A stretch of DNA of 54,755 nucleotides from an uncultured Bacteroidota bacterium (lineage in GTDB: Bacteria; Bacteroidota; Bacteroidia; Chitinophagales; Chitinophagaceae): the NCBI GenBank assembly GCA_903829015.1, contig CAIKOJ010000025.1:1-54755 (forward strand). Reading direction: 5' to 3'. The notes below the pieces were generated by a model. The model was not told where the DNA came from, searched no databases, and was given only the letters and a program-made list of their open reading frames with translations. Positions 1 through 54,755 of this stretch are shown here, one piece after another. The position numbers and the translations under genes are program-made. Within the stretch, counting starts at the first letter, position 1. Each line of letters opens with the position of its first letter.

Positions 1-192
1 AAATCAGAAATGATTAAAAATGCATTGAACATTAATTGAATGCATTTTTTTTAAGCCCGATTCGACGCATTTGAATTAAAAAATATCTCATCCGTAGTTA
101 ACATAGAGTATTTTTTTACTGCGAACCAGCCACTTGCAATATTCCTCACTCCGGAATACCAGGCAATATTTATAAAATAATATACATTTGAA

Positions 193-942
193 TTACTCCG
201 GCACAGAATTATACCGGCTCCAGATATCCCAGGCAGCTTCGGCCTGCAGTTGCAGCATTTCAAAACCATTTTTAATCGCCGCCCCCCTCAAAAAACCCTG
301 CTGCAAAAATCTGGTCTCGTCAGGGTTATAGATAAGATCATATAGCAGGTGCTGCGAACCTACCGCGTCAAACGGTATCGGTGCCATAGCTTCAATAGCC
401 GGATACATACCAAGTGGGGTGGTATTAATGATCAGCTTGTGTGCGTTTATGATTTCGGCATTAAGATCACTATAAGCCAGGCCGCCATCTTTACCTATCC
501 TCGATACAAATTTGTAAGTAATACCCAGCTGCCTCAAAACATAGGCCACTGCCTTCGATGACCCACCGGTACCCAACACCAACGCATCAGTATGTTGAGA
601 TTGGAGCAACGGGATTAAACTCATTTCAAAACCAACTACATCCGTATTGAACCCGGTTGTGTGCCCGTTTTTAAAACAAATACAGTTTACCGCACCTATC
701 TCACTTACTACCGGGTCTATCCCATCCAGGTAAGGTATGATCGATTCTTTGTAAGGGATAGTTACGTTGAGTCCGGCAAATTCTGGGTGTGCAGCATGCA
801 AAGCAGGGAACTGTTCGATGTCTGTGAGCGGAAACGGCTCATAAACGGCGTCGATCAATTGATCAGCAAATTTCTTTTTGAAATAGGCTGGTGAAAAAGA
901 ATGAGTTAGAGGGTAACCTATTAGTCCGTATAGCGATGACAT
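193..942 (-). CDS. aroE: Shikimate dehydrogenase
   Basis: Reduces 3-dehydroshikimate to shikimate with NADPH in the cytosolic chorismate (aromatic amino acid) pathway. The 249-aa length is slightly short but normal for compact Bacteroidota AroE. Visible motifs: the substrate-binding SFSPAYF near residues 15-21, NVTIPYKE with the catalytic lysine near residue 65, IGAVNC, the GFNTD loop carrying the catalytic aspartate, the Rossmann loop VLGTGGSSKAV, and INTTPLGM before the C-terminal helix. The ATG at 942 gives the conserved N-terminus YGLIGYPLTHSFSP. It lies downstream of the phosphosulfolactate synthase-like gene on the same strand, but a hairpin terminator separates them, so it probably has its own promoter. 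Identification is secure from the motif set. Confidence 0.96.
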   Translation of the reverse strand: MSSLYGLIGYPLTHSFSPAYFKKKFADQLIDAVYEPFPLTDIEQFPALHAAHPEFAGLNVTIPYKESIIPYLDGIDPVVSEIGAVNCICFKNGHTTGFNTDVVGFEMSLIPLLQSQHTDALVLGTGGSSKAVAYVLRQLGITYKFVSRIGKDGGLAYSDLNAEIINAHKLIINTTPLGMYPAIEAMAPIPFDAVGSQHLLYDLIYNPDETRFLQQGFLRGAAIKNGFEMLQLQAEAAWDIWSRYNSVPE

Positions 943-1020
943 GGTGGCTTATACCCCGCAGGGCAGACAAATATACGATTCCGGAGTTAATATTCTGATG
1001 AAGAAATTCTTAAAATAAAA

Positions 1021-1047
1021 ACGTTGACGAAATAGTTTCGCCAACGT
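1021..1047 (-). terminator. Hairpin terminator after the phosphosulfolactate synthase-like gene
   Basis: Two 12-nt arms (ACGTTGACGAAA / TTTCGCCAACGT, one A-C mismatch) flank a 3-nt loop. Read on the minus strand the stem is followed by TTTTATTTT, so it fits a rho-independent terminator for the gene ending at 1078. Confidence 0.75.
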
Positions 1048-1077
1048 TCCTGCATTGTTTTCTTATCGTTATTGAAA

Positions 1078-1857
1078 CTAAATTTCTCCTGAACCCTCTT
1101 TGCCAAGCATTAAATGGAATGTGTCGCTGCGCAACCCCACTCTGGTAGCCTCAAGCGGAATAACCTCTGCTGGTGCCAGATTACCCAGATTCACGTTCGC
1201 ACCCAGCAATTGCAGAAAGTACACCTGCTGGCCTTTCTGTGGCGCCTCCCATATGATCTTCTCGTAAGGTATCTGCGTAAGAATTTCCTGTACAAGACCT
1301 TCACGCACCTCACCTGATCCTCTGTATATACCCACATTACCAGATTCCCGCGCTTCGGCTATTACATAGGTAGCACCGGCTTCCAGTTCAGCCCGCATTA
1401 ACTCGATCCACTTATATGGAGGCATTATATGAGCAGCATCTTTAGAACCCACTTCCGATAAAACCGTAACGTGCTTAGCCAGTTTTTCTATATAACCCAG
1501 TTTCTCAGCATGTGGTATTGTTACAGACCCATCCGATACTTCTACATGCTTCAGACCGTATTCTTTTACTATCGAAACATAATCATCAAACTGCCCCCTT
1601 ACCAGAAACGCTTCAAACAAGGTACCACCAAAATATACAGGTATACCCAGCTCAGTGTAGATGGCGATTTTCTCACGTAAATTATTCGTCACGGCCGACG
1701 TACCAAATCCAAGTTTCACAATATCCACGTAGGTTGCCGCAACTGATAGAAAATCTCTCGTACCCTCCAGACCCATACCTTTATCCATCACCATGGTGAT
1801 ACCATGAGTACGTGGTTTTACGGTGCGCTGAGGAATATTATTAAGTCCGAAATTCAT
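1078..1857 (-). CDS. Phosphosulfolactate synthase-like protein (ComA family)
   Basis: Member of the ComA (PF02679) TIM-barrel family, whose founding enzyme adds sulfite to phosphoenolpyruvate to form phosphosulfolactate. At 259 aa it is full length. Family landmarks: MVMDKG near residue 22, KLGFGTS (about 48), GGTLFE (about 76), EVSDGSV (about 105), EVGSKD (about 136) and EARESGNVGIYRGSG (about 168). In archaea the product feeds coenzyme M. Bacteroidota do not make coenzyme M, so the physiological product here (sulfolactate, or a precursor of sulfonated lipids) is inference. A TATCTTTG -7 box lies 25 bp upstream of the ATG and a hairpin terminator follows the gene, so it is probably monocistronic. 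Confidence 0.85.
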   Translation of the reverse strand: MNFGLNNIPQRTVKPRTHGITMVMDKGMGLEGTRDFLSVAATYVDIVKLGFGTSAVTNNLREKIAIYTELGIPVYFGGTLFEAFLVRGQFDDYVSIVKEYGLKHVEVSDGSVTIPHAEKLGYIEKLAKHVTVLSEVGSKDAAHIMPPYKWIELMRAELEAGATYVIAEARESGNVGIYRGSGEVREGLVQEILTQIPYEKIIWEAPQKGQQVYFLQLLGANVNLGNLAPAEVIPLEATRVGLRSDTFHLMLGKEGSGEI

Positions 1858-1881
1858 GCAATTAAGTTTTCAAAGTTGGTG

Positions 1882-1889
1882 CAAAGATA
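1882..1889 (-). promoter_or_regulatory. Bacteroidota -7 promoter box for the phosphosulfolactate synthase-like gene
   Basis: On the minus strand this reads TATCTTTG, a perfect match to TAnnTTTG, 25 bp upstream of the ATG at 1857. Confidence 0.65.
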
Positions 1890-1951
1890 ATCGATTCAGT
1901 GAGTAAGTGAAGCTGACTAAATAATGTATATTGCAGTCTTAACAAAGATAT

Positions 1952-2242
1952 ATGAGGTTAAATATGCCCATAACGGGTTTTATTACCGGGCTTTTACTTC
2001 CTTTTGTAGGTATGATGTTCATGTATAAACTTTGGGGTCATCAGGAGGGCTTGTCTAATTTTTTAGCGTCACTTACCAAGCTCAGAGGCATGGCTTCAAA
2101 GGTCCTCACCCTAAGCATACTTATCAACCTGCTCCCTTTTCTTTATTGCATTCAGAAGCGGTTGGATTATGCACTTCGTGGTGTGTTTATAGCCACGATG
2201 CTGTATGCATTGCTGATCGTTCTCATCATGTTCGTCTGGTAA
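1952..2242 (+). CDS. Small integral membrane protein, function unknown
   Basis: A 96-aa protein with three predicted membrane segments: about residues 5-25 (ITGFITGLLLPFVGMMFMY), 50-68 and 75-95. It has short charged loops and no recognised domain. It ends 3 bp before the lpxB start on the same strand, so the two are almost certainly co-transcribed and possibly translationally coupled. The context suggests an envelope role, but no function can be assigned. Start chosen at ATG 1952; a second ATG (MPITGF) five codons in is possible. Confidence 0.75.
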   Translation: MRLNMPITGFITGLLLPFVGMMFMYKLWGHQEGLSNFLASLTKLRGMASKVLTLSILINLLPFLYCIQKRLDYALRGVFIATMLYALLIVLIMFVW

Positions 2243-2245
2243 CAT

Positions 2246-3346
2246 ATGAAGTATTACATTATTGCAGGTGAAGCCAGTGGCGATCTTTTAGGAGGCAATC
2301 TTATTGAAGCCATTCATCGCCAGGACAAATCCGCAAATATTCGTTGCTGGGGTGGCGACCGTATGGAACGTGCCGGCGCCACATTGGTAAAACACTACCG
2401 CGATCTGGCTTTTATGGGCTTTGTGGAAGTGATCGCCAATCTGCGCACCATTCTGCAAAACATTAAAGTTTGCAAAAAAGATATCCTTGCTTACAACCCC
2501 GATGTGCTGGTGCTGGTAGACTATCCCGGCTTCAACATGCGCATTGCAGAATGGGCTAAGCAGCAAGGCATAAAAATAGTCTACTACATATCTCCGCAGG
2601 TGTGGGCATGGAAAGAGAATAGGGTTAAGAAACTGAAACGAGATGTAGTTAAGATGCTCGTTATCCTACCCTTTGAGGTCGAGTTTTATAAGAAGTGGGA
2701 TTTTGAAGTTACTTATGTAGGTCACCCTCTGGTTGAGGTGGTGAGTAAAGACCAAAATGAAGTTCCGGTAACCAAATTGTCTGATAAACCCATTATAGCA
2801 CTATTGCCAGGCAGCCGGGCACAGGAGATAAAAGTGAAATTGCCGCTGATGTTGCAAATGGTGCAGCATTTTCCAGAATATTGTTTTGTAGTGGCTCAGG
2901 CATCTGCCCAGCCGGCAAGCCTGTATACCGAGATCATTGGCGATATGGATGTGCTGGTTGTAAAAGACCAGACTTACAACTTACTGAAACAAGCCCGCGC
3001 CGGACTGATAACCAGCGGAACAGCTACTCTTGAGACCGCCCTCTTTGGCCTACCGCAGGTAGTATGCTACAAGGGCAACCCGGTTTCGTTTTGGCTGGCC
3101 ACAAAATTGGTAGATGTAAAATATATATCGCTGGTAAACCTCATCATGGATAAAGAGGTAGTAAAAGAGCTGATTCAAAACGACCTCAACGAACAGAATC
3201 TAAAAGCAGCACTGACAAGGATACTGTCTGATACCTCCTACCAACAGCAACTCAAATCAGACTACGCAACGCTCTGGCACAAGCTAGGCGACAAAAAAGC
3301 ATCTGAGCTGGCAGCGGCCGAGATCATCCGCCTAGTGACGAAATAA
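2246..3346 (+). CDS. lpxB: Lipid-A-disaccharide synthase
   Basis: GT19 glycosyltransferase that joins UDP-diacylglucosamine and lipid X to make the tetraacyl disaccharide 1-phosphate of lipid A, at the inner face of the cytoplasmic membrane. At 366 aa it is full length. Motifs: N-terminal YYIIAGEASGDLLGGNLIEA, CWGGDRMERAGA, the VLVDYPGFNMRIAEWAK segment near residue 90, YYISPQVWAWKENRVKKL near 110, LLPGSRAQEIK near 185, and the acceptor-side segment TSGTATLETALFGLPQVVCY near 255. It starts 3 bp after the upstream 96-aa membrane protein gene. Its 3' end overlaps the end of a convergent 56-aa gene by 15 bp. Confidence 0.97.
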   Translation: MKYYIIAGEASGDLLGGNLIEAIHRQDKSANIRCWGGDRMERAGATLVKHYRDLAFMGFVEVIANLRTILQNIKVCKKDILAYNPDVLVLVDYPGFNMRIAEWAKQQGIKIVYYISPQVWAWKENRVKKLKRDVVKMLVILPFEVEFYKKWDFEVTYVGHPLVEVVSKDQNEVPVTKLSDKPIIALLPGSRAQEIKVKLPLMLQMVQHFPEYCFVVAQASAQPASLYTEIIGDMDVLVVKDQTYNLLKQARAGLITSGTATLETALFGLPQVVCYKGNPVSFWLATKLVDVKYISLVNLIMDKEVVKELIQNDLNEQNLKAALTRILSDTSYQQQLKSDYATLWHKLGDKKASELAAAEIIRLVTK

Positions 3347-3502
3347 GCGTACGATCATTACAACAATTGCAATAAGAAAAACGAATAGCGATATCCTGTT
3401 CATTCCGTGCATCAGCGACATATCAATACTCCTTCTGTCATTCGGGTCTTTCTTCCTGATGAAGAAGTACGTAAGGATCTGATTCCAAACACCTGGTTTC
3501 AT
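3332..3502 (-). CDS. Conserved small membrane protein, 56 aa
   Basis: Short ORF starting MKPGVWNQILTYFFIRKK with a C-terminal hydrophobic helix (residues about 36-51, ISLFVFLIAIVVMIV) ending RLFRH. It resembles a family of roughly 55-60-aa uncharacterised Bacteroidota proteins with the same MKPGVWNQI-like start and a DRRSIDMSLMHGMNR-type middle (a DUF6728-like assignment, from memory). The ATG lies just downstream of AT-rich DNA. The stop lies inside the lpxB 3' end, giving a 15-bp antisense overlap. A tail-anchored membrane topology is likely; function is unknown. Confidence 0.7.
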   Translation of the reverse strand: MKPGVWNQILTYFFIRKKDPNDRRSIDMSLMHGMNRISLFVFLIAIVVMIVRLFRH

Positions 3503-3546
3503 TTTTTTGTATTTTATCTAAAGTTACAAAAATTTGCAGGAATAGC

Positions 3547-3554
3547 TATATTTG
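3547..3554 (+). promoter_or_regulatory. -7 promoter box of tRNA-Ala
   Basis: TATATTTG matches the Bacteroidota TAnnTTTG consensus and sits 10 bp before the tRNA 5' end. Confidence 0.7.
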
Positions 3555-3564
3555 CACCCCAGCG

Positions 3565-3639
<75 letters not shown>

Positions 3640-3648
3640 AAGCTTTAA

Positions 3649-3670
3649 ATCCCCGTAAGGGGATTTTTTG
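3649..3670 (+). terminator. Rho-independent terminator of tRNA-Ala
   Basis: Stem ATCCCC/GGGGAT with a GTAA loop, followed by a T-rich run (TTTTTG TTTT), 11 nt after the tRNA. Confidence 0.85.
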
Positions 3671-3689
3671 TTTTATATCCCATTTAACT

Positions 3690-3775
3690 TGCACATTAGT
3701 TCAGCCGGCTGGAGCGCTTGCTGTCCCGAAAGAATTTGAGAAACAGGTCACCGTTTCGACTCCCGAGTTTTCCCC
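3690..3775 (+). pseudogene. tRNA-like relic (degenerate copy of a tRNA gene)
   Basis: The segment keeps a recognisable D arm (TTAGTTCAGCCGGCTGGAGCG), part of the anticodon 5' stem (CTTGC) and a T-arm remnant (GGTCACCGTTTCGACTCC). The anticodon region is replaced by about 24 nt that cannot fold into a normal loop, and the acceptor arms no longer pair. It lies 52 bp downstream of the intact tRNA-Ala and matches it most closely, so it is either a decayed duplicate or a scar of integration at a tRNA 3' end. Confidence 0.55.
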
Positions 3776-3806
3776 TGACATATTGATTACGCACTTTCCT
3801 TAAATA

Positions 3807-3839
3807 CAGTGGGTGCCTCAAAACCTGAGGCACCCACTG
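3807..3839. terminator. Strong hairpin, terminator of the giant secreted protein gene
   Basis: Perfect 14-bp arms (CAGTGGGTGCCTCA / TGAGGCACCCACTG) flank a 5-nt loop. On the minus strand it lies 31 bp after the stop at 3871 and is followed by TATTTAAGG. A second, perfect 18-bp palindrome TCCCGATAGCTATCGGGA (3853-3870) abuts the stop codon. Confidence 0.7.
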
Positions 3840-3870
3840 TATTCTTTAATCCTCCCGATAGCTATCGGGA

Positions 3871-6800
3871 CTATTTCTCAATCACTATATGGAATACTTT
3901 GCTCTTAGACTCAGACCGTATACTCAGGATATACATGCCGTTCGCAATGTTATTGTTCACCTGTACTGTTTCTTTCACATTTCCGTTATGCGAAATCAAC
4001 TGCTGCTTGTGAACTACCTGTCCAAGCATATTAGTCAGTTCCAGAGTATACTCTTCATCACCTGCCTGGCTGCCCATTGTACCTTCAATGTTAAACGCAC
4101 CTTTGTTAGGGTTAGGAATAACCGCAAGTTCGTCCTTAATAGTTACTCCGGGAATAGACACATTACCTACTCCCAGTCTTACCGCTGCTCTTGCCACATT
4201 AACACCGCAACCGTTCGATGTTGTTACTGTGCAAGCTACAGAATCGTGGTTGGCAAAAGAACTGCTGGCATAAGTTGCAGATGTAGCCCCTGCAACCGGT
4301 ACACTGTTAATAAACCACCTGTATGTTGGTGTCAAACCATTGGTTGTTACATGCGCCGTAAGCGTCACCAATTGTCCGGGGTTCACGTCGATACCTGGTG
4401 CCGCTGTGATGGTTACGTTAGTAGTAATCGGGGTATCCACATCAATTGTTATAGTTGGTGCTGGCGATGATGCATTAATGCAGGTTTCGCTGCTTATAAT
4501 GTCCACGTCTACCTTGTCGCCGTTTACAGGCATCAAATGATAAGTACTGCTGATAACACCGGTATTAGTTGAATTCAGCTTCCACCTGTATGTAGGTGCA
4601 ATACCACCATTTACAGGATGTGCGGTAAAGGTCATTAATGAGCCATGGCACACCGGGTTGCTCATATCGAATGTTACGCTTACCGATGGGTTAACCAATG
4701 GGGTAACAGAAATATTTACCGAGCCTGTCATCACCGTTCCGCAGGTTGTAACCGTATTGACAGCATACACTGCGTAATTACCAGCCGTTGTGCGTAACCC
4801 GAAAGATAACGCCGAACCTGTGCCTGCTAAAAGTGTACCGGTGGGCACACCATCCACCAAAAGCTGGTAGTTTGTAGCTACATGTGAACTGTTGAGGCCA
4901 ACCAACAACCCAGCGCCACCAGCGCAATAGTTGCCGCCACCTGTTACCGTATATTGCACCGGAAGCGGGTTGGTACCTACGTTTACGCTGCCCGTCATAT
5001 CTTTCATACAGCCGGTTGCGGTGTTTGTCGCTTTAACAGTATAGTTGCCTATCGCTGCGTTCAGACCGAAATCAAGCGTTGTACCTGTGCCAGCCATTGC
5101 AGCGCCTGTAGCCAGGCCATCTTTATACAACCGGTAACTGATCCCTGTAGCCGAACCGCCAAGACCTATATGCACACCCGTGCCTCCTATGCAATAATTC
5201 CCACCACCTGTAACATTAAACGTCGCAGGTAACGAATCTATAACAATCGTTGCACTTCCGGCCATCGTGTTAGTGCAGCCTGTCGTGATATTTGTTGCAA
5301 CCACCGTATACACACCTGCAGACGTATACGTACCAAAATTAATGGCAGTGCCTGCACCACCCGCAATTGGGCTTCCTGTTGCTACTCCACCATAGAATAA
5401 TTGATAATTGATGCCTGTATTCGAGGAGTTCAATGTTACCGGCAAGCCGCTGCCACCAGCGCAATAATGGCCGCCACCAACTACATTATAAACAATAGGC
5501 AATGCATTCAGTGAAACAGATGCACCTCCTGCCATATTGTTCTGACAAAGGGTGGTAGTGTTATGAGCCACTACTGTATAAGAGCCAGGTGCGGTCTGCA
5601 AGCCAAAGTCGAGCGCACTGCCCGTGCCCGCTACTGGTGCTCCGGTAGCTGCTAACCCGACGTACAACTGGTAGCGGATCCCCGTTTCTGAACCGGAAAG
5701 TCCGATATGAACTCCAGTACCACCCGCACAATATGTGCCGCCGCCTGTTACAGTATAGACTGTGGGAAGAGGATTAACCGAAACGGTATCCTGACCCAAC
5801 ATTACGTTGCTGCACAACGAAATAGTATTTGTTGCCACCACCGTATAAATTCCTGTTGCTGTCTTCATACCAAAATCTAATGCAAGCCCTGTGCCCAAAA
5901 GCGGACCGGCAACTGCCAACGTACCATTATATAGCTGGTAGCTGACGCCAGTTTGCGACCCGCTCAAAGCAACATCAACACCAGCACCGGTAGCACAATA
6001 GCTGCCACCTCCTGTTAGAGTATAGGCAGTTGGAAGCGGATTGATCACTACCGCTGCACTGCCCGATGGCCCCCAGCAGCCTGCCGCCGACAGCGCCCTG
6101 AAGTAATAAGTACCCGAAGTAGTTATTAACTGACTGGTGGCAGGAATTGCAGTGGAAATGCCCCCTGAAAGAGTACCCTGGAAATACATGGTACCACTCG
6201 ATCCGTTTGAAGCCGTAATCGTAGCGTGATCGCAGTAAGTGCCTGAACCGCTTACCGTAACTGCAGTTGGCATCGGGTTTACGGTTACAGTGGCACTACC
6301 TTGCGGACCCCAGCAACCATCAGAACCCTGCGCCCTGAAGTAATAAGTCCCCGAAGCCGTTACTCCCTGAGTGGTTGTAGCCAGCGCTGTGGACGTACCA
6401 CCCGAAATAGTACCCTGGAAGTAAATCGTTCCGCTGCCACCGTTCGATGCATTTAGTAGGCCGCTTACACAAACTGCTCCGCCGCCTGTTACAGTTACAG
6501 GATTTGGCAATGGGTTTACCGTTACCGGGAAGGTAGTACTCTTGCTGCCGCACATATTAGAAGCGGTTATTGTAACATTTGTAATTCCTATATTAAATGT
6601 AGTTCCGCTGCCTGTGCCAATACCACTTCCTGTAGTGGCCCCGCTGAACGCATAAGACATTCCCGCCGCCGGACTCGCCACCACTGACGTAGTATATGTA
6701 ACCACTGCATCACAACCGTTTCTTACAATACCGGCAGGTGTAACCCTGAATTCGGGTATCAGGCAGGTATCTGGGTTGAATAACTTAAATAACTGACCGC

Positions 6801-9800
6801 CTTCAAATGCTGCACCTGAGATGGAATAATGTGCCTGATCGGAAGAAAGGAATACGCCAGGGCCGAGAATTTCCTGCATATCTATGATGCCTGAGGTTTC
6901 CTCATCAATGCTATAAGGAGCAGTAGCCGAAAGGCCGATATCACCAAACTTCAACGGATCGTGCTTCGCAATCATTTTCAATGAATCGGTAGCAATAGTG
7001 TATTCCCAGATCTTACCATTGTGTGCAGCATTGCCTACGTCTTCCTGCATGATGATATGACCATATTTGTCTATCGTCATATTGTCGAGCATTACGATGC
7101 CTTCTGTGCCATCGAGAACAGCCTCAATTGTACCTCCGATTTCGGGATTGGTCACATCATCGAAGCGTAAACGCCATACTTTTGAACGGCCTACTTGTGT
7201 GCCTATGCCATCATTTACCTGATCCAGCTGGTCGGTTGTGTTGAAGTAGAAATCATTTGGATGAATCGGATCCCACGAGCCATCCTCTGGGCGTGAGAAC
7301 TTGGTGCCACCCGCAGCATTGGTTATTGTATTGAATATGGCACCACTAATATTATGCATATCGCCAATATCCACAAGACTAAATCGTGTGCCCGGTGCTG
7401 GCGGCAGGTTAATAGTTGTTGAGTTAACACGCTCTACCGGGAAGCCGGCAACCTTTACTGCCCACGGATGCCCACCGTTAAGACCAGCCTTATCTATCTC
7501 AGTACCTGTATTTGTTTTTGCGCCAATATAGAAATATACCTGACCATCAGTGCCGTCATTCATCAGGCCAACTACTGTCTTGTCGCCTGTGTTTGGTGCA
7601 GCAACTGCATTCTCCCACGCAGCTTTGCCCATCCAAGGTAATTCATAGCTGGTACCTCCGTTTGGTCCGGTAACGATGTGCGCCATTGCACGGCTCTCAT
7701 CGTTGGTCTCTTCTCCGTTCATGAAGATGCGCTCTTGTGTTCCTTTACCCGTAGCTGCATTGTAAAATGCTGAAACAGCGGGAAGGTCAGCAGCACAAAA
7801 GCGACCAAATATTGCCAGCGGCGATGGACTTGATGAATTGTACGTATTATATCCTGCGCCGTTCCATAGCTTCACGTTCTGCATCAGGTCGCTGCCGCTC
7901 ATTACTGCAAGATCAGATTTACGGATCTTCCATTTTGAAACAAACGAGCCTATTGAACCATGTGCACGGGTTACACCTGAAGTATTCGGGATCTCATGGT
8001 TCATAAGCAATGTAAAGGTTCCGTCGCCATTGTCAAATGCACCCAAACCATCAGGGATACCTGCCATCATGTAGCCGGCTGCTGTCGTATCCTGGGCTGT
8101 TAGAACCGCAGTTGTAGTAACACCCGGTTGAACAGGTAATACATATGGTCCTTTCGTAGTGCTTGGTCCCGTGCCTGCAGTTTTGATAAAGCTATTGTAG
8201 GTATCAGGGTTAAATAAAGTAAATAACTGACCACCTTCGTATGCAGCGCCTGAGATAAGGTAATGTGCCTGATCTGAGGAAAGGAATATACCAGGTCCCA
8301 GTATGTCCTGCATATCTATTATCCCCGATGTTTCTTCGTCTATAGTATATGGTGCTGTAGCAGCAAGACCGATATCACCAAACTTAAGCGGGTCATGCTT
8401 TGTAATCATTTTCAATGAATCAGTAGCAATAGTATATTGCCAGATCTTACCATTGTGTGAGGCATTGCCTACATCTTCCTGCATCAATATATGACCATAT
8501 TTGTCGATTGTCATATTGTCGAGCATTACTATGCCTTCTGTGCCATCGAGGACTGCTTCGATCGTTCCTCCGAGTTCTGGTTGTGTTACATTGTCAAAAC
8601 GAAGACGCCAAATCTTCGAGCGGCCTACCTGTGTGCCGATGCCATCATTCACCTGATCTAGCTGATCAGTTGTGTTGAAATAGAAATCATTTGGATGCGA
8701 CGGATCCCATGAGCCATCTTCGGGGCGCGAGAACTTAGTGCCTCCAGCCGTATTGGTTGCAGTATTGAAAGCCGCCCCTGTCATATTGTGTACGTCACCC
8801 ATATCCACCAGGCTGAAACGTGTGCCCGGTGCAGGTGGCAGGTTAATGGTTGTTGAGTTCACACGCTCAACCGGGAAACCCGTTACTTTAACCGCCCACG
8901 GATGTCCTCCGTTCAAACCAGCCTTATCTATTTCTGTACCTGTATTTGTCTTAGTGCCAATATAAAAGTAAACCTGACCGTCTGTACCATCATTCATCAA
9001 TCCTACTACTGTTTTATCGCCCGTATTTGGTGCCGCTACAGCATTCTCCCAGGCAGCCTTGCCCAGCCAAGGTAACTCATAGCTGGTGCCTCCATTCGGT
9101 CCGGTAACGATGTGTGCCATTGCACGGCTTTCATCGTTGGTCTCTTCGCCATTCATAAAGATGCGTTCCTGCGTACCCTTGCCCGTAGCTACATTGTAGA
9201 ATGCTGAAACTGCAGGAAGGTCGGCAGCACAAAAACGACCAAATATTGCCAGTGGCGATGGACTTGATGAATTATAAGTATTATATCCTGTTCCGTTCCA
9301 CAACTTCACGTTCTGCATCAGGTCACTACCACTAAGCACAGTCAGATCTGATTTACGTATTCTCCACTTTGAAACAAACGAGCCTATTGAGCCATGTGCG
9401 CGGGTTACGCCCGAAGTATTTGGGATCTCATGGTTCATAAGCAATGTAAAAGTTCCGTCTCCATTATCAAACGCTCCCAAGCCATCAGGGATACCTGCCA
9501 TCATATAGCCAGCAGAAGTAGTGTCTTGTGCCGTCAGCACTGCCGTAGTAGTGGCACCAGTAGCTACCGGAATAACGTATGGTGCTTTAGTTGTGCTTGG
9601 ACCCGTAGCTGCTGTTTTAACGAAGCTATTGTATGTATCTGGGTTAAATAAAGTAAATAACTGACCACCTTCGAATGCAGCACCTGAGATTGAATAATGT
9701 GCCTGATCGGAAGAAAGGAATATGCCTGGACCAAGGATATCCTGCATATCTATTATCCCCGATGTTTCTTCGTCTATAGTAAATGGTGCGGTAGCGGCAA

Positions 9801-12393
9801 GGCCGATATCACCAAACTTTAGCGGGTCATGCTTTGCAATCATTTTCAATGAATCTGTTGCAATAGTATATTGCCACATCTTGCCATTGTGTGCGGCATT
9901 GCCTACGTCTTCCTGCATGATTATATGACCATACTTGTCGATCGTCATATTGTCCAGCATTACGATGCCTTCTGTGCCGTCTATAACTGCTTCGATCGTA
10001 CCTCCGAGTTCCGGATTGGTTACATCATCAAAACGCAGGCGCCATACTTTTGAGCGACCTACCTGTGTGCCTATTCCATCATTTACCTGATCTAGCTGGT
10101 CTGTAGTGTTGAAATAGAAATCATTCGGATGAGACGGATCCCAGGAACCATCTTCTGGACGCGAGAACTTAGTGCCACCAGCGGCATTAGTTATTGTATT
10201 AAATATAGTTCCACTAATATTATGCACATCACCAATGTCCACCAGACTGAAACGTGTGCCCGGCGCTGGTGGCAAGTTAATGGTTGTTGAGTTCACACGC
10301 TCTACGGGGAAACCCGTTACTTTAACTGCCCACGGATGTCCTCCGTTCAAACCAGCCTTATCTATCTCTGTACCTGTGTTTGTTTTTGTACCTATATAGA
10401 AATATACCTGACCATCAGTGCCGTCATTCATCAGGCCAACGACTGTCTTGTCGCCTGTGTTTGGTGCAGCTACTGCATTCTCCCACGCAGCTTTGCCCAG
10501 CCAAGGTAATTCATAGCTGGTACCTCCGTTTGGTCCGGTAACGATGTGTGCCATTGCACGGCTCTCATCGTTGGTCTCTTCGCCGTTCATGAAGATACGC
10601 TCCTGCGTGCCCTTACCTGTAGCTGCATTGTAAAATGCTGAAACAGCGGGAAGGTCGGCAGCACAAAAGCGACCAAATATTGCCAGCGGCGATGGACTTG
10701 ATGAATTGTACGTATTATATCCTGCGCCGTTCCATAGCTTCACGTTCTGCATCAGGTCACTTCCGCTAAGCACGGTCAGATCTGATTTGCGTATTCTCCA
10801 TTTTGAAACAAACGAGCCTATTGAACCATGTGCGCGGGTTACACCTGAAGTATTTGGGATCTCATGGTTAGTTAGCAATGTAAAGGTTCCGTCGCCATTA
10901 TCAAATGCGCCCAAGCCATCAGGAATGCCTGCCATCATGTAGCCGCCAACCAGATCAGTTGCGGTTAACACAGAGGTAGTTTTGGCACCCGCGATCGTAG
11001 GCACCACATATGGGGCCTGGCTGGAAGTAGGACCAGTGAACGCATTGTAGAACGTAAACGTATGATAGGTAGTTGCACAGCCCGAAGAATAGAAGTTAAT
11101 TCCGGAAGCATCATTTGCCTGTATATTATAATTGACAGTACCTGAGAATGCAGAAACGGCCGGAATGGTAAATGTATAAGTACTACCGGAAATGACAGGC
11201 GTTATAGGAGTCTGCGTAATTCCGTTTACAAAATAGTTCAACCTCGCACCCGTCACAGCTATGTCGTCAGTGATAGTTGCCGTAATTGTAAATGGCCCCT
11301 GTCCGCTCATGCTGGGTACCGGGGTATGGTCAATCACCGGATCAATACCGATATTGAAATTTGCTCTGATACTGGTGGCGAAAGAATCCTGAGGCTGCGA
11401 ATATTTCGTCATATCCGCTTGCCTGCCATAGCTGTTAATATTTACCTGATTATTTTTATAGAGGTTCACCAATGTAAAACCGAAGTATGACTGACCTGCA
11501 CCCATCCATGTTGTTTCTACCAGTGAACCACCGTTACCCGCAATTACCTGCCATGTTTTACCAGCGTGTGGATGAATGGTATCCCAAATATGTTCGTGTG
11601 CTGCAAACATCGCATCAGCATTATAGTTCTCCATGTATTTCCAAAAACTATCGCGCTCAGGCACAAAAGCCTCAAGACCATCAAGCGGTTTAAAAGGTGA
11701 TGAGTAAGCTGGCTTATGGCCAAAGGCAAATATGTGCCGTGCATTAGCGCCACGTGCACTTTGAATATCACTGGCTAACCACTTATATGGAACACGGCTG
11801 TCTTTGCCAACAGGGTCAGTATTCAGGATAATGAAGTGATCACAGCCATTGTTAAATGAATAAGTCAACTTTGATTGGTCTGTAGCAAGCCCGTCAGCAC
11901 CGCCCACACCCGGACCATTGCTGCCTACAATAAAGGAGTCCATTTCCCTTAGGAACGTTCTTTCTGCCGCTATGAATGATTTTTTCCCGGCCGCCTTATC
12001 CTGTGTTTCATGATTGCCGGGTATCACAACTACCTTGATTCCGGACGCAGCAATCGGACTTGAATAATAAATCGCCTTCCACCCTCTTAATTGAGTCGCA
12101 AGTGCCACCGTATCATTTATATATCCCATTACCATATCACCAGTCAAAAACAGGTATTTCGGTTTGGGATTCAACGCTGCCACTTCCGCAAACATGCGCT
12201 TCAGTTGGTAAACGTTGGCAGTGCTTAAACCTGTCGCATTTGGTGTGCCGGTAGTGGCAGCCGTATCCAGGTAGTCAACACGGTTACATCCTACAACGGC
12301 AAATGAATAATCAAACGTCTGGGCCGTGCTTTTAGGCACCGGTAAAGTCAGCAATAACAGGCCAAGAAGGCCTAACAAATGTTTCGATCGCAT
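3871..12393 (-). CDS. Giant secreted multidomain phosphoesterase with T9SS signal
   Basis: About 2840 aa starting at ATG 12393, since the longer frame only adds a TTG start. The signal peptide MRSKHLLGLLGLLLLTLP is cleaved near STA|Q. A calcineurin-like metallophosphoesterase domain (about 30-300) shows GDM (85-87), PGNHE (125-129), GHKP (about 225) and AHEH (265-268). An Ig-like segment follows, then three near-identical PhoX/DUF839-like units (about 455-1880) with FSRPEDGSWDP and MNGEETNDESRA in each. Next come about ten Ig/PKD-like repeats starting VTGGGxYC, and a C-terminal T9SS type A sorting domain (VIPNPNKGAFNIEG...GMYILSI). It is probably exported by T9SS and surface-attached or released. 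A phosphate-scavenging or phosphoester-cleaving role is inferred. The DNA triplication is notable. Confidence 0.85.
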   Translation of the reverse strand: MRSKHLLGLLGLLLLTLPVPKSTAQTFDYSFAVVGCNRVDYLDTAATTGTPNATGLSTANVYQLKRMFAEVAALNPKPKYLFLTGDMVMGYINDTVALATQLRGWKAIYYSSPIAASGIKVVVIPGNHETQDKAAGKKSFIAAERTFLREMDSFIVGSNGPGVGGADGLATDQSKLTYSFNNGCDHFIILNTDPVGKDSRVPYKWLASDIQSARGANARHIFAFGHKPAYSSPFKPLDGLEAFVPERDSFWKYMENYNADAMFAAHEHIWDTIHPHAGKTWQVIAGNGGSLVETTWMGAGQSYFGFTLVNLYKNNQVNINSYGRQADMTKYSQPQDSFATSIRANFNIGIDPVIDHTPVPSMSGQGPFTITATITDDIAVTGARLNYFVNGITQTPITPVISGSTYTFTIPAVSAFSGTVNYNIQANDASGINFYSSGCATTYHTFTFYNAFTGPTSSQAPYVVPTIAGAKTTSVLTATDLVGGYMMAGIPDGLGAFDNGDGTFTLLTNHEIPNTSGVTRAHGSIGSFVSKWRIRKSDLTVLSGSDLMQNVKLWNGAGYNTYNSSSPSPLAIFGRFCAADLPAVSAFYNAATGKGTQERIFMNGEETNDESRAMAHIVTGPNGGTSYELPWLGKAAWENAVAAPNTGDKTVVGLMNDGTDGQVYFYIGTKTNTGTEIDKAGLNGGHPWAVKVTGFPVERVNSTTINLPPAPGTRFSLVDIGDVHNISGTIFNTITNAAGGTKFSRPEDGSWDPSHPNDFYFNTTDQLDQVNDGIGTQVGRSKVWRLRFDDVTNPELGGTIEAVIDGTEGIVMLDNMTIDKYGHIIMQEDVGNAAHNGKMWQYTIATDSLKMIAKHDPLKFGDIGLAATAPFTIDEETSGIIDMQDILGPGIFLSSDQAHYSISGAAFEGGQLFTLFNPDTYNSFVKTAATGPSTTKAPYVIPVATGATTTAVLTAQDTTSAGYMMAGIPDGLGAFDNGDGTFTLLMNHEIPNTSGVTRAHGSIGSFVSKWRIRKSDLTVLSGSDLMQNVKLWNGTGYNTYNSSSPSPLAIFGRFCAADLPAVSAFYNVATGKGTQERIFMNGEETNDESRAMAHIVTGPNGGTSYELPWLGKAAWENAVAAPNTGDKTVVGLMNDGTDGQVYFYIGTKTNTGTEIDKAGLNGGHPWAVKVTGFPVERVNSTTINLPPAPGTRFSLVDMGDVHNMTGAAFNTATNTAGGTKFSRPEDGSWDPSHPNDFYFNTTDQLDQVNDGIGTQVGRSKIWRLRFDNVTQPELGGTIEAVLDGTEGIVMLDNMTIDKYGHILMQEDVGNASHNGKIWQYTIATDSLKMITKHDPLKFGDIGLAATAPYTIDEETSGIIDMQDILGPGIFLSSDQAHYLISGAAYEGGQLFTLFNPDTYNSFIKTAGTGPSTTKGPYVLPVQPGVTTTAVLTAQDTTAAGYMMAGIPDGLGAFDNGDGTFTLLMNHEIPNTSGVTRAHGSIGSFVSKWKIRKSDLAVMSGSDLMQNVKLWNGAGYNTYNSSSPSPLAIFGRFCAADLPAVSAFYNAATGKGTQERIFMNGEETNDESRAMAHIVTGPNGGTSYELPWMGKAAWENAVAAPNTGDKTVVGLMNDGTDGQVYFYIGAKTNTGTEIDKAGLNGGHPWAVKVAGFPVERVNSTTINLPPAPGTRFSLVDIGDMHNISGAIFNTITNAAGGTKFSRPEDGSWDPIHPNDFYFNTTDQLDQVNDGIGTQVGRSKVWRLRFDDVTNPEIGGTIEAVLDGTEGIVMLDNMTIDKYGHIIMQEDVGNAAHNGKIWEYTIATDSLKMIAKHDPLKFGDIGLSATAPYSIDEETSGIIDMQEILGPGVFLSSDQAHYSISGAAFEGGQLFKLFNPDTCLIPEFRVTPAGIVRNGCDAVVTYTTSVVASPAAGMSYAFSGATTGSGIGTGSGTTFNIGITNVTITASNMCGSKSTTFPVTVNPLPNPVTVTGGGAVCVSGLLNASNGGSGTIYFQGTISGGTSTALATTTQGVTASGTYYFRAQGSDGCWGPQGSATVTVNPMPTAVTVSGSGTYCDHATITASNGSSGTMYFQGTLSGGISTAIPATSQLITTSGTYYFRALSAAGCWGPSGSAAVVINPLPTAYTLTGGGSYCATGAGVDVALSGSQTGVSYQLYNGTLAVAGPLLGTGLALDFGMKTATGIYTVVATNTISLCSNVMLGQDTVSVNPLPTVYTVTGGGTYCAGGTGVHIGLSGSETGIRYQLYVGLAATGAPVAGTGSALDFGLQTAPGSYTVVAHNTTTLCQNNMAGGASVSLNALPIVYNVVGGGHYCAGGSGLPVTLNSSNTGINYQLFYGGVATGSPIAGGAGTAINFGTYTSAGVYTVVATNITTGCTNTMAGSATIVIDSLPATFNVTGGGNYCIGGTGVHIGLGGSATGISYRLYKDGLATGAAMAGTGTTLDFGLNAAIGNYTVKATNTATGCMKDMTGSVNVGTNPLPVQYTVTGGGNYCAGGAGLLVGLNSSHVATNYQLLVDGVPTGTLLAGTGSALSFGLRTTAGNYAVYAVNTVTTCGTVMTGSVNISVTPLVNPSVSVTFDMSNPVCHGSLMTFTAHPVNGGIAPTYRWKLNSTNTGVISSTYHLMPVNGDKVDVDIISSETCINASSPAPTITIDVDTPITTNVTITAAPGIDVNPGQLVTLTAHVTTNGLTPTYRWFINSVPVAGATSATYASSSFANHDSVACTVTTSNGCGVNVARAAVRLGVGNVSIPGVTIKDELAVIPNPNKGAFNIEGTMGSQAGDEEYTLELTNMLGQVVHKQQLISHNGNVKETVQVNNNIANGMYILSIRSESKSKVFHIVIEK
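6766..11037 (-). repeat. Three tandem 1434-bp coding repeats inside the giant secreted protein gene
   Basis: The same anchor word CTGCCATCAT occurs at 8061, 9495 and 10929, spacing exactly 1434 bp (478 codons) twice. Copies begin near 11037, 9606 and 8172, and the last ends near 6766. Differences are mostly synonymous or single substitutions, so the copies are recent or kept alike by gene conversion. The first copy is shorter by one codon at its N-terminal edge (DLVGGYMM against DTTSAGYMM). Confidence 0.92.
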
Positions 12394-12804
12394 AATGGAA
12401 TTGGTTGTCAATGTTTCGGGTGTAAAACTATTGCGCCAATGTTGACAGCATGTTAGCGAATTGTGACAAAATCATGATTTTAAAGTAAACACAATGGTTT
12501 GCCATAAGAGAAAAGAGAGAGGTTGTCTTATCTCTTAATAATTTCATAACACAAATACCACTTTTCGTTCAAAAGAGAATTGAGACTCGCCGGATAGCTC
12601 AAGTATAGGTTCGACAAATATCGAACCGACTCGGCATAGAGTTGACTTTTTGGATACCGCTAAATTGTTTGAAAATATTTCTAATTACACGACTAAAACG
12701 ACAGAAAAGATTGTGCAAAAAATGGCTCTAAGCTAATTTCGTACAGTTTTCCTCTAGATATTTAAAGCCAACTCAACTCACTTCGTTTTACTGACTATGC
12801 CCCT
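12394..12804. other. Intergenic region between two minus-strand genes
   Basis: 411 bp, AT-rich, with no convincing ORF. It holds a 7-bp inverted repeat GGTTCGA/TCGAACC with a 6-nt spacer (12608-12627) and a single ATTGTGACAAA at about 12460. No good TAnnTTTG box was seen in front of the giant gene. Confidence 0.5.
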
Positions 12805-13584
12805 CTAGTGCTGGCCACTGAGGTAACTTCTGCCATTGGATGCATACACCATGACATATAATTCCGAGAGTGGCACATACCTATACCTCTTTACAAGACT
12901 ATCAATGTTGGCACAATTACCGGTGTAGTGGTAGATAAAATTCCTTGCTTTTGGTTCATCATAACCGGTGTCTGGTATCATTCCGGGCGAAATAGTATAT
13001 AGCTCATAGTTGCCAATCGGTCCACTGTATGTTTGTGCTCCCATCGCTTCCAAAGCACTGATCACGCTATCTACCGATGGCAACCTTGCGGCACTGCTGG
13101 TGATATGCCCCCAAATAGTGTTTGCAGGCACTTTATTCAGGGTTGTGGTCTTGAATGACATACCACTGGTACCAGCACCCAAAACACTAAAGTTGCTGTC
13201 TGTTACTACCAACATCGGTCTATACGTTGCCGACCCATTCTTAAAATTCAATTGATAATTGCCGCTGTTCAGCGCACCCAGTAAAATATATCCTTTCGCC
13301 GGACCCATCATGGTAAGTCCCATACCTGGATTTGTAACGTTAGTAAACTCAACATAAACATTGTTGCCATCAACACTCGTTTTATAGTCGAGCGAATAAT
13401 TTAAAGTCGGGTACATCCCGGTTTCAAAACTTATATATATGTATGGTTTCCTGCCATTAGTATCCAGCATTTGGTGCAGGTTCATAACAATAGGGGTGCT
13501 AATTGGGTTATTATCTGTTTTCTTACACGAGTTTATGGAAGTAAGAAAAAAAGTACCGAAGATCAGGTAGAATATGTATTTCAT
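12805..13584 (-). CDS. Lipoprotein of unknown function
   Basis: 259 aa from ATG 13584. The N-terminus MKYIFYLIFGTFFLTSINSC is a lipoprotein signal with the lipobox ending in Cys20, followed by KKTD, which suggests surface or outer-membrane lipidation. The rest is a mostly beta-rich soluble region with no domain I recognise. Residues about 130-259 contain repeated Tyr/Pro-rich stretches and a phrase resembling periplasmic binding or carbohydrate-binding folds, but this is too weak to name. The longer frame starting MHDNFLACN is rejected because it would bury the signal peptide. Confidence 0.75.
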   Translation of the reverse strand: MKYIFYLIFGTFFLTSINSCKKTDNNPISTPIVMNLHQMLDTNGRKPYIYISFETGMYPTLNYSLDYKTSVDGNNVYVEFTNVTNPGMGLTMMGPAKGYILLGALNSGNYQLNFKNGSATYRPMLVVTDSNFSVLGAGTSGMSFKTTTLNKVPANTIWGHITSSAARLPSVDSVISALEAMGAQTYSGPIGNYELYTISPGMIPDTGYDEPKARNFIYHYTGNCANIDSLVKRYRYVPLSELYVMVYASNGRSYLSGQH

Positions 13585-13691
13585 AAGTATGGTTTTTAGT
13601 AAGAACGTATTACAAGCCAAAAAATTGTCATGCAAGTTACGATTTCCTCCGCCATCTTCTATATTAACATTCCCAACTCCTCGCTCATACC

Positions 13692-14549
13692 CTACATCAC
13701 CACGTCAAACGGCTTGGTGATGTTATTCAGGTCCCTGTAGATATTCTTCAGCTCTTTTTCTTTTTCGTAGACCATAAAGGTGTGGGTATCTACCAGTATC
13801 TTGGGGCTGGTATTGAGCATCAGTTGTTCTTTATACACTTTTTCTTTCTCAGCCTTACTGATCTTCATATTCTTCTTCATGCACTTGTAGTAAGTGTAAT
13901 AAGAAGTAATCAGTATGAACGGATAGAATAAAAACATCAGGAACAAAGAGGTTTTGTTTACCCGGTTAAATACCACCTCGCTGATCTTAAAACCTGTGAG
14001 CTTGCCTATCACTCTCAGCTTCTGTATACCTGTAAGAAAGATATGGCCGTAATAGATCTCATCATTCAGCGATTTCTCTGCCATCCATACCGAGTCTATT
14101 TCGTTGGGCGGCATTAGTTTGTTCAGGTCTTCACATTCAAACAGCAGATAACTCATTTTGGCTTTCAGGTTAGAGTAGCTGGGGGTTGTCATGATCAGCT
14201 TGCCGCCCGGCTTCAGTATCCTGTTAAACTCCTTATAGGCCTTGCATTGATCAGAGAAATGTTCTACACCCTCCTGGCAGATAATGTAATCGGCATATCC
14301 ATCGGGCACGGGTATTTTGTCGAGTATATCGGCCCGTTTGCACTCTACCTCTTTGATCATAAAATACTCCGGAAACAGGTCGAAAGCCTCTACTTTGGCG
14401 CCCAGTTCCAGCAGTATTTCGGTGGTAACACCACTGCCTGCCGCCACGTCCAGCACTATTTTTCCCTTCAGCTCATCCTTGATCCTGTGCAGGTAATTCT
14501 TCACATAATACTTGGGGCTTTTCGGGTTATTTACGTGCGGATCTATCAT
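13692..14549 (-). CDS. SAM-dependent methyltransferase
   Basis: 285 aa from ATG 14549 (MIDPHVNNPKSPKYYVKNYL). The class I methyltransferase core has motif I VLDVAAGSGVTTEIL (about 32-46), the acidic loop after beta2 (VEAFDLFPEY), motif II/III DYIICQEGVEHF, and ILKPGGKLIMTTPS. A hydrophobic segment near residues 205-225 (LFLMFLFYPFILITSYYTYY) suggests membrane association. Similar proteins sit in polysaccharide or lipid modification loci, but the acceptor cannot be inferred. It is transcribed away from the cysS leader region. Confidence 0.85.
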   Translation of the reverse strand: MIDPHVNNPKSPKYYVKNYLHRIKDELKGKIVLDVAAGSGVTTEILLELGAKVEAFDLFPEYFMIKEVECKRADILDKIPVPDGYADYIICQEGVEHFSDQCKAYKEFNRILKPGGKLIMTTPSYSNLKAKMSYLLFECEDLNKLMPPNEIDSVWMAEKSLNDEIYYGHIFLTGIQKLRVIGKLTGFKISEVVFNRVNKTSLFLMFLFYPFILITSYYTYYKCMKKNMKISKAEKEKVYKEQLMLNTSPKILVDTHTFMVYEKEKELKNIYRDLNNITKPFDVVM

Positions 14550-14657
14550 ATACAACTGGCTTTGTGATGCAAATAAACGCCATTCTGTTTATTTCTCTAT
14601 TTTTCCAGCACATTTGAATAATAATCAGCAAACCACTCTAAATCGTACAAATATTAT

Positions 14658-14665
14658 TATATTTG
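14658..14665 (+). promoter_or_regulatory. -7 promoter box of the cysS leader
   Basis: TATATTTG, a perfect TAnnTTTG match, 16 bp before the leader peptide ATG and about 200 bp before cysS, so the mRNA should carry the leader ORF. Confidence 0.65.
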
Positions 14666-14681
14666 CATCAAACAGCAACGC

Positions 14682-14771
14682 ATGGTGCTTCAAAGGAACA
14701 TAGACAAACATCTGCAGGCATATTCTGAATTTACGATTCAGCATTGTGGTTGTTGTTCCTGCTGTTGCTGA
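14682..14771 (+). CDS. Polycysteine leader peptide upstream of cysS (29 aa)
   Basis: ATG at 14682 opens a 29-codon frame ending HCGCCSCCC and stop at 14771. Six of its last eight residues are cysteine. It lies between a perfect -7 box and the cysteinyl-tRNA synthetase gene, 98 nt before the cysS start. Such peptides act by ribosome stalling at Cys codons when charged tRNA-Cys is scarce, as in classical attenuation and the polycysteine upstream ORFs of actinobacteria. No strong terminator hairpin with a U-run was found downstream, only a weak CAGCTA/TAGCTG hairpin at about 14832-14849, so the mechanism (rho-dependent, translational or other) is open. Confidence 0.7.
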   Translation: MVLQRNIDKHLQAYSEFTIQHCGCCSCCC

Positions 14772-14869
14772 GCTCCTCTCGGCCGTCTTAACTGATTACC
14801 AACAATATTTAATTTATTTTTACACCCGTTTACAGCTAGCTTCATAGCTGAAACACTATTTATACAACT

Positions 14870-16363
14870 ATGTCAACATTTCATTTATATAATTCATACA
14901 CCCGCCAAAAAGAGCAGTTCGAATCAATAACCCCCGGTTATGCCGGACTTTATGTATGCGGCCCTACCGTATCCGGCGAGAGCCATCTGGGTCACGCACG
15001 CCCTTATATTACATTTGATGTCGTACAGCGCTACCTGAAGCATCTGGGCTACCGCGTTCGTTATGTGCGCAACATTACCGATGCAGGCCACTTTGAAGAA
15101 GAAGGCCGCGAGGCTATAGATAAAGTAGGAGAAAAGGCCAAGCTGGAAAAGCTGGAACCAATGGAGATGGTGCATAAATACACATCTCTGTTTCACTACG
15201 GTATGCGCCTGTTCAATTGCGAGGAGCCTGCCATTGAGCCTACAGCCACCGGCCACATCATTGAGCAGATAACTATGATACAGACTATCATAGAAAAAGG
15301 ATATGCCTACGAAGTGAATGGTTCTGTATATTTTGATGTGCCTAAGTATGCGGCCAACTACCCATACGGAAAACTCTCAGGCCGAATTCTGGAAGACCAG
15401 CTGGAAACCACCCGCGAACTCGACGGACAGGACGAAAAACGCAACAAAGCCGACTTCGCATTGTGGAAGAGTGCACCACCGGAGCATATACAACGCTGGA
15501 ACAGCCCATGGGGCGAAGGTTTTCCGGGATGGCATATCGAGTGCTCTGCAATGAGCAGTAAGTATCTGGGCGAAACCTTTGATATTCACGGCGGCGGTAT
15601 GGACCTCCAGTTCCCGCACCACGAAAGCGAGATAGCTCAGAGCACTATTGCTCATGGTCACCCTCCGGTAAGGTACTGGATGCACAACAATATGATCACC
15701 ATCAACGGTAAGAAGATGGGCAAGAGCTATAACAACGTTATTAAACTCTCTGAGCTGTTCAGTGGCAATCATCCAATCCTAGAGCAAGCATACCACCCAA
15801 TGGTGGTGCGTTTCTACATATTGCAGACCCACTACAGAAGCACACTTGACTTTGGTAACGAGGCTTTGCAGGGCTCTGAGCGGGCGTTCCGCAGATTGTG
15901 GGAGGCATATGAGCTTTTGCAGAAATTACCTTCCGGTGACCATGCCCAGGCCGCAGATGCGACCCTGGATAAGCAGGTGAACGACTGGATCAGTGAGTTT
16001 GCAGATTTCATGAACGATGACCTGAACACAGCCAAGGTACTGGCAAACATGTTTGAACTGGCACCGGTAATAAACGGAATTAAAGGCGGACAGATAGCAT
16101 CCAACGCCCTATCAGCCGATACTATGAACCTGCTGAAGAGCAGCTTTAAAACATATCTGGTTGATGTGTTAGGCATGCAGCCACTACAGGCTGAGCAAAG
16201 CGGCAAACTGGAAAGTGTGTTGTCATTACTCATAGAGATCAGGAAAGATGCCAAGAAACGTAAAGATTTTGCCACCAGCGATCAGATCAGAAACCAACTG
16301 GCAGCAGCAGGTATCTCACTAAAAGACGAGAAAGACGGAACAGTTTCTTTCTCCATCGAATAG
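14870..16363 (+). CDS. cysS: Cysteinyl-tRNA synthetase
   Basis: Class Ia synthetase that charges tRNA-Cys. 497 aa, usual length. Motifs: zinc/active-site CGPTV (residues 28-32), the HIGH-box variant [31 protein letters not shown] with the zinc-binding Cys near 225, HHESEIAQS, and the KMSKS-loop variant KKMGKS near 283. A DALR-type helical domain follows, and the C-terminal segment [12 protein letters not shown] is complete. Expression is probably tuned by the Cys-rich leader peptide just upstream. It is followed about 100 bp later by an ABC exporter gene on the same strand. Confidence 0.97.
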
Positions 16364-16462
16364 TTGCGTACTTCAGTTATGCTGTTTTTTGAAGCAGGCG
16401 ATAATTTAGACAGTTCGCGAAAGCAAAGGCTATTAAAGGTATAAAGAACTTACAGGCAACTA

Positions 16463-18274
16463 ATGAAGAAAATATCACGGTTATTAAAGTACCTCGCAGA
16501 TTACAAAGGAAAGATAGGACTCTACTTTCTTTGTAATCTGCTGAGTATTGTATTCGGCCTGTTTTCATTTACCATGATGATTCCGGTGTTGAACATCCTG
16601 TTTAATAACGGTGGCGCGGTCATTCCTTCAACCGGGTCCAAATCACTGGGCTTTATTCAGGATGCCATAGAACACTTTAAGAATATGCTGCAGCAGGCCG
16701 ATAAGAGCACAGCTCTGGCATATGTATGTGTGGCTGTTGTTGTTTTTACCATACTTAAAAACGTGTTCCTTTACCTCTCCCTGTTCATTCTAAATCCGCT
16801 GCGCAGTTCGGTGCTGCGTAGGCTGCGGGATGATTTGTTTACCAAAACGCTCTCCCTGCCTATCGGCTTTTTTACAGAAGAAAGAAAAGGCGACCTCATT
16901 TCCCGTATGACCAACGATCTGGCGGAGATAGACATTTCGATCATCGGTGTGCTGGAAGTTTTTGTAAGGGAACCGCTGACCATTATTTGTTATCTGGGTT
17001 ACATGACCTACAGCAACTACAAGCTTACGCTGTTCCTGCTGTTCTTCCTTCCGGTGTCAGGGCTTATTATTGGTCGCATCAGCAAGTCGCTCAAAAAGTC
17101 ATCTAATGTGATGCAGGAGCAGCTGGGGCATATACTCGGTGTGATCGACGAAACGCTGGTAGGTATGCGTGTACTTAAAGCTTTCAACGCTGAGAACCAA
17201 CAGCACCTGAAATTCATGAAGCTCAATAACACCCTATACCGCGTGCGCAACCGCATGATCGCCAAGCGTGAGATCGCTTCTCCACTCTCTGAGACTATGG
17301 GTGTGATTGTGGTGAGCTTTATTCTGTGGTATGGCGGCAACCTGATCTTTAAAGGCAATGGTTTCGACAGTGCTTCCTTTATTGGGTACATTGCCTGCTT
17401 TACGCAAATCATAACCCCATTCAAGAATTTATCAGCTGCATTCTATAATGTTCAGAAGGGCACTTCTGCTCTGGATAGGGTAGAGCTACTGCTGCAAGCT
17501 GAGAATACAATAACAGAAATACCCAACCCTACCGAGATCAATTCATTTACAGACAGTATCCGTTTCAAAAACGTAGATTTCTTTTACGGAGATAAGAAAA
17601 TACTGGACAACGTTAGTTTTGAAATAAAGAAGGGGAAAACCATTGCTATCGTTGGCGCATCGGGTGCAGGAAAATCTACACTGGTAGATCTCATACCACG
17701 GTTTCATGATGTTACAGGCGGTGAAATACTGATAGATGGTGTGAACATCAAAAACTTCAGGTTGTTTGATATCCGAAAGCAAATAGGTGTAGTAAGTCAG
17801 GATCCGATACTGTTTAATGATACCATCTACAACAACATCATTCTGGGTACGGGAGGTGCCTCGCAGGAGCGGGTGGAAGAAGCGGCGCGCATAGCCAATG
17901 CCGACAGTTTTATCAAGCAGAAACCAGAGGGCTACCAGACTGTAGCCGGCGACCGTGGCGCAAGACTGAGCGGCGGTGAGCGCCAGCGTATCACTATTGC
18001 AAGGGCAGTACTTAAGAATCCACCGATTTTGATATTGGATGAAGCAACCTCATCTCTGGACACCCAAAGTGAGCGCATAGTGCAGGACGCCATCAACAAC
18101 CTGATGAAAAATCGCACCTGTATCGTTATTGCCCACCGCCTCTCAACTGTACAACATGCCGATGAGATCATAGTAATGGAAAAAGGCAAGATTGTAGAGC
18201 GCGGCACACATAATGACCTACTTAGTCAGGATGGTATATATCGCAGGCTGGTGGAAATGCAGCAGGTGAAATAG
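16463..18274 (+). CDS. ABC exporter, fused membrane and ATPase domains (MsbA-like)
   Basis: 603-aa half-transporter, expected to work as a homodimer in the inner membrane. Six membrane helices fall in residues 1-330 (first pair about 20-45 and 85-110), with the coupling segment RRLRDDLFTKTLSLPIGFF typical of lipid and multidrug exporters. The nucleotide-binding domain (about 355-600) has Walker A GASGAGKST, a Q-loop in GVVSQDPILF, signature LSGGERQR, Walker B ILILDEATS and the H-loop AHRLSTV. MsbA-type lipid flipping is plausible given lpxB elsewhere in the window, but substrate specificity cannot be read from sequence. Start at ATG 16463 (MKKISRLLKYLADYK). Confidence 0.92.
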   Translation: MKKISRLLKYLADYKGKIGLYFLCNLLSIVFGLFSFTMMIPVLNILFNNGGAVIPSTGSKSLGFIQDAIEHFKNMLQQADKSTALAYVCVAVVVFTILKNVFLYLSLFILNPLRSSVLRRLRDDLFTKTLSLPIGFFTEERKGDLISRMTNDLAEIDISIIGVLEVFVREPLTIICYLGYMTYSNYKLTLFLLFFLPVSGLIIGRISKSLKKSSNVMQEQLGHILGVIDETLVGMRVLKAFNAENQQHLKFMKLNNTLYRVRNRMIAKREIASPLSETMGVIVVSFILWYGGNLIFKGNGFDSASFIGYIACFTQIITPFKNLSAAFYNVQKGTSALDRVELLLQAENTITEIPNPTEINSFTDSIRFKNVDFFYGDKKILDNVSFEIKKGKTIAIVGASGAGKSTLVDLIPRFHDVTGGEILIDGVNIKNFRLFDIRKQIGVVSQDPILFNDTIYNNIILGTGGASQERVEEAARIANADSFIKQKPEGYQTVAGDRGARLSGGERQRITIARAVLKNPPILILDEATSSLDTQSERIVQDAINNLMKNRTCIVIAHRLSTVQHADEIIVMEKGKIVERGTHNDLLSQDGIYRRLVEMQQVK

Positions 18275-18426
18275 TAGCCTGAAGCAAGGGAACCTAAAGC
18301 ATGTAGTGGTATTGGAAAACGGCTTGGAATAGCGGCAACAGCAGTGATCGGCTGCCACCTACCGACTCTAAAATTTATACCAATAAATCACGAATAAAAA
18401 AAATTTATCTGAATTTCGTGTTCCCA

Positions 18427-18434
18427 TATATTTG
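18427..18434 (+). promoter_or_regulatory. -7 promoter box of galE
   Basis: TATATTTG, a perfect TAnnTTTG match, 18 bp before the chosen ATG. It makes the upstream in-frame TTG (18432) impossible as a start. Confidence 0.7.
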
Positions 18435-18452
18435 CAAGACAAAGCATTGTAT

Positions 18453-19490
18453 ATGAACAAGATACTTGTTACCGGCGGCTGTGGTTATATTGGAGGCCAC
18501 ACTATTGTTGATCTCATTCAAAATGGATTTGACGTTATTTCTGTAGACGACCTTTCGAGAGGATCTATGAAAATGCTGGAAGGAATTGAGAAAATCACGG
18601 GCAAGCAGGTAAAGAATTACCGGGTAGATCTTTGTAACCTGGATGATACCGAAGCCATCTTTCTCGAAAACCCGGATATAATAGGTGTGATCCATTTTGC
18701 GGCTTATAAATCAGTGCCTGAATCTGTTAATGAGCCAATCAAATATTTCAGGAACAATTTCAATTCATTACTAAACATACTGCAATGCGCTGAGGAATTC
18801 GACGTAGACAATTTTGTGTTTTCGTCTTCCTGTTCAGTTTACGGCAATACTACTGATCTGCCAGTTGTAGAAGAGACTGCGTTCCCGGAACCTGAATCGC
18901 CATATGCACGTACCAAACAAGTTGGTGAGGCTATTTGCAGGGACTTCAGCAATATCAACAAGCATTTTAATACCCTGTTGTTGCGTTATTTCAACCCCGT
19001 TGGTGCGCATCCGTCCGCCATTATCGGTGAGTTTCAGGACCTGTCGGAGAGTGTAGTGCCGGTGATCACGCAGACTGCGATAGGCAAGCGCAAAGAAATG
19101 ACTGTTTACGGCAGCGACTATCCTACGCGTGATGGCTCGTGTGTGCGTGATTATATACACGTAAGTGACATAGCCAATGCACATACCAAGGCTATGCAAT
19201 ATATCATTGACGACCGCAACAAATCGAACTGCGAAGTTTTCAATTTGGGAACTGGCAATGGTGTAACCGTTCTGGAACTGATCAATGCATTTGAAAAAGT
19301 ATCGGGCAAAAAGCTGAACTACAAAGTAGGTCCGCGCCGCCCGGGTGATGTAGTGGAGGTTTATGCCAACAACAACAAAGCCTGCAAACTGCTGGGCTGG
19401 GAAACAAAGCACGATCTTAACTCGATGATGGATACCGCCTGGCGCTGGGAGCAAGCCTATGCAAATATGAAGGCTGTAGTAAGTAATTAA
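18453..19490 (+). CDS. galE: UDP-glucose 4-epimerase
   Basis: 345-aa short-chain dehydrogenase of the extended type, interconverting UDP-glucose and UDP-galactose (or the N-acetyl forms) with bound NAD. Motifs: Rossmann loop TGGCGYIGGHT at residues 8-18, DDLSRGS, FAAYKSVPES, the SSSCSVYG strand, catalytic YARTK (Tyr-x-x-x-Lys near 149-153), LLRYFNPVGAHPS, and RDGSCVRDYIHVSDIA. The start at ATG 18453 follows a TATATTTG box; the longer frame from TTG 18432 overlaps that box and is rejected. It supplies precursors for surface glycans. Confidence 0.95.
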   Translation: MNKILVTGGCGYIGGHTIVDLIQNGFDVISVDDLSRGSMKMLEGIEKITGKQVKNYRVDLCNLDDTEAIFLENPDIIGVIHFAAYKSVPESVNEPIKYFRNNFNSLLNILQCAEEFDVDNFVFSSSCSVYGNTTDLPVVEETAFPEPESPYARTKQVGEAICRDFSNINKHFNTLLLRYFNPVGAHPSAIIGEFQDLSESVVPVITQTAIGKRKEMTVYGSDYPTRDGSCVRDYIHVSDIANAHTKAMQYIIDDRNKSNCEVFNLGTGNGVTVLELINAFEKVSGKKLNYKVGPRRPGDVVEVYANNNKACKLLGWETKHDLNSMMDTAWRWEQAYANMKAVVSN

Positions 19491-19596
19491 ACTAACCACA
19501 ACAAAATATCCACAAGGTTTTTTAGTCCACAAAACCGCTACTGTATTGTGTTTGAGCGGTGCATACCCCCGTTTTTTGTGGATATCTCGAGGTAAT

Positions 19597-19634
19597 TTGA
19601 ATTTGCAGCCATTTTACATTTGCTGCAAATTCAA
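19597..19634. promoter_or_regulatory. Perfect 13-bp inverted repeat before the 102-aa HTH-like gene
   Basis: TTGAATTTGCAGC (19597-19609) and GCTGCAAATTCAA (19622-19634) flank a 12-nt spacer, ending 4 bp before the ATG at 19639. It could be a dimer operator or an mRNA hairpin that masks the start codon. Confidence 0.6.
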
Positions 19635-19638
19635 TTTT

Positions 19639-19947
19639 ATGCGAGGAGAAAAAATCTATCAACAACTGATAAGGGACGGAGGTACAAAAGGTACCGTAAG
19701 CAAAGGCCGCAGCGACAAGCTTGTGGGCAAGCGCAACGATTGCCTGCTGGCCAGATACTATTATTACGGGCACTTTAAAAACCTGTGCTACGAGGAGATA
19801 CTGCGGCAGCTGGTGTCTGAGTTTTTCCTGTCTCCTAAAACTATTATTTCAATTGTTCAGAACAATACTGATAAGCTTCTATCTTTTAAAGAGGAAGGGC
19901 TGGTGATGTTCTATTTCCAGAGAAACTGGCCACACCTGAAATGGTAG
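19639..19947 (+). CDS. Small putative DNA-binding protein, 102 aa
   Basis: Starts MRGEKIYQQLIRDGGTKGT and has a basic N-terminal half (KGRSDKLVGKRNDCLLARYYYY). A helix-turn-helix-like stretch YEEILRQLVSEFFLSPKTI lies near residues 52-70. Proteins of this shape are common near mobile and phage-like loci in Bacteroidota, but I cannot name a family with certainty. It converges on the 3' end of phage-like cluster A (gap 90 bp). The start was chosen at the ATG right after the 13-bp inverted repeat; an upstream in-frame ATG (19546) would place the repeat inside the coding region. Autoregulation through that repeat is an inference. Confidence 0.6.
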   Translation: MRGEKIYQQLIRDGGTKGTVSKGRSDKLVGKRNDCLLARYYYYGHFKNLCYEEILRQLVSEFFLSPKTIISIVQNNTDKLLSFKEEGLVMFYFQRNWPHLKW

Positions 19948-20037
19948 ACACTAATTGAAGCAGGCATTTTTCTATTTGAAACCTAACTTTGTAAATGCCC
20001 CAAAGTACGTTCAGTTAGGATGCTGCAGCTCTAAACT

Positions 20038-20544
20038 CTACAAAACGATATCCTCATTGATGATTACCGTGGCCGGGGCATACTGCTGTTGGTATTTGGT
20101 ACTGTAGTCTTCGAATGCAATACTGTAGCGTATTTCGCGGACACGGTAGCTGTCTGTCCTTTTTTGTGTGGTGGCACTTACCCGACATAGGTGCCCATAG
20201 TCGGTACCGGGCGCCCAGCCTTGCATGAGCTTGTGCAGAGACCATTCCAGATCGTAATAATTTATAGACTGCCTTAAATAACTATCCGGCATAGCCTGAC
20301 TGGAATTGCTATGTGGCGCAAAGCCGAGTCGCAGCACCACGGTGCCTGATGCGGTCTGAACATTTTCACCGAGGTTGTTGTAACTGAAGTCTTCGAAATC
20401 TATAAGTACGCAAGGCCACGATACCGGTGGCCTGCTACCGGTTTTAAGCTGACCCAGGTCCTGGTCTACGTATTTGATATCAGGCAACTGAGCCTTTATA
20501 CGCTGCTGTATGGCTATAAAGATATTGGCGAAAGGTGAGTTCAT
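20038..20544 (-). CDS. Phage-like tail-completion/neck protein (Mu gp37-like)
   Basis: 168 aa, last gene of phage-like cluster A. It has the beta-rich pattern of neck or tail-terminator proteins of Mu-like phages (DUF1834/gp37 type): an N-terminal helix with IQQRIKAQLPDIKYVDQDLG, a WPCVLIDFEDFSY strand pair and a C-terminal RYSIAFEDYSTKY. Such proteins cap the tail tube and join it to the head connector. It lies 45 bp downstream of the portal gene on the same strand. Assignment rests on position and fold-like pattern, not on a diagnostic motif. No second copy occurs in cluster B, which otherwise carries the tail genes. Confidence 0.6.
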   Translation of the reverse strand: MNSPFANIFIAIQQRIKAQLPDIKYVDQDLGQLKTGSRPPVSWPCVLIDFEDFSYNNLGENVQTASGTVVLRLGFAPHSNSSQAMPDSYLRQSINYYDLEWSLHKLMQGWAPGTDYGHLCRVSATTQKRTDSYRVREIRYSIAFEDYSTKYQQQYAPATVIINEDIVL

Positions 20545-20589
20545 GGTTATCGGGAATTTGGATTGGATAAACTATTCTGAATATGCAGT

Positions 20590-21711
20590 TTATTTTGTGC
20601 ATGGAATGCCGTAGGTGTCGTACCAATAGTTTTCTGGTACCGCCACTTTCTGTGCTACCTGTTTGTCTATTGCCATTCTGGTCTTCAGATATTCTACATC
20701 CATGTCTTTTGCGAAAACGAATTTTCCGTTTTGCACCGGGTAGCCATAGCCATGTAGTATCGCCAGGAATTTTGGATCGTTAAGCATGGAAGCAGTATAA
20801 ATAATATCGCTGCGGGTGATCTCATATTGCTGTTCCAGATGCACCTTGCTCTGTGCATATCCGGTACTGTAGCTACTTGTTGTCGTTTCTGTGTTGCCCA
20901 GAATGGTAATGGACAGTTCCTCATTCATTGCTTTAATAAATGAAAGTTGCAGGTTGCCGTCACAATTGGTCTGCTTGCCGTCTTTTATTTCAAAGTCGGC
21001 CTGGCGGGGTATCATCAACGAGAGCGAACTGCCGCTTTCATCCAGTATCTTCTTCAACTCGATCCTCGTCTGTTCATCAAATGAATCATATTTAATAATG
21101 CGCACCGGCTGACCGAATAGCTCAATAAACTGAGCCCAGTCTGATATTCCGCCACGCTTATACAAGCTGTAAGGAGCACACTTCAGCAAAAGTCCCAGGT
21201 CTTTTTTATTGCCAAGTATCCATACGTTATCCAGGCCGGCATAAGGAATTCCATCGGTGCCTGTTTGCTCAAAGGCAATAGTACCGAGTTCGGGCTTAAT
21301 GTGCTTGCGTGGTATTTTTTCGAAATCAAAGACTTTGCCCGGAATGAACTCAATTCCCGAAATTCCCCAAAGCATGGTTTCCATAATGGTACGCAGCACC
21401 TCTCTAAAAGACAGTGAGTGTATCAGTGCATCCATCTGCCTGTTCTTCACGCCTTCGTTTTCAAACCATATTTCTTTATTCAAGACCGCATCCATTCGTT
21501 TGGCTATCACACCAGACAAATGACCATCGAGCAAAATATCCTCATACACATCATAGAGTCTGGTGCGGTTTGGGTAAAAGACTGATTCGGCACTGATCAG
21601 TGCACCCCGCCATGCCGAAATATCCTTACGGCTTCTGTCGGCCGATCTGATATTGAGTTCGTTTACTATTATGTTTTCAGGCTGGTGGCCATTCTTATAG
21701 GACTTTATCAT
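20590..21711 (-). CDS. Phage portal protein (Mu gp29-like, DUF935)
   Basis: 373-aa portal, forming the dodecameric ring at the head vertex through which DNA is packaged and released. Recognisable DUF935 features: LDGHLSGVIAKRMDAVLNKE near residue 63, a SLSFREVLRTIMETMLWGIS helix, and WAQFIELFGQPVRIIKYDS near 192. Another stretch, TETTTSSYSTGYAQSKVHLE, lies near 283. It is slightly shorter than Mu gp29, with the C-terminal clip tail reduced. The frame is intact. It is separated from the upstream cluster A gene by a convergent/divergent host-like membrane gene (21801-22163), an unusual interruption of a head module. The minor head protein (Mu gp30/gpF) that normally follows the portal is absent here. 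Confidence 0.85.
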   Translation of the reverse strand: MIKSYKNGHQPENIIVNELNIRSADRSRKDISAWRGALISAESVFYPNRTRLYDVYEDILLDGHLSGVIAKRMDAVLNKEIWFENEGVKNRQMDALIHSLSFREVLRTIMETMLWGISGIEFIPGKVFDFEKIPRKHIKPELGTIAFEQTGTDGIPYAGLDNVWILGNKKDLGLLLKCAPYSLYKRGGISDWAQFIELFGQPVRIIKYDSFDEQTRIELKKILDESGSSLSLMIPRQADFEIKDGKQTNCDGNLQLSFIKAMNEELSITILGNTETTTSSYSTGYAQSKVHLEQQYEITRSDIIYTASMLNDPKFLAILHGYGYPVQNGKFVFAKDMDVEYLKTRMAIDKQVAQKVAVPENYWYDTYGIPCTK

Positions 21712-21800
21712 ATAGTGCTGTTTAATAAATAGTTATTTGTAAATAAAAATCTGTGATATTATTCATAACTTGCAGTTAACATTTTACTTTTGAAGCAAAT

Positions 21801-22163
21801 ATGAAGAAGTTTATTACTGATGCATTCAAGATTGCGCTCATCATCACCGGTAATAAACGATGGTCAATAGTAATTTCTATCCTCTACCTTTCGGTTTTAA
21901 ATCTGGCCACTATATATGGCCTGCTTCATTTGTTACAGGGACTGGCAGATGGCGTCACAAAACTGCTGATCTTATTTTCATACCCCTATATCGATATTTC
22001 AATAGCGCTGATGCTGATCTTCAATACCTGGTTATTAACACCGTTCGAAAGCCTGTATAAAAATAAAAGGGCGAGACCATTGGTAACTCCTCTTATCGTT
22101 TACACCATAGTTTCTATTCTGCTGTTTATCTACGGTTACTATTTTGACAAGATAGTTTTCTAG
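21801..22163 (+). CDS. Membrane protein of unknown function lodged inside cluster A
   Basis: 120 aa with three hydrophobic segments (about residues 23-48, 58-82 and 94-115), starting MKKFITDAFKIALIITGNKR. It lies on the opposite strand to all phage-like genes around it, divergent from the portal gene (gap 89 bp). No phage family is recognised, and it looks like a host-type gene. Its presence splits the head genes into two transcription units, or at least forces read-through over an antisense gene. Function unknown. Confidence 0.6.
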   Translation: MKKFITDAFKIALIITGNKRWSIVISILYLSVLNLATIYGLLHLLQGLADGVTKLLILFSYPYIDISIALMLIFNTWLLTPFESLYKNKRARPLVTPLIVYTIVSILLFIYGYYFDKIVF

Positions 22164-22399
22164 TAACTGCCGGTATCCCATTTAGTTGAAGCCTATCATA
22201 AATATTTCCGGGATAAGCGCGCTGTAAAACACCTTAAAAGGATGACAGGTTGCCTCGAAATATAATTCGCCACGGCCTTTTTCGAAATAAGAGAAATACA
22301 TAGCAGGGAGTGTTATGGTGAAGTAATTTAAAAATGTGGTGAACCAAATTTGAGTAGCCGGCATTCTACCTTTCCAGCAGGATTGAAATTTTTGACCGA

Positions 22400-22834
22400 T
22401 TAATAGAAATTATTTCTTTTAGGATTACTGCTCCAGCTTACGGTGTCGCCATCGGGGGCAGTATTTGCTGAGGCATCGAAGTACGGCCAACCTTGTGGCT
22501 GTGCCTGCCCTACCTGTACAGACCTGAGCACACCGATCGCATCCTGGTAGGCATTGCGGTAAACGGTAAGATCAAGTCCTGTGTTTGATAACCGGAGCAA
22601 GTGCCAGCAGGCAAGATCTTTTATCAAACTATTGAGGTATTCATCCTGTACGGTTGCAGGCAGCACATCTGTTCCGAATAGCTGAACGAGATCATATCGA
22701 CCCAGGTACATTTTCGCTTCCTGAATGGCTGCTGCAATAGCTCGTTCAGTAATTGTATCGTCAGATCGGGTGATCTCTGTAATCACCTCAGCATAGATGT
22801 TTGTAGCCAGATCGGCTTGTGTGATGATAGGCAT
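22400..22834 (-). CDS. Phage head-tail adaptor (Mu gp36-like, DUF1320)
   Basis: 144 aa. The all-helical N-terminal part MPIITQADLATNIYAEVITE, the segment AAIQEAKMYLGRYDL, and the helix DEYLNSLIKDLACWHLLRL match the gp36/DUF1320 connector family, which docks on the portal as the first neck ring. The C-terminal tail is Pro/Gly-rich (AQPQGWPYFDASANTAPDGD). The order in cluster A is TerS, TerL, gp36-like, portal, gp37-like; in Mu the portal would precede gp36, so the module is rearranged. A 200-bp spacer with an inverted repeat lies upstream. Confidence 0.8.
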   Translation of the reverse strand: MPIITQADLATNIYAEVITEITRSDDTITERAIAAAIQEAKMYLGRYDLVQLFGTDVLPATVQDEYLNSLIKDLACWHLLRLSNTGLDLTVYRNAYQDAIGVLRSVQVGQAQPQGWPYFDASANTAPDGDTVSWSSNPKRNNFY

Positions 22835-22937
22835 AGATTAGGTATTTGGAATTGGTTTTTTGGGAGGAATAAGAAATGTAAACAGTAAAGTGTTGCCCAG
22901 TTCCGCATAGCAAAAGGAAACACAGCAACTCATGGTT

Positions 22938-22985
22938 CTGTAACAAGGTCGCGGACATACCGATGCGCCCTTGTTAGCGACCCGG
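22938..22985. promoter_or_regulatory. Inverted repeat upstream of the gp36-like gene
   Basis: TAACAAGG (22941-22948) and CCTTGTTA (22969-22976) are perfect inverted repeats. Overlapping GGTCGC (22947-22952) and GCGACC (22977-22982) also pair. The element lies about 105-150 bp before the gp36-like start and could be an operator or the terminator region of the 199-aa gene above. Similarity to the cluster promoter palindromes is only partial (CTGTAACAAGG). Confidence 0.4.
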
Positions 22986-23040
22986 GCGTTAATAACTCCA
23001 ATAAGATTTGATTTGACTTAAGCGGGTACTTCCAATTTAC

Positions 23041-23640
23041 TTACTCGTCGTCCTTGTCTTTGGTTTTAGAAGGTTTTTCTTCATCGGGGTCATCATCCTC
23101 ATCTTCATCCTTGTTTTTCTTAGGCGTTGCCTTCTTTGTTTCAGCTTTCTTAGGACTTGCTTTTTCAGGTTTTTCTGCCTTCTCAGGTTTTTCTTCTTTT
23201 TCCTCAGCTGCTTCCTTATCAGCTTCAATAGCTTCTGGGGTGCGTTTTACTGTAATTATCTTTTTCGCTTCACGATCATAAGTGATCTCGTAAAGATTGG
23301 TAGTATTGTCGCCTACATCCTGCTTTATGTATCCCAAAAGGGTTTTGCTTTCGGAGGCGTTTTCCACAGCATCAGAATCAATAACGGCAGAAAGCTTCAC
23401 GGCCATTTTGCTTGTTTTTTGCAATGCAGCCATTTTCTTCTTTTCATTGGCATATTCTTTCAAACCCAGCATCTGCTTGCGGAACACTGCTATATCATTT
23501 CTGTTATTGATCCGGTCAAGCCTTGCCTGGTTCTTTTCGTTCTTTTCTTCACGAGTCATTTTTTCTTTCTGGTTCTGAGCAAAAGATGGGCTGCAGATGG
23601 CAAGTGCAATCAAAAACAATATGGTGATCCTGTATTTCAT
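23041..23640 (-). CDS. Secreted Lys/Glu-rich protein inside cluster A
   Basis: 199 aa from ATG 23640. Signal peptide MKYRITILFLIALAICSPSFAQ, then a helical charged region (about 25-120) and a low-complexity C-terminus from about residue 140. That tail alternates KAEKPEKASPKK-like and DEDEDDDPDEEKPSK stretches and is surely disordered. No catalytic motif. It lies between the terminase and gp36-like genes on the same strand but has a Sec signal, which no phage packaging protein would carry. I read it as a host gene that was trapped or inserted. The extended frame from 23736 is rejected because it would bury the signal peptide. Confidence 0.75.
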   Translation of the reverse strand: MKYRITILFLIALAICSPSFAQNQKEKMTREEKNEKNQARLDRINNRNDIAVFRKQMLGLKEYANEKKKMAALQKTSKMAVKLSAVIDSDAVENASESKTLLGYIKQDVGDNTTNLYEITYDREAKKIITVKRTPEAIEADKEAAEEKEEKPEKAEKPEKASPKKAETKKATPKKNKDEDEDDDPDEEKPSKTKDKDDE

Positions 23641-23805
23641 TCTAACAAATTGAGTTAACAACAAACCTGACTTATGATCAGATGGCAAAAAGCAAAGGTC
23701 TTTATTTTTTTTTAAATCCAATCCGTACTTATCCACAGTTTATTTAGACGCAGGATTACAGATGCCAGGTATCAGAAACTATGAGCAGTTTTTTAATTAC
23801 AGATG

Positions 23806-25362
23806 TCAGAATCTTTTTGAATTTGCGGGCTGTGATGTAACAATAATTCCGTCGGTTTTTCCCTTGCCTTCTTTCATCATTATCATCCATACGGCACCTT
23901 CCACAGCATCGGGGCCATCGTCGTGCGCACGACTACCGGGCGCAAAGGCTATAAACTGCTCTTCCAGTCTTTGCATGTGTGGGTTATCCTGTTCATATTT
24001 GTTCAGATAAAATAATCCATTGCGGTGCAGTGGTTCCAGCACAGTTTCTATACGGGTGTATTTATCCGGCTTCTTACGCGTATCACCGATGATGGGTATC
24101 GTTCTTCCATTTCGGCCGGCGGCGCTTATTTCTTTTTTAATAGCGTCCTGCATGAAGACCTCCTCAATCAGATAGTAGCATTTACAATTGCCTACAATAT
24201 CCATAATGCGGTAGTACCAGCCAATCATTTGCGCTGTAGTTACTTTGTCCAGAAAGCACTTTATGATATGAAACTCTCCTTCCCATTTACCCACCAGCAC
24301 AACAGCCTTGTAGTCGTTGGTATCTTTATAAGAAGGGTCGGTGTAGCATACCAGGATCTGATAATCGGTTATATGCCTTGCGGGCTTGTATGCCATTTTT
24401 TTAAACACCGACCCTTCGGTAAGCGGGTTATTGAAATATTCTTTTTGCTGTGCTGCGTAGCTTTTCTGACTCAGCACCCGGTCAATATCCAGTTCGGAAT
24501 TTTTTTCCGGCCAAACCGACGTGCCGTTACTGTCGCGGATATTTATCTCATCTACATGATCTGCCAGCCTTGTCGCGTATTCTATGCAACTGCCAATAGC
24601 TATTCGGGTTCCACAGAAGATAATTGACGTAGGCTCAGAAACAGAGCGAGTACCGACGGCGGCTTCTTCTATCCATCTCCATTTCTTTGCTACCGATTCC
24701 GGATTCAGGCAATCGGCATCAGTGTCTATATCGTCAAAGATGATCACGTCAGGGCGTATTTCTTCATTTCTTGTACCCCTGGGACTTTGTCCGGCACCAA
24801 GCGCACGAAATGCAGCACCCTTCTGAGTAAAGAATTCGCTCTCCTGCCACGAGCCATGATTATGCTGCTCGCCATAATCTTTGATCAACCTCCTGTTGTA
24901 TTCGAGATTAGCCTTGTAGGGCATGAGCAACCGGACTGCGTTGTCAAGGCTGTTGCTGATCATCAAAATGTAGCGCTTTTTGAACCGCTCACCGGAAGGC
25001 TCACCTGCGCTTGTTGATACAGGGTGACCCACCAGCGCCAGATACAAAACCTCCATCATTGTTCGGGTACTTTTGGCCAGCTCCCGGCTCCACATACGCA
25101 CCTCGTACCACTCTCTGTTCTGCAACACCCTTTCGGTAGCCAATCTGTGAAACGCAGCCGATGGCGCATAGGTGAATGCCGGAAAATAATAATTGAACCA
25201 TTCTTCTGGCCGGGCTTCGAGGTGTGCTATCCTTGTTCTTTGTTCTTCTGCAGTTTCATCATTATTGGTTTCGGTTGACTCAAGAATTTCTTTTACCAGC
25301 AAGTCCCATCTAAGAATCATTTGCTTCTCTGTACGTTTGACCGACCTGAATACTTCTTCCAT
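23806..25362 (-). CDS. Phage terminase large subunit
   Basis: 518-aa packaging motor with ATPase and nuclease halves. The ATPase half has the Walker A-like loop WSRELAKST (residues about 91-99, with Ala where Gly is usual), Walker B DVIIFDDID (205-213) and a coupling-type FCGTR. The nuclease half (RNase H-like) has Asp in CYTDPSYKD (about 342), an acidic pair in LIEEVFMQD (about 400), and the C-terminal HDDGPDAVEG. All expected acidic residues are present, so the gene looks functional. It starts at ATG 25362, 77 bp after the small subunit stop. In this arrangement it would fill heads with DNA; whether packaging is sequence-specific or headful/random cannot be told from sequence. Confidence 0.93.
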   Translation of the reverse strand: MEEVFRSVKRTEKQMILRWDLLVKEILESTETNNDETAEEQRTRIAHLEARPEEWFNYYFPAFTYAPSAAFHRLATERVLQNREWYEVRMWSRELAKSTRTMMEVLYLALVGHPVSTSAGEPSGERFKKRYILMISNSLDNAVRLLMPYKANLEYNRRLIKDYGEQHNHGSWQESEFFTQKGAAFRALGAGQSPRGTRNEEIRPDVIIFDDIDTDADCLNPESVAKKWRWIEEAAVGTRSVSEPTSIIFCGTRIAIGSCIEYATRLADHVDEINIRDSNGTSVWPEKNSELDIDRVLSQKSYAAQQKEYFNNPLTEGSVFKKMAYKPARHITDYQILVCYTDPSYKDTNDYKAVVLVGKWEGEFHIIKCFLDKVTTAQMIGWYYRIMDIVGNCKCYYLIEEVFMQDAIKKEISAAGRNGRTIPIIGDTRKKPDKYTRIETVLEPLHRNGLFYLNKYEQDNPHMQRLEEQFIAFAPGSRAHDDGPDAVEGAVWMIMMKEGKGKTDGIIVTSQPANSKRF

Positions 25363-25439
25363 AAATTTTTGCAAATGGTTACACGATTACTGCTCCTCTT
25401 TTTAAAAAGCAGTCACAAATCATTTTAGATCACCCGTGA

Positions 25440-25880
25440 TCAGGATACTATCTTATGTTTCACATAAGCATCCAAATGAAGGATCAGCTTCTTGGTTAGA
25501 GCAAGGTCCTTTTTGCGCAGCCACTGCGCAAACATTTCGAACACTTCGATTATGTTGGCGATATTCGGTTCGAACTCCAGGTTTCTAATGGATGCAGCGT
25601 ATTTACTGTATAGATCTGCATCTTTTGAGTTGGGTTCGTCCTGCGATTTAAGTTTGTTACTGATCTTGTATAGCTGATCGTACAGAATAGCCAATTGGTT
25701 TTTGCGTGAAATAGCAAGAGATGTTTTTATTTCGTCCCAGCCATCAGTAACTACCCATTGTCTTACAACCGCTTCATCAATTTCTAATTGAAGTGCGATG
25801 TCGGCAATAGACTTATCGTGTTCGGTATACAGCAATTTGGCATGAGGCTGTAACAGCCTGTAGGGTAGTTCTTCGTTCAT
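25440..25880 (-). CDS. Putative terminase small subunit with HTH
   Basis: 146 aa, first gene of cluster A. The N-terminal helix-turn-helix is DKSIADIALQLEIDEAVVRQ, followed by WVVTDGWDEIKTSL, the pattern of small terminases and Mu gp27-type proteins that recognise packaging DNA. Helices for oligomerisation follow (ILYDQLYKISNKLKSQDE and NIIEVFEMFAQWLRKKD). It is preceded by the shared cluster promoter and a leader that is nearly the same as that of cluster B. The ATG at 25880 follows the leader with a 2-nt insertion relative to cluster B. A dedicated regulator is an alternative reading, but the place before TerL favours TerS. Confidence 0.75.
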   Translation of the reverse strand: MNEELPYRLLQPHAKLLYTEHDKSIADIALQLEIDEAVVRQWVVTDGWDEIKTSLAISRKNQLAILYDQLYKISNKLKSQDEPNSKDADLYSKYAASIRNLEFEPNIANIIEVFEMFAQWLRKKDLALTKKLILHLDAYVKHKIVS

Positions 25881-25882
25881 GT

Positions 25883-25899
25883 GATAGGGATTTATTGTT
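25883..25899 (-). promoter_or_regulatory. Conserved 5' leader next to the cluster A start codon
   Basis: On the minus strand the last bases before the ATG read AACAATAAATCCCTATC, then AC. Cluster B has AACAAATAAATCCCTATC immediately before its ATG. The shared leader suggests common translation initiation or common descent. Confidence 0.7.
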
Positions 25900-25942
25900 C
25901 AAAATCAGGAGGGGTTAATGTCCCTGATCTGTTATGGGATAG

Positions 25943-26034
25943 CAAAGGTGAAACGTAAAACTGAAAGTAACAATTTTAAGAAACGTGATGGGCCGTATAC
26001 GACTTATGACAGGCTCCACACGACCTGTGACAGA
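25943..26034 (-). promoter_or_regulatory. Cluster A promoter with 21-bp-spaced palindromic operators
   Basis: Minus-strand -7 box CACCTTTG (25943-25950) and -33 TTGT (25970-25973) have a 19-bp spacer. Upstream are 11-bp palindrome-like sites: CTTATGACAGG (26003-26013), CCTGTGACAGA (26024-26034) and a degenerate one, AACGTGATGGG (25982-25992). Their offsets from the -7 box start are 39, 60 and 81 bp, identical to those of cluster B. The placement upstream of -33 and the two-turn spacing fit an activator that binds as stacked dimers on one DNA face. Confidence 0.85.
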
Positions 26035-26174
26035 AAAAATGTGCCAGTGCGGCAAGCGATCAGAAGCTGATTCTGTTTGTCATATACATGCACGATTTTG
26101 CCTTATAGCAAAGTGCCTGTATCAGAAGTGACAGCAATGAATGAACATGGAGTTGTGATCGAAATTTTTAATGT

Positions 26175-26702
26175 CTATTTCGCATTCGGGTCAAACTCCA
26201 ACACTGCAGAGTTCATACAAAATCTTTGAAAAGTAGGAGCCGGACCATCATCAAAAATATGACCGAGATGGGAGTCGCACCGGCCACACATTACTTCTGT
26301 GCGGTGCATACCATGCGAAGTATCTTCTTCGTAACGCACACTGGTAGGGCGGATAGATTCGAAGAAACTGGGCCATCCGCAACCACTCGAAAATTTAGCA
26401 CCAGACTTAAATAAAGCGTTTCCACATACTGCACAATAATAAGTACCTGTATCATCTGTATCCCAGTACTTGCCGGTGAATGCACGCTCTGTTCCCTTCT
26501 CACGTGCTATACGGTAAACCTCTGACGGTAGGATTTTTTTCCATTCTTCATTGGTTACCTGCAGGTGTGTGGTATCGGTATGCGAGTAATGTGGATTGTG
26601 ATTATTATCAGGCATGGTGCTTTTATTTGGAGTATTAGCGCACTGCAAAAATAACGCAGTGCATGAAATAACTAAGGCAATATATATCTTGTGTGCAGAC
26701 AT
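26175..26702 (-). CDS. msrB: Peptide methionine-R-sulfoxide reductase, lipoprotein form
   Basis: 175 aa. The lipoprotein signal is MSAHKIYIALVISCTALFLQC with the lipobox Cys at 21, followed by a linker and an MsrB domain (about 45-172). Zinc-binding pairs are CAVCGN and CGRCDSHLGH, the substrate loop is SGCGWPSFF, and the catalytic Cys lies in RFCMNSAVL. It reduces methionine-R-sulfoxide in proteins and here is exported, so it repairs envelope proteins. It is divergent from the downstream GNAT gene and lies just upstream of cluster A's promoter on the same strand, with about 275 bp containing those operators between. Confidence 0.94.
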   Translation of the reverse strand: MSAHKIYIALVISCTALFLQCANTPNKSTMPDNNHNPHYSHTDTTHLQVTNEEWKKILPSEVYRIAREKGTERAFTGKYWDTDDTGTYYCAVCGNALFKSGAKFSSGCGWPSFFESIRPTSVRYEEDTSHGMHRTEVMCGRCDSHLGHIFDDGPAPTFQRFCMNSAVLEFDPNAK

Positions 26703-26827
26703 CTAATGCAATTTACGGTATTTAGAAAGACTGGAATAAAAGAATGGTACGGTGCAGTTCGATTTAATAGATTATTAACTATTACTTTTGGTGCCTCAAA
26801 TCCGGTTCTAAAAAAGCTAAGAATAAC

Positions 26828-27349
26828 ATGCACCTAACCATAACAACAGCAACCATTCAGGATGTTGAAATCTTATCTGAGTTGAGTGTAGTAACCTTTA
26901 CTGAAGCTTTTGCGGCAGACAATAAGAAAGAGGACATGGATCAATACCTTGCCGAGGAAATGAGCGTAACGAAACTGCGAAGTGAATTACTGGATAAGAA
27001 CAACCTGTTTTTACTTGCTTGGTACAACGATGAACCTGTGGGCTATGCAAAGATGGGCATGGGCAACAAACAGGAATCTGATGCACTGGAGCATCCTATT
27101 GAACTGGAGCGTATATACATTCTGAAAAAACACTACGGCAAAAAAGCCGGTGCTGCATTAATGGAATCATGCCTGCAGTATGGTAAACACAACGGGTATA
27201 AAACTATATGGCTTGGGGTGTGGGAGCTAAACCACAGGGCAGTAAACTTCTACAAGCAATGGGGCTTTGAATTGTTTGGCTCACACGGATTCAAACTGGG
27301 TAATGATATGCAAACAGATGTATTGATGAAGAAAAGCCTTATAGTATAA
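26828..27349 (+). CDS. GNAT-family N-acetyltransferase
   Basis: 173 aa. Acetyl-CoA-dependent acyltransferase fold: N-terminal ITTATIQDVEILSELSVVTF, the beta4 strand with ELERIYILKKHYGKKAGAAL (motif A pyrophosphate loop, a Y-G-K-K-A-G variant of Q/RxxGxG/A), and motif B HNGYKTIWLGVWELNHRAVN followed by FYKQWGFELFGSH. It resembles the spermidine/amino-acid acetyltransferase branch, but the substrate is not identifiable. It ends at 27349 directly against the stop of the convergent 27350 gene. Confidence 0.88.
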   Translation: MHLTITTATIQDVEILSELSVVTFTEAFAADNKKEDMDQYLAEEMSVTKLRSELLDKNNLFLLAWYNDEPVGYAKMGMGNKQESDALEHPIELERIYILKKHYGKKAGAALMESCLQYGKHNGYKTIWLGVWELNHRAVNFYKQWGFELFGSHGFKLGNDMQTDVLMKKSLIV

Positions 27350-27673
27350 TCAGTTAGCCGTTTTGGCCGCTTTCTTTTGATTTTTCGCCTCCAGCGCATC
27401 CTGCCTGATCTCCTGCCTGATTTCTTTCCTTTTTTTATACGCCGCATATTCCTCAGGCGTCATTTCTTCAAGCTGACGTTTACGGCGGAGCTCGGCAAGC
27501 GTCTGCTCCATAATGCGGTTTTCTTCTTCTACAGTGCGGAAACCATTGGCTCCCCAAATAAGCTGGCCATAATAGTGGGCTATATATTGGTCGTTGTGGT
27601 TGCTGTAATTAGAGTATACATTCTGTGCGAACGTGGCAGAACAGCACAACAAAAAAACAGTGCAAAAAAACAA
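27350..27673 (-). CDS. Small secreted Glu/Arg-rich protein, signal peptide frameshifted
   Basis: The readable frame (107 aa) begins at TTG 27673 with FFCTVFLLCCSATFAQ and lacks any positive N-region, with an in-frame TAA directly before the TTG. A normal ATG lies at 27686 in another frame. Deleting one T from the run of seven T on the minus strand (about 27667-27673) would fuse them into MKKIIVFCTVFLLCCSATFAQ, a perfect Sec signal peptide. The mature part is helical and charged (EEENRIMEQTLAELRRKRQ...EEYAAYKKRKEIRQEIRQD). Either the copy is off by homopolymer slippage or the sequence has an error. Function unknown. Confidence 0.6.
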   Translation of the reverse strand: MFFCTVFLLCCSATFAQNVYSNYSNHNDQYIAHYYGQLIWGANGFRTVEEENRIMEQTLAELRRKRQLEEMTPEEYAAYKKRKEIRQEIRQDALEAKNQKKAAKTAN

Positions 27674-27850
27674 TTATTTTTTTCATATAAATGTATTAAG
27701 GGGTGTAAAATAAACGAAAAAGGCTCAGAACGGGGGTTAATGAGTAGTTAAGTGTTGTGCACAAGGCCGCCGTAACGTGTGATACACGGCAAAAATCACC
27801 AGTACAAATCGGTTGGAATGTGAGGTTTGGTACAGAAAAATCTAAAGAAA

Positions 27851-29134
27851 TTAAATAACTACTACCTCGTAAAAGTCCTTTCTATCGAAATATTTTTGGG
27901 CGAGGGTTTTGAGCTCAGAAGCCGTTATGGTTTTATAAATGCGAATATTATTATAGAAATAATCTTCGGTAAAGCCATTTAAAATGAGCGTGCGCCAGCG
28001 TGCTAAAATCGAGAAAGGACCATCAAGATCGCCCAGCAATCCGCCGAGCAGATAATTCTTTACCAGCAATAACTCCTCATCATCTGCAGCTTCGTTGCAA
28101 AGGATGTCCATTTCTTTGTACACTTCTTTGATCGCATTCTCGATAACATCCCGTCCGGTTTCAGTATGAATAACCAATGAGCCGCCGTTAATATCGGGAG
28201 TAATACCACTGTAGATACCGTAGGTGTAGCCTTTGTCCTCTCTGATGTTTGTCATCAGTCTAGATCCGAAATAGCCACCGAATAGCGTGTTGAGCACGAT
28301 CATGGGTGAATAATCCGGGTGATGGCGGTTGGGGAATAGCCTGCCTATACGGATGGCACCCTGCACACCATTGGGGTCATTGTCTACTCTGACAGAACGC
28401 TCGGTGGCACCTGCTACAGAGAACGTAGGTTCAATTATTGAAGCGGCAGATGGTAGTGTTCCACCAAAAATGCTGTTGATCAGTTTTACTTCGCTGTCAC
28501 CCACTTTACCTCCCATAAAAAGGGTAGCGGTGGATAGGTTAAAATGAGACTTATAAAAAGAAACAAGGTCTTTGCGCACGAGTGCCTCAATGTTCGCTTG
28601 TTTAGAGAATCGTCCGTATGGATGAGCCTCGCCATACAGAACTGCATCTATTTTCTGATTGGCTACAAATTCGCATTGGCGCAGATTTACCAGCAGCCTT
28701 TGTATGGCATTGTTCTTATGAATTTCGATTTCGTTTTCAGGAAAGGTTGCATCTGTGATGATCTCATGGACAATGGGGAGCAGCACTGGCAGGTGCTTTG
28801 TAAGTGCATACAAAGTTACAGAGCAGTAGTCGTTGCCGGCATTTACCTTTAACTGGGCACCATAAAATTCAAGCGACTCACTGATCTGTTGGGCAGTATG
28901 TTTTGAAGTGCCGTTTTTCAACAGCGCTGCTGTTGACTGGGCAATCGATGGTTTTTCCTCATACCACAACCCTGCCTTGAACACCCAGTCTATCTGCACA
29001 ACATCCTGCACGCCTGCGTTGAGCCAATATAATGGCAGACCATTGTCAAGCGTTACCTTGTTGACAGGAGGAAGGTTAAATTCAAAATTAACAGCATCAT
29101 GAATGGCGGGCGGTGATGTGCGGTCTAATACCAT
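27851..29134 (-). CDS. M16-family peptidase homologue without the zinc motif
   Basis: 427 aa. Typical M16 layout: N-terminal LDNGLPLYWLNAGVQDVVQI strand, then WVFKAGLWYEEKPSIAQ and a helix where active enzymes have HxxEH. Here that stretch reads AQSTAALLKNGTSKHTA, with no His or Glu pair, so the metal site is absent. The C-terminal half shows the R/Y-type segment GGYFGSRLMTNIREDKGYTYGIYS that positions substrate in the partner subunit. Such inactive halves work with an active M16 partner, like the alpha subunit of mitochondrial processing peptidase. No active partner is adjacent in this window. Confidence 0.88.
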   Translation of the reverse strand: MVLDRTSPPAIHDAVNFEFNLPPVNKVTLDNGLPLYWLNAGVQDVVQIDWVFKAGLWYEEKPSIAQSTAALLKNGTSKHTAQQISESLEFYGAQLKVNAGNDYCSVTLYALTKHLPVLLPIVHEIITDATFPENEIEIHKNNAIQRLLVNLRQCEFVANQKIDAVLYGEAHPYGRFSKQANIEALVRKDLVSFYKSHFNLSTATLFMGGKVGDSEVKLINSIFGGTLPSAASIIEPTFSVAGATERSVRVDNDPNGVQGAIRIGRLFPNRHHPDYSPMIVLNTLFGGYFGSRLMTNIREDKGYTYGIYSGITPDINGGSLVIHTETGRDVIENAIKEVYKEMDILCNEAADDEELLLVKNYLLGGLLGDLDGPFSILARWRTLILNGFTEDYFYNNIRIYKTITASELKTLAQKYFDRKDFYEVVVI

Positions 29135-29184
29135 ATTTATTGTGAAAAGTTGAAAATGAACGATTAATTGAGTTAAAAAACTAA

Positions 29185-29700
29185 CTACTCTTTGATAAAC
29201 AATGCTCTTAATTCACCGGCGTCCTCGGTCTTCATTTTGCCGCCGAGAATCAGACGTAACTGTCTGCGACGGAGAGCACTTTCGTGCATTTTCATTTCTA
29301 CTTCAGTTTCGGGCACCAGATCCGGAACCTTACGAGGCCTCCCGTTAGGGTCAAGGGCCACAAAGGTCATATAGGCTTCATTGGAGAGGTACTTGTATTG
29401 CGCAGAAAGGTCTTCGCCCCATACTCTTAAGTACACCTCCATAGAAGTATTGAATACCCTGGTAAGTTTAGCTTCGATAGTGAGTAGGTTACCAAGTTTA
29501 ATAGGCTGCGCGAAGGAAACGTTGTCGACTGAAGCTGTTACTACCGGACAGTTGCAATGTTTCATAGACGATATGGCAGCAGCTATATCCATCCAGTGCA
29601 TCAGTTTGCCACCCATGAGGTTTCCCAGCGTATTGGTATCGTTCGGCAATACTAATTCTGACATGATCACAAATGTATCCTGAGGCCTTTTTATCTGCAT
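29185..29700 (-). CDS. Acyl-CoA thioesterase, hotdog fold
   Basis: 171 aa. N-terminal SELVLPNDTNTLGNLMGGKL with the DTNTLGNLMGG signature of the YciA/ACOT-type hotdog thioesterases, then MHWMDIAAAISSMKHC and VDNVSFAQPIKLGNLLTIEA. Hydrolyses acyl-CoA esters in the cytosol, probably with broad specificity. The catalytic Asn/Asp lies in the DTNTLGN loop. It is followed by the membrane gene to its upstream side at 29754 on the same strand, with a 54-bp gap. Confidence 0.9.
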   Translation of the reverse strand: MQIKRPQDTFVIMSELVLPNDTNTLGNLMGGKLMHWMDIAAAISSMKHCNCPVVTASVDNVSFAQPIKLGNLLTIEAKLTRVFNTSMEVYLRVWGEDLSAQYKYLSNEAYMTFVALDPNGRPRKVPDLVPETEVEMKMHESALRRRQLRLILGGKMKTEDAGELRALFIKE

Positions 29701-29753
29701 AATGTTGCTTTAAAGTTTATTTACGGCGCAAAAATACGCTATTAAGGAGCATT

Positions 29754-31178
29754 TTATTTAAATAACTCTTCGTGAGTCATTGTTTGATAGGACTGCATAG
29801 TATCAATGAGAAAATAATTGTGCTGCAGCAGGCGCGAGGGTATGGGGAAAAATCCATTATCCATGCAGTCGGCAGGAGCAGTTTTATAATCCGGTGTACT
29901 GTAAAAAAAGGTCAATTGCGGTTGATCACCCTGCATGGCAGACAATAACAGGCTCTCATATGGCAGTCCCCAGTACAGAATTGTTTTCTCAGCATATTCT
30001 GAATTCAGATTGATTGCGAGTTTGTGAATCCCCTTTTTTCTCATAGCGTCCATCACCTGATTTTTGTAGGTAGTACGCCACGAAAACGCGGGTATAGCTG
30101 AACAAATGTACCCGAATCGAATGAGCAATATTCCGCTCAGGAGCAGCAAGGCGCGGCGTGGCTGCAGCCGCGGCAGGAATGTAAATACAAACGGAGCCGC
30201 AATGATGATGCCCAAGCTGGCCCATTCGCTCTCAATGTGAAAAAGAGTAATGTTGCTGTTAGGGTCATTATAAGTGAGCCCCATTGCAATTATATAGCCT
30301 GCAATGGAGAGTAATGTCCACAAAGCAACATAGGTTTTTCGTTGCCTGAGGAGTGCTAAAAAACTGAACACGAAGACGACTCCGGCTATCCAGTAGTTGG
30401 TAATACAACGTCTAAAGAATCTGAGCACTTCAGGAACGGTGATTGAGTGAAAGATATCACGCAGAGAAAAGTGAGTGGCATTGTGTAAATGAACTGCATC
30501 GTAGGATTGGTCTACTGTCACTAAGTATTTTACGACAACAATAACTGCAAGTATTATAGTATAAATAACAGACAACTTCATGGATACTGGCCAAAGTTCC
30601 TTGCTGAGTAAGAAATAAATCCACAGAAATCCCAGCGGGAGTATTACGACGAAATGAGTAAATACCGTAAAAAAAGCCAGGACCGAAAAAACAAGCAGTG
30701 AGACAATGATATTTGCTTTTCGATTGGCCAGATAAATTGTGGTGCCAAACATCAGAAACATCCAAGCAATGGCCTGTTGTATCTCATTGTTGGTCCAGAA
30801 GTAAGAATCGCTTACAAAGAGAAAGTAGTAAAGTGTCATTAGTATAGCCAGACCGTATTGCCGGCATTTATAGACCAAAACAGCGCCTACCGAAAGATAA
30901 AAAAAATTGAAACTCAATGCATATGCGATGATGATAGTCCTGATCGGTAAGTGTAGTTTCTGCCCGAACCATGGAAACATCTGTGTGATGAACGCACCGT
31001 ATCGATGCTCGGGGATATGCAGTTTTCCTATGTTGAGAATATTGAAGAGGATATAGGAAGCATCAGCAAAGAACACACGTTCTTTAAAAAATATTACCCC
31101 CAGAACAAAAAGTGTTCCAAGGGCGGCAATGGCAATGTACGCAGCTTTTTTTAAGGTCTCATGACCTTGGATTATCAT
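29754..31178 (-). CDS. Polytopic membrane protein, function unknown
   Basis: 474 aa with about ten to eleven hydrophobic helices spread over residues 10-370, including AAYIAIAALGTLFVLGVIFF, a YALSFNFFYLSVGAVLVY stretch and LLVFSVLAFFTVFTHFVVIL. A soluble C-terminal portion (about 375-474) follows. The layout resembles GT-C-like glycosyltransferases and related polyprenyl-dependent enzymes, but the signature aspartates of the first loop are not obvious. It probably belongs to the cell envelope. It is followed by a thioesterase on the same strand. Confidence 0.7.
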   Translation of the reverse strand: MIIQGHETLKKAAYIAIAALGTLFVLGVIFFKERVFFADASYILFNILNIGKLHIPEHRYGAFITQMFPWFGQKLHLPIRTIIIAYALSFNFFYLSVGAVLVYKCRQYGLAILMTLYYFLFVSDSYFWTNNEIQQAIAWMFLMFGTTIYLANRKANIIVSLLVFSVLAFFTVFTHFVVILPLGFLWIYFLLSKELWPVSMKLSVIYTIILAVIVVVKYLVTVDQSYDAVHLHNATHFSLRDIFHSITVPEVLRFFRRCITNYWIAGVVFVFSFLALLRQRKTYVALWTLLSIAGYIIAMGLTYNDPNSNITLFHIESEWASLGIIIAAPFVFTFLPRLQPRRALLLLSGILLIRFGYICSAIPAFSWRTTYKNQVMDAMRKKGIHKLAINLNSEYAEKTILYWGLPYESLLLSAMQGDQPQLTFFYSTPDYKTAPADCMDNGFFPIPSRLLQHNYFLIDTMQSYQTMTHEELFK

Positions 31179-31224
31179 CTTCGGAATTTAAAATTGAATG
31201 GAGCAAGGTACAAAAATTAATGCA

Positions 31225-32385
31225 TCACCTACTGATGGTAACATTGCTGCTGTACACTTCATTTTTATTGTTGTTTATTATGATCAGGTACGTACCAGAT
31301 AGCAAGGATGCAGGCAACTCAATTTCTGCTTTTTTCAGCCGGTTGTCAATGGTACCCTCTGAAACCGTATTGCCTGCAATATCAGTAACCGTATATTGCC
31401 ATGACGCAAACGAGGGCAATTCAATTGTAACTGAATTGCCGGTAACGGGGTTTGGAAAAATACGAAAGCTATTTATTGATTCAACAGCTGCAATTTGATC
31501 GGGAATGAGCCGCTGTATATGAGTAGTGGCCTTATATGGCTGTGAAAATGCTGCATCTCTAAACGCCACCTTTGCCAGTGGCGTTACTTCGCCGATACGA
31601 TAATAGTAATGCTCATAGACGGTGTCCTTCCTGCCTTGCGTAACACTGAACATAGTGAGTATTATAGGAGGAAAAGGCGCACCACCCAGAAAAAAACTAT
31701 CTGTATGGTAAGTGATCGTTTGCACCTGCAGCACATGCTGGTATGCCGATGGGCTGCCACTGGCATCTTTAACCCTCATCAGCCCCCAGCCTACCACGGT
31801 ATCTTTTTCGGTGGTATATGTTCTGATGATGCCGGGTGTATGATCGTACCCATACAAGTCGTATGACAATTGAAATGCGAGGTCTGAACTATAGTATGAT
31901 GACCAATTTGAATTGTAGGTAGCGGGGAATGCAATCCTGGTGCGTGGTGTGGCGTAAACTGAATTTTGGGAGGCGATTAAAATACTATCGTTTGCACCTG
32001 ATGTCATCGGGAAAAGGCTGATTATTTTTGGAATTACAACAACGCTATATTCAAGTAGGCCTGCACTAGTCACATTTTTTTGAGTATTTCCAGAATAATT
32101 AAAAGCCCCAATTGAAAATAAGCTACTGTCCGCAAACTGATAGCCGGAAGCGCCAGAAACATGAAAAGCAAAGTGGAAGGGTACCGAGTCAGTAATAACA
32201 TCCATATCCCATATACCGTTGGCCATGGCCGTAAGGTCTGGAAAGGCAGACAACGGTGTGGTAACCTTCAATGTGTCTGTGCCTATTACAGAAGCAGGGT
32301 AGCTGGTCTGACTTAAAACTATCTGGGCATGAACCTGATACTGTGTAAGTAAGACTGCAGTAAGAATTAACAAGAATCGCTTCAT
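31225..32385 (-). CDS. Secreted protein with T9SS C-terminal sorting domain
   Basis: 386 aa from ATG 32385. Signal peptide MKRFLLILTAVLLTQYQVHAQ with cleavage after HA. The middle (about 25-300) is a beta-rich region with repeated Tyr/Ser/Thr and no recognised catalytic motif. The C-terminus (about 305-386) has the T9SS type A layout: FRIFPNPVTGNSVTIELPS, WQYTVTDIAGNTVSEG, then SLLSGTYLIIINN. It should be secreted through the type IX system and possibly anchored. A TATATTTG -7 box lies 16 bp upstream of the start. Confidence 0.85.
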   Translation of the reverse strand: MKRFLLILTAVLLTQYQVHAQIVLSQTSYPASVIGTDTLKVTTPLSAFPDLTAMANGIWDMDVITDSVPFHFAFHVSGASGYQFADSSLFSIGAFNYSGNTQKNVTSAGLLEYSVVVIPKIISLFPMTSGANDSILIASQNSVYATPRTRIAFPATYNSNWSSYYSSDLAFQLSYDLYGYDHTPGIIRTYTTEKDTVVGWGLMRVKDASGSPSAYQHVLQVQTITYHTDSFFLGGAPFPPIILTMFSVTQGRKDTVYEHYYYRIGEVTPLAKVAFRDAAFSQPYKATTHIQRLIPDQIAAVESINSFRIFPNPVTGNSVTIELPSFASWQYTVTDIAGNTVSEGTIDNRLKKAEIELPASLLSGTYLIIINNNKNEVYSSNVTISR

Positions 32386-32400
32386 ATATAGCTCTTGATG

Positions 32401-32408
32401 CAAATATA
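32401..32408 (-). promoter_or_regulatory. -7 promoter box for the T9SS-secreted protein gene
   Basis: Minus-strand TATATTTG, 16 bp upstream of the ATG at 32385. Confidence 0.6.
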
Positions 32409-32470
32409 ATGTTTAGTGCATAAAAAACACCAACTGCACCTGTTGCCAAACGTCTGTCTTTTCAAATCAA

Positions 32471-35320
32471 TTACTTACTCAGGTGCATACTGCGTTCCTT
32501 ATACAATTGCCTGAACCATGGGTCCCGAAGGTTTTTAATAAAGCGGATGGCCTCACCTGTACTCTTCATTTCAGGGCCCAGTTCTTTATTTACATTGGGG
32601 AATTTATTGAAGCTGAAAACTGGTTCTTTTACCGCAAAACCATCCAGTTTCTGCACCAGTTTCAGGTCTTTCAGTTTTGTTGCACCCAGCATTACCTTGG
32701 TGGCTATGTTGAGATACGGAATACCATATGCTTTTGCAATGAACGGAGTTGTGCGACTGGCACGGGGATTGGCTTCGATCACATAAACTTTACCATCTTT
32801 AATTGCGTATTGAATATTGATGAGCCCTTTAATACCAAGGCGAATTGCGATCTTCTTGGCAATATCGGTCATCTCATCTACAATAAGCGGAGTAAGATTA
32901 AAAGCCGGAAGCACCGCATGGCTGTCGCCACTGTGTATACCCGCCGGTTCTATATGCTCCATTATACCCATTATATGCACGTCTTCTCCATCACAAATGG
33001 CATCAACTTCTGCCTCCTGACACCGATCCAGGAAATGGTCAATGAGAATTTTGTTGCCCGGCAAATGTTTCAGCAGGCTCACCACACTTTTTTCCAGTTC
33101 TTCGTCATTGATCACAATGCGCATACGCTGGCCACCCAATACATACGACGGGCGAACCAGAACGGGATATCCAACTTCTTTGGCTACCTCAATAGCCTCG
33201 TCTGTTGTGTATGCTGTGCCATAATTAGGGTAAGGAATACCCAGCTCTTTGAGCGTATCGCTGAAACGGCCTCTGTCTTCGGCAATATCCATGCTGTCAA
33301 ACGAAGTGCCAATTATTTTGATTCCTTTTTCGTACAGTCTGCTGGCTAGCTTAAGAGCAGTTTGTCCACCTAGCTGAACGATAACCCCATCGGGTTGTTC
33401 ATGTTCAATGATCTCCCACAGATGCTCCCAATATACGGGTTCGAAATAAAGTTTATCGGCAATATCAAAATCTGTAGAAACCGTCTCAGGGTTACAGTTC
33501 ACCATTATCGACTCATAGCCACATTCTCTGATGGCCATCAATCCATGAGTACAACAATAATCGAACTCTATTCCCTGACCAATGCGGTTAGGACCCGAAC
33601 CGAGCACTATTATTTTCTTCTTCCCTGATATGATACTCTCATTTGAAAGCACTCCCGATGAAGCCGAAATAGGTTGTTGCTCAAAGGTGCTGTAGTAATA
33701 AGGAGTTTTTGCTTCAAACTCTGCACTGCAGGTATCTACCATTTTAAACACCCGTGTGATACCCAGAGCTTTCCTGTGCTCATACACTTCCTCTGCTGTA
33801 CAATCCTTAACAAGTTCTGCAATTTGCTCGTCACTGAAACCCATTTGCTTTGCCTGTGCAAGCAGTGTTTCCGGCAATTTTTCCAGATGTTTATACTTAC
33901 GTATTTCCACCTCCATGTTCACAATATCCTGTATCTGGTACAAAAACCACCGGTCAATCTGTGTAAGCTCTTTTATTGTTTTAATAGATACACCTGCGGC
34001 CATGGCTTCTTTGATACGGAAGATACGATCCCACTGTGGTCGTTTTAATGACTCTAAGATCTCTTCAGGCCGCAAGCGACTAGTACTGATAAAGGAAAGT
34101 CCGGTAGCGTTATTCTCCAGACTCTGGCATGCTTTCTGCAATGCCTCTGTGAATGTGCGCCCTATGGCCATTACCTCGCCAACAGATTTCATCTGCAAAC
34201 CTAAAGTATCATCAGCCCCCTTGAATTTGTCAAAATTCCAGCGCGGCATTTTTACGATCACATAATCAAGGGCCGGCTCAAAGTATGCTGAAGTAGTTTT
34301 TGTGATCTGATTTTTCAACTCATCGAGGGCATACCCTACTGCCAGTTTAGCGGCAATCTTCGCTATCGGATATCCGGTAGCCTTGGATGCCAACGCAGAT
34401 GAGCGGCTCACACGCGGATTGATTTCAATGGCAATGATCTCTTCTGTTTCAGGATTGAGCGCAAACTGAACATTGCAGCCGCCAGCGAAGTTCCCCAGAT
34501 CCCGCATCATACTGATTGCCGTATTCCTCATGAGCTGAAATGCTGTGTCGCTCAATGTCATAGCCGGCGCAACCGTAATACTGTCGCCGGTGTGGATACC
34601 CATTGGATCTAGATTTTCAACCGTACAAATGATAACTACATTATCATTCATATCGCGCAACAATTCCAGCTCAAATTCTTTCCAGCCAAGCATTGCTTTC
34701 TCTACCAGCACTTCGTGCATAGGAGACGCAGTAAGTCCGCGCTCCAAAGCACCATCCAGTTCGTCCTTGTGCATTACAATTCCACCTCCGGAACCACCCA
34801 GCGTAAACGACGGACGAATTACAATAGGCAGGCCTATTTGCTGTGCAAATTCTTTACCTTCCAGCAGAGAGTTAGCCGTTCTGGCAGTAGCCACCGGCAC
34901 GCCCAGCTGGATCATCCACTTTCTGAAGAGTTCACGATCTTCCGCTTTATCAATTGCTTTAATATCTACACCAATCAGCCTTATATTGTATCGTTCCCAG
35001 ATTCCCAGTTCATCGGCCTCTTTAGCCAGGTTAAGAGCGGTTTGTCCTCCCATCGTCGGCAAAACAGCATCAATCTCATTATCCTCCAATATCTGTTCTA
35101 TACTTTCTACAGTAAGTGGCAGCAGATATACTTTGTCGGCCATTATGGGGTCGGTCATAATGGTTGCCGGATTAGAGTTAATAAGGATCACCTTTATCCC
35201 CTCCTCTCTCAGGCTTCTGGCCGCTTGCGACCCTGAATAATCGAATTCGCAGGCTTGTCCGATAATAATGGGACCCGAGCCAATGATAAGCACACTTTTA
35301 ATAGAAAGATCGCGCGGCAT
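32471..35320 (-). CDS. carB: Carbamoyl-phosphate synthase large subunit
   Basis: 949 aa. Two homologous ATP-grasp halves: the N-terminal carboxyphosphate domain starts [20 protein letters not shown], and the second half starts [20 protein letters not shown] near residue 558. Both carry [31 protein letters not shown] and ATP-grasp INPRVSR/ANPRASR signatures. It makes carbamoyl phosphate for pyrimidine and arginine synthesis. The protein ends right after the second ATP-grasp half ([17 protein letters not shown]), so it lacks the roughly 120-residue MGS-type allosteric domain of E. coli CarB, a known short Bacteroidota form. It is divergent from mreB. Confidence 0.97.
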
Positions 35321-35527
35321 ATTGAAATATAAATACTAAAAAATAAATACTAAAAAAGCGCGATGAGCAGATATGAAAATCGGGCTCAACGCCCGAGGTG
35401 CAAAAGTAGGTAAAATTGCGCTTAACTCATATCCAATATTTAAGTTCTTTGTAGTCTTTTTATCATATTTTAATTTTATAGATTTTACAACGCTGAATAA
35501 TTCGCCGATTTGGGAAAATTATTTACA

Positions 35528-35535
35528 TAATTTTG
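35528..35535 (+). promoter_or_regulatory. -7 promoter box of mreB
   Basis: TAATTTTG matches TAnnTTTG, 75 bp before the ATG at 35610. Confidence 0.5.
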
Positions 35536-35609
35536 CAACGATAGATTTATCCAGCAACAACTCTATTAGTTTTTTCGCACTTTTGCGAATACATAAAATT
35601 TACCGAATA

Positions 35610-36641
35610 ATGAGTTTTTTAGGCTTTTTTAAATTTCTGACGCAGGAAATCGCAATAGACCTGGGTACTGCCAATACGCTTATCATACATAATGACCAGG
35701 TAGTGGTGGACGAACCATCTATTGTAGCCATAGACCGCAGTACAAATAAAATAGTGGCCGTGGGTAAAAAGGCTATGATGATGCACGAAAAAACCCACGA
35801 GAATCTTAAAACGATCAGGCCTTTGAAAGACGGTGTGATAGCCGACTTTAATGCAGCTGAGGGTATGCTGCGCGAAATGATCAAGCTGGTTTACCCCAAA
35901 AAACCTATGTTCCCACCTAGTTGGCGAATGGTGATCTGTATTCCATCCAGCATTACTGAGGTGGAAAAAAGAGCTGTAAGAGATTCGGCCGAACAAGCAG
36001 GTGCCAAGGAAGTATATATGATACATGAGCCTATGGCAGCAGCATTGGGTATAGGTATAGATGTAGAGGAACCTACTGGTAACATGATCATAGACATAGG
36101 GGGTGGTACAACCGGTATTTCGGTAATAGCACTTGCCGGGATCGTTTGCGACCAATCCATCAGAATAGCTGGTGACGAATTTACCGGAGACATTATGGAG
36201 GCTATGCGCAGATATCACAGCCTGATGATCGGTGAAAGAACTGCTGAGCAAATAAAGATACACGTAGGATCTGCACTGAAAGAGTTGGACAACCCACCTG
36301 ATGATATTGCAGTTAACGGAAGGGACCTGGTAACAGGTATTCCTAAACAGATCATGGTAACCTACCAGGAGGTGGCCGAGGCACTGGACAAATCAATATT
36401 CAAGATAGAAGAAGCGATTTTAAAAGCGCTGGAAAGTACCCCACCGGAACTCGCTGCCGACATATACCGCCGCGGCCTGTACCTGACAGGTGGCGGGGCA
36501 TTGCTTCGTGGTCTTGACAAGCGTATATCTCATAAGATCAAATTACCTGTTCATGTAGCTGACGATCCGCTGCGCGCAGTGGTTAGGGGCACCGGCATGG
36601 CATTAAAGAATATTGCCAGAATGCCTTTCCTGATGAAGTAA
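35610..36641 (+). CDS. mreB: Rod shape-determining protein MreB (actin homologue)
   Basis: 343 aa from ATG 35610 (MSFLGFFKFLTQEIAIDLGT). The ATPase signature motifs of the actin fold are IDLGTANTLI (phosphate 1), MIIDIGGGTTGISVIAL (phosphate 2) and YLTGGGALLRGL (adenosine). It polymerises on the inner membrane and directs cell-wall growth with MreC, MreD, PBP2 and RodA. The longer frame (from 35373) adds a hydrophobic AT-rich stretch and is rejected as untranslated leader. It is divergent from carB, with a TAATTTTG box in the gap, and is followed by mreC after 110 bp. Confidence 0.97.
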   Translation: MSFLGFFKFLTQEIAIDLGTANTLIIHNDQVVVDEPSIVAIDRSTNKIVAVGKKAMMMHEKTHENLKTIRPLKDGVIADFNAAEGMLREMIKLVYPKKPMFPPSWRMVICIPSSITEVEKRAVRDSAEQAGAKEVYMIHEPMAAALGIGIDVEEPTGNMIIDIGGGTTGISVIALAGIVCDQSIRIAGDEFTGDIMEAMRRYHSLMIGERTAEQIKIHVGSALKELDNPPDDIAVNGRDLVTGIPKQIMVTYQEVAEALDKSIFKIEEAILKALESTPPELAADIYRRGLYLTGGGALLRGLDKRISHKIKLPVHVADDPLRAVVRGTGMALKNIARMPFLMK

Positions 36642-36658
36642 ATTTTAGTGGAATTTGG

Positions 36659-36675
36659 CCCCGAGCTATCGGGAA
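36659..36675. repeat. REP-like palindrome after mreB
   Basis: CCCGA/TCGGG arms around GCTA. It shares the CTATCGGGA core with the perfect palindrome TCCCGATAGCTATCGGGA at 3853-3870, so the two may be copies of one dispersed palindrome family or weak terminators. Confidence 0.4.
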
Positions 36676-36751
36676 TTAATTGGGAACTAGCGAGTTACAA
36701 GATTCCAGCTATTAATCCAAATTCCAAATAGCAACTCCAAATTACCGATAA

Positions 36752-37612
36752 GTGCGCAATTTTATACTGTTCATACGGCGCTTTTTTAACCTGATACTTT
36801 TCCTCGGGCTGGAGATTGTTTGCATTGTACTCATAGAACATACCAATACACTGCAGGGTAACGATATCGTTAGCTCAGCAAATGCGGTTGCGGGTATTGT
36901 TTATAAAAAGCAAAGCGATGTGGTCTATTATTTCGGGTTACGGAAAATGAATGACAGCCTGCTGAATGAGAATGCAACGCTTAGGAAAAAACTGGACCTG
37001 CTGCATAGTGTAGACACATTGAAAGATAGTGTTGTTCATATAAGTATAACGAGCAATGATACCACAAAACATGTAGTGAAGTATGCAGACTATCTGTACC
37101 AGACAGCCAGAGTGATCAACAACTCGACCAACGCCAGCGACAACTACATAACAATTAACAGAGGTTATAACGACGGTGTCAGTAAAAACATGGCTGTTCT
37201 TTCGGGTACAGGCATAGTGGGTAGGGTAGAGCATGTATCGGCTCACTTTGCGAGTGTGCTTTCTGTGCTTAGTGCAAAACTGAAAGTAAGCGCCAAACTG
37301 AAAGACGGAACCAACGGATTTGTGGTTTGGGATGAAAAGGGTGCAGACATACTTACCATGATAGATGTGCCGCAACAGATCAGTGTAAAGAAGGGCGATA
37401 CAATTTATACAAATAACTTTTCGCTTTATTTTCCACCGGATATAATGATAGGAACTGTGATCAAAACGGAAGTGGAAAAGAAGAAAGGCATGCAGATCAT
37501 TTCTCTGCTCTCGTCAACAAATTTTCATAAGTTGCAGTATGTATATGTGGTAGATAACAAAATGGCGATGGAGAAGAAACAACTGGAAGACTCTACCGGA
37601 AAAAGTAAATAA
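36752..37612 (+). CDS. mreC: Rod shape-determining protein MreC
   Basis: 286 aa with a GTG start at 36752. An N-terminal membrane anchor (FFNLILFLGLEIVCIVLIEH) is followed by a coiled coil (MNDSLLNENATLRKKLDLLH) and the beta-rich periplasmic MreC core with NNSTNASDNYITINRGYNDG, VSKNMAVLSGTGIVGRVEHV and a final PPDIMIGTVIKTEVEKKKG. It forms a periplasmic scaffold that activates PBP2. It is co-oriented with mreB and mreD, and mreD starts 10 bp after it. The GTG start is unusual but gives the conserved N-terminus. Confidence 0.93.
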   Translation: MRNFILFIRRFFNLILFLGLEIVCIVLIEHTNTLQGNDIVSSANAVAGIVYKKQSDVVYYFGLRKMNDSLLNENATLRKKLDLLHSVDTLKDSVVHISITSNDTTKHVVKYADYLYQTARVINNSTNASDNYITINRGYNDGVSKNMAVLSGTGIVGRVEHVSAHFASVLSVLSAKLKVSAKLKDGTNGFVVWDEKGADILTMIDVPQQISVKKGDTIYTNNFSLYFPPDIMIGTVIKTEVEKKKGMQIISLLSSTNFHKLQYVYVVDNKMAMEKKQLEDSTGKSK

Positions 37613-37622
37613 CAGGCGAGGA

Positions 37623-38168
37623 ATGAACGTGTTCATAAAAAATATTTTACGTTTTACAGTAATACTCCTGCTACAGGTGTTGATTCTGAATAAGATCACA
37701 CTACGGTGGTGGAGCGAGCCTTCCGGTTTCCCCATATTTATACCCTACGTTTATCCACTCTTTATTTTGCTGCTGCCATTCGAAACACCGGTATGGGCAC
37801 TGCTTATCCTTGGATTTATTATGGGTATCAGTGTAGACACGTTTATGAACACCGCAGGAATGCATGCCTGCGCGGCTGTGCTGATAGCCTATTTGCGAAC
37901 CAATGTACTGAGTGCATTGCTGCCCCGCAATCTCAGCGAATATTCCGGACAACATCCCTCAATAAAAAGCATGGGATGGATGCCATTTCTGGTGTACAGT
38001 ACCTTTCTGATACTGCTGCATCATTTTGTATTCTTCGGCATTGAATTGTGGAACTTCTCTAATTTTGGCGCATTGCTTTTGAAGGTTTGCGTTTCGGCAG
38101 TAACGTCCATGTTGTTTATCATCGTGTATCTGCTGCTGTTCACACGGCAAAACACAGCCCGGATATAA
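37623..38168 (+). CDS. mreD: Rod shape-determining protein MreD
   Basis: 181-aa inner-membrane protein with about five helices (VILLLQVLILNKI; YVYPLFILLLPF; WALLILGFIMGISVDTFMN; FLVYSTFLILLHHFVFF; VTSMLFIIVYLLLF). The conserved motif GISVDTFMNTAGMHACAAV is diagnostic for Bacteroidota MreD. It works with MreB and MreC in the elongasome. In most Bacteroidota the next genes are PBP2 (mrdA) and rodA. Here the convergent phage-like cluster B fibre gene ends only 5 bp after the mreD stop. Confidence 0.9.
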   Translation: MNVFIKNILRFTVILLLQVLILNKITLRWWSEPSGFPIFIPYVYPLFILLLPFETPVWALLILGFIMGISVDTFMNTAGMHACAAVLIAYLRTNVLSALLPRNLSEYSGQHPSIKSMGWMPFLVYSTFLILLHHFVFFGIELWNFSNFGALLLKVCVSAVTSMLFIIVYLLLFTRQNTARI

Positions 38169-38173
38169 GCCTA

Positions 38174-38998
38174 CTAGTCTAGCGGAATTATTGTATTGAA
38201 ATTGACAGCGTAAGCTGTTATTGAAATATCCGGTCTTATCCAGTTTATAGAAATCTGACCTATGGTATTCACTCCACAACTAATTTGCTTTATCCAGGAA
38301 ACGCCTAGGTCATCCTGAATAAGGCCACCCAAATAATAGTGCCCCGTAAAATAAGTATTGTTACCTGGCATATACCCCGCAGGCAAAGTGCCCATTAGAT
38401 AAAACAATGCCGCAGGCGATGCCACAAAGTTCTGCGCATTATTTGCTGTTAGCGACCCTCGGATGTGAAGCGTATTGTTAAGGAAATTTTTCTTGTAATA
38501 TATAGTACCCGTAACGCCACCACTGGCAGGCGGCGTAGATACGCTGAGCGACTGCCATCCTGTTTCCCTACCCTTAATACCAAAATGAACCTGAAACGGA
38601 GCCAGATCTGAGAATGGAAATTGAGTTGGTGTAGTGGCCGGTGGTCCAATAACGAGTGTTGCTGCCTTGTCAAGAACAGCAGGAAAGAAACTGCCATCAT
38701 TGTACGTAAGGCCGGTAGACGACGGTGTGATATTTACAAGAACCGTTGTGCCTACAAGAATTGAGGAAAAACTGCCCGAATAAAATCTGATCAGTTCGCC
38801 GTTATAGAAAAACCAACCATCAGAAATGGTCGTAGTGGGGCCCGATACAGATGCTTCCATACCGCTGATGATCGTAGGACCCAGACCACCCATTGCAGCA
38901 AACGCATTAAGGCACTCGGTATAGGCTTGTTGTAAATAGTCCAACTGATCCTGCGTCAACGGGAATCCGCCGGGGTGAGTAAAATCGATAGCTTTCAT
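38174..38998 (-). CDS. Phage-like tail fibre/collar-type protein
   Basis: 274 aa, last gene of cluster B. The N-terminus MKAIDFTHPGGFPLTQDQLD, then LDYLQQAYTECLNAFAAMGG, is the baseplate-attachment head found on short tail fibres of Bacteroidota contractile phages and phage-like particles. A beta-rich middle (about 45-130) and C-terminal receptor-type region (from about 150) with many Gly/Thr/Asn follow. It ends with an ISITAYAVNFNTIIPLD tail without a chaperone domain. The role in target recognition is inferred from position and pattern. Confidence 0.7.
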   Translation of the reverse strand: MKAIDFTHPGGFPLTQDQLDYLQQAYTECLNAFAAMGGLGPTIISGMEASVSGPTTTISDGWFFYNGELIRFYSGSFSSILVGTTVLVNITPSSTGLTYNDGSFFPAVLDKAATLVIGPPATTPTQFPFSDLAPFQVHFGIKGRETGWQSLSVSTPPASGGVTGTIYYKKNFLNNTLHIRGSLTANNAQNFVASPAALFYLMGTLPAGYMPGNNTYFTGHYYLGGLIQDDLGVSWIKQISCGVNTIGQISINWIRPDISITAYAVNFNTIIPLD

Positions 38999-39020
38999 AA
39001 CTGCTGATTATTTTTAGAGA

Positions 39021-39536
39021 TTAATATATTTCTATAGAATAGTTTGACCTGGACGCCAGGCGATAGAGGTCTATGAGCGCTCTTATCCGCACCTCATTAT
39101 ACCCTGTACTTAACGAAACAAGCAGTGGAATGTTTACAATGAAACATACTCCCAGCATATAGGTTTCTGATGAAGTATATAGCACCTGAGGATCGGGATA
39201 GGGCGTAGTACCTGCTTCCGAAGAGAGGCCCACCCATAGTGGCTTCACCTCTGTATCGAGGTACAGAAACAAAGGGTCTTTAAATGAGCCGTCGGTGATG
39301 TATATACCCCTCAACACAGGATCGAACGTGTCATTCAAGGCCGCTTCCATCAAGCATACCTGACCGTTGTGGGCCAACAGATACAGGTTGTTTTTCCTGT
39401 AGGCAACAAACAGCCGATAGAGCCATTTTACCTGGCTGACCAAATATTTCAGCCATGCGTACATTACGGACTGCCGCAGCCGCACAGGCAGCAACTGGTA
39501 TACGAGGCTGTCATAATCAATGTTAAAGAGACCCAT
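39021..39536 (-). CDS. Phage baseplate wedge protein (gpI-like)
   Basis: 171 aa from ATG 39536 (MGLFNIDYDSLVYQLLPVRL); the longer TTG frame is rejected. The opening and the helix VRLRQSVMYAWLKYLVSQVK match the tail protein I/gp48-type wedge proteins of Bacteroidota phage-like clusters. It also has a NGQVCLMEAALNDTFDP patch. In P2/Mu order this protein follows gpJ-like and precedes the fibre, exactly as here. It links the outer baseplate wedge to the fibres. No enzymatic motif. Confidence 0.7.
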   Translation of the reverse strand: MGLFNIDYDSLVYQLLPVRLRQSVMYAWLKYLVSQVKWLYRLFVAYRKNNLYLLAHNGQVCLMEAALNDTFDPVLRGIYITDGSFKDPLFLYLDTEVKPLWVGLSSEAGTTPYPDPQVLYTSSETYMLGVCFIVNIPLLVSLSTGYNEVRIRALIDLYRLASRSNYSIEIY

Positions 39537-39593
39537 AGAGTGTATTGTTAAAAAGGACAAACAATTAAAAGTGCCGGATACAGAATCAAACCG

Positions 39594-40424
39594 TTAGAAC
39601 GGACCGTGGCCGGTATAGGTTACGTATGTATCGAAGTAAAGGGAGTCGAGGATCATATACCCGGCATCAGGCAGGTATTCATAAGTAACAGGCAAGTATG
39701 ATGTAAGTCCGTAATTTGCCTGAGCACTAACTATCTCTGCAATCCTAACGCCTTCTACCTCCTGCAATGCTGCAATAAGGTTATTGATCACAAATAATCC
39801 GTTGAATGGAAGATGCTCGAGAAAAGCATTGATCGCATCCTTTACAGGTGTAGTACTGGTGCCGTCCAATCTGGCGCCGTTAGCATTGAGAATTAATGGA
39901 TCATAAAACACCGCAACTTTCAATTGCAGATTATCCGGGTTGCCACTGGTTACCTGTATCCGTACTCCTGCATCTTTTACCCTGGCCATGTATGCTGCGA
40001 ATGCTGTAAGTTGCAATGGCAGCAGCGGAGCCAATACCCCACCAGATAGCCGGGCAACTTTTATTCTAACCAGGTTTACTAATTCAACAGCGGCCGCATA
40101 CTTTACAATGAGCACATTAGGGTCTACCGGCGGTACTATTTCATATTCATCACTGTCAGGAGGCAAAGAAATTCCGTATTGAAACTTTTTCGCTTTCGAG
40201 ACATACCATTGTAATGAATGTGGCTTCTGCAAAGCAATAAGACTGATTACTTCAGCTTTATGTGCATCAAAAAGATTTTCGAGCGTCCACTGACAAACAG
40301 CAACAATATAGGTCCAAAGCAGCCATATGGCTGTGTTGCTGGTACTCGATAAACCACTTAGAGTTGTGTCGGCAGACTTTGCGGCAAATAGTGCTGCCTG
40401 AATTTGGGATATAGTTCTAGCCAT
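39594..40424 (-). CDS. Phage baseplate J-like protein (gp47/gpJ)
   Basis: 276 aa. It shows the wedge-protein pattern: an N-terminal helix MARTISQIQAALFAAKSADT, a helix IVAVCQWTLENLFDAHKAEV, a central region with VKDAGVRIQVTSGNPDNLQL and KVAVFYDPLILNANG, and the C-terminal beta domain VEGVRIAEIVSAQANYGL. It lies between the gpI-like gene and the LysM-containing gene. Similar proteins in databases are sometimes mislabelled as nucleotidyltransferases; I see no such active site. It is shorter than P2 gpJ. Confidence 0.72.
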   Translation of the reverse strand: MARTISQIQAALFAAKSADTTLSGLSSTSNTAIWLLWTYIVAVCQWTLENLFDAHKAEVISLIALQKPHSLQWYVSKAKKFQYGISLPPDSDEYEIVPPVDPNVLIVKYAAAVELVNLVRIKVARLSGGVLAPLLPLQLTAFAAYMARVKDAGVRIQVTSGNPDNLQLKVAVFYDPLILNANGARLDGTSTTPVKDAINAFLEHLPFNGLFVINNLIAALQEVEGVRIAEIVSAQANYGLTSYLPVTYEYLPDAGYMILDSLYFDTYVTYTGHGPF

Positions 40425-40491
40425 TTGAAACTTTTAAAGAAATTATTATTGGAATGAGACCTTGAGAATGAAACAGCAAAAGGAGTAGTTC

Positions 40492-41442
40492 CTAAGATAT
40501 TTCCACAACCATAGATAAGGCACTGGGAGGATAAGCCGTGCCGGAATTAGTATAAACGGTAGCTACGCCAAAAGTATAAGTGCCACGCGTGAGTACCAAA
40601 ATGGTTTTATCAGCATTGCCCGGATCAAGAGGATCCGGCGTACCGCCTATAGCGTCGTACAACCAACTCATTGAATGGGTTACAAAATCCAACAAACCTA
40701 TAAGGTGATGATTACGTGTGAGCCTGAGAGTAACTGAACTACCGGTGCGCGAAACCACATCTACTGAAAGATCTGCAATCAGGTATTCCACTACGCTTTG
40801 CGCAGTATTGCTTAGTATAATAAGCGGTGCGCAAAATGCCTCATTGCCTTTTGAATCTACGAAAGTGGCTGTTCTGTCAGGAGCGCTCAGGTCACTCCAA
40901 ATCATCATTAATCCTCTGCCAGCCACCCATCCGATCGTATATGGCAATAAACCATCGTCCATGTAATGACCTGAACTGAGGCTGTTTTCGGGAGTCTCGT
41001 GTGCCAGGTACCGTTCTTCAGTAATATGCCACATCAGGTTGTCATTTGCGGGATAATGCAAATGAGGTATCGGATACGTGTTGACAAAGCCCGGTGCAGT
41101 CTGCCAGTCAAATTGATAATCACCGGTAATGTATGGCGGACTAGACGTTGACGGCACTACGGTCATAACGGGCTTCAGAATTATGGAAAAACTTATTTCA
41201 GTCCGGTTATCAAGTGTACCTATAGTAATACCGTTCCTAACGAGGTATTTTACAACATCTTTATCGGTGTTCGTTGAATTTATACTTTCTACTTGAAACT
41301 CTTCATCTGGCACAGGAATGTCACTTATATTTCTGGCGTTTTCTGCCGCGAATTGCATACCTGCCTCGAGTGAACCACAAGCCTGAATAACGATATCCAG
41401 CATACTCTGATTAGGCATCGTTTTTATTGGATTAGACATCAA
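40492..41442 (-). CDS. Phage-like structural protein with N-terminal LysM-like domain
   Basis: 316 aa. Residues about 14-55 (SMLDIVIQACGSLEAGMQFA...AENARNISDIPVPDEEF) resemble a LysM peptidoglycan/tail-hub module as found in baseplate proteins of Bacteroidota phages. The rest is beta-rich with no recognised enzyme. It lies between the gp25-like and J-like genes, so a baseplate wedge or hub-associated role is likely. It could help the tail locate the peptidoglycan layer. No lysozyme or peptidase motif is present. Confidence 0.6.
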   Translation of the reverse strand: MMSNPIKTMPNQSMLDIVIQACGSLEAGMQFAAENARNISDIPVPDEEFQVESINSTNTDKDVVKYLVRNGITIGTLDNRTEISFSIILKPVMTVVPSTSSPPYITGDYQFDWQTAPGFVNTYPIPHLHYPANDNLMWHITEERYLAHETPENSLSSGHYMDDGLLPYTIGWVAGRGLMMIWSDLSAPDRTATFVDSKGNEAFCAPLIILSNTAQSVVEYLIADLSVDVVSRTGSSVTLRLTRNHHLIGLLDFVTHSMSWLYDAIGGTPDPLDPGNADKTILVLTRGTYTFGVATVYTNSGTAYPPSALSMVVEIS

Positions 41443-41473
41443 ATAGATCTTTAGTTGTTTAGCCTTGGTTTTG

Positions 41474-41773
41474 TTATGAATAATATGCGTCGGTGTTTAT
41501 CGTTCCGTTTTTAGAAACGTCAATTCTCTTTACGTCCATGCCGTCTTTCATGAACTCCTGACTGATAGCTCTGATCAGCTCGCGGAAATTTTCATCGTCC
41601 AGATATTCGAATGCGCCAACGCATATCGTAGGATTTTGTTTAAAGTCACCTTTGTTATTCAGGATCAGCAGCCGCTGGTGCTGACCTGTTGATTCAAGGG
41701 CGACAAAGTCTCCGGAATGAACAAGCAGGTCATCATCCGAAGCCAGACTGATGTCAATCATTTGTGTTGCCAT
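41474..41773 (-). CDS. Phage baseplate wedge protein (T4 gp25/gpW-like)
   Basis: 99 aa. The small gp25/gpW fold: IDISLASDDDLLVHSGDFVA, QRLLILNNKGDFKQNPTICV (the conserved turn before the helix), and the C-terminal helix NFRELIRAISQEFMKDGMDV. It initiates sheath assembly on the baseplate. It sits between the spike gene and the LysM-containing gene, in the same order as Mu gp46 after gp45. Confidence 0.8.
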   Translation of the reverse strand: MATQMIDISLASDDDLLVHSGDFVALESTGQHQRLLILNNKGDFKQNPTICVGAFEYLDDENFRELIRAISQEFMKDGMDVKRIDVSKNGTINTDAYYS

Positions 41774-41845
41774 ACTATATCGGTATTTTAAAAATCAAGA
41801 AGAGGTATCGCAATTATTGACTCTGGAAGTGTCATTAGTTGCCAA

Positions 41846-42397
41846 CTAACTGGCAAGTAAATTGTCGAGCCTGGTTATAAGCAAATTGAAGTCTGCAACA
41901 TTTACCGGAACGCTGCTGGCGCCTGTGGATGTAGTTACAGTCAGTGCAGCAATGTATGTAAAGCAGTCTTTTAATAGCTGATACAAACTCTCTGCGGAAG
42001 TGTTCATTTTGAACAGGCTTTCGGAAACATTAAACTCAGTGCTTCCATTTTGAATGCTGACCTGGCTGCTGTCCATTAGATACTTTACATCTTCAATTGT
42101 AATCATCGCTCTTGAAATCCTGCTTGCTTTTAGCAATACCCATTCACCCGGTCCATCAACACATCCAATAACCACATTGCTTCCCTCAGCAGGAATCAAA
42201 AGAAAACCATTCGTGTCTCCGGTTACAGGATTGAGTAGCACATTTTCAATTGGCTCGCCATCGTTATTTGGCAATACACTCATTGTACCTTCGCCAAAAT
42301 TTACACTACCAGACACAACGGTTCCGCTGATAATAACCGGCGGTGTTTCGGTCAATGTTCTAATGCCTTCTTTTATCTTTGCTGAATTCTTCGTCAT
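41846..42397 (-). CDS. Phage baseplate spike protein (gpV/gp45-like)
   Basis: 183 aa from ATG 42397, only 4 bp after the hub gene stop; the longer TTG frame is rejected. N-terminal OB-fold region with VIISGTVVSGSVNFGEGTMS, GFLLIPAEGSNVVIGCVDGP and a C-terminal helix ESLYQLLKDCFTYIAALTV. In contractile tails this trimer forms the membrane-piercing spike under the hub. It lacks an obvious PAAR-like His cluster, so a separate tip protein may cap it. Confidence 0.75.
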   Translation of the reverse strand: MTKNSAKIKEGIRTLTETPPVIISGTVVSGSVNFGEGTMSVLPNNDGEPIENVLLNPVTGDTNGFLLIPAEGSNVVIGCVDGPGEWVLLKASRISRAMITIEDVKYLMDSSQVSIQNGSTEFNVSESLFKMNTSAESLYQLLKDCFTYIAALTVTTSTGASSVPVNVADFNLLITRLDNLLAS

Positions 42398-42401
42398 GTG
42401 T

Positions 42402-43436
42402 TTAGGATTTTGCAAAACCTACTATTGGTCCGATCTCAATAATTCTACGGGCTCCGTCTATACCATAATTAACCTGTGTACCCTCTATAAGATATCGACT
42501 GTTTAGCCTCGGATATCTACTGTCAGTAATGTTTGCCAGATATCCCGGAGCAGCGAATGGCTGCAGAAAGGATGTTATTGTCCCCTCGAACCCTGTGTAA
42601 TTCAACTGATAGGCTTTTTCATTAGCTAGTTGTTTAAGTTGGTCTGAGTCACTGATATGATTCAATACTTTACTTCGGGTGTAGTTGCTTTGACTGTAAA
42701 CGTCAGAGCTTTGTGAGACTTTGGTACCATCGGGCAGCCGCTTAGAGTAAATTACTTTTACGAGATCTACTTCTGGATTACGTTGAGTCAATTGATTTTC
42801 ATCCATTGCATTATAACCCAACCTATAGTCAACAATTCCCAGATTAAAAAAATCGGTGCCTTTTGCCAAAGGAATATACCTGTACCCACACCATAAAGTA
42901 TCTGGTTGAATAAAAAATAATGACAAGGCGTTGTCGGTGTATTTCGAGATATTTTCAATCAAATCGAAACCACACATATTGTCAACGGTCAGATTGCGCA
43001 GAGTTATATCTAAATCACACTGAACGTTTATTTTGTATCCTGCATACAAATCAGATACAGCCTTTTCCAGAAGCTCTTTTAAAGCTATTGTTTGCCAAAA
43101 CCCGGAGATATTGTTCCTCCTGATGAGCCAGCTATAGCCTTCGCACTCAATCTCCAGGGGCATGTTCAAATTGCGGCTCTTTACAAAACCGGTAAATTCA
43201 GTTTTCAGCTCGTTGTTGTATCCGAGCTGAATGGTTACCGGATTTCCCTCTTTGAATTGATTGCCGGTAACTACCAAGTCTGGGCTTGCCTTATCTTTTA
43301 CAGTAATTTTAGAAATGGAAGGTATTTTTATGATCGCAGCACTTACTATGCTATAGACACTGCTTTGAATCTGAATGTCGTGTACACCACTGAACCGGAA
43401 ATTGCCAATGGATATATCGCTTGTAAGTATAAACAT
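42402..43436 (-). CDS. Phage baseplate hub protein (gpD/gp27-like)
   Basis: 344 aa. Hub features: two beta-barrel parts with FTGFVKSRNLNMPLEIECEG, WLIRRNNISGFWQTIALKEL, and a C-terminal PGYLANITDSRYPRLNSRYL. Its ATG overlaps the stop of the upstream gene (TAATG, 1 nt), so it is translationally coupled. Forms the trimeric adaptor between tail tube and spike. Assignment from position (just upstream of the spike gene) and from the late-control-D-like pattern. Confidence 0.78.
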   Translation of the reverse strand: MFILTSDISIGNFRFSGVHDIQIQSSVYSIVSAAIIKIPSISKITVKDKASPDLVVTGNQFKEGNPVTIQLGYNNELKTEFTGFVKSRNLNMPLEIECEGYSWLIRRNNISGFWQTIALKELLEKAVSDLYAGYKINVQCDLDITLRNLTVDNMCGFDLIENISKYTDNALSLFFIQPDTLWCGYRYIPLAKGTDFFNLGIVDYRLGYNAMDENQLTQRNPEVDLVKVIYSKRLPDGTKVSQSSDVYSQSNYTRSKVLNHISDSDQLKQLANEKAYQLNYTGFEGTITSFLQPFAAPGYLANITDSRYPRLNSRYLIEGTQVNYGIDGARRIIEIGPIVGFAKS

Positions 43437-44089
43437 TATGAAATAGATATTAGGTTAAACGGTTCATCGCTTACCAGATGTAGTTCATATGGCGCAACAT
43501 TCTTTACTCCGGTCACGGCCGGAAATTTCAACTCTGTTATGACCACCTGGTCACTCCCGCTTCTATCAGGGCGCAAAAGAAAAATGTCAGTCAACGGACA
43601 TTGAATGGCAAGTGGTTCATTTTGCTCATAAATATTGCGCAGAATGGTTACCTCATTTTCCGGGAAGTTATTCCCTTCGCCTATTATGAAACCTTTGATA
43701 GTTATTTCATAATTCCGAATGTTGATCAATTCCTTAACTGTACCTCTTCGTTCGGTAAGTGGAGTTTCGACAATCGTTTTACTGCTGGATACCGAAATAA
43801 CTGGAAATGGCAGATCCCATTTTTTAAGTTTACCGGTTTCGATTGCACCTTTTGTTGTTTGCTTGCTGGTCAGTGACGATATACCTTCAGGGTAGGATAT
43901 CGTAACTGGCATATAATACTCTAAGCCAAGGGAACCGATTGTATAATATGGTGAACCCTGTGCTCCATATTCTTTCCGGTTGGTGTTGACTGCTCCTTCG
44001 GTCTTTGAAAAATCAGGATCGAACGCTCTGGTCTTATACCCGAATGTCTGCTCAAACAAATCTGAAATGTTAAATGATAATTCAGCCAT
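43436..44089 (-). CDS. Phage baseplate/tail-hub-associated protein (DUF6046-like)
   Basis: 217 aa from ATG 44089 (MAELSFNISDLFEQTFGYKT). It has the SSLTSKQTTKGAIETGKLKK and NIRNYEITIKGFIIGEGNNF segments typical of a Bacteroidota phage protein that sits between tape measure and hub (family name from memory). The C-terminus has the AVTGVKNVAPYELHLVSDEP strand pair. It is the likely functional counterpart of Mu gp43/P-type or T4 gp53/LysM hub adaptors. The start lies 2 nt after the upstream stop, and the stop overlaps the hub start. Confidence 0.65.
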   Translation of the reverse strand: MAELSFNISDLFEQTFGYKTRAFDPDFSKTEGAVNTNRKEYGAQGSPYYTIGSLGLEYYMPVTISYPEGISSLTSKQTTKGAIETGKLKKWDLPFPVISVSSSKTIVETPLTERRGTVKELINIRNYEITIKGFIIGEGNNFPENEVTILRNIYEQNEPLAIQCPLTDIFLLRPDRSGSDQVVITELKFPAVTGVKNVAPYELHLVSDEPFNLISIS

Positions 44090-44091
44090 AA

Positions 44092-45492
44092 TCAACGTGT
44101 TGCATTTGCACTGTTAAGAATTTCTAGCAATACCTCTTCTACTTTGCGTCTAAATTCCGCAATTCCGCTCCCGGCGTCTTTCGATGTGATTGAAAAATTT
44201 TCGATCAGAGGTCTATTCATGTGTATGTGAACCGAGCGCTGTTGTGATTGAAATGCATGGGTCGATTGACGTCCAGGATGAAACGGGTTAAAAGCTCTGG
44301 TGGCAGCTGTGGTGTTAAAAAGTCCAGGAACAAAAGTATTTCTTTCCGCAGCCAGCATCGAAAGCGTTTGAGGTGCCATTTCAAACAATCCCTTCATACC
44401 AAACACCTGAAGCCAACTATCTATCCTCTTCTCCTGTCCACTGTAGAGGGTACCTTGAGAGTTGTTTCTAGCCTGCAATCTGGTGTTGGCAACAATTCCC
44501 TGCAATCCATAAATAGAATTAAGGTTGCTGAGAAAATCCAGCATACGCAACCTTGAATTCATTGCGCTCGAATAGGCGCCAGCACTCTTAAATCCCCCAA
44601 CAGCATTTTTTAAAGATCCAACTCCGGTGTTGCGTTCTATAGCTTTTTCCGGAACATTCCGCCTAATTGTACCAACCTGCGCATTCATTAATTTAGCACT
44701 TCCACTCCAATCTCTTTTCTGATTGCTGATTGGCGATGATCCTTTAAGAAGTTTGTTAATTGCTTCAACTGCGACCACTTTAAAGAACTGTCGCGTTCCA
44801 TTGTTTGGCAAATAAGCATCTGAAATTTTCGGGCTGTTGTTTGGAACACCAGGTAGTAGTTGTTCAAATCCCATTTTCACTCTCCGGCGATTTATGTGTA
44901 TTTCTGAAGCCTCGCTATTATGTAGTTCAAAATTGCAACTTTTCACCAGGTCCGCCAATACAGGTGTTATATTCGTACCCATCTTGTCGCTTTGAGGAAT
45001 CCGTCGGTCCCTGTCATTGAACAAGCTCAGGGTAACTTCCGGCAGTTGCATTTGTTGATTTGGCTTTGTTCCTGGCAAGGCAACCGAATAGCGATTCGCA
45101 TTTCTGATTGTAGATATAATATCTCTTTTTTGCACAAGCTGTGTGATCTCTTGTTTGTCTATCGCATTAAATGAATGGTTGCCAAGTGTGAGTTTTCTGA
45201 GATTGTCACGTTGGTAAAAGTCTGCGGTAGCCAGCCCCTGCGGTTTCTTTCTGCTATTCGCGAAATTGTCATTGTAGGTCAAAGACCCTGTCGAATTGCG
45301 TTTCCGACCGAAGGGTCTGGCTATGCCCACTTGAGTGGTCACTTCTGGATAGGCACGTAACCCTTTGCCAAAATCAGCCATACCTCTCTTTTCGCCGAAC
45401 AAACCATTTTCCTTCTTTACGGAAAACTGGTATGCATGCAAACTGGATTTTCTCAAAATCCTATCGGTGTACTCCTTGTAGTGAAGGGGCAT
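44092..45492 (-). CDS. Putative short tape measure protein
   Basis: 466 aa in the place of the tail-length protein, after tube and tail-chaperone genes. It is rich in Asn, Arg, Ser and Gln, contains little hydrophobic helix, and ends with a VHIHMNRPLIENFSITSKDA segment and EFRRKVEEVLLEILNSANATR helix, as in C-termini of tape measures. No lytic transglycosylase or peptidase domain. With the usual about 0.15 nm per residue the tail would be about 70 nm. It is much shorter than most myophage tape measures, and the 190 bp before it hold no ORF, so an N-terminal loss is possible. Confidence 0.6.
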   Translation of the reverse strand: MPLHYKEYTDRILRKSSLHAYQFSVKKENGLFGEKRGMADFGKGLRAYPEVTTQVGIARPFGRKRNSTGSLTYNDNFANSRKKPQGLATADFYQRDNLRKLTLGNHSFNAIDKQEITQLVQKRDIISTIRNANRYSVALPGTKPNQQMQLPEVTLSLFNDRDRRIPQSDKMGTNITPVLADLVKSCNFELHNSEASEIHINRRRVKMGFEQLLPGVPNNSPKISDAYLPNNGTRQFFKVVAVEAINKLLKGSSPISNQKRDWSGSAKLMNAQVGTIRRNVPEKAIERNTGVGSLKNAVGGFKSAGAYSSAMNSRLRMLDFLSNLNSIYGLQGIVANTRLQARNNSQGTLYSGQEKRIDSWLQVFGMKGLFEMAPQTLSMLAAERNTFVPGLFNTTAATRAFNPFHPGRQSTHAFQSQQRSVHIHMNRPLIENFSITSKDAGSGIAEFRRKVEEVLLEILNSANATR

Positions 45493-45685
45493 AGGTTGTG
45501 ATTTGAAACGTTTTATTTATTGCTTCTACAAATTCATTGTTGTTCGCAGTTGTTTGCCGGCACTAATATTTCCGACAATCCCTCTGTGGGAAATTTTTGG
45601 CAAACTGGGGAGGCTGAACTAAGAAAGGGACCAAATGGTATAACGAAGCCAGTTTTAAGCATCTCAAGATAATTTTCTGCAACTG
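45493..45685. other. Non-coding gap before the tape measure gene
   Basis: 193 bp between the stop of the start-less tail ORF and the tape measure ATG. No ORF or clear hairpin is visible; it may be the remnant of a longer tape measure or a spacer. Confidence 0.4.
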
Positions 45686-45880
45686 TTAAACTTCTTCAGT
45701 TTCATTCCTTTCGTTTTGATTCAGTATGTATCGCAGGTGAGCTGTCTTTTGCGCAAACGCTTCGTCACTCAGTGACCGGTGGTCCAGACCCGGTAAGTAG
45801 AATTCAAGTATTGTCTCAAGGTATCCAATGGAATCATGCGCTGGTCCTCCGCACGACTCCGTTATAAGTTTACCAGTGTC
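45686..45880 (-). CDS. Start-less ORF in -1 frame after the tail chaperone gene (gpGT-like)
   Basis: From the TAA bounding the frame at about 45881 to the stop at 45686, the -1 frame relative to the upstream 107-aa gene stays open for about 64 codons without ATG, GTG or TTG. It encodes ILEFYLPGLDHRSLSDEAFA and then QKTAHLRYILNQNERN. The overlap with the upstream gene is about 20 nt. Lack of a start plus the -1 relation fits the G/GT tail-assembly chaperone frameshift. The overlap contains A AAC TTA before the upstream TAA, an imperfect slippery site. Confidence 0.6.
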   Translation of the reverse strand, partial: DTGKLITESCGGPAHDSIGYLETILEFYLPGLDHRSLSDEAFAQKTAHLRYILNQNERNETEEV

Positions 45881-46185
45881 GCCTGTTTACCTTCAAGTTT
45901 TATTTTCAGCTCCTGGCTCACACCAATAAACATCTGGTCGTCTTTAAGGATTTCCTCGCTGCCTCCCAGAAATGTAACGCTCGCCAGCTCTTCAAAAATA
46001 TCCAATGCCTTGTCTTTGTCTGCTTTGCTCATCGCGCAGTTGAGTTCATTCCTGCCGGGGTTCTTAAAATAGCCAACATGACCATCAACTTCCACCGCAT
46101 AAATACCATACTTGTATTTCCGTTTCCATTCTGCTATTTGCTCATTGGTAGCCTGACCAATGAGCGTATTTGTTGGGTTCGACAT
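45862..46185 (-). CDS. Putative tail assembly chaperone (gpG-like)
   Basis: 107 aa between the tube gene and the start-less -1 ORF. It begins MSNPTNTLIGQATNEQIAEW and then KRKYKYGIYAVEVDGHVGYF, a pattern of small Bacteroidota phage proteins. The helix KADKDKALDIFEELASVTFL and final LKIKLEGKQATLVNL follow. The position between tube and tape measure is that of the gpG/gpGT chaperones that coat the tape measure. The overlap with the -1 ORF makes the frameshift reading likely. Confidence 0.65.
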   Translation of the reverse strand: MSNPTNTLIGQATNEQIAEWKRKYKYGIYAVEVDGHVGYFKNPGRNELNCAMSKADKDKALDIFEELASVTFLGGSEEILKDDQMFIGVSQELKIKLEGKQATLVNL

Positions 46186-46236
46186 TTCTTTTGTTTTAGG
46201 TTAAATGAATCCGGTGTGAAATACACCGGAGAAGTA

Positions 46237-46668
46237 CTATTCAGTTACGAGTTTCAAAAACACTATTGGCAGTGTTACATCCATATTTTTGGCTACTTGC
46301 TCCCACCCTTTTTCAAAATCCTTTATTTCCACATTTACAAGGGTATCTGTCTGCAGCGGACGTGTGCCTTTCGGTTTATACGTTACAATGATATCAAACT
46401 GCATATCAAGAATGTCTTCACCTCCTGCCGCTATTGCCGCCCTGTTCATATCATCGATCGCTCCTTTTAAAACTTTGATCTGACCCTCATAAGTGCGGTT
46501 TCCGCTCTGTATACTTATAGGTTCATCGCCTGCGGCATGTAGCAGCTGCTTATCTTTAGCTGCTTTGTATTTTATTCCACGAATTTTTGTGAGCGGCGAT
46601 CCGGCAAACAATACGGTCATGTCTGCCCACTCGCAATCCTTACTATCAAAAAATGGTACTGATGGCAT
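46237..46668 (-). CDS. Phage tail tube protein
   Basis: 143 aa, just downstream of the sheath gene. The beta-rich tube fold shows WADMTVLFAGSPLTKIRGIK, the hairpin SGNRTYEGQIKVLKGAIDD, and QFDIIVTYKPKGTRPLQTDT. The C-terminal strand is EQVAKNMDVTLPIVFLKLV. It stacks as hexamers to form the inner tube inside the contractile sheath. Its place after the sheath matches Mu gp40. Confidence 0.8.
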   Translation of the reverse strand: MPSVPFFDSKDCEWADMTVLFAGSPLTKIRGIKYKAAKDKQLLHAAGDEPISIQSGNRTYEGQIKVLKGAIDDMNRAAIAAGGEDILDMQFDIIVTYKPKGTRPLQTDTLVNVEIKDFEKGWEQVAKNMDVTLPIVFLKLVTE

Positions 46669-46751
46669 ATGTTTCTTTTTTGTTTGTTATTACAAATTGA
46701 TTTGCTGACCGTCTGATTAACTTCCGTTAGATATCATACCGGCCTACTTTT

Positions 46752-47933
46752 TTAGAGAGATGGGTTCTCAAATCCCAAGGTAATTTCTATGTCCGTGGCA
46801 TACCCTACCGGCGTTATTTTTAATACTACATGCAGCTCGTTTGTGCTGAGTATATTTTGCGCCGGATCTATAAAACAGTTTATGGCACTGATTTCCTTAT
46901 TTGCTGTCATGGTAGTATTTACCTGATTTACTATTTGCTGGCTGAGCCATTTGCAGAAACCCGCATCTAGTGTTCCATCGTCATTCACAGGCACTTCGTC
47001 GTCTACTTCCTGAACGAAGGTTGTATATGCCAGAATATGCGCCTTATCCATTACCCTACCTCTTGCGAGCATGCTGTAGTCGTCGGTCGTTGCGGTAAGC
47101 ATCGGATCTCCGCTGAAGAAATATCCGCTCACGTTGGGGTACGTTATGAACGTAATAAAACCTTTACCCGATATTATCGCCGCATCACCGGTGGCACTTT
47201 CAAGCGGAGTAGTGTGCAGATATGCTGCTGTATTTGTTAAAGGTCCTGTCCGTACTCTGCTTATTTTTCTCTGTACCGGTATTGACGAGATAACGCCCAG
47301 CAGTAATCCCATGCTCGCGGCTTTACCGCTTACGGTGTCCCCAATTAATATAGCACACCTGTTGTTGCTGGTACCTGCGGTTTCGTCGGTAAGGCTGGCC
47401 GGAGTTCCCGAATAAGATGTACCACCAATTACACACCTGAAGGGTTTTTCTGCCAGAAAATAAGCCTGCGCCATGATGCGCATATTGCTTGCAGCTGTGT
47501 ATACATCTGCGTTCAGTCCATTAGTTACGGTGATCGAACCACCCCCTGCCGTTATGGCATCATCATCGCTGAGTAGTCCCAGTACTTTTATCTTTCCTCC
47601 CGCAAACTCCAACAGTTTTTTCGCACCATTAGGATTTGAGTTGTCTGCCATTTGTGCTACGGTCATAGTAGTTGGCACCAGCATCAAATACAATTGCGAT
47701 CCTGTTCCTGCCTGGTTGTAGAATTCCTGCAGTTGCTTTATGGCAAACGGATTGTTTGTGTTAGTAATTCCCGCCACGGCTACGTCCGACATACTTGTCA
47801 CTAATATCGGTGAGCCGGCAGTATATCCACCAGATTCCGATACACCCGTTAGTACAAGTCCGGTAATTCCGTCATTCGTCTGGAGCGCGGCTCCCAGCTG
47901 GCCATTGGCCAGAGTTATATTTACACTACCCAT
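46752..47933 (-). CDS. Contractile tail sheath protein (DUF2586-like)
   Basis: 393 aa. N-terminal MGSVNITLANGQLGAALQTN, central VLGLLSDDDAITAGGGSITV, RKISRVRTGPLTNTAAYLHT, and the conserved C-terminal domain with YTTFVQEVDDEVPVNDDGTL and LHVVLKITPVGYATDIEITL. This is the sheath type used in Bacteroidota phage-like particles. Its presence proves a contractile (myo-type) tail. It is intact, and is followed by the tube gene after 84 bp. Confidence 0.87.
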   Translation of the reverse strand: MGSVNITLANGQLGAALQTNDGITGLVLTGVSESGGYTAGSPILVTSMSDVAVAGITNTNNPFAIKQLQEFYNQAGTGSQLYLMLVPTTMTVAQMADNSNPNGAKKLLEFAGGKIKVLGLLSDDDAITAGGGSITVTNGLNADVYTAASNMRIMAQAYFLAEKPFRCVIGGTSYSGTPASLTDETAGTSNNRCAILIGDTVSGKAASMGLLLGVISSIPVQRKISRVRTGPLTNTAAYLHTTPLESATGDAAIISGKGFITFITYPNVSGYFFSGDPMLTATTDDYSMLARGRVMDKAHILAYTTFVQEVDDEVPVNDDGTLDAGFCKWLSQQIVNQVNTTMTANKEISAINCFIDPAQNILSTNELHVVLKITPVGYATDIEITLGFENPSL

Positions 47934-47975
47934 ATGTTTATCGTTTCCTTGTTAGTTTTATGTTTTGCATGTTTG

Positions 47976-48200
47976 TTACTCAGCGTCAGGTTCATCCAGC
48001 GGATCGTACTCCAGACCATCTGTTAGTTGCTCCAATTCACTTTCCACTTCGTCTCTGGTCTTGGTACTGATCGTTGTATCATCCAGATTTCCTGCATGAT
48101 TAATTGCGTTGACCTCATCAAAAAAAGCAAGGCCATCGCTGGTGAAATACAGTTGATTTACTGTTTCATGATTTTCAAAATATTGTTTTACTTGTTCCAT
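47976..48200 (-). CDS. Small acidic phage-like protein, unknown role
   Basis: 74 aa, MEQVKQYFENHETVNQLYFT, rich in Asp and Glu, ending EYDPLDEPDAE. Residues 10-35 look like a small structural or assembly domain (TSDGLAFFDEVNAINHA). Found between capsid-side and sheath genes in the same place as small head-completion or decoration proteins of Bacteroidota phages. No motif. Confidence 0.6.
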   Translation of the reverse strand: MEQVKQYFENHETVNQLYFTSDGLAFFDEVNAINHAGNLDDTTISTKTRDEVESELEQLTDGLEYDPLDEPDAE

Positions 48201-48297
48201 TTTTATTAGTTAATTTTTAACAGAGTGTATATCACTGATAGCGTTTAAAGGGGCCGGCCTGGAATCCTGCATGTCGATATTTAATATTGATTGATTC

Positions 48298-48579
48298 TTA
48301 GGACCATCGCAGGTTGTTTTGGTTGCCGTTGATCTCCAACGATCTTATCCGGTCTGAATGCTCATTGAGGCGGCTGTGTATCACTGTATCCTGTTCCTGC
48401 AACCCCTTTATCTGCTGTCCCTGTATGGTTGTAGCCTGCGTAAGTTGTTTCAACTCAGATACTATTTCATCGAGCCTTTTTATTACTTCTACAGTCACCA
48501 ACTTGATCATATAACCCAGAACAGTCGCCATAACACCAGCCACCCCAACGAGTACCCAAATTTTTATTTCAGAAAGCAT
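48298..48579 (-). CDS. Membrane-anchored coiled-coil protein in the phage-like cluster
   Basis: 93 aa. An N-terminal membrane segment (IWVLVGVAGVMATVLGYMIK) is followed by a long amphipathic coiled coil (VEVIKRLDEIVSELKQLTQA ... GLQEQDTVIHSRLNEHSDRI). It is reminiscent of XhlA- or holin-accessory-like proteins, but with the membrane anchor at the N-terminus. It is the only envelope-directed gene in either cluster apart from the 120-aa host-like one, so it is the one candidate for particle release. No endolysin gene accompanies it. Confidence 0.6.
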   Translation of the reverse strand: MLSEIKIWVLVGVAGVMATVLGYMIKLVTVEVIKRLDEIVSELKQLTQATTIQGQQIKGLQEQDTVIHSRLNEHSDRIRSLEINGNQNNLRWS

Positions 48580-48617
48580 GTTCTTTCATTTTTTCGCTTT
48601 ACTGCATTTGCCGGTTG

Positions 48618-49532
48618 TTATGCGGCATCCTGCACAATGGCTACTATTCCTTTTGCGTCACTTCTGCGTATCCTGCCACCAATGCGCACGCTCACACTGT
48701 ATACGTCGCCATAGTAAGTTGGGTCGCCTGTACGCTCAAAGAATGTGATCTGACCCAGGGCCCTTTCAACAGCATTTATCTGCCAGCAGAGTACACCGTC
48801 ATTGTCAGTTGCAGATGATGCAACTCCGTAAGGGTTTACTACTGGTGCTGTATCGTTGTTGTAGCTCAGTACGCCGCTGCGCATCATTATGTTAAACCCA
48901 AACAACCTACCCAGTATACCGTCCTTAACATCGTAGGCCGCACTGAAATCACGGTATTGCGTCGCAGACATATCATCGGTAAGTTGCTGAAACATATCAG
49001 CGCTCAGCAGCGCATACCTTCCTTCCATCGGCACATTTTGTTTGTTCAGCTGCAGTTGTGCGTTCTTCAGGTCAGTTACAGTAAATTTCTTACGGTTACC
49101 TGTTGTGCCGGCCAGTGTGCTTGCAGTTGTGGCGCCGGTTGTGCGGATGGTTGTACCGGTAGTTCCGGTTGGTGCCCAATCAATCAGTATGTTGTCTGAA
49201 ACCGTCTGGCGAAGTGACGCTTCATATTCCGCAAGCACGCTTTCCCTCTTATTGTAACTGAGTTCATAAGTCTCTGCGTTTGGAATCAGGATCGGATCGG
49301 TCGTATACTCATCAAGCGTGTAGGTTATATCCGAGTCTCTCCGTGTTGCAACGGTTGCCGGCAGGTCAGAGCGGTTTTTCTCTATCGTGGGCAGCGCACC
49401 CGCTTGTGGTATGTGTACTACCTGTCCCTGCAGCACATATTGTCCTGCATCAGTTGATGCCAGTAAGAACTCGTTGTTCTTGAATAGATTGCCCTCAATG
49501 TGATCTTGCCAGATCTCTTTTTGAATTGCCAT
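48618..49532 (-). CDS. Phage major capsid protein
   Basis: 304 aa, HK97-fold type by pattern: N-terminal arm MAIQKEIWQDHIEGNLFKNN, EFLLASTDAGQYVLQGQVVH, the spine helix YELSYNKRESVLAEYEASLR, and the P-domain strand ending RIGGRIRRSDAKGIVAIVQD. It lies downstream of a protease-scaffold gene, as in many tailed phages. It is intact. It has a Thr/Gly-rich loop of TGTTGTTIRTTGATTASTLA type near residue 125. A 301-bp gap with an inverted repeat separates it from the protease gene. Confidence 0.85.
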   Translation of the reverse strand: MAIQKEIWQDHIEGNLFKNNEFLLASTDAGQYVLQGQVVHIPQAGALPTIEKNRSDLPATVATRRDSDITYTLDEYTTDPILIPNAETYELSYNKRESVLAEYEASLRQTVSDNILIDWAPTGTTGTTIRTTGATTASTLAGTTGNRKKFTVTDLKNAQLQLNKQNVPMEGRYALLSADMFQQLTDDMSATQYRDFSAAYDVKDGILGRLFGFNIMMRSGVLSYNNDTAPVVNPYGVASSATDNDGVLCWQINAVERALGQITFFERTGDPTYYGDVYSVSVRIGGRIRRSDAKGIVAIVQDAA

Positions 49533-49833
49533 ATTGAATTATTGGTTTTGGTTAAAGAATTTTGATTGTATACAAAAGAGGTTAAGAATGGAATGCATCC
49601 GCTGTACCTGCCGGGCGGAAGGCGTTGAAATGGAGTTGTTTTGAAGAATACCTCTCCGAGAATCGCTGTGTTTATTTCAAAGTTGGTAACTGCTGTGGCG
49701 CAGGCCGGAAGTAAATAGATTAGAGGGGAAGTGATAGGTAACCAGCCAGGCCACAGCAGTGCTCACTACTCACGTATGAGTAACGTATATTGAATGTGGT
49801 AAGTAAATAAAAACCCTGTTTTCGTTTTAGCAG
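49533..49833. other. 301-bp gap between protease/scaffold and capsid genes
   Basis: No ORF. It holds the perfect 11-bp inverted repeat ACTGCTGTGGC (49689-49699) / GCCACAGCAGT (49750-49760) with a 50-nt spacer. It may be an mRNA structure controlling the protein ratio or a processing site; no good promoter box was seen. Confidence 0.45.
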
Positions 49834-50838
49834 TTAGGCCGCAACAGGTTGGAATTTGTTGTCAAACAGTTCTTTGTATTTTACAGGGTTGTTGGCTCTG
49901 AGCTCTTTCAGTTTTTTACCCGACGGGTCATTTTTCTCAAAATCATCCCACTGCCATTGTGCTTCTGTGGTATCCAGCGGTTTGCTGCTCAAGTGTTCGG
50001 CAATAGAACGGTAGGCCGGCATAACCGCTAGTAGTGTTTTCAATCCCTCAGGATTCGCAGCATAATCCACGGCAAGTTGGTTTCTGAGCGACACGGTCAA
50101 TTTTTTGTCTTCCAGCGCGCGGTCCAGCGTTGCCGTGATCTCAAATTTGTTCTGTGCCTGGGTCAGGTCATCCAATTGTAGCTGCAGATTGTGTTTTTCG
50201 TTGCGCAGCGTTTTATTTTCCAGTTCCAGCACGCCCGTTTTTGCAGCCAGGTTTTTAATCTCCGTTACTATTGCCTGCTCATCGGCTGCACTATCCAGTA
50301 GCAGTATACCGGCCAGTTCGTTGATTGTATTCTGGCCTATCGTAGTTATCAGGTTCTTGTTGTTTATTCCCAGATCTACCAGATTCAATTCATTTTCCTG
50401 TGCATCATATAATCTGGTGAGTGCATTGCAGTTACCGGGTATATCCACCAGGCTGCATTCTTTGTTATACCATTTTGTGATGGTGGGCCCTGTTTGCCCG
50501 GGCAGCATCTGAGCCGGATCGGTACTGTATTCCAGCACCACAATATGCCCAACCGAAGCTGCGTTCAGAAAACCATTTTCCGCCTCATCACAGGTTTGTG
50601 CGCCGCGCCCGTTCGATAGATTGATGACTGGTGTTCCCAATACTTTGTCATCCTCGATCCGCACATTTTCCCACTTCAGCACTATTCCCTCTTCTCTGCG
50701 GTGCATGTAGTAACCTATTGGGTTCTTCTGAAAAGAAGCTAACTGGTATCCTGATGTCAGTAAGCGAAAACCATATTCATTTACCGAGCTGTCCGAGAGC
50801 ACATACTCCCGCTCTATTTTCCTGTATTTGTCTGTCAT
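49834..50838 (-). CDS. Prohead protease-scaffold fusion protein
   Basis: 334 aa, first gene of cluster B. N-terminal (1-150) prohead protease of the U9/S78 type, with the candidate catalytic His46 in IGYYMHRREEG, Ser95 in NAASVGHIV, and an acidic patch between. A coiled-coil scaffold region follows (about 182-232, GVLELENKTLRNEKHNLQLQ), then a C-terminal delta-like domain. The protease digests the scaffold as the head matures. It starts at ATG 50838, 27 nt after the -7 box of the shared cluster promoter, and carries the leader shared with cluster A. Its intact active residues argue against decay. Confidence 0.85.
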   Translation of the reverse strand: MTDKYRKIEREYVLSDSSVNEYGFRLLTSGYQLASFQKNPIGYYMHRREEGIVLKWENVRIEDDKVLGTPVINLSNGRGAQTCDEAENGFLNAASVGHIVVLEYSTDPAQMLPGQTGPTITKWYNKECSLVDIPGNCNALTRLYDAQENELNLVDLGINNKNLITTIGQNTINELAGILLLDSAADEQAIVTEIKNLAAKTGVLELENKTLRNEKHNLQLQLDDLTQAQNKFEITATLDRALEDKKLTVSLRNQLAVDYAANPEGLKTLLAVMPAYRSIAEHLSSKPLDTTEAQWQWDDFEKNDPSGKKLKELRANNPVKYKELFDNKFQPVAA

Positions 50839-50856
50839 GATAGGGATTTATTTGTT
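50839..50856 (-). promoter_or_regulatory. Conserved 5' leader next to the cluster B start codon
   Basis: On the minus strand the bases before the ATG are AACAAATAAATCCCTATC, the same as in cluster A with one T/A insertion. Confidence 0.7.
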
Positions 50857-50864
50857 TTGCAGGA

Positions 50865-50956
50865 CAAAGGTGAAGCCTAAATTTTACATAGACAAATCGC
50901 TTATCTGTGACAGGCTCCCTGTGTCCCGTCATAGGTCGTATCCGTCCTGTCATAGA
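50865..50956 (-). promoter_or_regulatory. Cluster B promoter with three 21-bp-spaced palindromic operators
   Basis: Minus-strand -7 box CACCTTTG (50865-50872) and -33 TTGT (50892-50895). The three 11-bp palindrome-like sites are TCTGTGACAGG (50904-50914), CCCGTCATAGG (50925-50935) and CCTGTCATAGA (50946-50956). Their spacing is 21 and 21 bp, with offsets 39, 60 and 81 bp from the -7 box start, identical to cluster A. Consensus CCTGTSACAGG. The transcriptional direction is towards the protease gene. Confidence 0.9.
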
Positions 50957-51078
50957 TTTTGTTTTGGTCTTAAGTAATTGATTGTATAGTCATTACACCT
51001 GTTGAAATAGAGCCCGTATGTAAAAGTCTTGGTTTGAGAAAATACCATTATTCGTTTGTGTTCAAATTGCAATTTATT

Positions 51079-51100
51079 TGCAGGCAATTTTTTGCCTGCA
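51079..51100. promoter_or_regulatory. Hairpin between cluster B and clpX
   Basis: Perfect 9-bp arms TGCAGGCAA/TTGCCTGCA around a TTTT loop, in the divergent space. It lacks a U-run, so it may be a regulatory site or a weak terminator for antisense transcription. Confidence 0.4.
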
Positions 51101-51235
51101 GTTTATTTCCTCGTCTTACTGAAATGAATTTCCCGGCCTATCATTTATGATCTTACCTCCCCGCTTACACAAAATATTACATGTAGCTGCAATGGCTGGT
51201 AGGCCTTTATGGAGGCTAAACATTGGTTTTTCCCT

Positions 51236-51243
51236 TACCTTTG
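51236..51243 (+). promoter_or_regulatory. -7 promoter box of clpX, next to the ATG
   Basis: TACCTTTG, a perfect TAnnTTTG match, ends 6 bp before the ATG at 51250. A start site about 6-7 bp downstream of the box would lie at the ATG, predicting a leaderless mRNA. Confidence 0.6.
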
Positions 51244-51249
51244 CGCCCC

Positions 51250-52494
51250 ATGGCAAAGCAACCTGATAAAAAATGCTCTTTCTGCGACCGCGCCGAAAGT
51301 GATGTGAACGTACTTTTTACCGGCCTCAAAGGCAATATTTGCGATCAGTGCATAGAAAATGCACATGCACTGCTGCAAGAGGCTAACGGCAACATAGGCA
51401 AAAAAGACGACCCAAAGCTGGAGTTGCTGAAGAACAAGAATTACAAACCTCGCGAGATAATGGCTTTTCTCGATCAGTACGTTATTGGTCAGAACGATGC
51501 TAAAAAGGTATTGTCAGTAGCCATATACAACCACTACAAGCGCCTGAGCATGCCACCCCAGGAAGATGTGGAAATTGAAAAATCAAACATAATGATGGTG
51601 GGCGAAACCGGTACAGGTAAAACCCTCCTCGCTAAAACTATTGCCCGCCTGCTTCAGGTGCCTTTTGCTATTGTTGATGCAACAGTATTTACAGAAGCAG
51701 GTTATGTAGGCGAAGACGTAGAAAGTATTCTATCCAGGCTGCTGCAGGCAAGTAATTATGATGTAGCTGCCGCTGAGCGTGGTATTGTATATATCGACGA
51801 GCTGGATAAGATTGGCCGCAAAAGTGATAATCCTTCCATTACACGCGATGTAAGCGGTGAGGGTGTGCAGCAGGCTATGCTGAAACTGCTGGAAGGATCT
51901 GAGGTGCTGGTACCACCGCAAGGAGGAAGAAAACATCCTGAGCAGAAAATGATCAAAGTAAACACTACTAATATATTGTTTATCTGCGGCGGTGCTTTCG
52001 AAGGAATAGACAAAATGATTGCTCGCCGTATCCAGACATCAGCTATCGGGTATAATGCTATTAAAGCAAGCAAGGACCTAGACAGGGCAAATCTGCTCCA
52101 ATACGTAAACGCTCAGGATCTGCGCACATTCGGACTCATACCCGAACTACTGGGCAGGTTGCCGATCGTTACTTACCTCAACCCGCTCAGCGAAGAATCA
52201 CTGAAGCGCATACTTACAGAACCTAAGAATGCACTCATCAAGCAATATACCAGATTATTTGAGTTCGAAAACATCAAACTTACAGTTGAAGATGCCGCAC
52301 TCGATTATATGGTGAAAAAGGCAGTGCAGTATAAGCTGGGCGGTCGTGGTCTGAGGGCAATTTGCGAGATGATACTCACCGATGCCATGTTCGATCTGCC
52401 TTCTGAAAATCATGACGGCACTTTCCACCTGTCGCTGGAATACTCTATGCAAATGGTAGAGCATGCCAAACTGGAACACATGAAGGCTGCGTAG
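51250..52494 (+). CDS. clpX: ATP-dependent Clp protease ATP-binding subunit ClpX
   Basis: 414 aa from ATG 51250 (MAKQPDKKCSFCDRAESDVN). N-terminal zinc domain with CSFC and CDQC pairs. AAA+ module: Walker A GETGTGKT (about 119), Walker B IVYIDELDKIGRK (about 179), the pore loop in AGYVGEDVESIL (GYVG), sensor 1 NTTNILFICGGAF, and sensor 2 GGRGLRAICE. It unfolds tagged proteins for ClpP and remodels complexes, including phage proteins. It lies divergent from cluster B. The tight -7 box suggests a leaderless transcript. clpP is not adjacent here. Confidence 0.97.
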   Translation: MAKQPDKKCSFCDRAESDVNVLFTGLKGNICDQCIENAHALLQEANGNIGKKDDPKLELLKNKNYKPREIMAFLDQYVIGQNDAKKVLSVAIYNHYKRLSMPPQEDVEIEKSNIMMVGETGTGKTLLAKTIARLLQVPFAIVDATVFTEAGYVGEDVESILSRLLQASNYDVAAAERGIVYIDELDKIGRKSDNPSITRDVSGEGVQQAMLKLLEGSEVLVPPQGGRKHPEQKMIKVNTTNILFICGGAFEGIDKMIARRIQTSAIGYNAIKASKDLDRANLLQYVNAQDLRTFGLIPELLGRLPIVTYLNPLSEESLKRILTEPKNALIKQYTRLFEFENIKLTVEDAALDYMVKKAVQYKLGGRGLRAICEMILTDAMFDLPSENHDGTFHLSLEYSMQMVEHAKLEHMKAA

Positions 52495-52536
52495 CCTTTT
52501 TTGAAAATTATATTTACAACGATAACACTCTGATAC

Positions 52537-52716
52537 ATGGAAGAGGTAATTCAGCAGTTAAAAACTGAAGGCGGCTTATCCGACGCACAGGCACAGAAAG
52601 CCGTTAAAATAATGAAAGCATACATTCAGGCAAAGGTGCCGCCTATGTTCAGTGGTTTCGTTGATAAGTTTTTTGCAAAAAACGAATCAGCAGACGATAA
52701 TGATCCGCTGGCTTAG
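52537..52716 (+). CDS. Small conserved protein, 59 aa
   Basis: MEEVIQQLKTEGGLSDAQAQ, then KAVKIMKAYIQAKVPPMFSG and FVDKFFAKNESADDNDPLA. It is an all-helical protein with the layout of small Bacteroidota proteins (helix, LSxxQAxKA turn, PPMF, FVDKF). No function known. It starts 42 bp after clpX on the same strand and could be co-transcribed. Confidence 0.65.
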   Translation: MEEVIQQLKTEGGLSDAQAQKAVKIMKAYIQAKVPPMFSGFVDKFFAKNESADDNDPLA

Positions 52717-52722
52717 GCTGTA

Positions 52723-53232
52723 CTAGGGGTTGTATTTTAGTATAAAGTGCTGCTGTTCCTTAAACTCTTTTCTGAATAGCAGTATACCTATTCCGTACAG
52801 GTCTATGCTCATTTTCACCCGTTGATGGGTGCATACGTTTTTCCACTGCGCACTATGGTTCTTTGTCTGATGGATATCTGTGAAAACCACCATCGTTTCA
52901 TTGTGCAGTTCGGGAGCGTGTTTGTCTAAAAATACCATCCAGTCACTGGTGGGCATTTCGTTCACAATTACCAGGTCTGCATTTGCTTTAAATTCAGCAT
53001 CTCCTGATACCCGGATCACAGATTTCAGTTGGTAATTTGCTGCTATCCTGTTCACAATATTCTCGAAACGCAGCGACAAGGCAGGAATTTCAACCATGTA
53101 CTCTCGCTCTATTGCCGTATCGCTCATCAGCACCCGCTCCACAAATTCATATACAAACGGAGAATGAGTACCATGCCGGCCTTTGGCTTTCCACCAATAC
53201 TTCAGGAATGCTGCAAATGAGTGAATGGTCAT
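52723..53232 (-). CDS. Putative O-methyltransferase-like protein, shortened
   Basis: 169 aa. The N-terminus FLKYWWKAKGRHGTHSPFVY, then EFVERVLMSD, is the signature start of a Bacteroidota SAM-dependent methyltransferase family, usually 220-260 aa. Here the glycine-rich motif I region is replaced by LKSVIRVSGDAEFKANADLV and the protein is shorter. It may be a degenerate or non-catalytic homologue. It ends 6 bp from the convergent 59-aa gene stop. Confidence 0.55.
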   Translation of the reverse strand: MTIHSFAAFLKYWWKAKGRHGTHSPFVYEFVERVLMSDTAIEREYMVEIPALSLRFENIVNRIAANYQLKSVIRVSGDAEFKANADLVIVNEMPTSDWMVFLDKHAPELHNETMVVFTDIHQTKNHSAQWKNVCTHQRVKMSIDLYGIGILLFRKEFKEQQHFILKYNP

Positions 53233-53274
53233 TCGGTAATTGCGGGAACTTTATAAGCTGATTTTATTCCGACC

Positions 53275-53778
53275 CTACATTTCAATTCGCTCAAAATGCT
53301 GAAATGTAAAATCAAATGAGTGCTTTTCGTCTTTGGTATGTTTTTCTTCCCACACCAGTTTCCAGTGCGTATGGTCTATTACCGGAAAAAAAGTATCGGC
53401 ATCGGGTATCGTTGCGTCTATCCGGGTTATGTACATGCGGTCTATAAGCGGCATGGTTTGTTCAAATATTTTTCCGCCACCTATTATAAAACACTCTTCA
53501 ATTTGATCCTGTTCCAGCTTGCTGATTGCAGTGTTGATGTCTGTATACACCAATACTCCTTCAGGCACATTCAGATCACCGTTCGCAGAGATAACAATAT
53601 GCAACCTGCCAGGCAATGGTTTGCCCAGCGCTTCAAATGTTTTCCTGCCCATAATTATAGGCTTGCCCAGAGTAGTTGCCTTAAAAAATTTAAGGTCTTT
53701 AGGCAGGTTCCAGGGCAGCGCATTGCCACGGCCTATAGCATTATCCTTGGCAGCAGCTACAATAAGCGATATGATCAT
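53275..53778 (-). CDS. folA: Dihydrofolate reductase
   Basis: 167 aa. N-terminal IISLIVAAAKDNAIGRGNAL, PWNLPKDLKFFKATTLGKPI with the catalytic acid Asp27-type residue, IIMGRKTFEALGKPLPGR, and FIIGGGKIFEQTMPLIDRMY. It reduces dihydrofolate produced by thymidylate synthase. It lies 37 bp after thyA on the same strand, the normal thyA-folA pair. Confidence 0.96.
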   Translation of the reverse strand: MIISLIVAAAKDNAIGRGNALPWNLPKDLKFFKATTLGKPIIMGRKTFEALGKPLPGRLHIVISANGDLNVPEGVLVYTDINTAISKLEQDQIEECFIIGGGKIFEQTMPLIDRMYITRIDATIPDADTFFPVIDHTHWKLVWEEKHTKDEKHSFDFTFQHFERIEM

Positions 53779-53815
53779 TTGAATTGGTTTTTATTGCTTT
53801 CCACACAGTACAAAT

Positions 53816-54610
53816 CTATACTGCTACAGGTGCACTGATTGTTGGGTGATGCTGGTAATTTTCCAGCGTAAAATCTTCAAAATCGAATGAAAAAAGATCA
53901 GTAACCGCCGGATTGATTTTCATAACCGGAAGCGGAAACGGGGAGCGGCTCAATTGTAGTTTTGCCTGCTCCATATGGTTATTATACAAGTGCACATCTC
54001 CAAAGGTGTGTACAAACTCTCCGGGCTGCAATCCTGTTACCTGCGCTATCATCAATGTAAGCAGCGAATAGGATGCAATATTGAACGGAACCCCCAGAAA
54101 TACATCTGCACTTCGTTGATACAGTTGGCAAGATAATTTACCATTTGCTACATAAAACTGCACCAACGCATGGCAGGGGCTTAATTTCATTTTCGGAAGA
54201 TCAGCAACGTTCCAGGCATTGATGATCATACGCCTGCTGTCCGGGTTTGTTTTTATCTGGTGCAGTACATCTTTTACCTGGTCGTATGTCTTGCCGTCTG
54301 CGCCACTCCAGCTGCGCCACTGGTGCCCGTATACCGGCCCCAGGTCTCCGTTTTCATCAGCCCATTCATCCCATATTCTTACACCGTGTTCTTTCAGGTA
54401 TTTTATATTGGTATCACCTTTCAGAAACCAGAGCAATTCGTAAATGATTGATTTAACATGCAGCTTTTTGGTGGTCACTAATGGGAATCCCTTTTGCAGA
54501 TCAAAACGCATCTGGTACCCAAAACAACTTGTAGTGCCCGTACCTGTGCGGTCGCTCTTCTTTACTCCGTTATCTATGATATGTTGTAGCAGATCTAAGT
54601 AGGCTTGCAT
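53816..54610 (-). CDS. thyA: Thymidylate synthase
   Basis: 264 aa. The active site is [12 protein letters not shown]-like (here [20 protein letters not shown], nucleophile Cys146-type), with the [20 protein letters not shown] folate/dUMP-binding stretch and [18 protein letters not shown]. Methylates dUMP with methylene-tetrahydrofolate. The start at ATG 54610 is 17 bp after a TAATTTTG -7 box. It is upstream of folA in a two-gene operon. Confidence 0.97.
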
Positions 54611-54626
54611 GTGCTGTATTATTAAT

Positions 54627-54634
54627 CAAAATTA
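54627..54634 (-). promoter_or_regulatory. -7 promoter box of thyA-folA
   Basis: Minus-strand TAATTTTG, a TAnnTTTG match, 17 bp upstream of the thyA ATG. Confidence 0.6.
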
Positions 54635-54755
54635 AAAAGAATTTTCCGCTATCCGCCTTATTTTTTAGGAATGATGGTTAAATAAATTACTTCGTATTTT
54701 GAAGTTATTCTTTTTTTCTAGGCGTAAAAGCTGCGAATATCAAGAATATTTAAAG

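Follow-up and report, generated by a model that had tools for sequence, protein, structure and literature searches.

Among the closest described systems are the gene-transfer agents (GTAs) of Caulobacter and Rhodobacter (GafYZ/GafA; PMC11150451, PMC9632790, PMC6363796), in which, according to the available portions of these reports, domesticated phage genes reside in the chromosome and a dedicated activator reaches the main cluster as well as distant loci. The portions available describe 18 GafY sites in addition to those at gafYZ and at the GTA promoter, a GTA promoter element mapped by promoter dissection (PMC11150451), and a GafYZ motif that could not be predicted (PMC9632790). Among the papers listed in the literature searched, judged by title and the start of the abstract, we found no report of a GTA-like system in Bacteroidota. 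The genome analysed here belongs to Flavipsychrobacter (Chitinophagaceae), a genus that includes the cultured strain F. stenotrophus RB1R16 (L118). The whole stretch of DNA analysed (54,755 nucleotides, the window) holds both parts of a split phage-like machine, clusters A and B. As in the GTAs, phage genes lie in the chromosome, and a regulatory module stands at A, at B and at many other sites; the scattered clusters and module copies look like one system under common control.

Cluster A codes for terminase, connector and portal and lies, with its promoter, as follows:

20038–20544, minus strand: phrog_6911 protein, end of cluster A
20590–21711, minus strand: portal (PF06074, 3.4e-63)
21801–22163, plus strand: small membrane protein by its look, nested in cluster A and retained in several relatives
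22400–22834, minus strand: gp36-like connector (PF07030; phrog_195 head-tail adaptor)
23041–23736, minus strand: putative secreted protein by its look, between TerL and gp36, retained in several relatives
23806–25374, minus strand: large terminase, TerL (phrog_38, 4.4e-69)
25440–25880, minus strand: small terminase, TerS (PF10668, 3.4e-5; phrog_4151 'DNA binding protein', 3.8e-21)
25881–25895, minus strand: leader ATAAATCCCTATCAC upstream of the TerS ATG
25943–25950, minus strand: -7 box CACCTTTG of promoter A
25970–25973, minus strand: -33 TTGT of promoter A
25982–26034, minus strand: array A, sites 25982–25992, 26003–26013 and 26024–26034

Cluster B codes for protease, capsid and contractile tail:

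38174–42415, minus strand: rest of cluster B, with no functional family match, its last gene adjoining mreD
42402–44095, minus strand: baseplate hub genes (phrog_4930, phrog_5233/DUF6046)
46237–46668, minus strand: tail tube by position (top PHROG match phrog_9206, major head protein, 3.4e-22; second phrog_4579, tail protein, 1.3e-8)
46752–47933, minus strand: contractile sheath (DUF2586, 5.2e-51)
48298–48579, minus strand: 93-aa membrane/coiled-coil protein, which we take by its look to be holin-like
48618–49532, minus strand: major capsid (phrog_267, 2.8e-32)
49834–50838, minus strand: Mu-like protease/scaffold (phrog_11321, unknown function, 1.8e-59; phrog_328 head maturation protease, 0.0015; PF10123 below cut-off)
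50839–50851, minus strand: leader ATAAATCCCTATC upstream of the protease ATG
50865–50872, minus strand: -7 box CACCTTTG of promoter B
50892–50895, minus strand: -33 TTGT of promoter B
50904–50956, minus strand: array B, sites 50904–50914, 50925–50935 and 50946–50956

The sequence-only reading had assigned head and tail to separate loci; this division fails, because A carries packaging, connector and portal genes and B carries protease, capsid and tail. No transposase, integrase or self-replication genes were recognised among the proteins scanned in the two clusters.

The shared promoter noticed in that reading was recovered on the minus strand with the same coordinates and offsets at both clusters, including the -33 TTGT and the leader ATAAATCCCTATC at both ATGs. 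Mismatches to CCTGTSACAGG, from the promoter-proximal to the distal site, number 5, 2 and 1 in A and 1, 2 and 2 in B. If no more than nine mismatches are allowed over the three sites, a triple is found at two places in the window (25982 and 50904) and in none of 100 dinucleotide shuffles; TTGT-N19-CACCTTTG is likewise found twice, where shuffles average 0.04. Both arrays match our module model R1, among whose building sequences they are (A, 25943–26042, E 1.5e-11; B, 50865–50968, E 7.5e-16). The window holds no third copy, as had been noted by eye; the triple with 21-bp spacing is found there only at A and B. In relatives the spacing is not strictly 21 bp but 21 or 22 bp, once 23. Bacteroidota sigma-A promoters have TTG near -33. 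At A and B, TTGT lies 19 bp upstream of CACCTTTG, the first base of which is C, compared with a -7 consensus of TAnnTTTG in the available part of the report on Bacteroidota sigma-A (PMC9723704).

Among the relatives, most genomes in which the promoter is readable have the module at TerS and at the protease (the A promoters of G021 and G034, loci L053 and L054, fall under the positional-scan threshold), and the offset from array to box is fixed in the 57 scored arrays at these promoters. Array A for the most part mirrors array B: spacings of (21,22) occur in 16/33 B arrays and 1/24 A arrays and spacings of (22,21) in 0/33 and 19/24, respectively (Fisher 2.3e-9, kinship uncorrected). These counts exclude the single-array elements L026, L132, L135 and L156, repeated identical sequences and arrays scoring below 19, and plus-strand matches of named loci were assigned to B. 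The spacers are covarying palindromes, with complementarity of the arms within an array exceeding that of permuted arms (reached in 0 of 5000 permutations), and A and B of the same genome share more 7-mers than arrays across genomes do (1 of 20000 permutations, 11 genomes). Because the module is genus-conserved at a fixed offset and A and B of the same genome have spacer sequence in common, both clusters are very probably under a single trans-acting factor. Joint control of the two, as proposed in the sequence-only reading, is largely supported, but the module is not private to them.

Related prophage-like elements carry a single array between divergent operons. In L132 and L156, this intergenic array is flanked on both sides by box-like TTTG at the same offset (TTTCTTTG and GACCTTTG in L132, AATCTTTG and CATTTTTG in L156), without the -33 TTG. 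When 23 TerS-protease gaps were put to a generic triple-palindrome test, the result was significant (0/100 shuffles) in L125, L128, L135, L138 and L155, borderline in L132 (4/100 shuffles) and not significant in 17, including L156, whose array rests on the positional scan and the box sequences rather than on this test. Since A mirrors B, the spacers covary as palindromes and related elements hold one array between divergent operons, arrays A and B probably descend from a single bidirectional switch.

The best candidate for the regulator, judged by its predicted DNA-binding-like fold and its co-occurrence with the element, is encoded beside cluster A:

19639–19947, plus strand: candidate regulator, 102 aa (phrog_17154, unknown function, E 6.5e-11), predicted all-helical and HTH-like

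It is found in 29/34 same-genus genomes and 0/25 genomes of other genera. Foldseek searches with its model gave weak matches only (best E 0.56), and scanning the loci around it revealed no array at a score of at least 18.5. In distant elements, candidate and array are not always paired: in L153 the candidate is present but no array reaches significance, and in L138 and L128 the array is significant but no candidate was found in the genome.

The genome-wide motif search suggested by the sequence-only reading yielded further copies, and these are not confined to the two clusters: the source genome has 31 more, and the three genomes counted have 33, 25 and 21 module places. (A plain exact-pattern search of the genome itself gave no match, the pattern being too strict.) Wide occurrence before housekeeping genes had been named as grounds for refutation; the copies are indeed widespread, but they are not placed as ordinary housekeeping promoters. 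Some in relatives precede small-terminase paralogues, and most in the source genome precede no obvious gene. Six of the 31 have a same-strand ORF of at least 100 aa starting no more than 500 bp away (two run into the contig end) and 25 do not; 26 have TTTA at the -7 place. Among the best 150 arrays listed, 41 precede A or B, 27 precede a TerS-like gene, 82 have no assigned gene and none is on the wrong side. Copy turnover is not total, because about eight copies outside A and B retain their neighbouring sequence in G032. The further genome copies led us to drop the idea of a module that serves just two clusters, and we also dropped the idea that every copy drives a gene, most further copies having no nearby same-strand ORF.

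The element's genes are genus-wide and mostly single copy, with portal in 31/34 same-genus genomes and capsid in 27/34 (in two of these as a prophage-like copy only) and in 0/25 genomes of other genera. Capsid is absent in G001, G008 and G032 and broken in G031, and TerL is interrupted by a stop in G005 and G006, so either the element is decaying or the assemblies are incomplete; G033 (95% complete) is without capsid, TerL and the 102-aa candidate, and its best array match has E 0.022. Host genes separate A from B. Among the loci fetched, the host neighbours seen in the window recur, with mreD after the tail in five and clpX before the protease in three. For the closest pair, dN/dS is ~0.03 for portal and ~0.05 for TerL, comparable to msrB (0.06); these values are for cluster A only, synonymous sites in cluster B being mostly saturated. 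Distribution, neighbours in several genomes and low cluster A dN/dS agree with what is asked of a GTA, that phage structural and packaging genes form a chromosomal locus by vertical descent. Because host neighbours are conserved in several relatives and cluster A is under purifying selection, the comparison suggests a domesticated, GTA-like phage.

Could the array be read by another factor, or in the opposite sense? The small terminase family might itself read it, for autoregulation or as a pac-like packaging start, in place of the 102-aa protein: TerS and its paralogues are HTH-like and often lie directly behind an array, as in the 27 cases above, and L138 and L128 have TerS and a significant triple palindrome in genomes where no 102-aa homologue was found. 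Packaging, however, would not need the exact array-promoter distance that is kept at TerS as well as at the protease, and Bacteroidales relatives have TerS with no significant array in the TerS-protease gap; we consider this reading unlikely. Rows of palindromic sites are also usual for operators, so the array could instead bind a repressor that silences both operons. Yet all three sites at A and B lie upstream of the -33 element with zero promoter overlap, the usual position for an activator, which makes silencing improbable.

The abundance of further copies, in relatives as well as in the source genome, where 25 of the 31 have no same-strand ORF of 100 aa starting within 500 bp, would also fit chance insertion before both clusters of a mobile promoter module or dispersed repeat. 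Against this, the module recurs mirror-imaged at TerS and protease in most genomes with readable promoters, related prophage-like elements share the single array, and some copies retain their neighbouring sequence in G032; chance placement is the explanation to which we give least credit. An ordinary prophage, split or mis-assembled, is suggested by the compact related copies with divergent operons (L130, L135, L155 and L156) and by a scan of viral contigs in which homologues of the candidate regulator turned up at 14 loci, but it accords poorly with genus-wide, mostly single-copy occurrence beside the same host neighbours, with the host genes between A and B and with the low dN/dS of cluster A, and we regard it as improbable too.

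We therefore favor a phage-derived module, read by an activator, in a domesticated element whose operons split and whose module spread, and put the probability of this full model at roughly 0.65. The module would comprise a sigma-A-like promoter of the Bacteroidota type (-33 TTG, -7 nACCTTTG) and, upstream of it, three half-palindromic sites centred near -49, -70 and -91, so that neighbouring sites are separated by two helical turns. An activator that binds DNA, possibly the 102-aa protein, would fill the array as adjoining dimers and recruit RNA polymerase at both operons. The ancestral phage would have had a single array, placed between its divergent packaging and capsid/tail operons and firing in both directions; in Flavipsychrobacter, it would have been domesticated into a GTA-like element that may package host DNA into working particles, and its operons would have moved apart, each with a mirror-image copy of the array. 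The module would then have spread through the genome, in relatives to small-terminase paralogue promoters among others. A more speculative extension, to which we give a low probability, is that the phage-inherited regulator also switches on dispersed TerS paralogues with variable tails, which direct packaging to particular parts of the genome as alternative adaptors or as minimal satellites consisting of terS only, that gene-less copies are decoys setting the threshold of the switch, and that binding specificity changes fast, all arrays of a genome together.

Several known systems share single features with this one. LytTR response regulators bind 9-bp direct repeats 21 bp apart; the two-turn spacing upstream of a promoter is alike, whereas the sites here are palindromic and three in number. 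Mu-like portal/contractile phages of Bacteroidota (PF06074, PF10758) have portal, gp36, sheath and protease families in common with the element, which differs in its TerS/TerL packaging and in that neither a transposase nor an integrase was recognised in the scan of its cluster proteins. Phage-inducible chromosomal islands carry their own TerS. The available portions of the reports on these islands (PMC6739421, PMC6092414) offer a parallel in extra small-terminase genes outside the phage, which here lie behind the same switch, but ours are single TerS-like genes with low-complexity tails, read with short flanks only. If the model is true, it would link a domesticated phage to the expansion of small-terminase genes and outline a route from one bidirectional phage switch to two promoters and then to a genome-wide set. 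Compared with the GTAs of Caulobacter and Rhodobacter, the system, known here from genes alone, belongs to another phylum, has sheath-type tail genes and two clusters, and carries a triple-palindrome array recognisable in the sequence itself. It would be a GTA-like system in Bacteroidota whose regulatory code is readable: because sequence suffices to locate the array, the target sites of each genome can be listed.

The two phage-like gene clusters very probably come under the joint control of a real, conserved and phage-derived module, in which an array of three 11-bp palindromes stands upstream of a −33 TTGT and a −7 box. The sequence-only reading had described this promoter before both clusters and found no third copy in the window. 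Both points are borne out: the two promoters lie on the minus strand, and triple sites at 21-bp spacing with at most 9 mismatches in total occur at these 2 places alone, vs 0 in 100 shuffles, while TTGT-N19-CACCTTTG occurs twice vs a shuffle mean of 0.04. Site centres fall near −49, −70 and −91 counted from the −7 box, which we set at −12 to −5, the span given for Flavobacterium in PMC9723704. The features concerned are:

25982-26034, minus strand, array of promoter A
50904-50956, minus strand, array of promoter B
about 20038-25880, minus strand, cluster A (TerS, TerL, putative secreted protein, gp36 connector, portal, phrog_6911 protein)
about 38174-50838, minus strand, cluster B (protease, capsid, sheath, tube, hub and others), its last gene adjoining mreD; clpX lies upstream on the opposite strand
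21801-22163, plus strand, small membrane protein nested in cluster A
23041-23736, minus strand, putative secreted protein nested in cluster A
19639-19947, plus strand, 102-aa candidate regulator, convergent with the end of cluster A
3871-12411, minus strand, 2846-aa protein carrying calcineurin-like phosphoesterase, Ig-like and Por_Secre_tail (sorting) domains

The nested membrane and secreted proteins are kept in several relatives and possibly have lysis or release functions. The source genome comprises 3.99 Mb in 225 contigs, the window being contig C25, and matches to named relatives (Flavipsychrobacter, Taibaiella, Chitinophagaceae MAGs and the strain F. stenotrophus RB1R16) led us to assign the window to Flavipsychrobacter.

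When promoters are aligned on the −7 box, A and B have in common an A/T-rich stretch and three TATGAYA-type sites, and both keep a TTTG about 23 bp before that box and nACCTTTG-like boxes. Spacings at B (n=33) are (21,22) in 16 cases, (21,21) in 9, (22,22) in 7 and (23,22) in 1; those at A (n=24) are (22,21) in 19, (21,21) in 4 and (21,22) in 1, a mirror image of the B pattern. Promoter A of G021 and that of G034 scored below the scan threshold. The spacers have palindromic arms that covary from one species to another, with 2.33 of 5 proximal positions complementary vs 1.57 when permuted and 2.74 of 5 distal positions vs 1.69; none of 5000 permutations reached the observed value, kinship being uncorrected. 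Spacer 7-mers are common to A and B of one genome at 0.192 vs 0.043 (1 of 20000 permutations; 11 genomes; kinship again uncorrected). Separately, TATCCAC, which we take to be DnaA-box-like, precedes the distal site by exactly 19 bp in 13 of 24 A arrays (L033, L035, L047, L052 and L057, for example) and 3 of 30 B arrays (L114, L118, L119); it was not seen there at the window's own A promoter. Of 29 candidate regulator genes, 7 also have it, on either strand, in the 110 bp upstream, the background being 0.04 per 110 bp.

The genome-wide motif search proposed earlier, carried out with a profile search of genomes (the profile modelling primary sequence only) and a site scan of fetched loci, revealed more copies, and the module may act at this dispersed set too. 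In the source genome the profile matched A, B and further places, and the site scan gave 33 arrays, 31 of them (L203-L215, L245-L264) beyond A and B. These dispersed copies form a unit of about 105 bp, with TTTTGCC at the −33 place and conservation stopping on both sides; the −7 place reads TTTA in 26, TTTG in 2 and neither in 3. For 6 of the 31, an ORF of 100 aa or more starts within 500 bp on the same strand (2 run into a contig end), leaving 25 without one; the dispersed copies could be decoys, small-RNA promoters or remnants. Five dispersed arrays (L247, L248, L251, L253, L259) are followed by a repeat, AAGCCCCTTTAGG, which in many cases runs on into GGTTTGGGGTTT.

Counted on both strands at E up to 1, genomes of the same genus have from 4 to at least 65 matches; at E up to 0.01 the same profile gives 25 distinct places in G032 and 21 in G002, and the best array match in G033 has E 0.022. 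Outside the genus, 24 of 25 genomes gave best E values between 0.001 and 0.8, the remaining genome giving no match. The best 150 arrays listed include 41 before A or B, at least 27 that lie within 700 bp before a TerS-like gene and are correctly oriented towards it (0 lie on its wrong side) and, among the matches listed, 82 before neither, 29 of these in G008. In genomes other than the source genome, single arrays precede an AAA_25 ATPase in L343 (and L357, judged by protein start) and an HNH protein in L342. About 8 of the source genome's non-A/B copies have a flank that finds its match in G032, mostly on one-flank evidence, and the DNA next to these copies has diverged. The TerS-like proteins (up to 14 matches per genome among those listed) have an N-terminal HTH and variable tails, and both of two tested belong to phrog_4151; in the source genome one such gene, on contig C72, has an array directly upstream. 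The family is expanded, with variable low-complexity tails, in G002, G007, G013, G016, G028 and others (L300, L305, L306), several of the genes standing behind the same array.

For the single activator proposed by the sequence-only reading, the 102-aa protein is a tentative candidate, at odds a little short of even. It matches phrog_17154, a PHROG family with no functional annotation, and no Pfam family; its AlphaFold2 model is all helical (mean pLDDT 86.5, pTM 0.70), and Foldseek gives weak matches, with DNA-binding folds frequent among the upper ones. Genomes of the same genus carry it in 29 of 34 cases (G027 with a distant copy only; it is missing in G033), those of other genera in 0 of 25. 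Homologues adjoin the portal end in the related compact clusters L125, L135, L153, L155 and L156. Certain genomes, G010 and G029 among them, have the gene tens of kb distant from both clusters or on another contig. Pairing of array and candidate is imperfect across distant elements: L128 and L138 have an array and no candidate was found there, and L153 has the candidate without a significant array.

The element itself is widespread in the genus: capsid in 27 of 34 genomes (in G023 and G027 solely as a prophage-like copy of 68 and 54% identity), TerL in 30 and portal in 31, G033 by weak matches only. In the 25 genomes of other genera, capsid and portal gave 0 matches and TerL one marginal match (E 8e-4). 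Genomes without a match include G014, G025 and G030, each at most 65% complete; in G033, 95% complete, capsid and TerL were not found. TerL carries stops in G005 and G006, the capsid is broken in G031 and was not found in G001, G008 and G032, which reflects element decay or assembly gaps. Comparison with the closest relative gives a dN/dS of about 0.03 in portal and 0.05 in TerL, similar to msrB; most synonymous sites of cluster B are saturated. mreD adjoins the tail end in L099, L101, L108, L121 and L129, and clpX stands before the protease in L091, L103 and L108; the remaining loci have other neighbours. The element is probably domesticated, and a gene-transfer-agent function is plausible.

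The clusters are 25 kb apart in the window; in L092, L094, L098, L100, L112, L119 and L137 they diverge across an interval of about 2.5-5.7 kb. That interval holds host genes in L092 and L094, the loci where it was read. A single array lies between TerS and protease in L132/L026 and in the Flavobacterium element L156, with a box-like TTTG at the same offset on both sides, beside which no −33 TTG is present; L135 has the TTTG box on the TerS side only. The TerS-protease gap holds significant triple palindromes in L125, L128, L135, L138 and L155, the core sequence in L125 and in L138 (Tannerellaceae) being quite unlike the others; the Bacteroidales gaps tested held no significant triple palindrome. 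L138 carries three GTTGTAACSGTTACAAC-type palindromes 21 bp apart at about 5760-5830, between TerS and protease. The simplest reading of these compact elements would be one ancestral bidirectional array, doubled upon separation of the operons.
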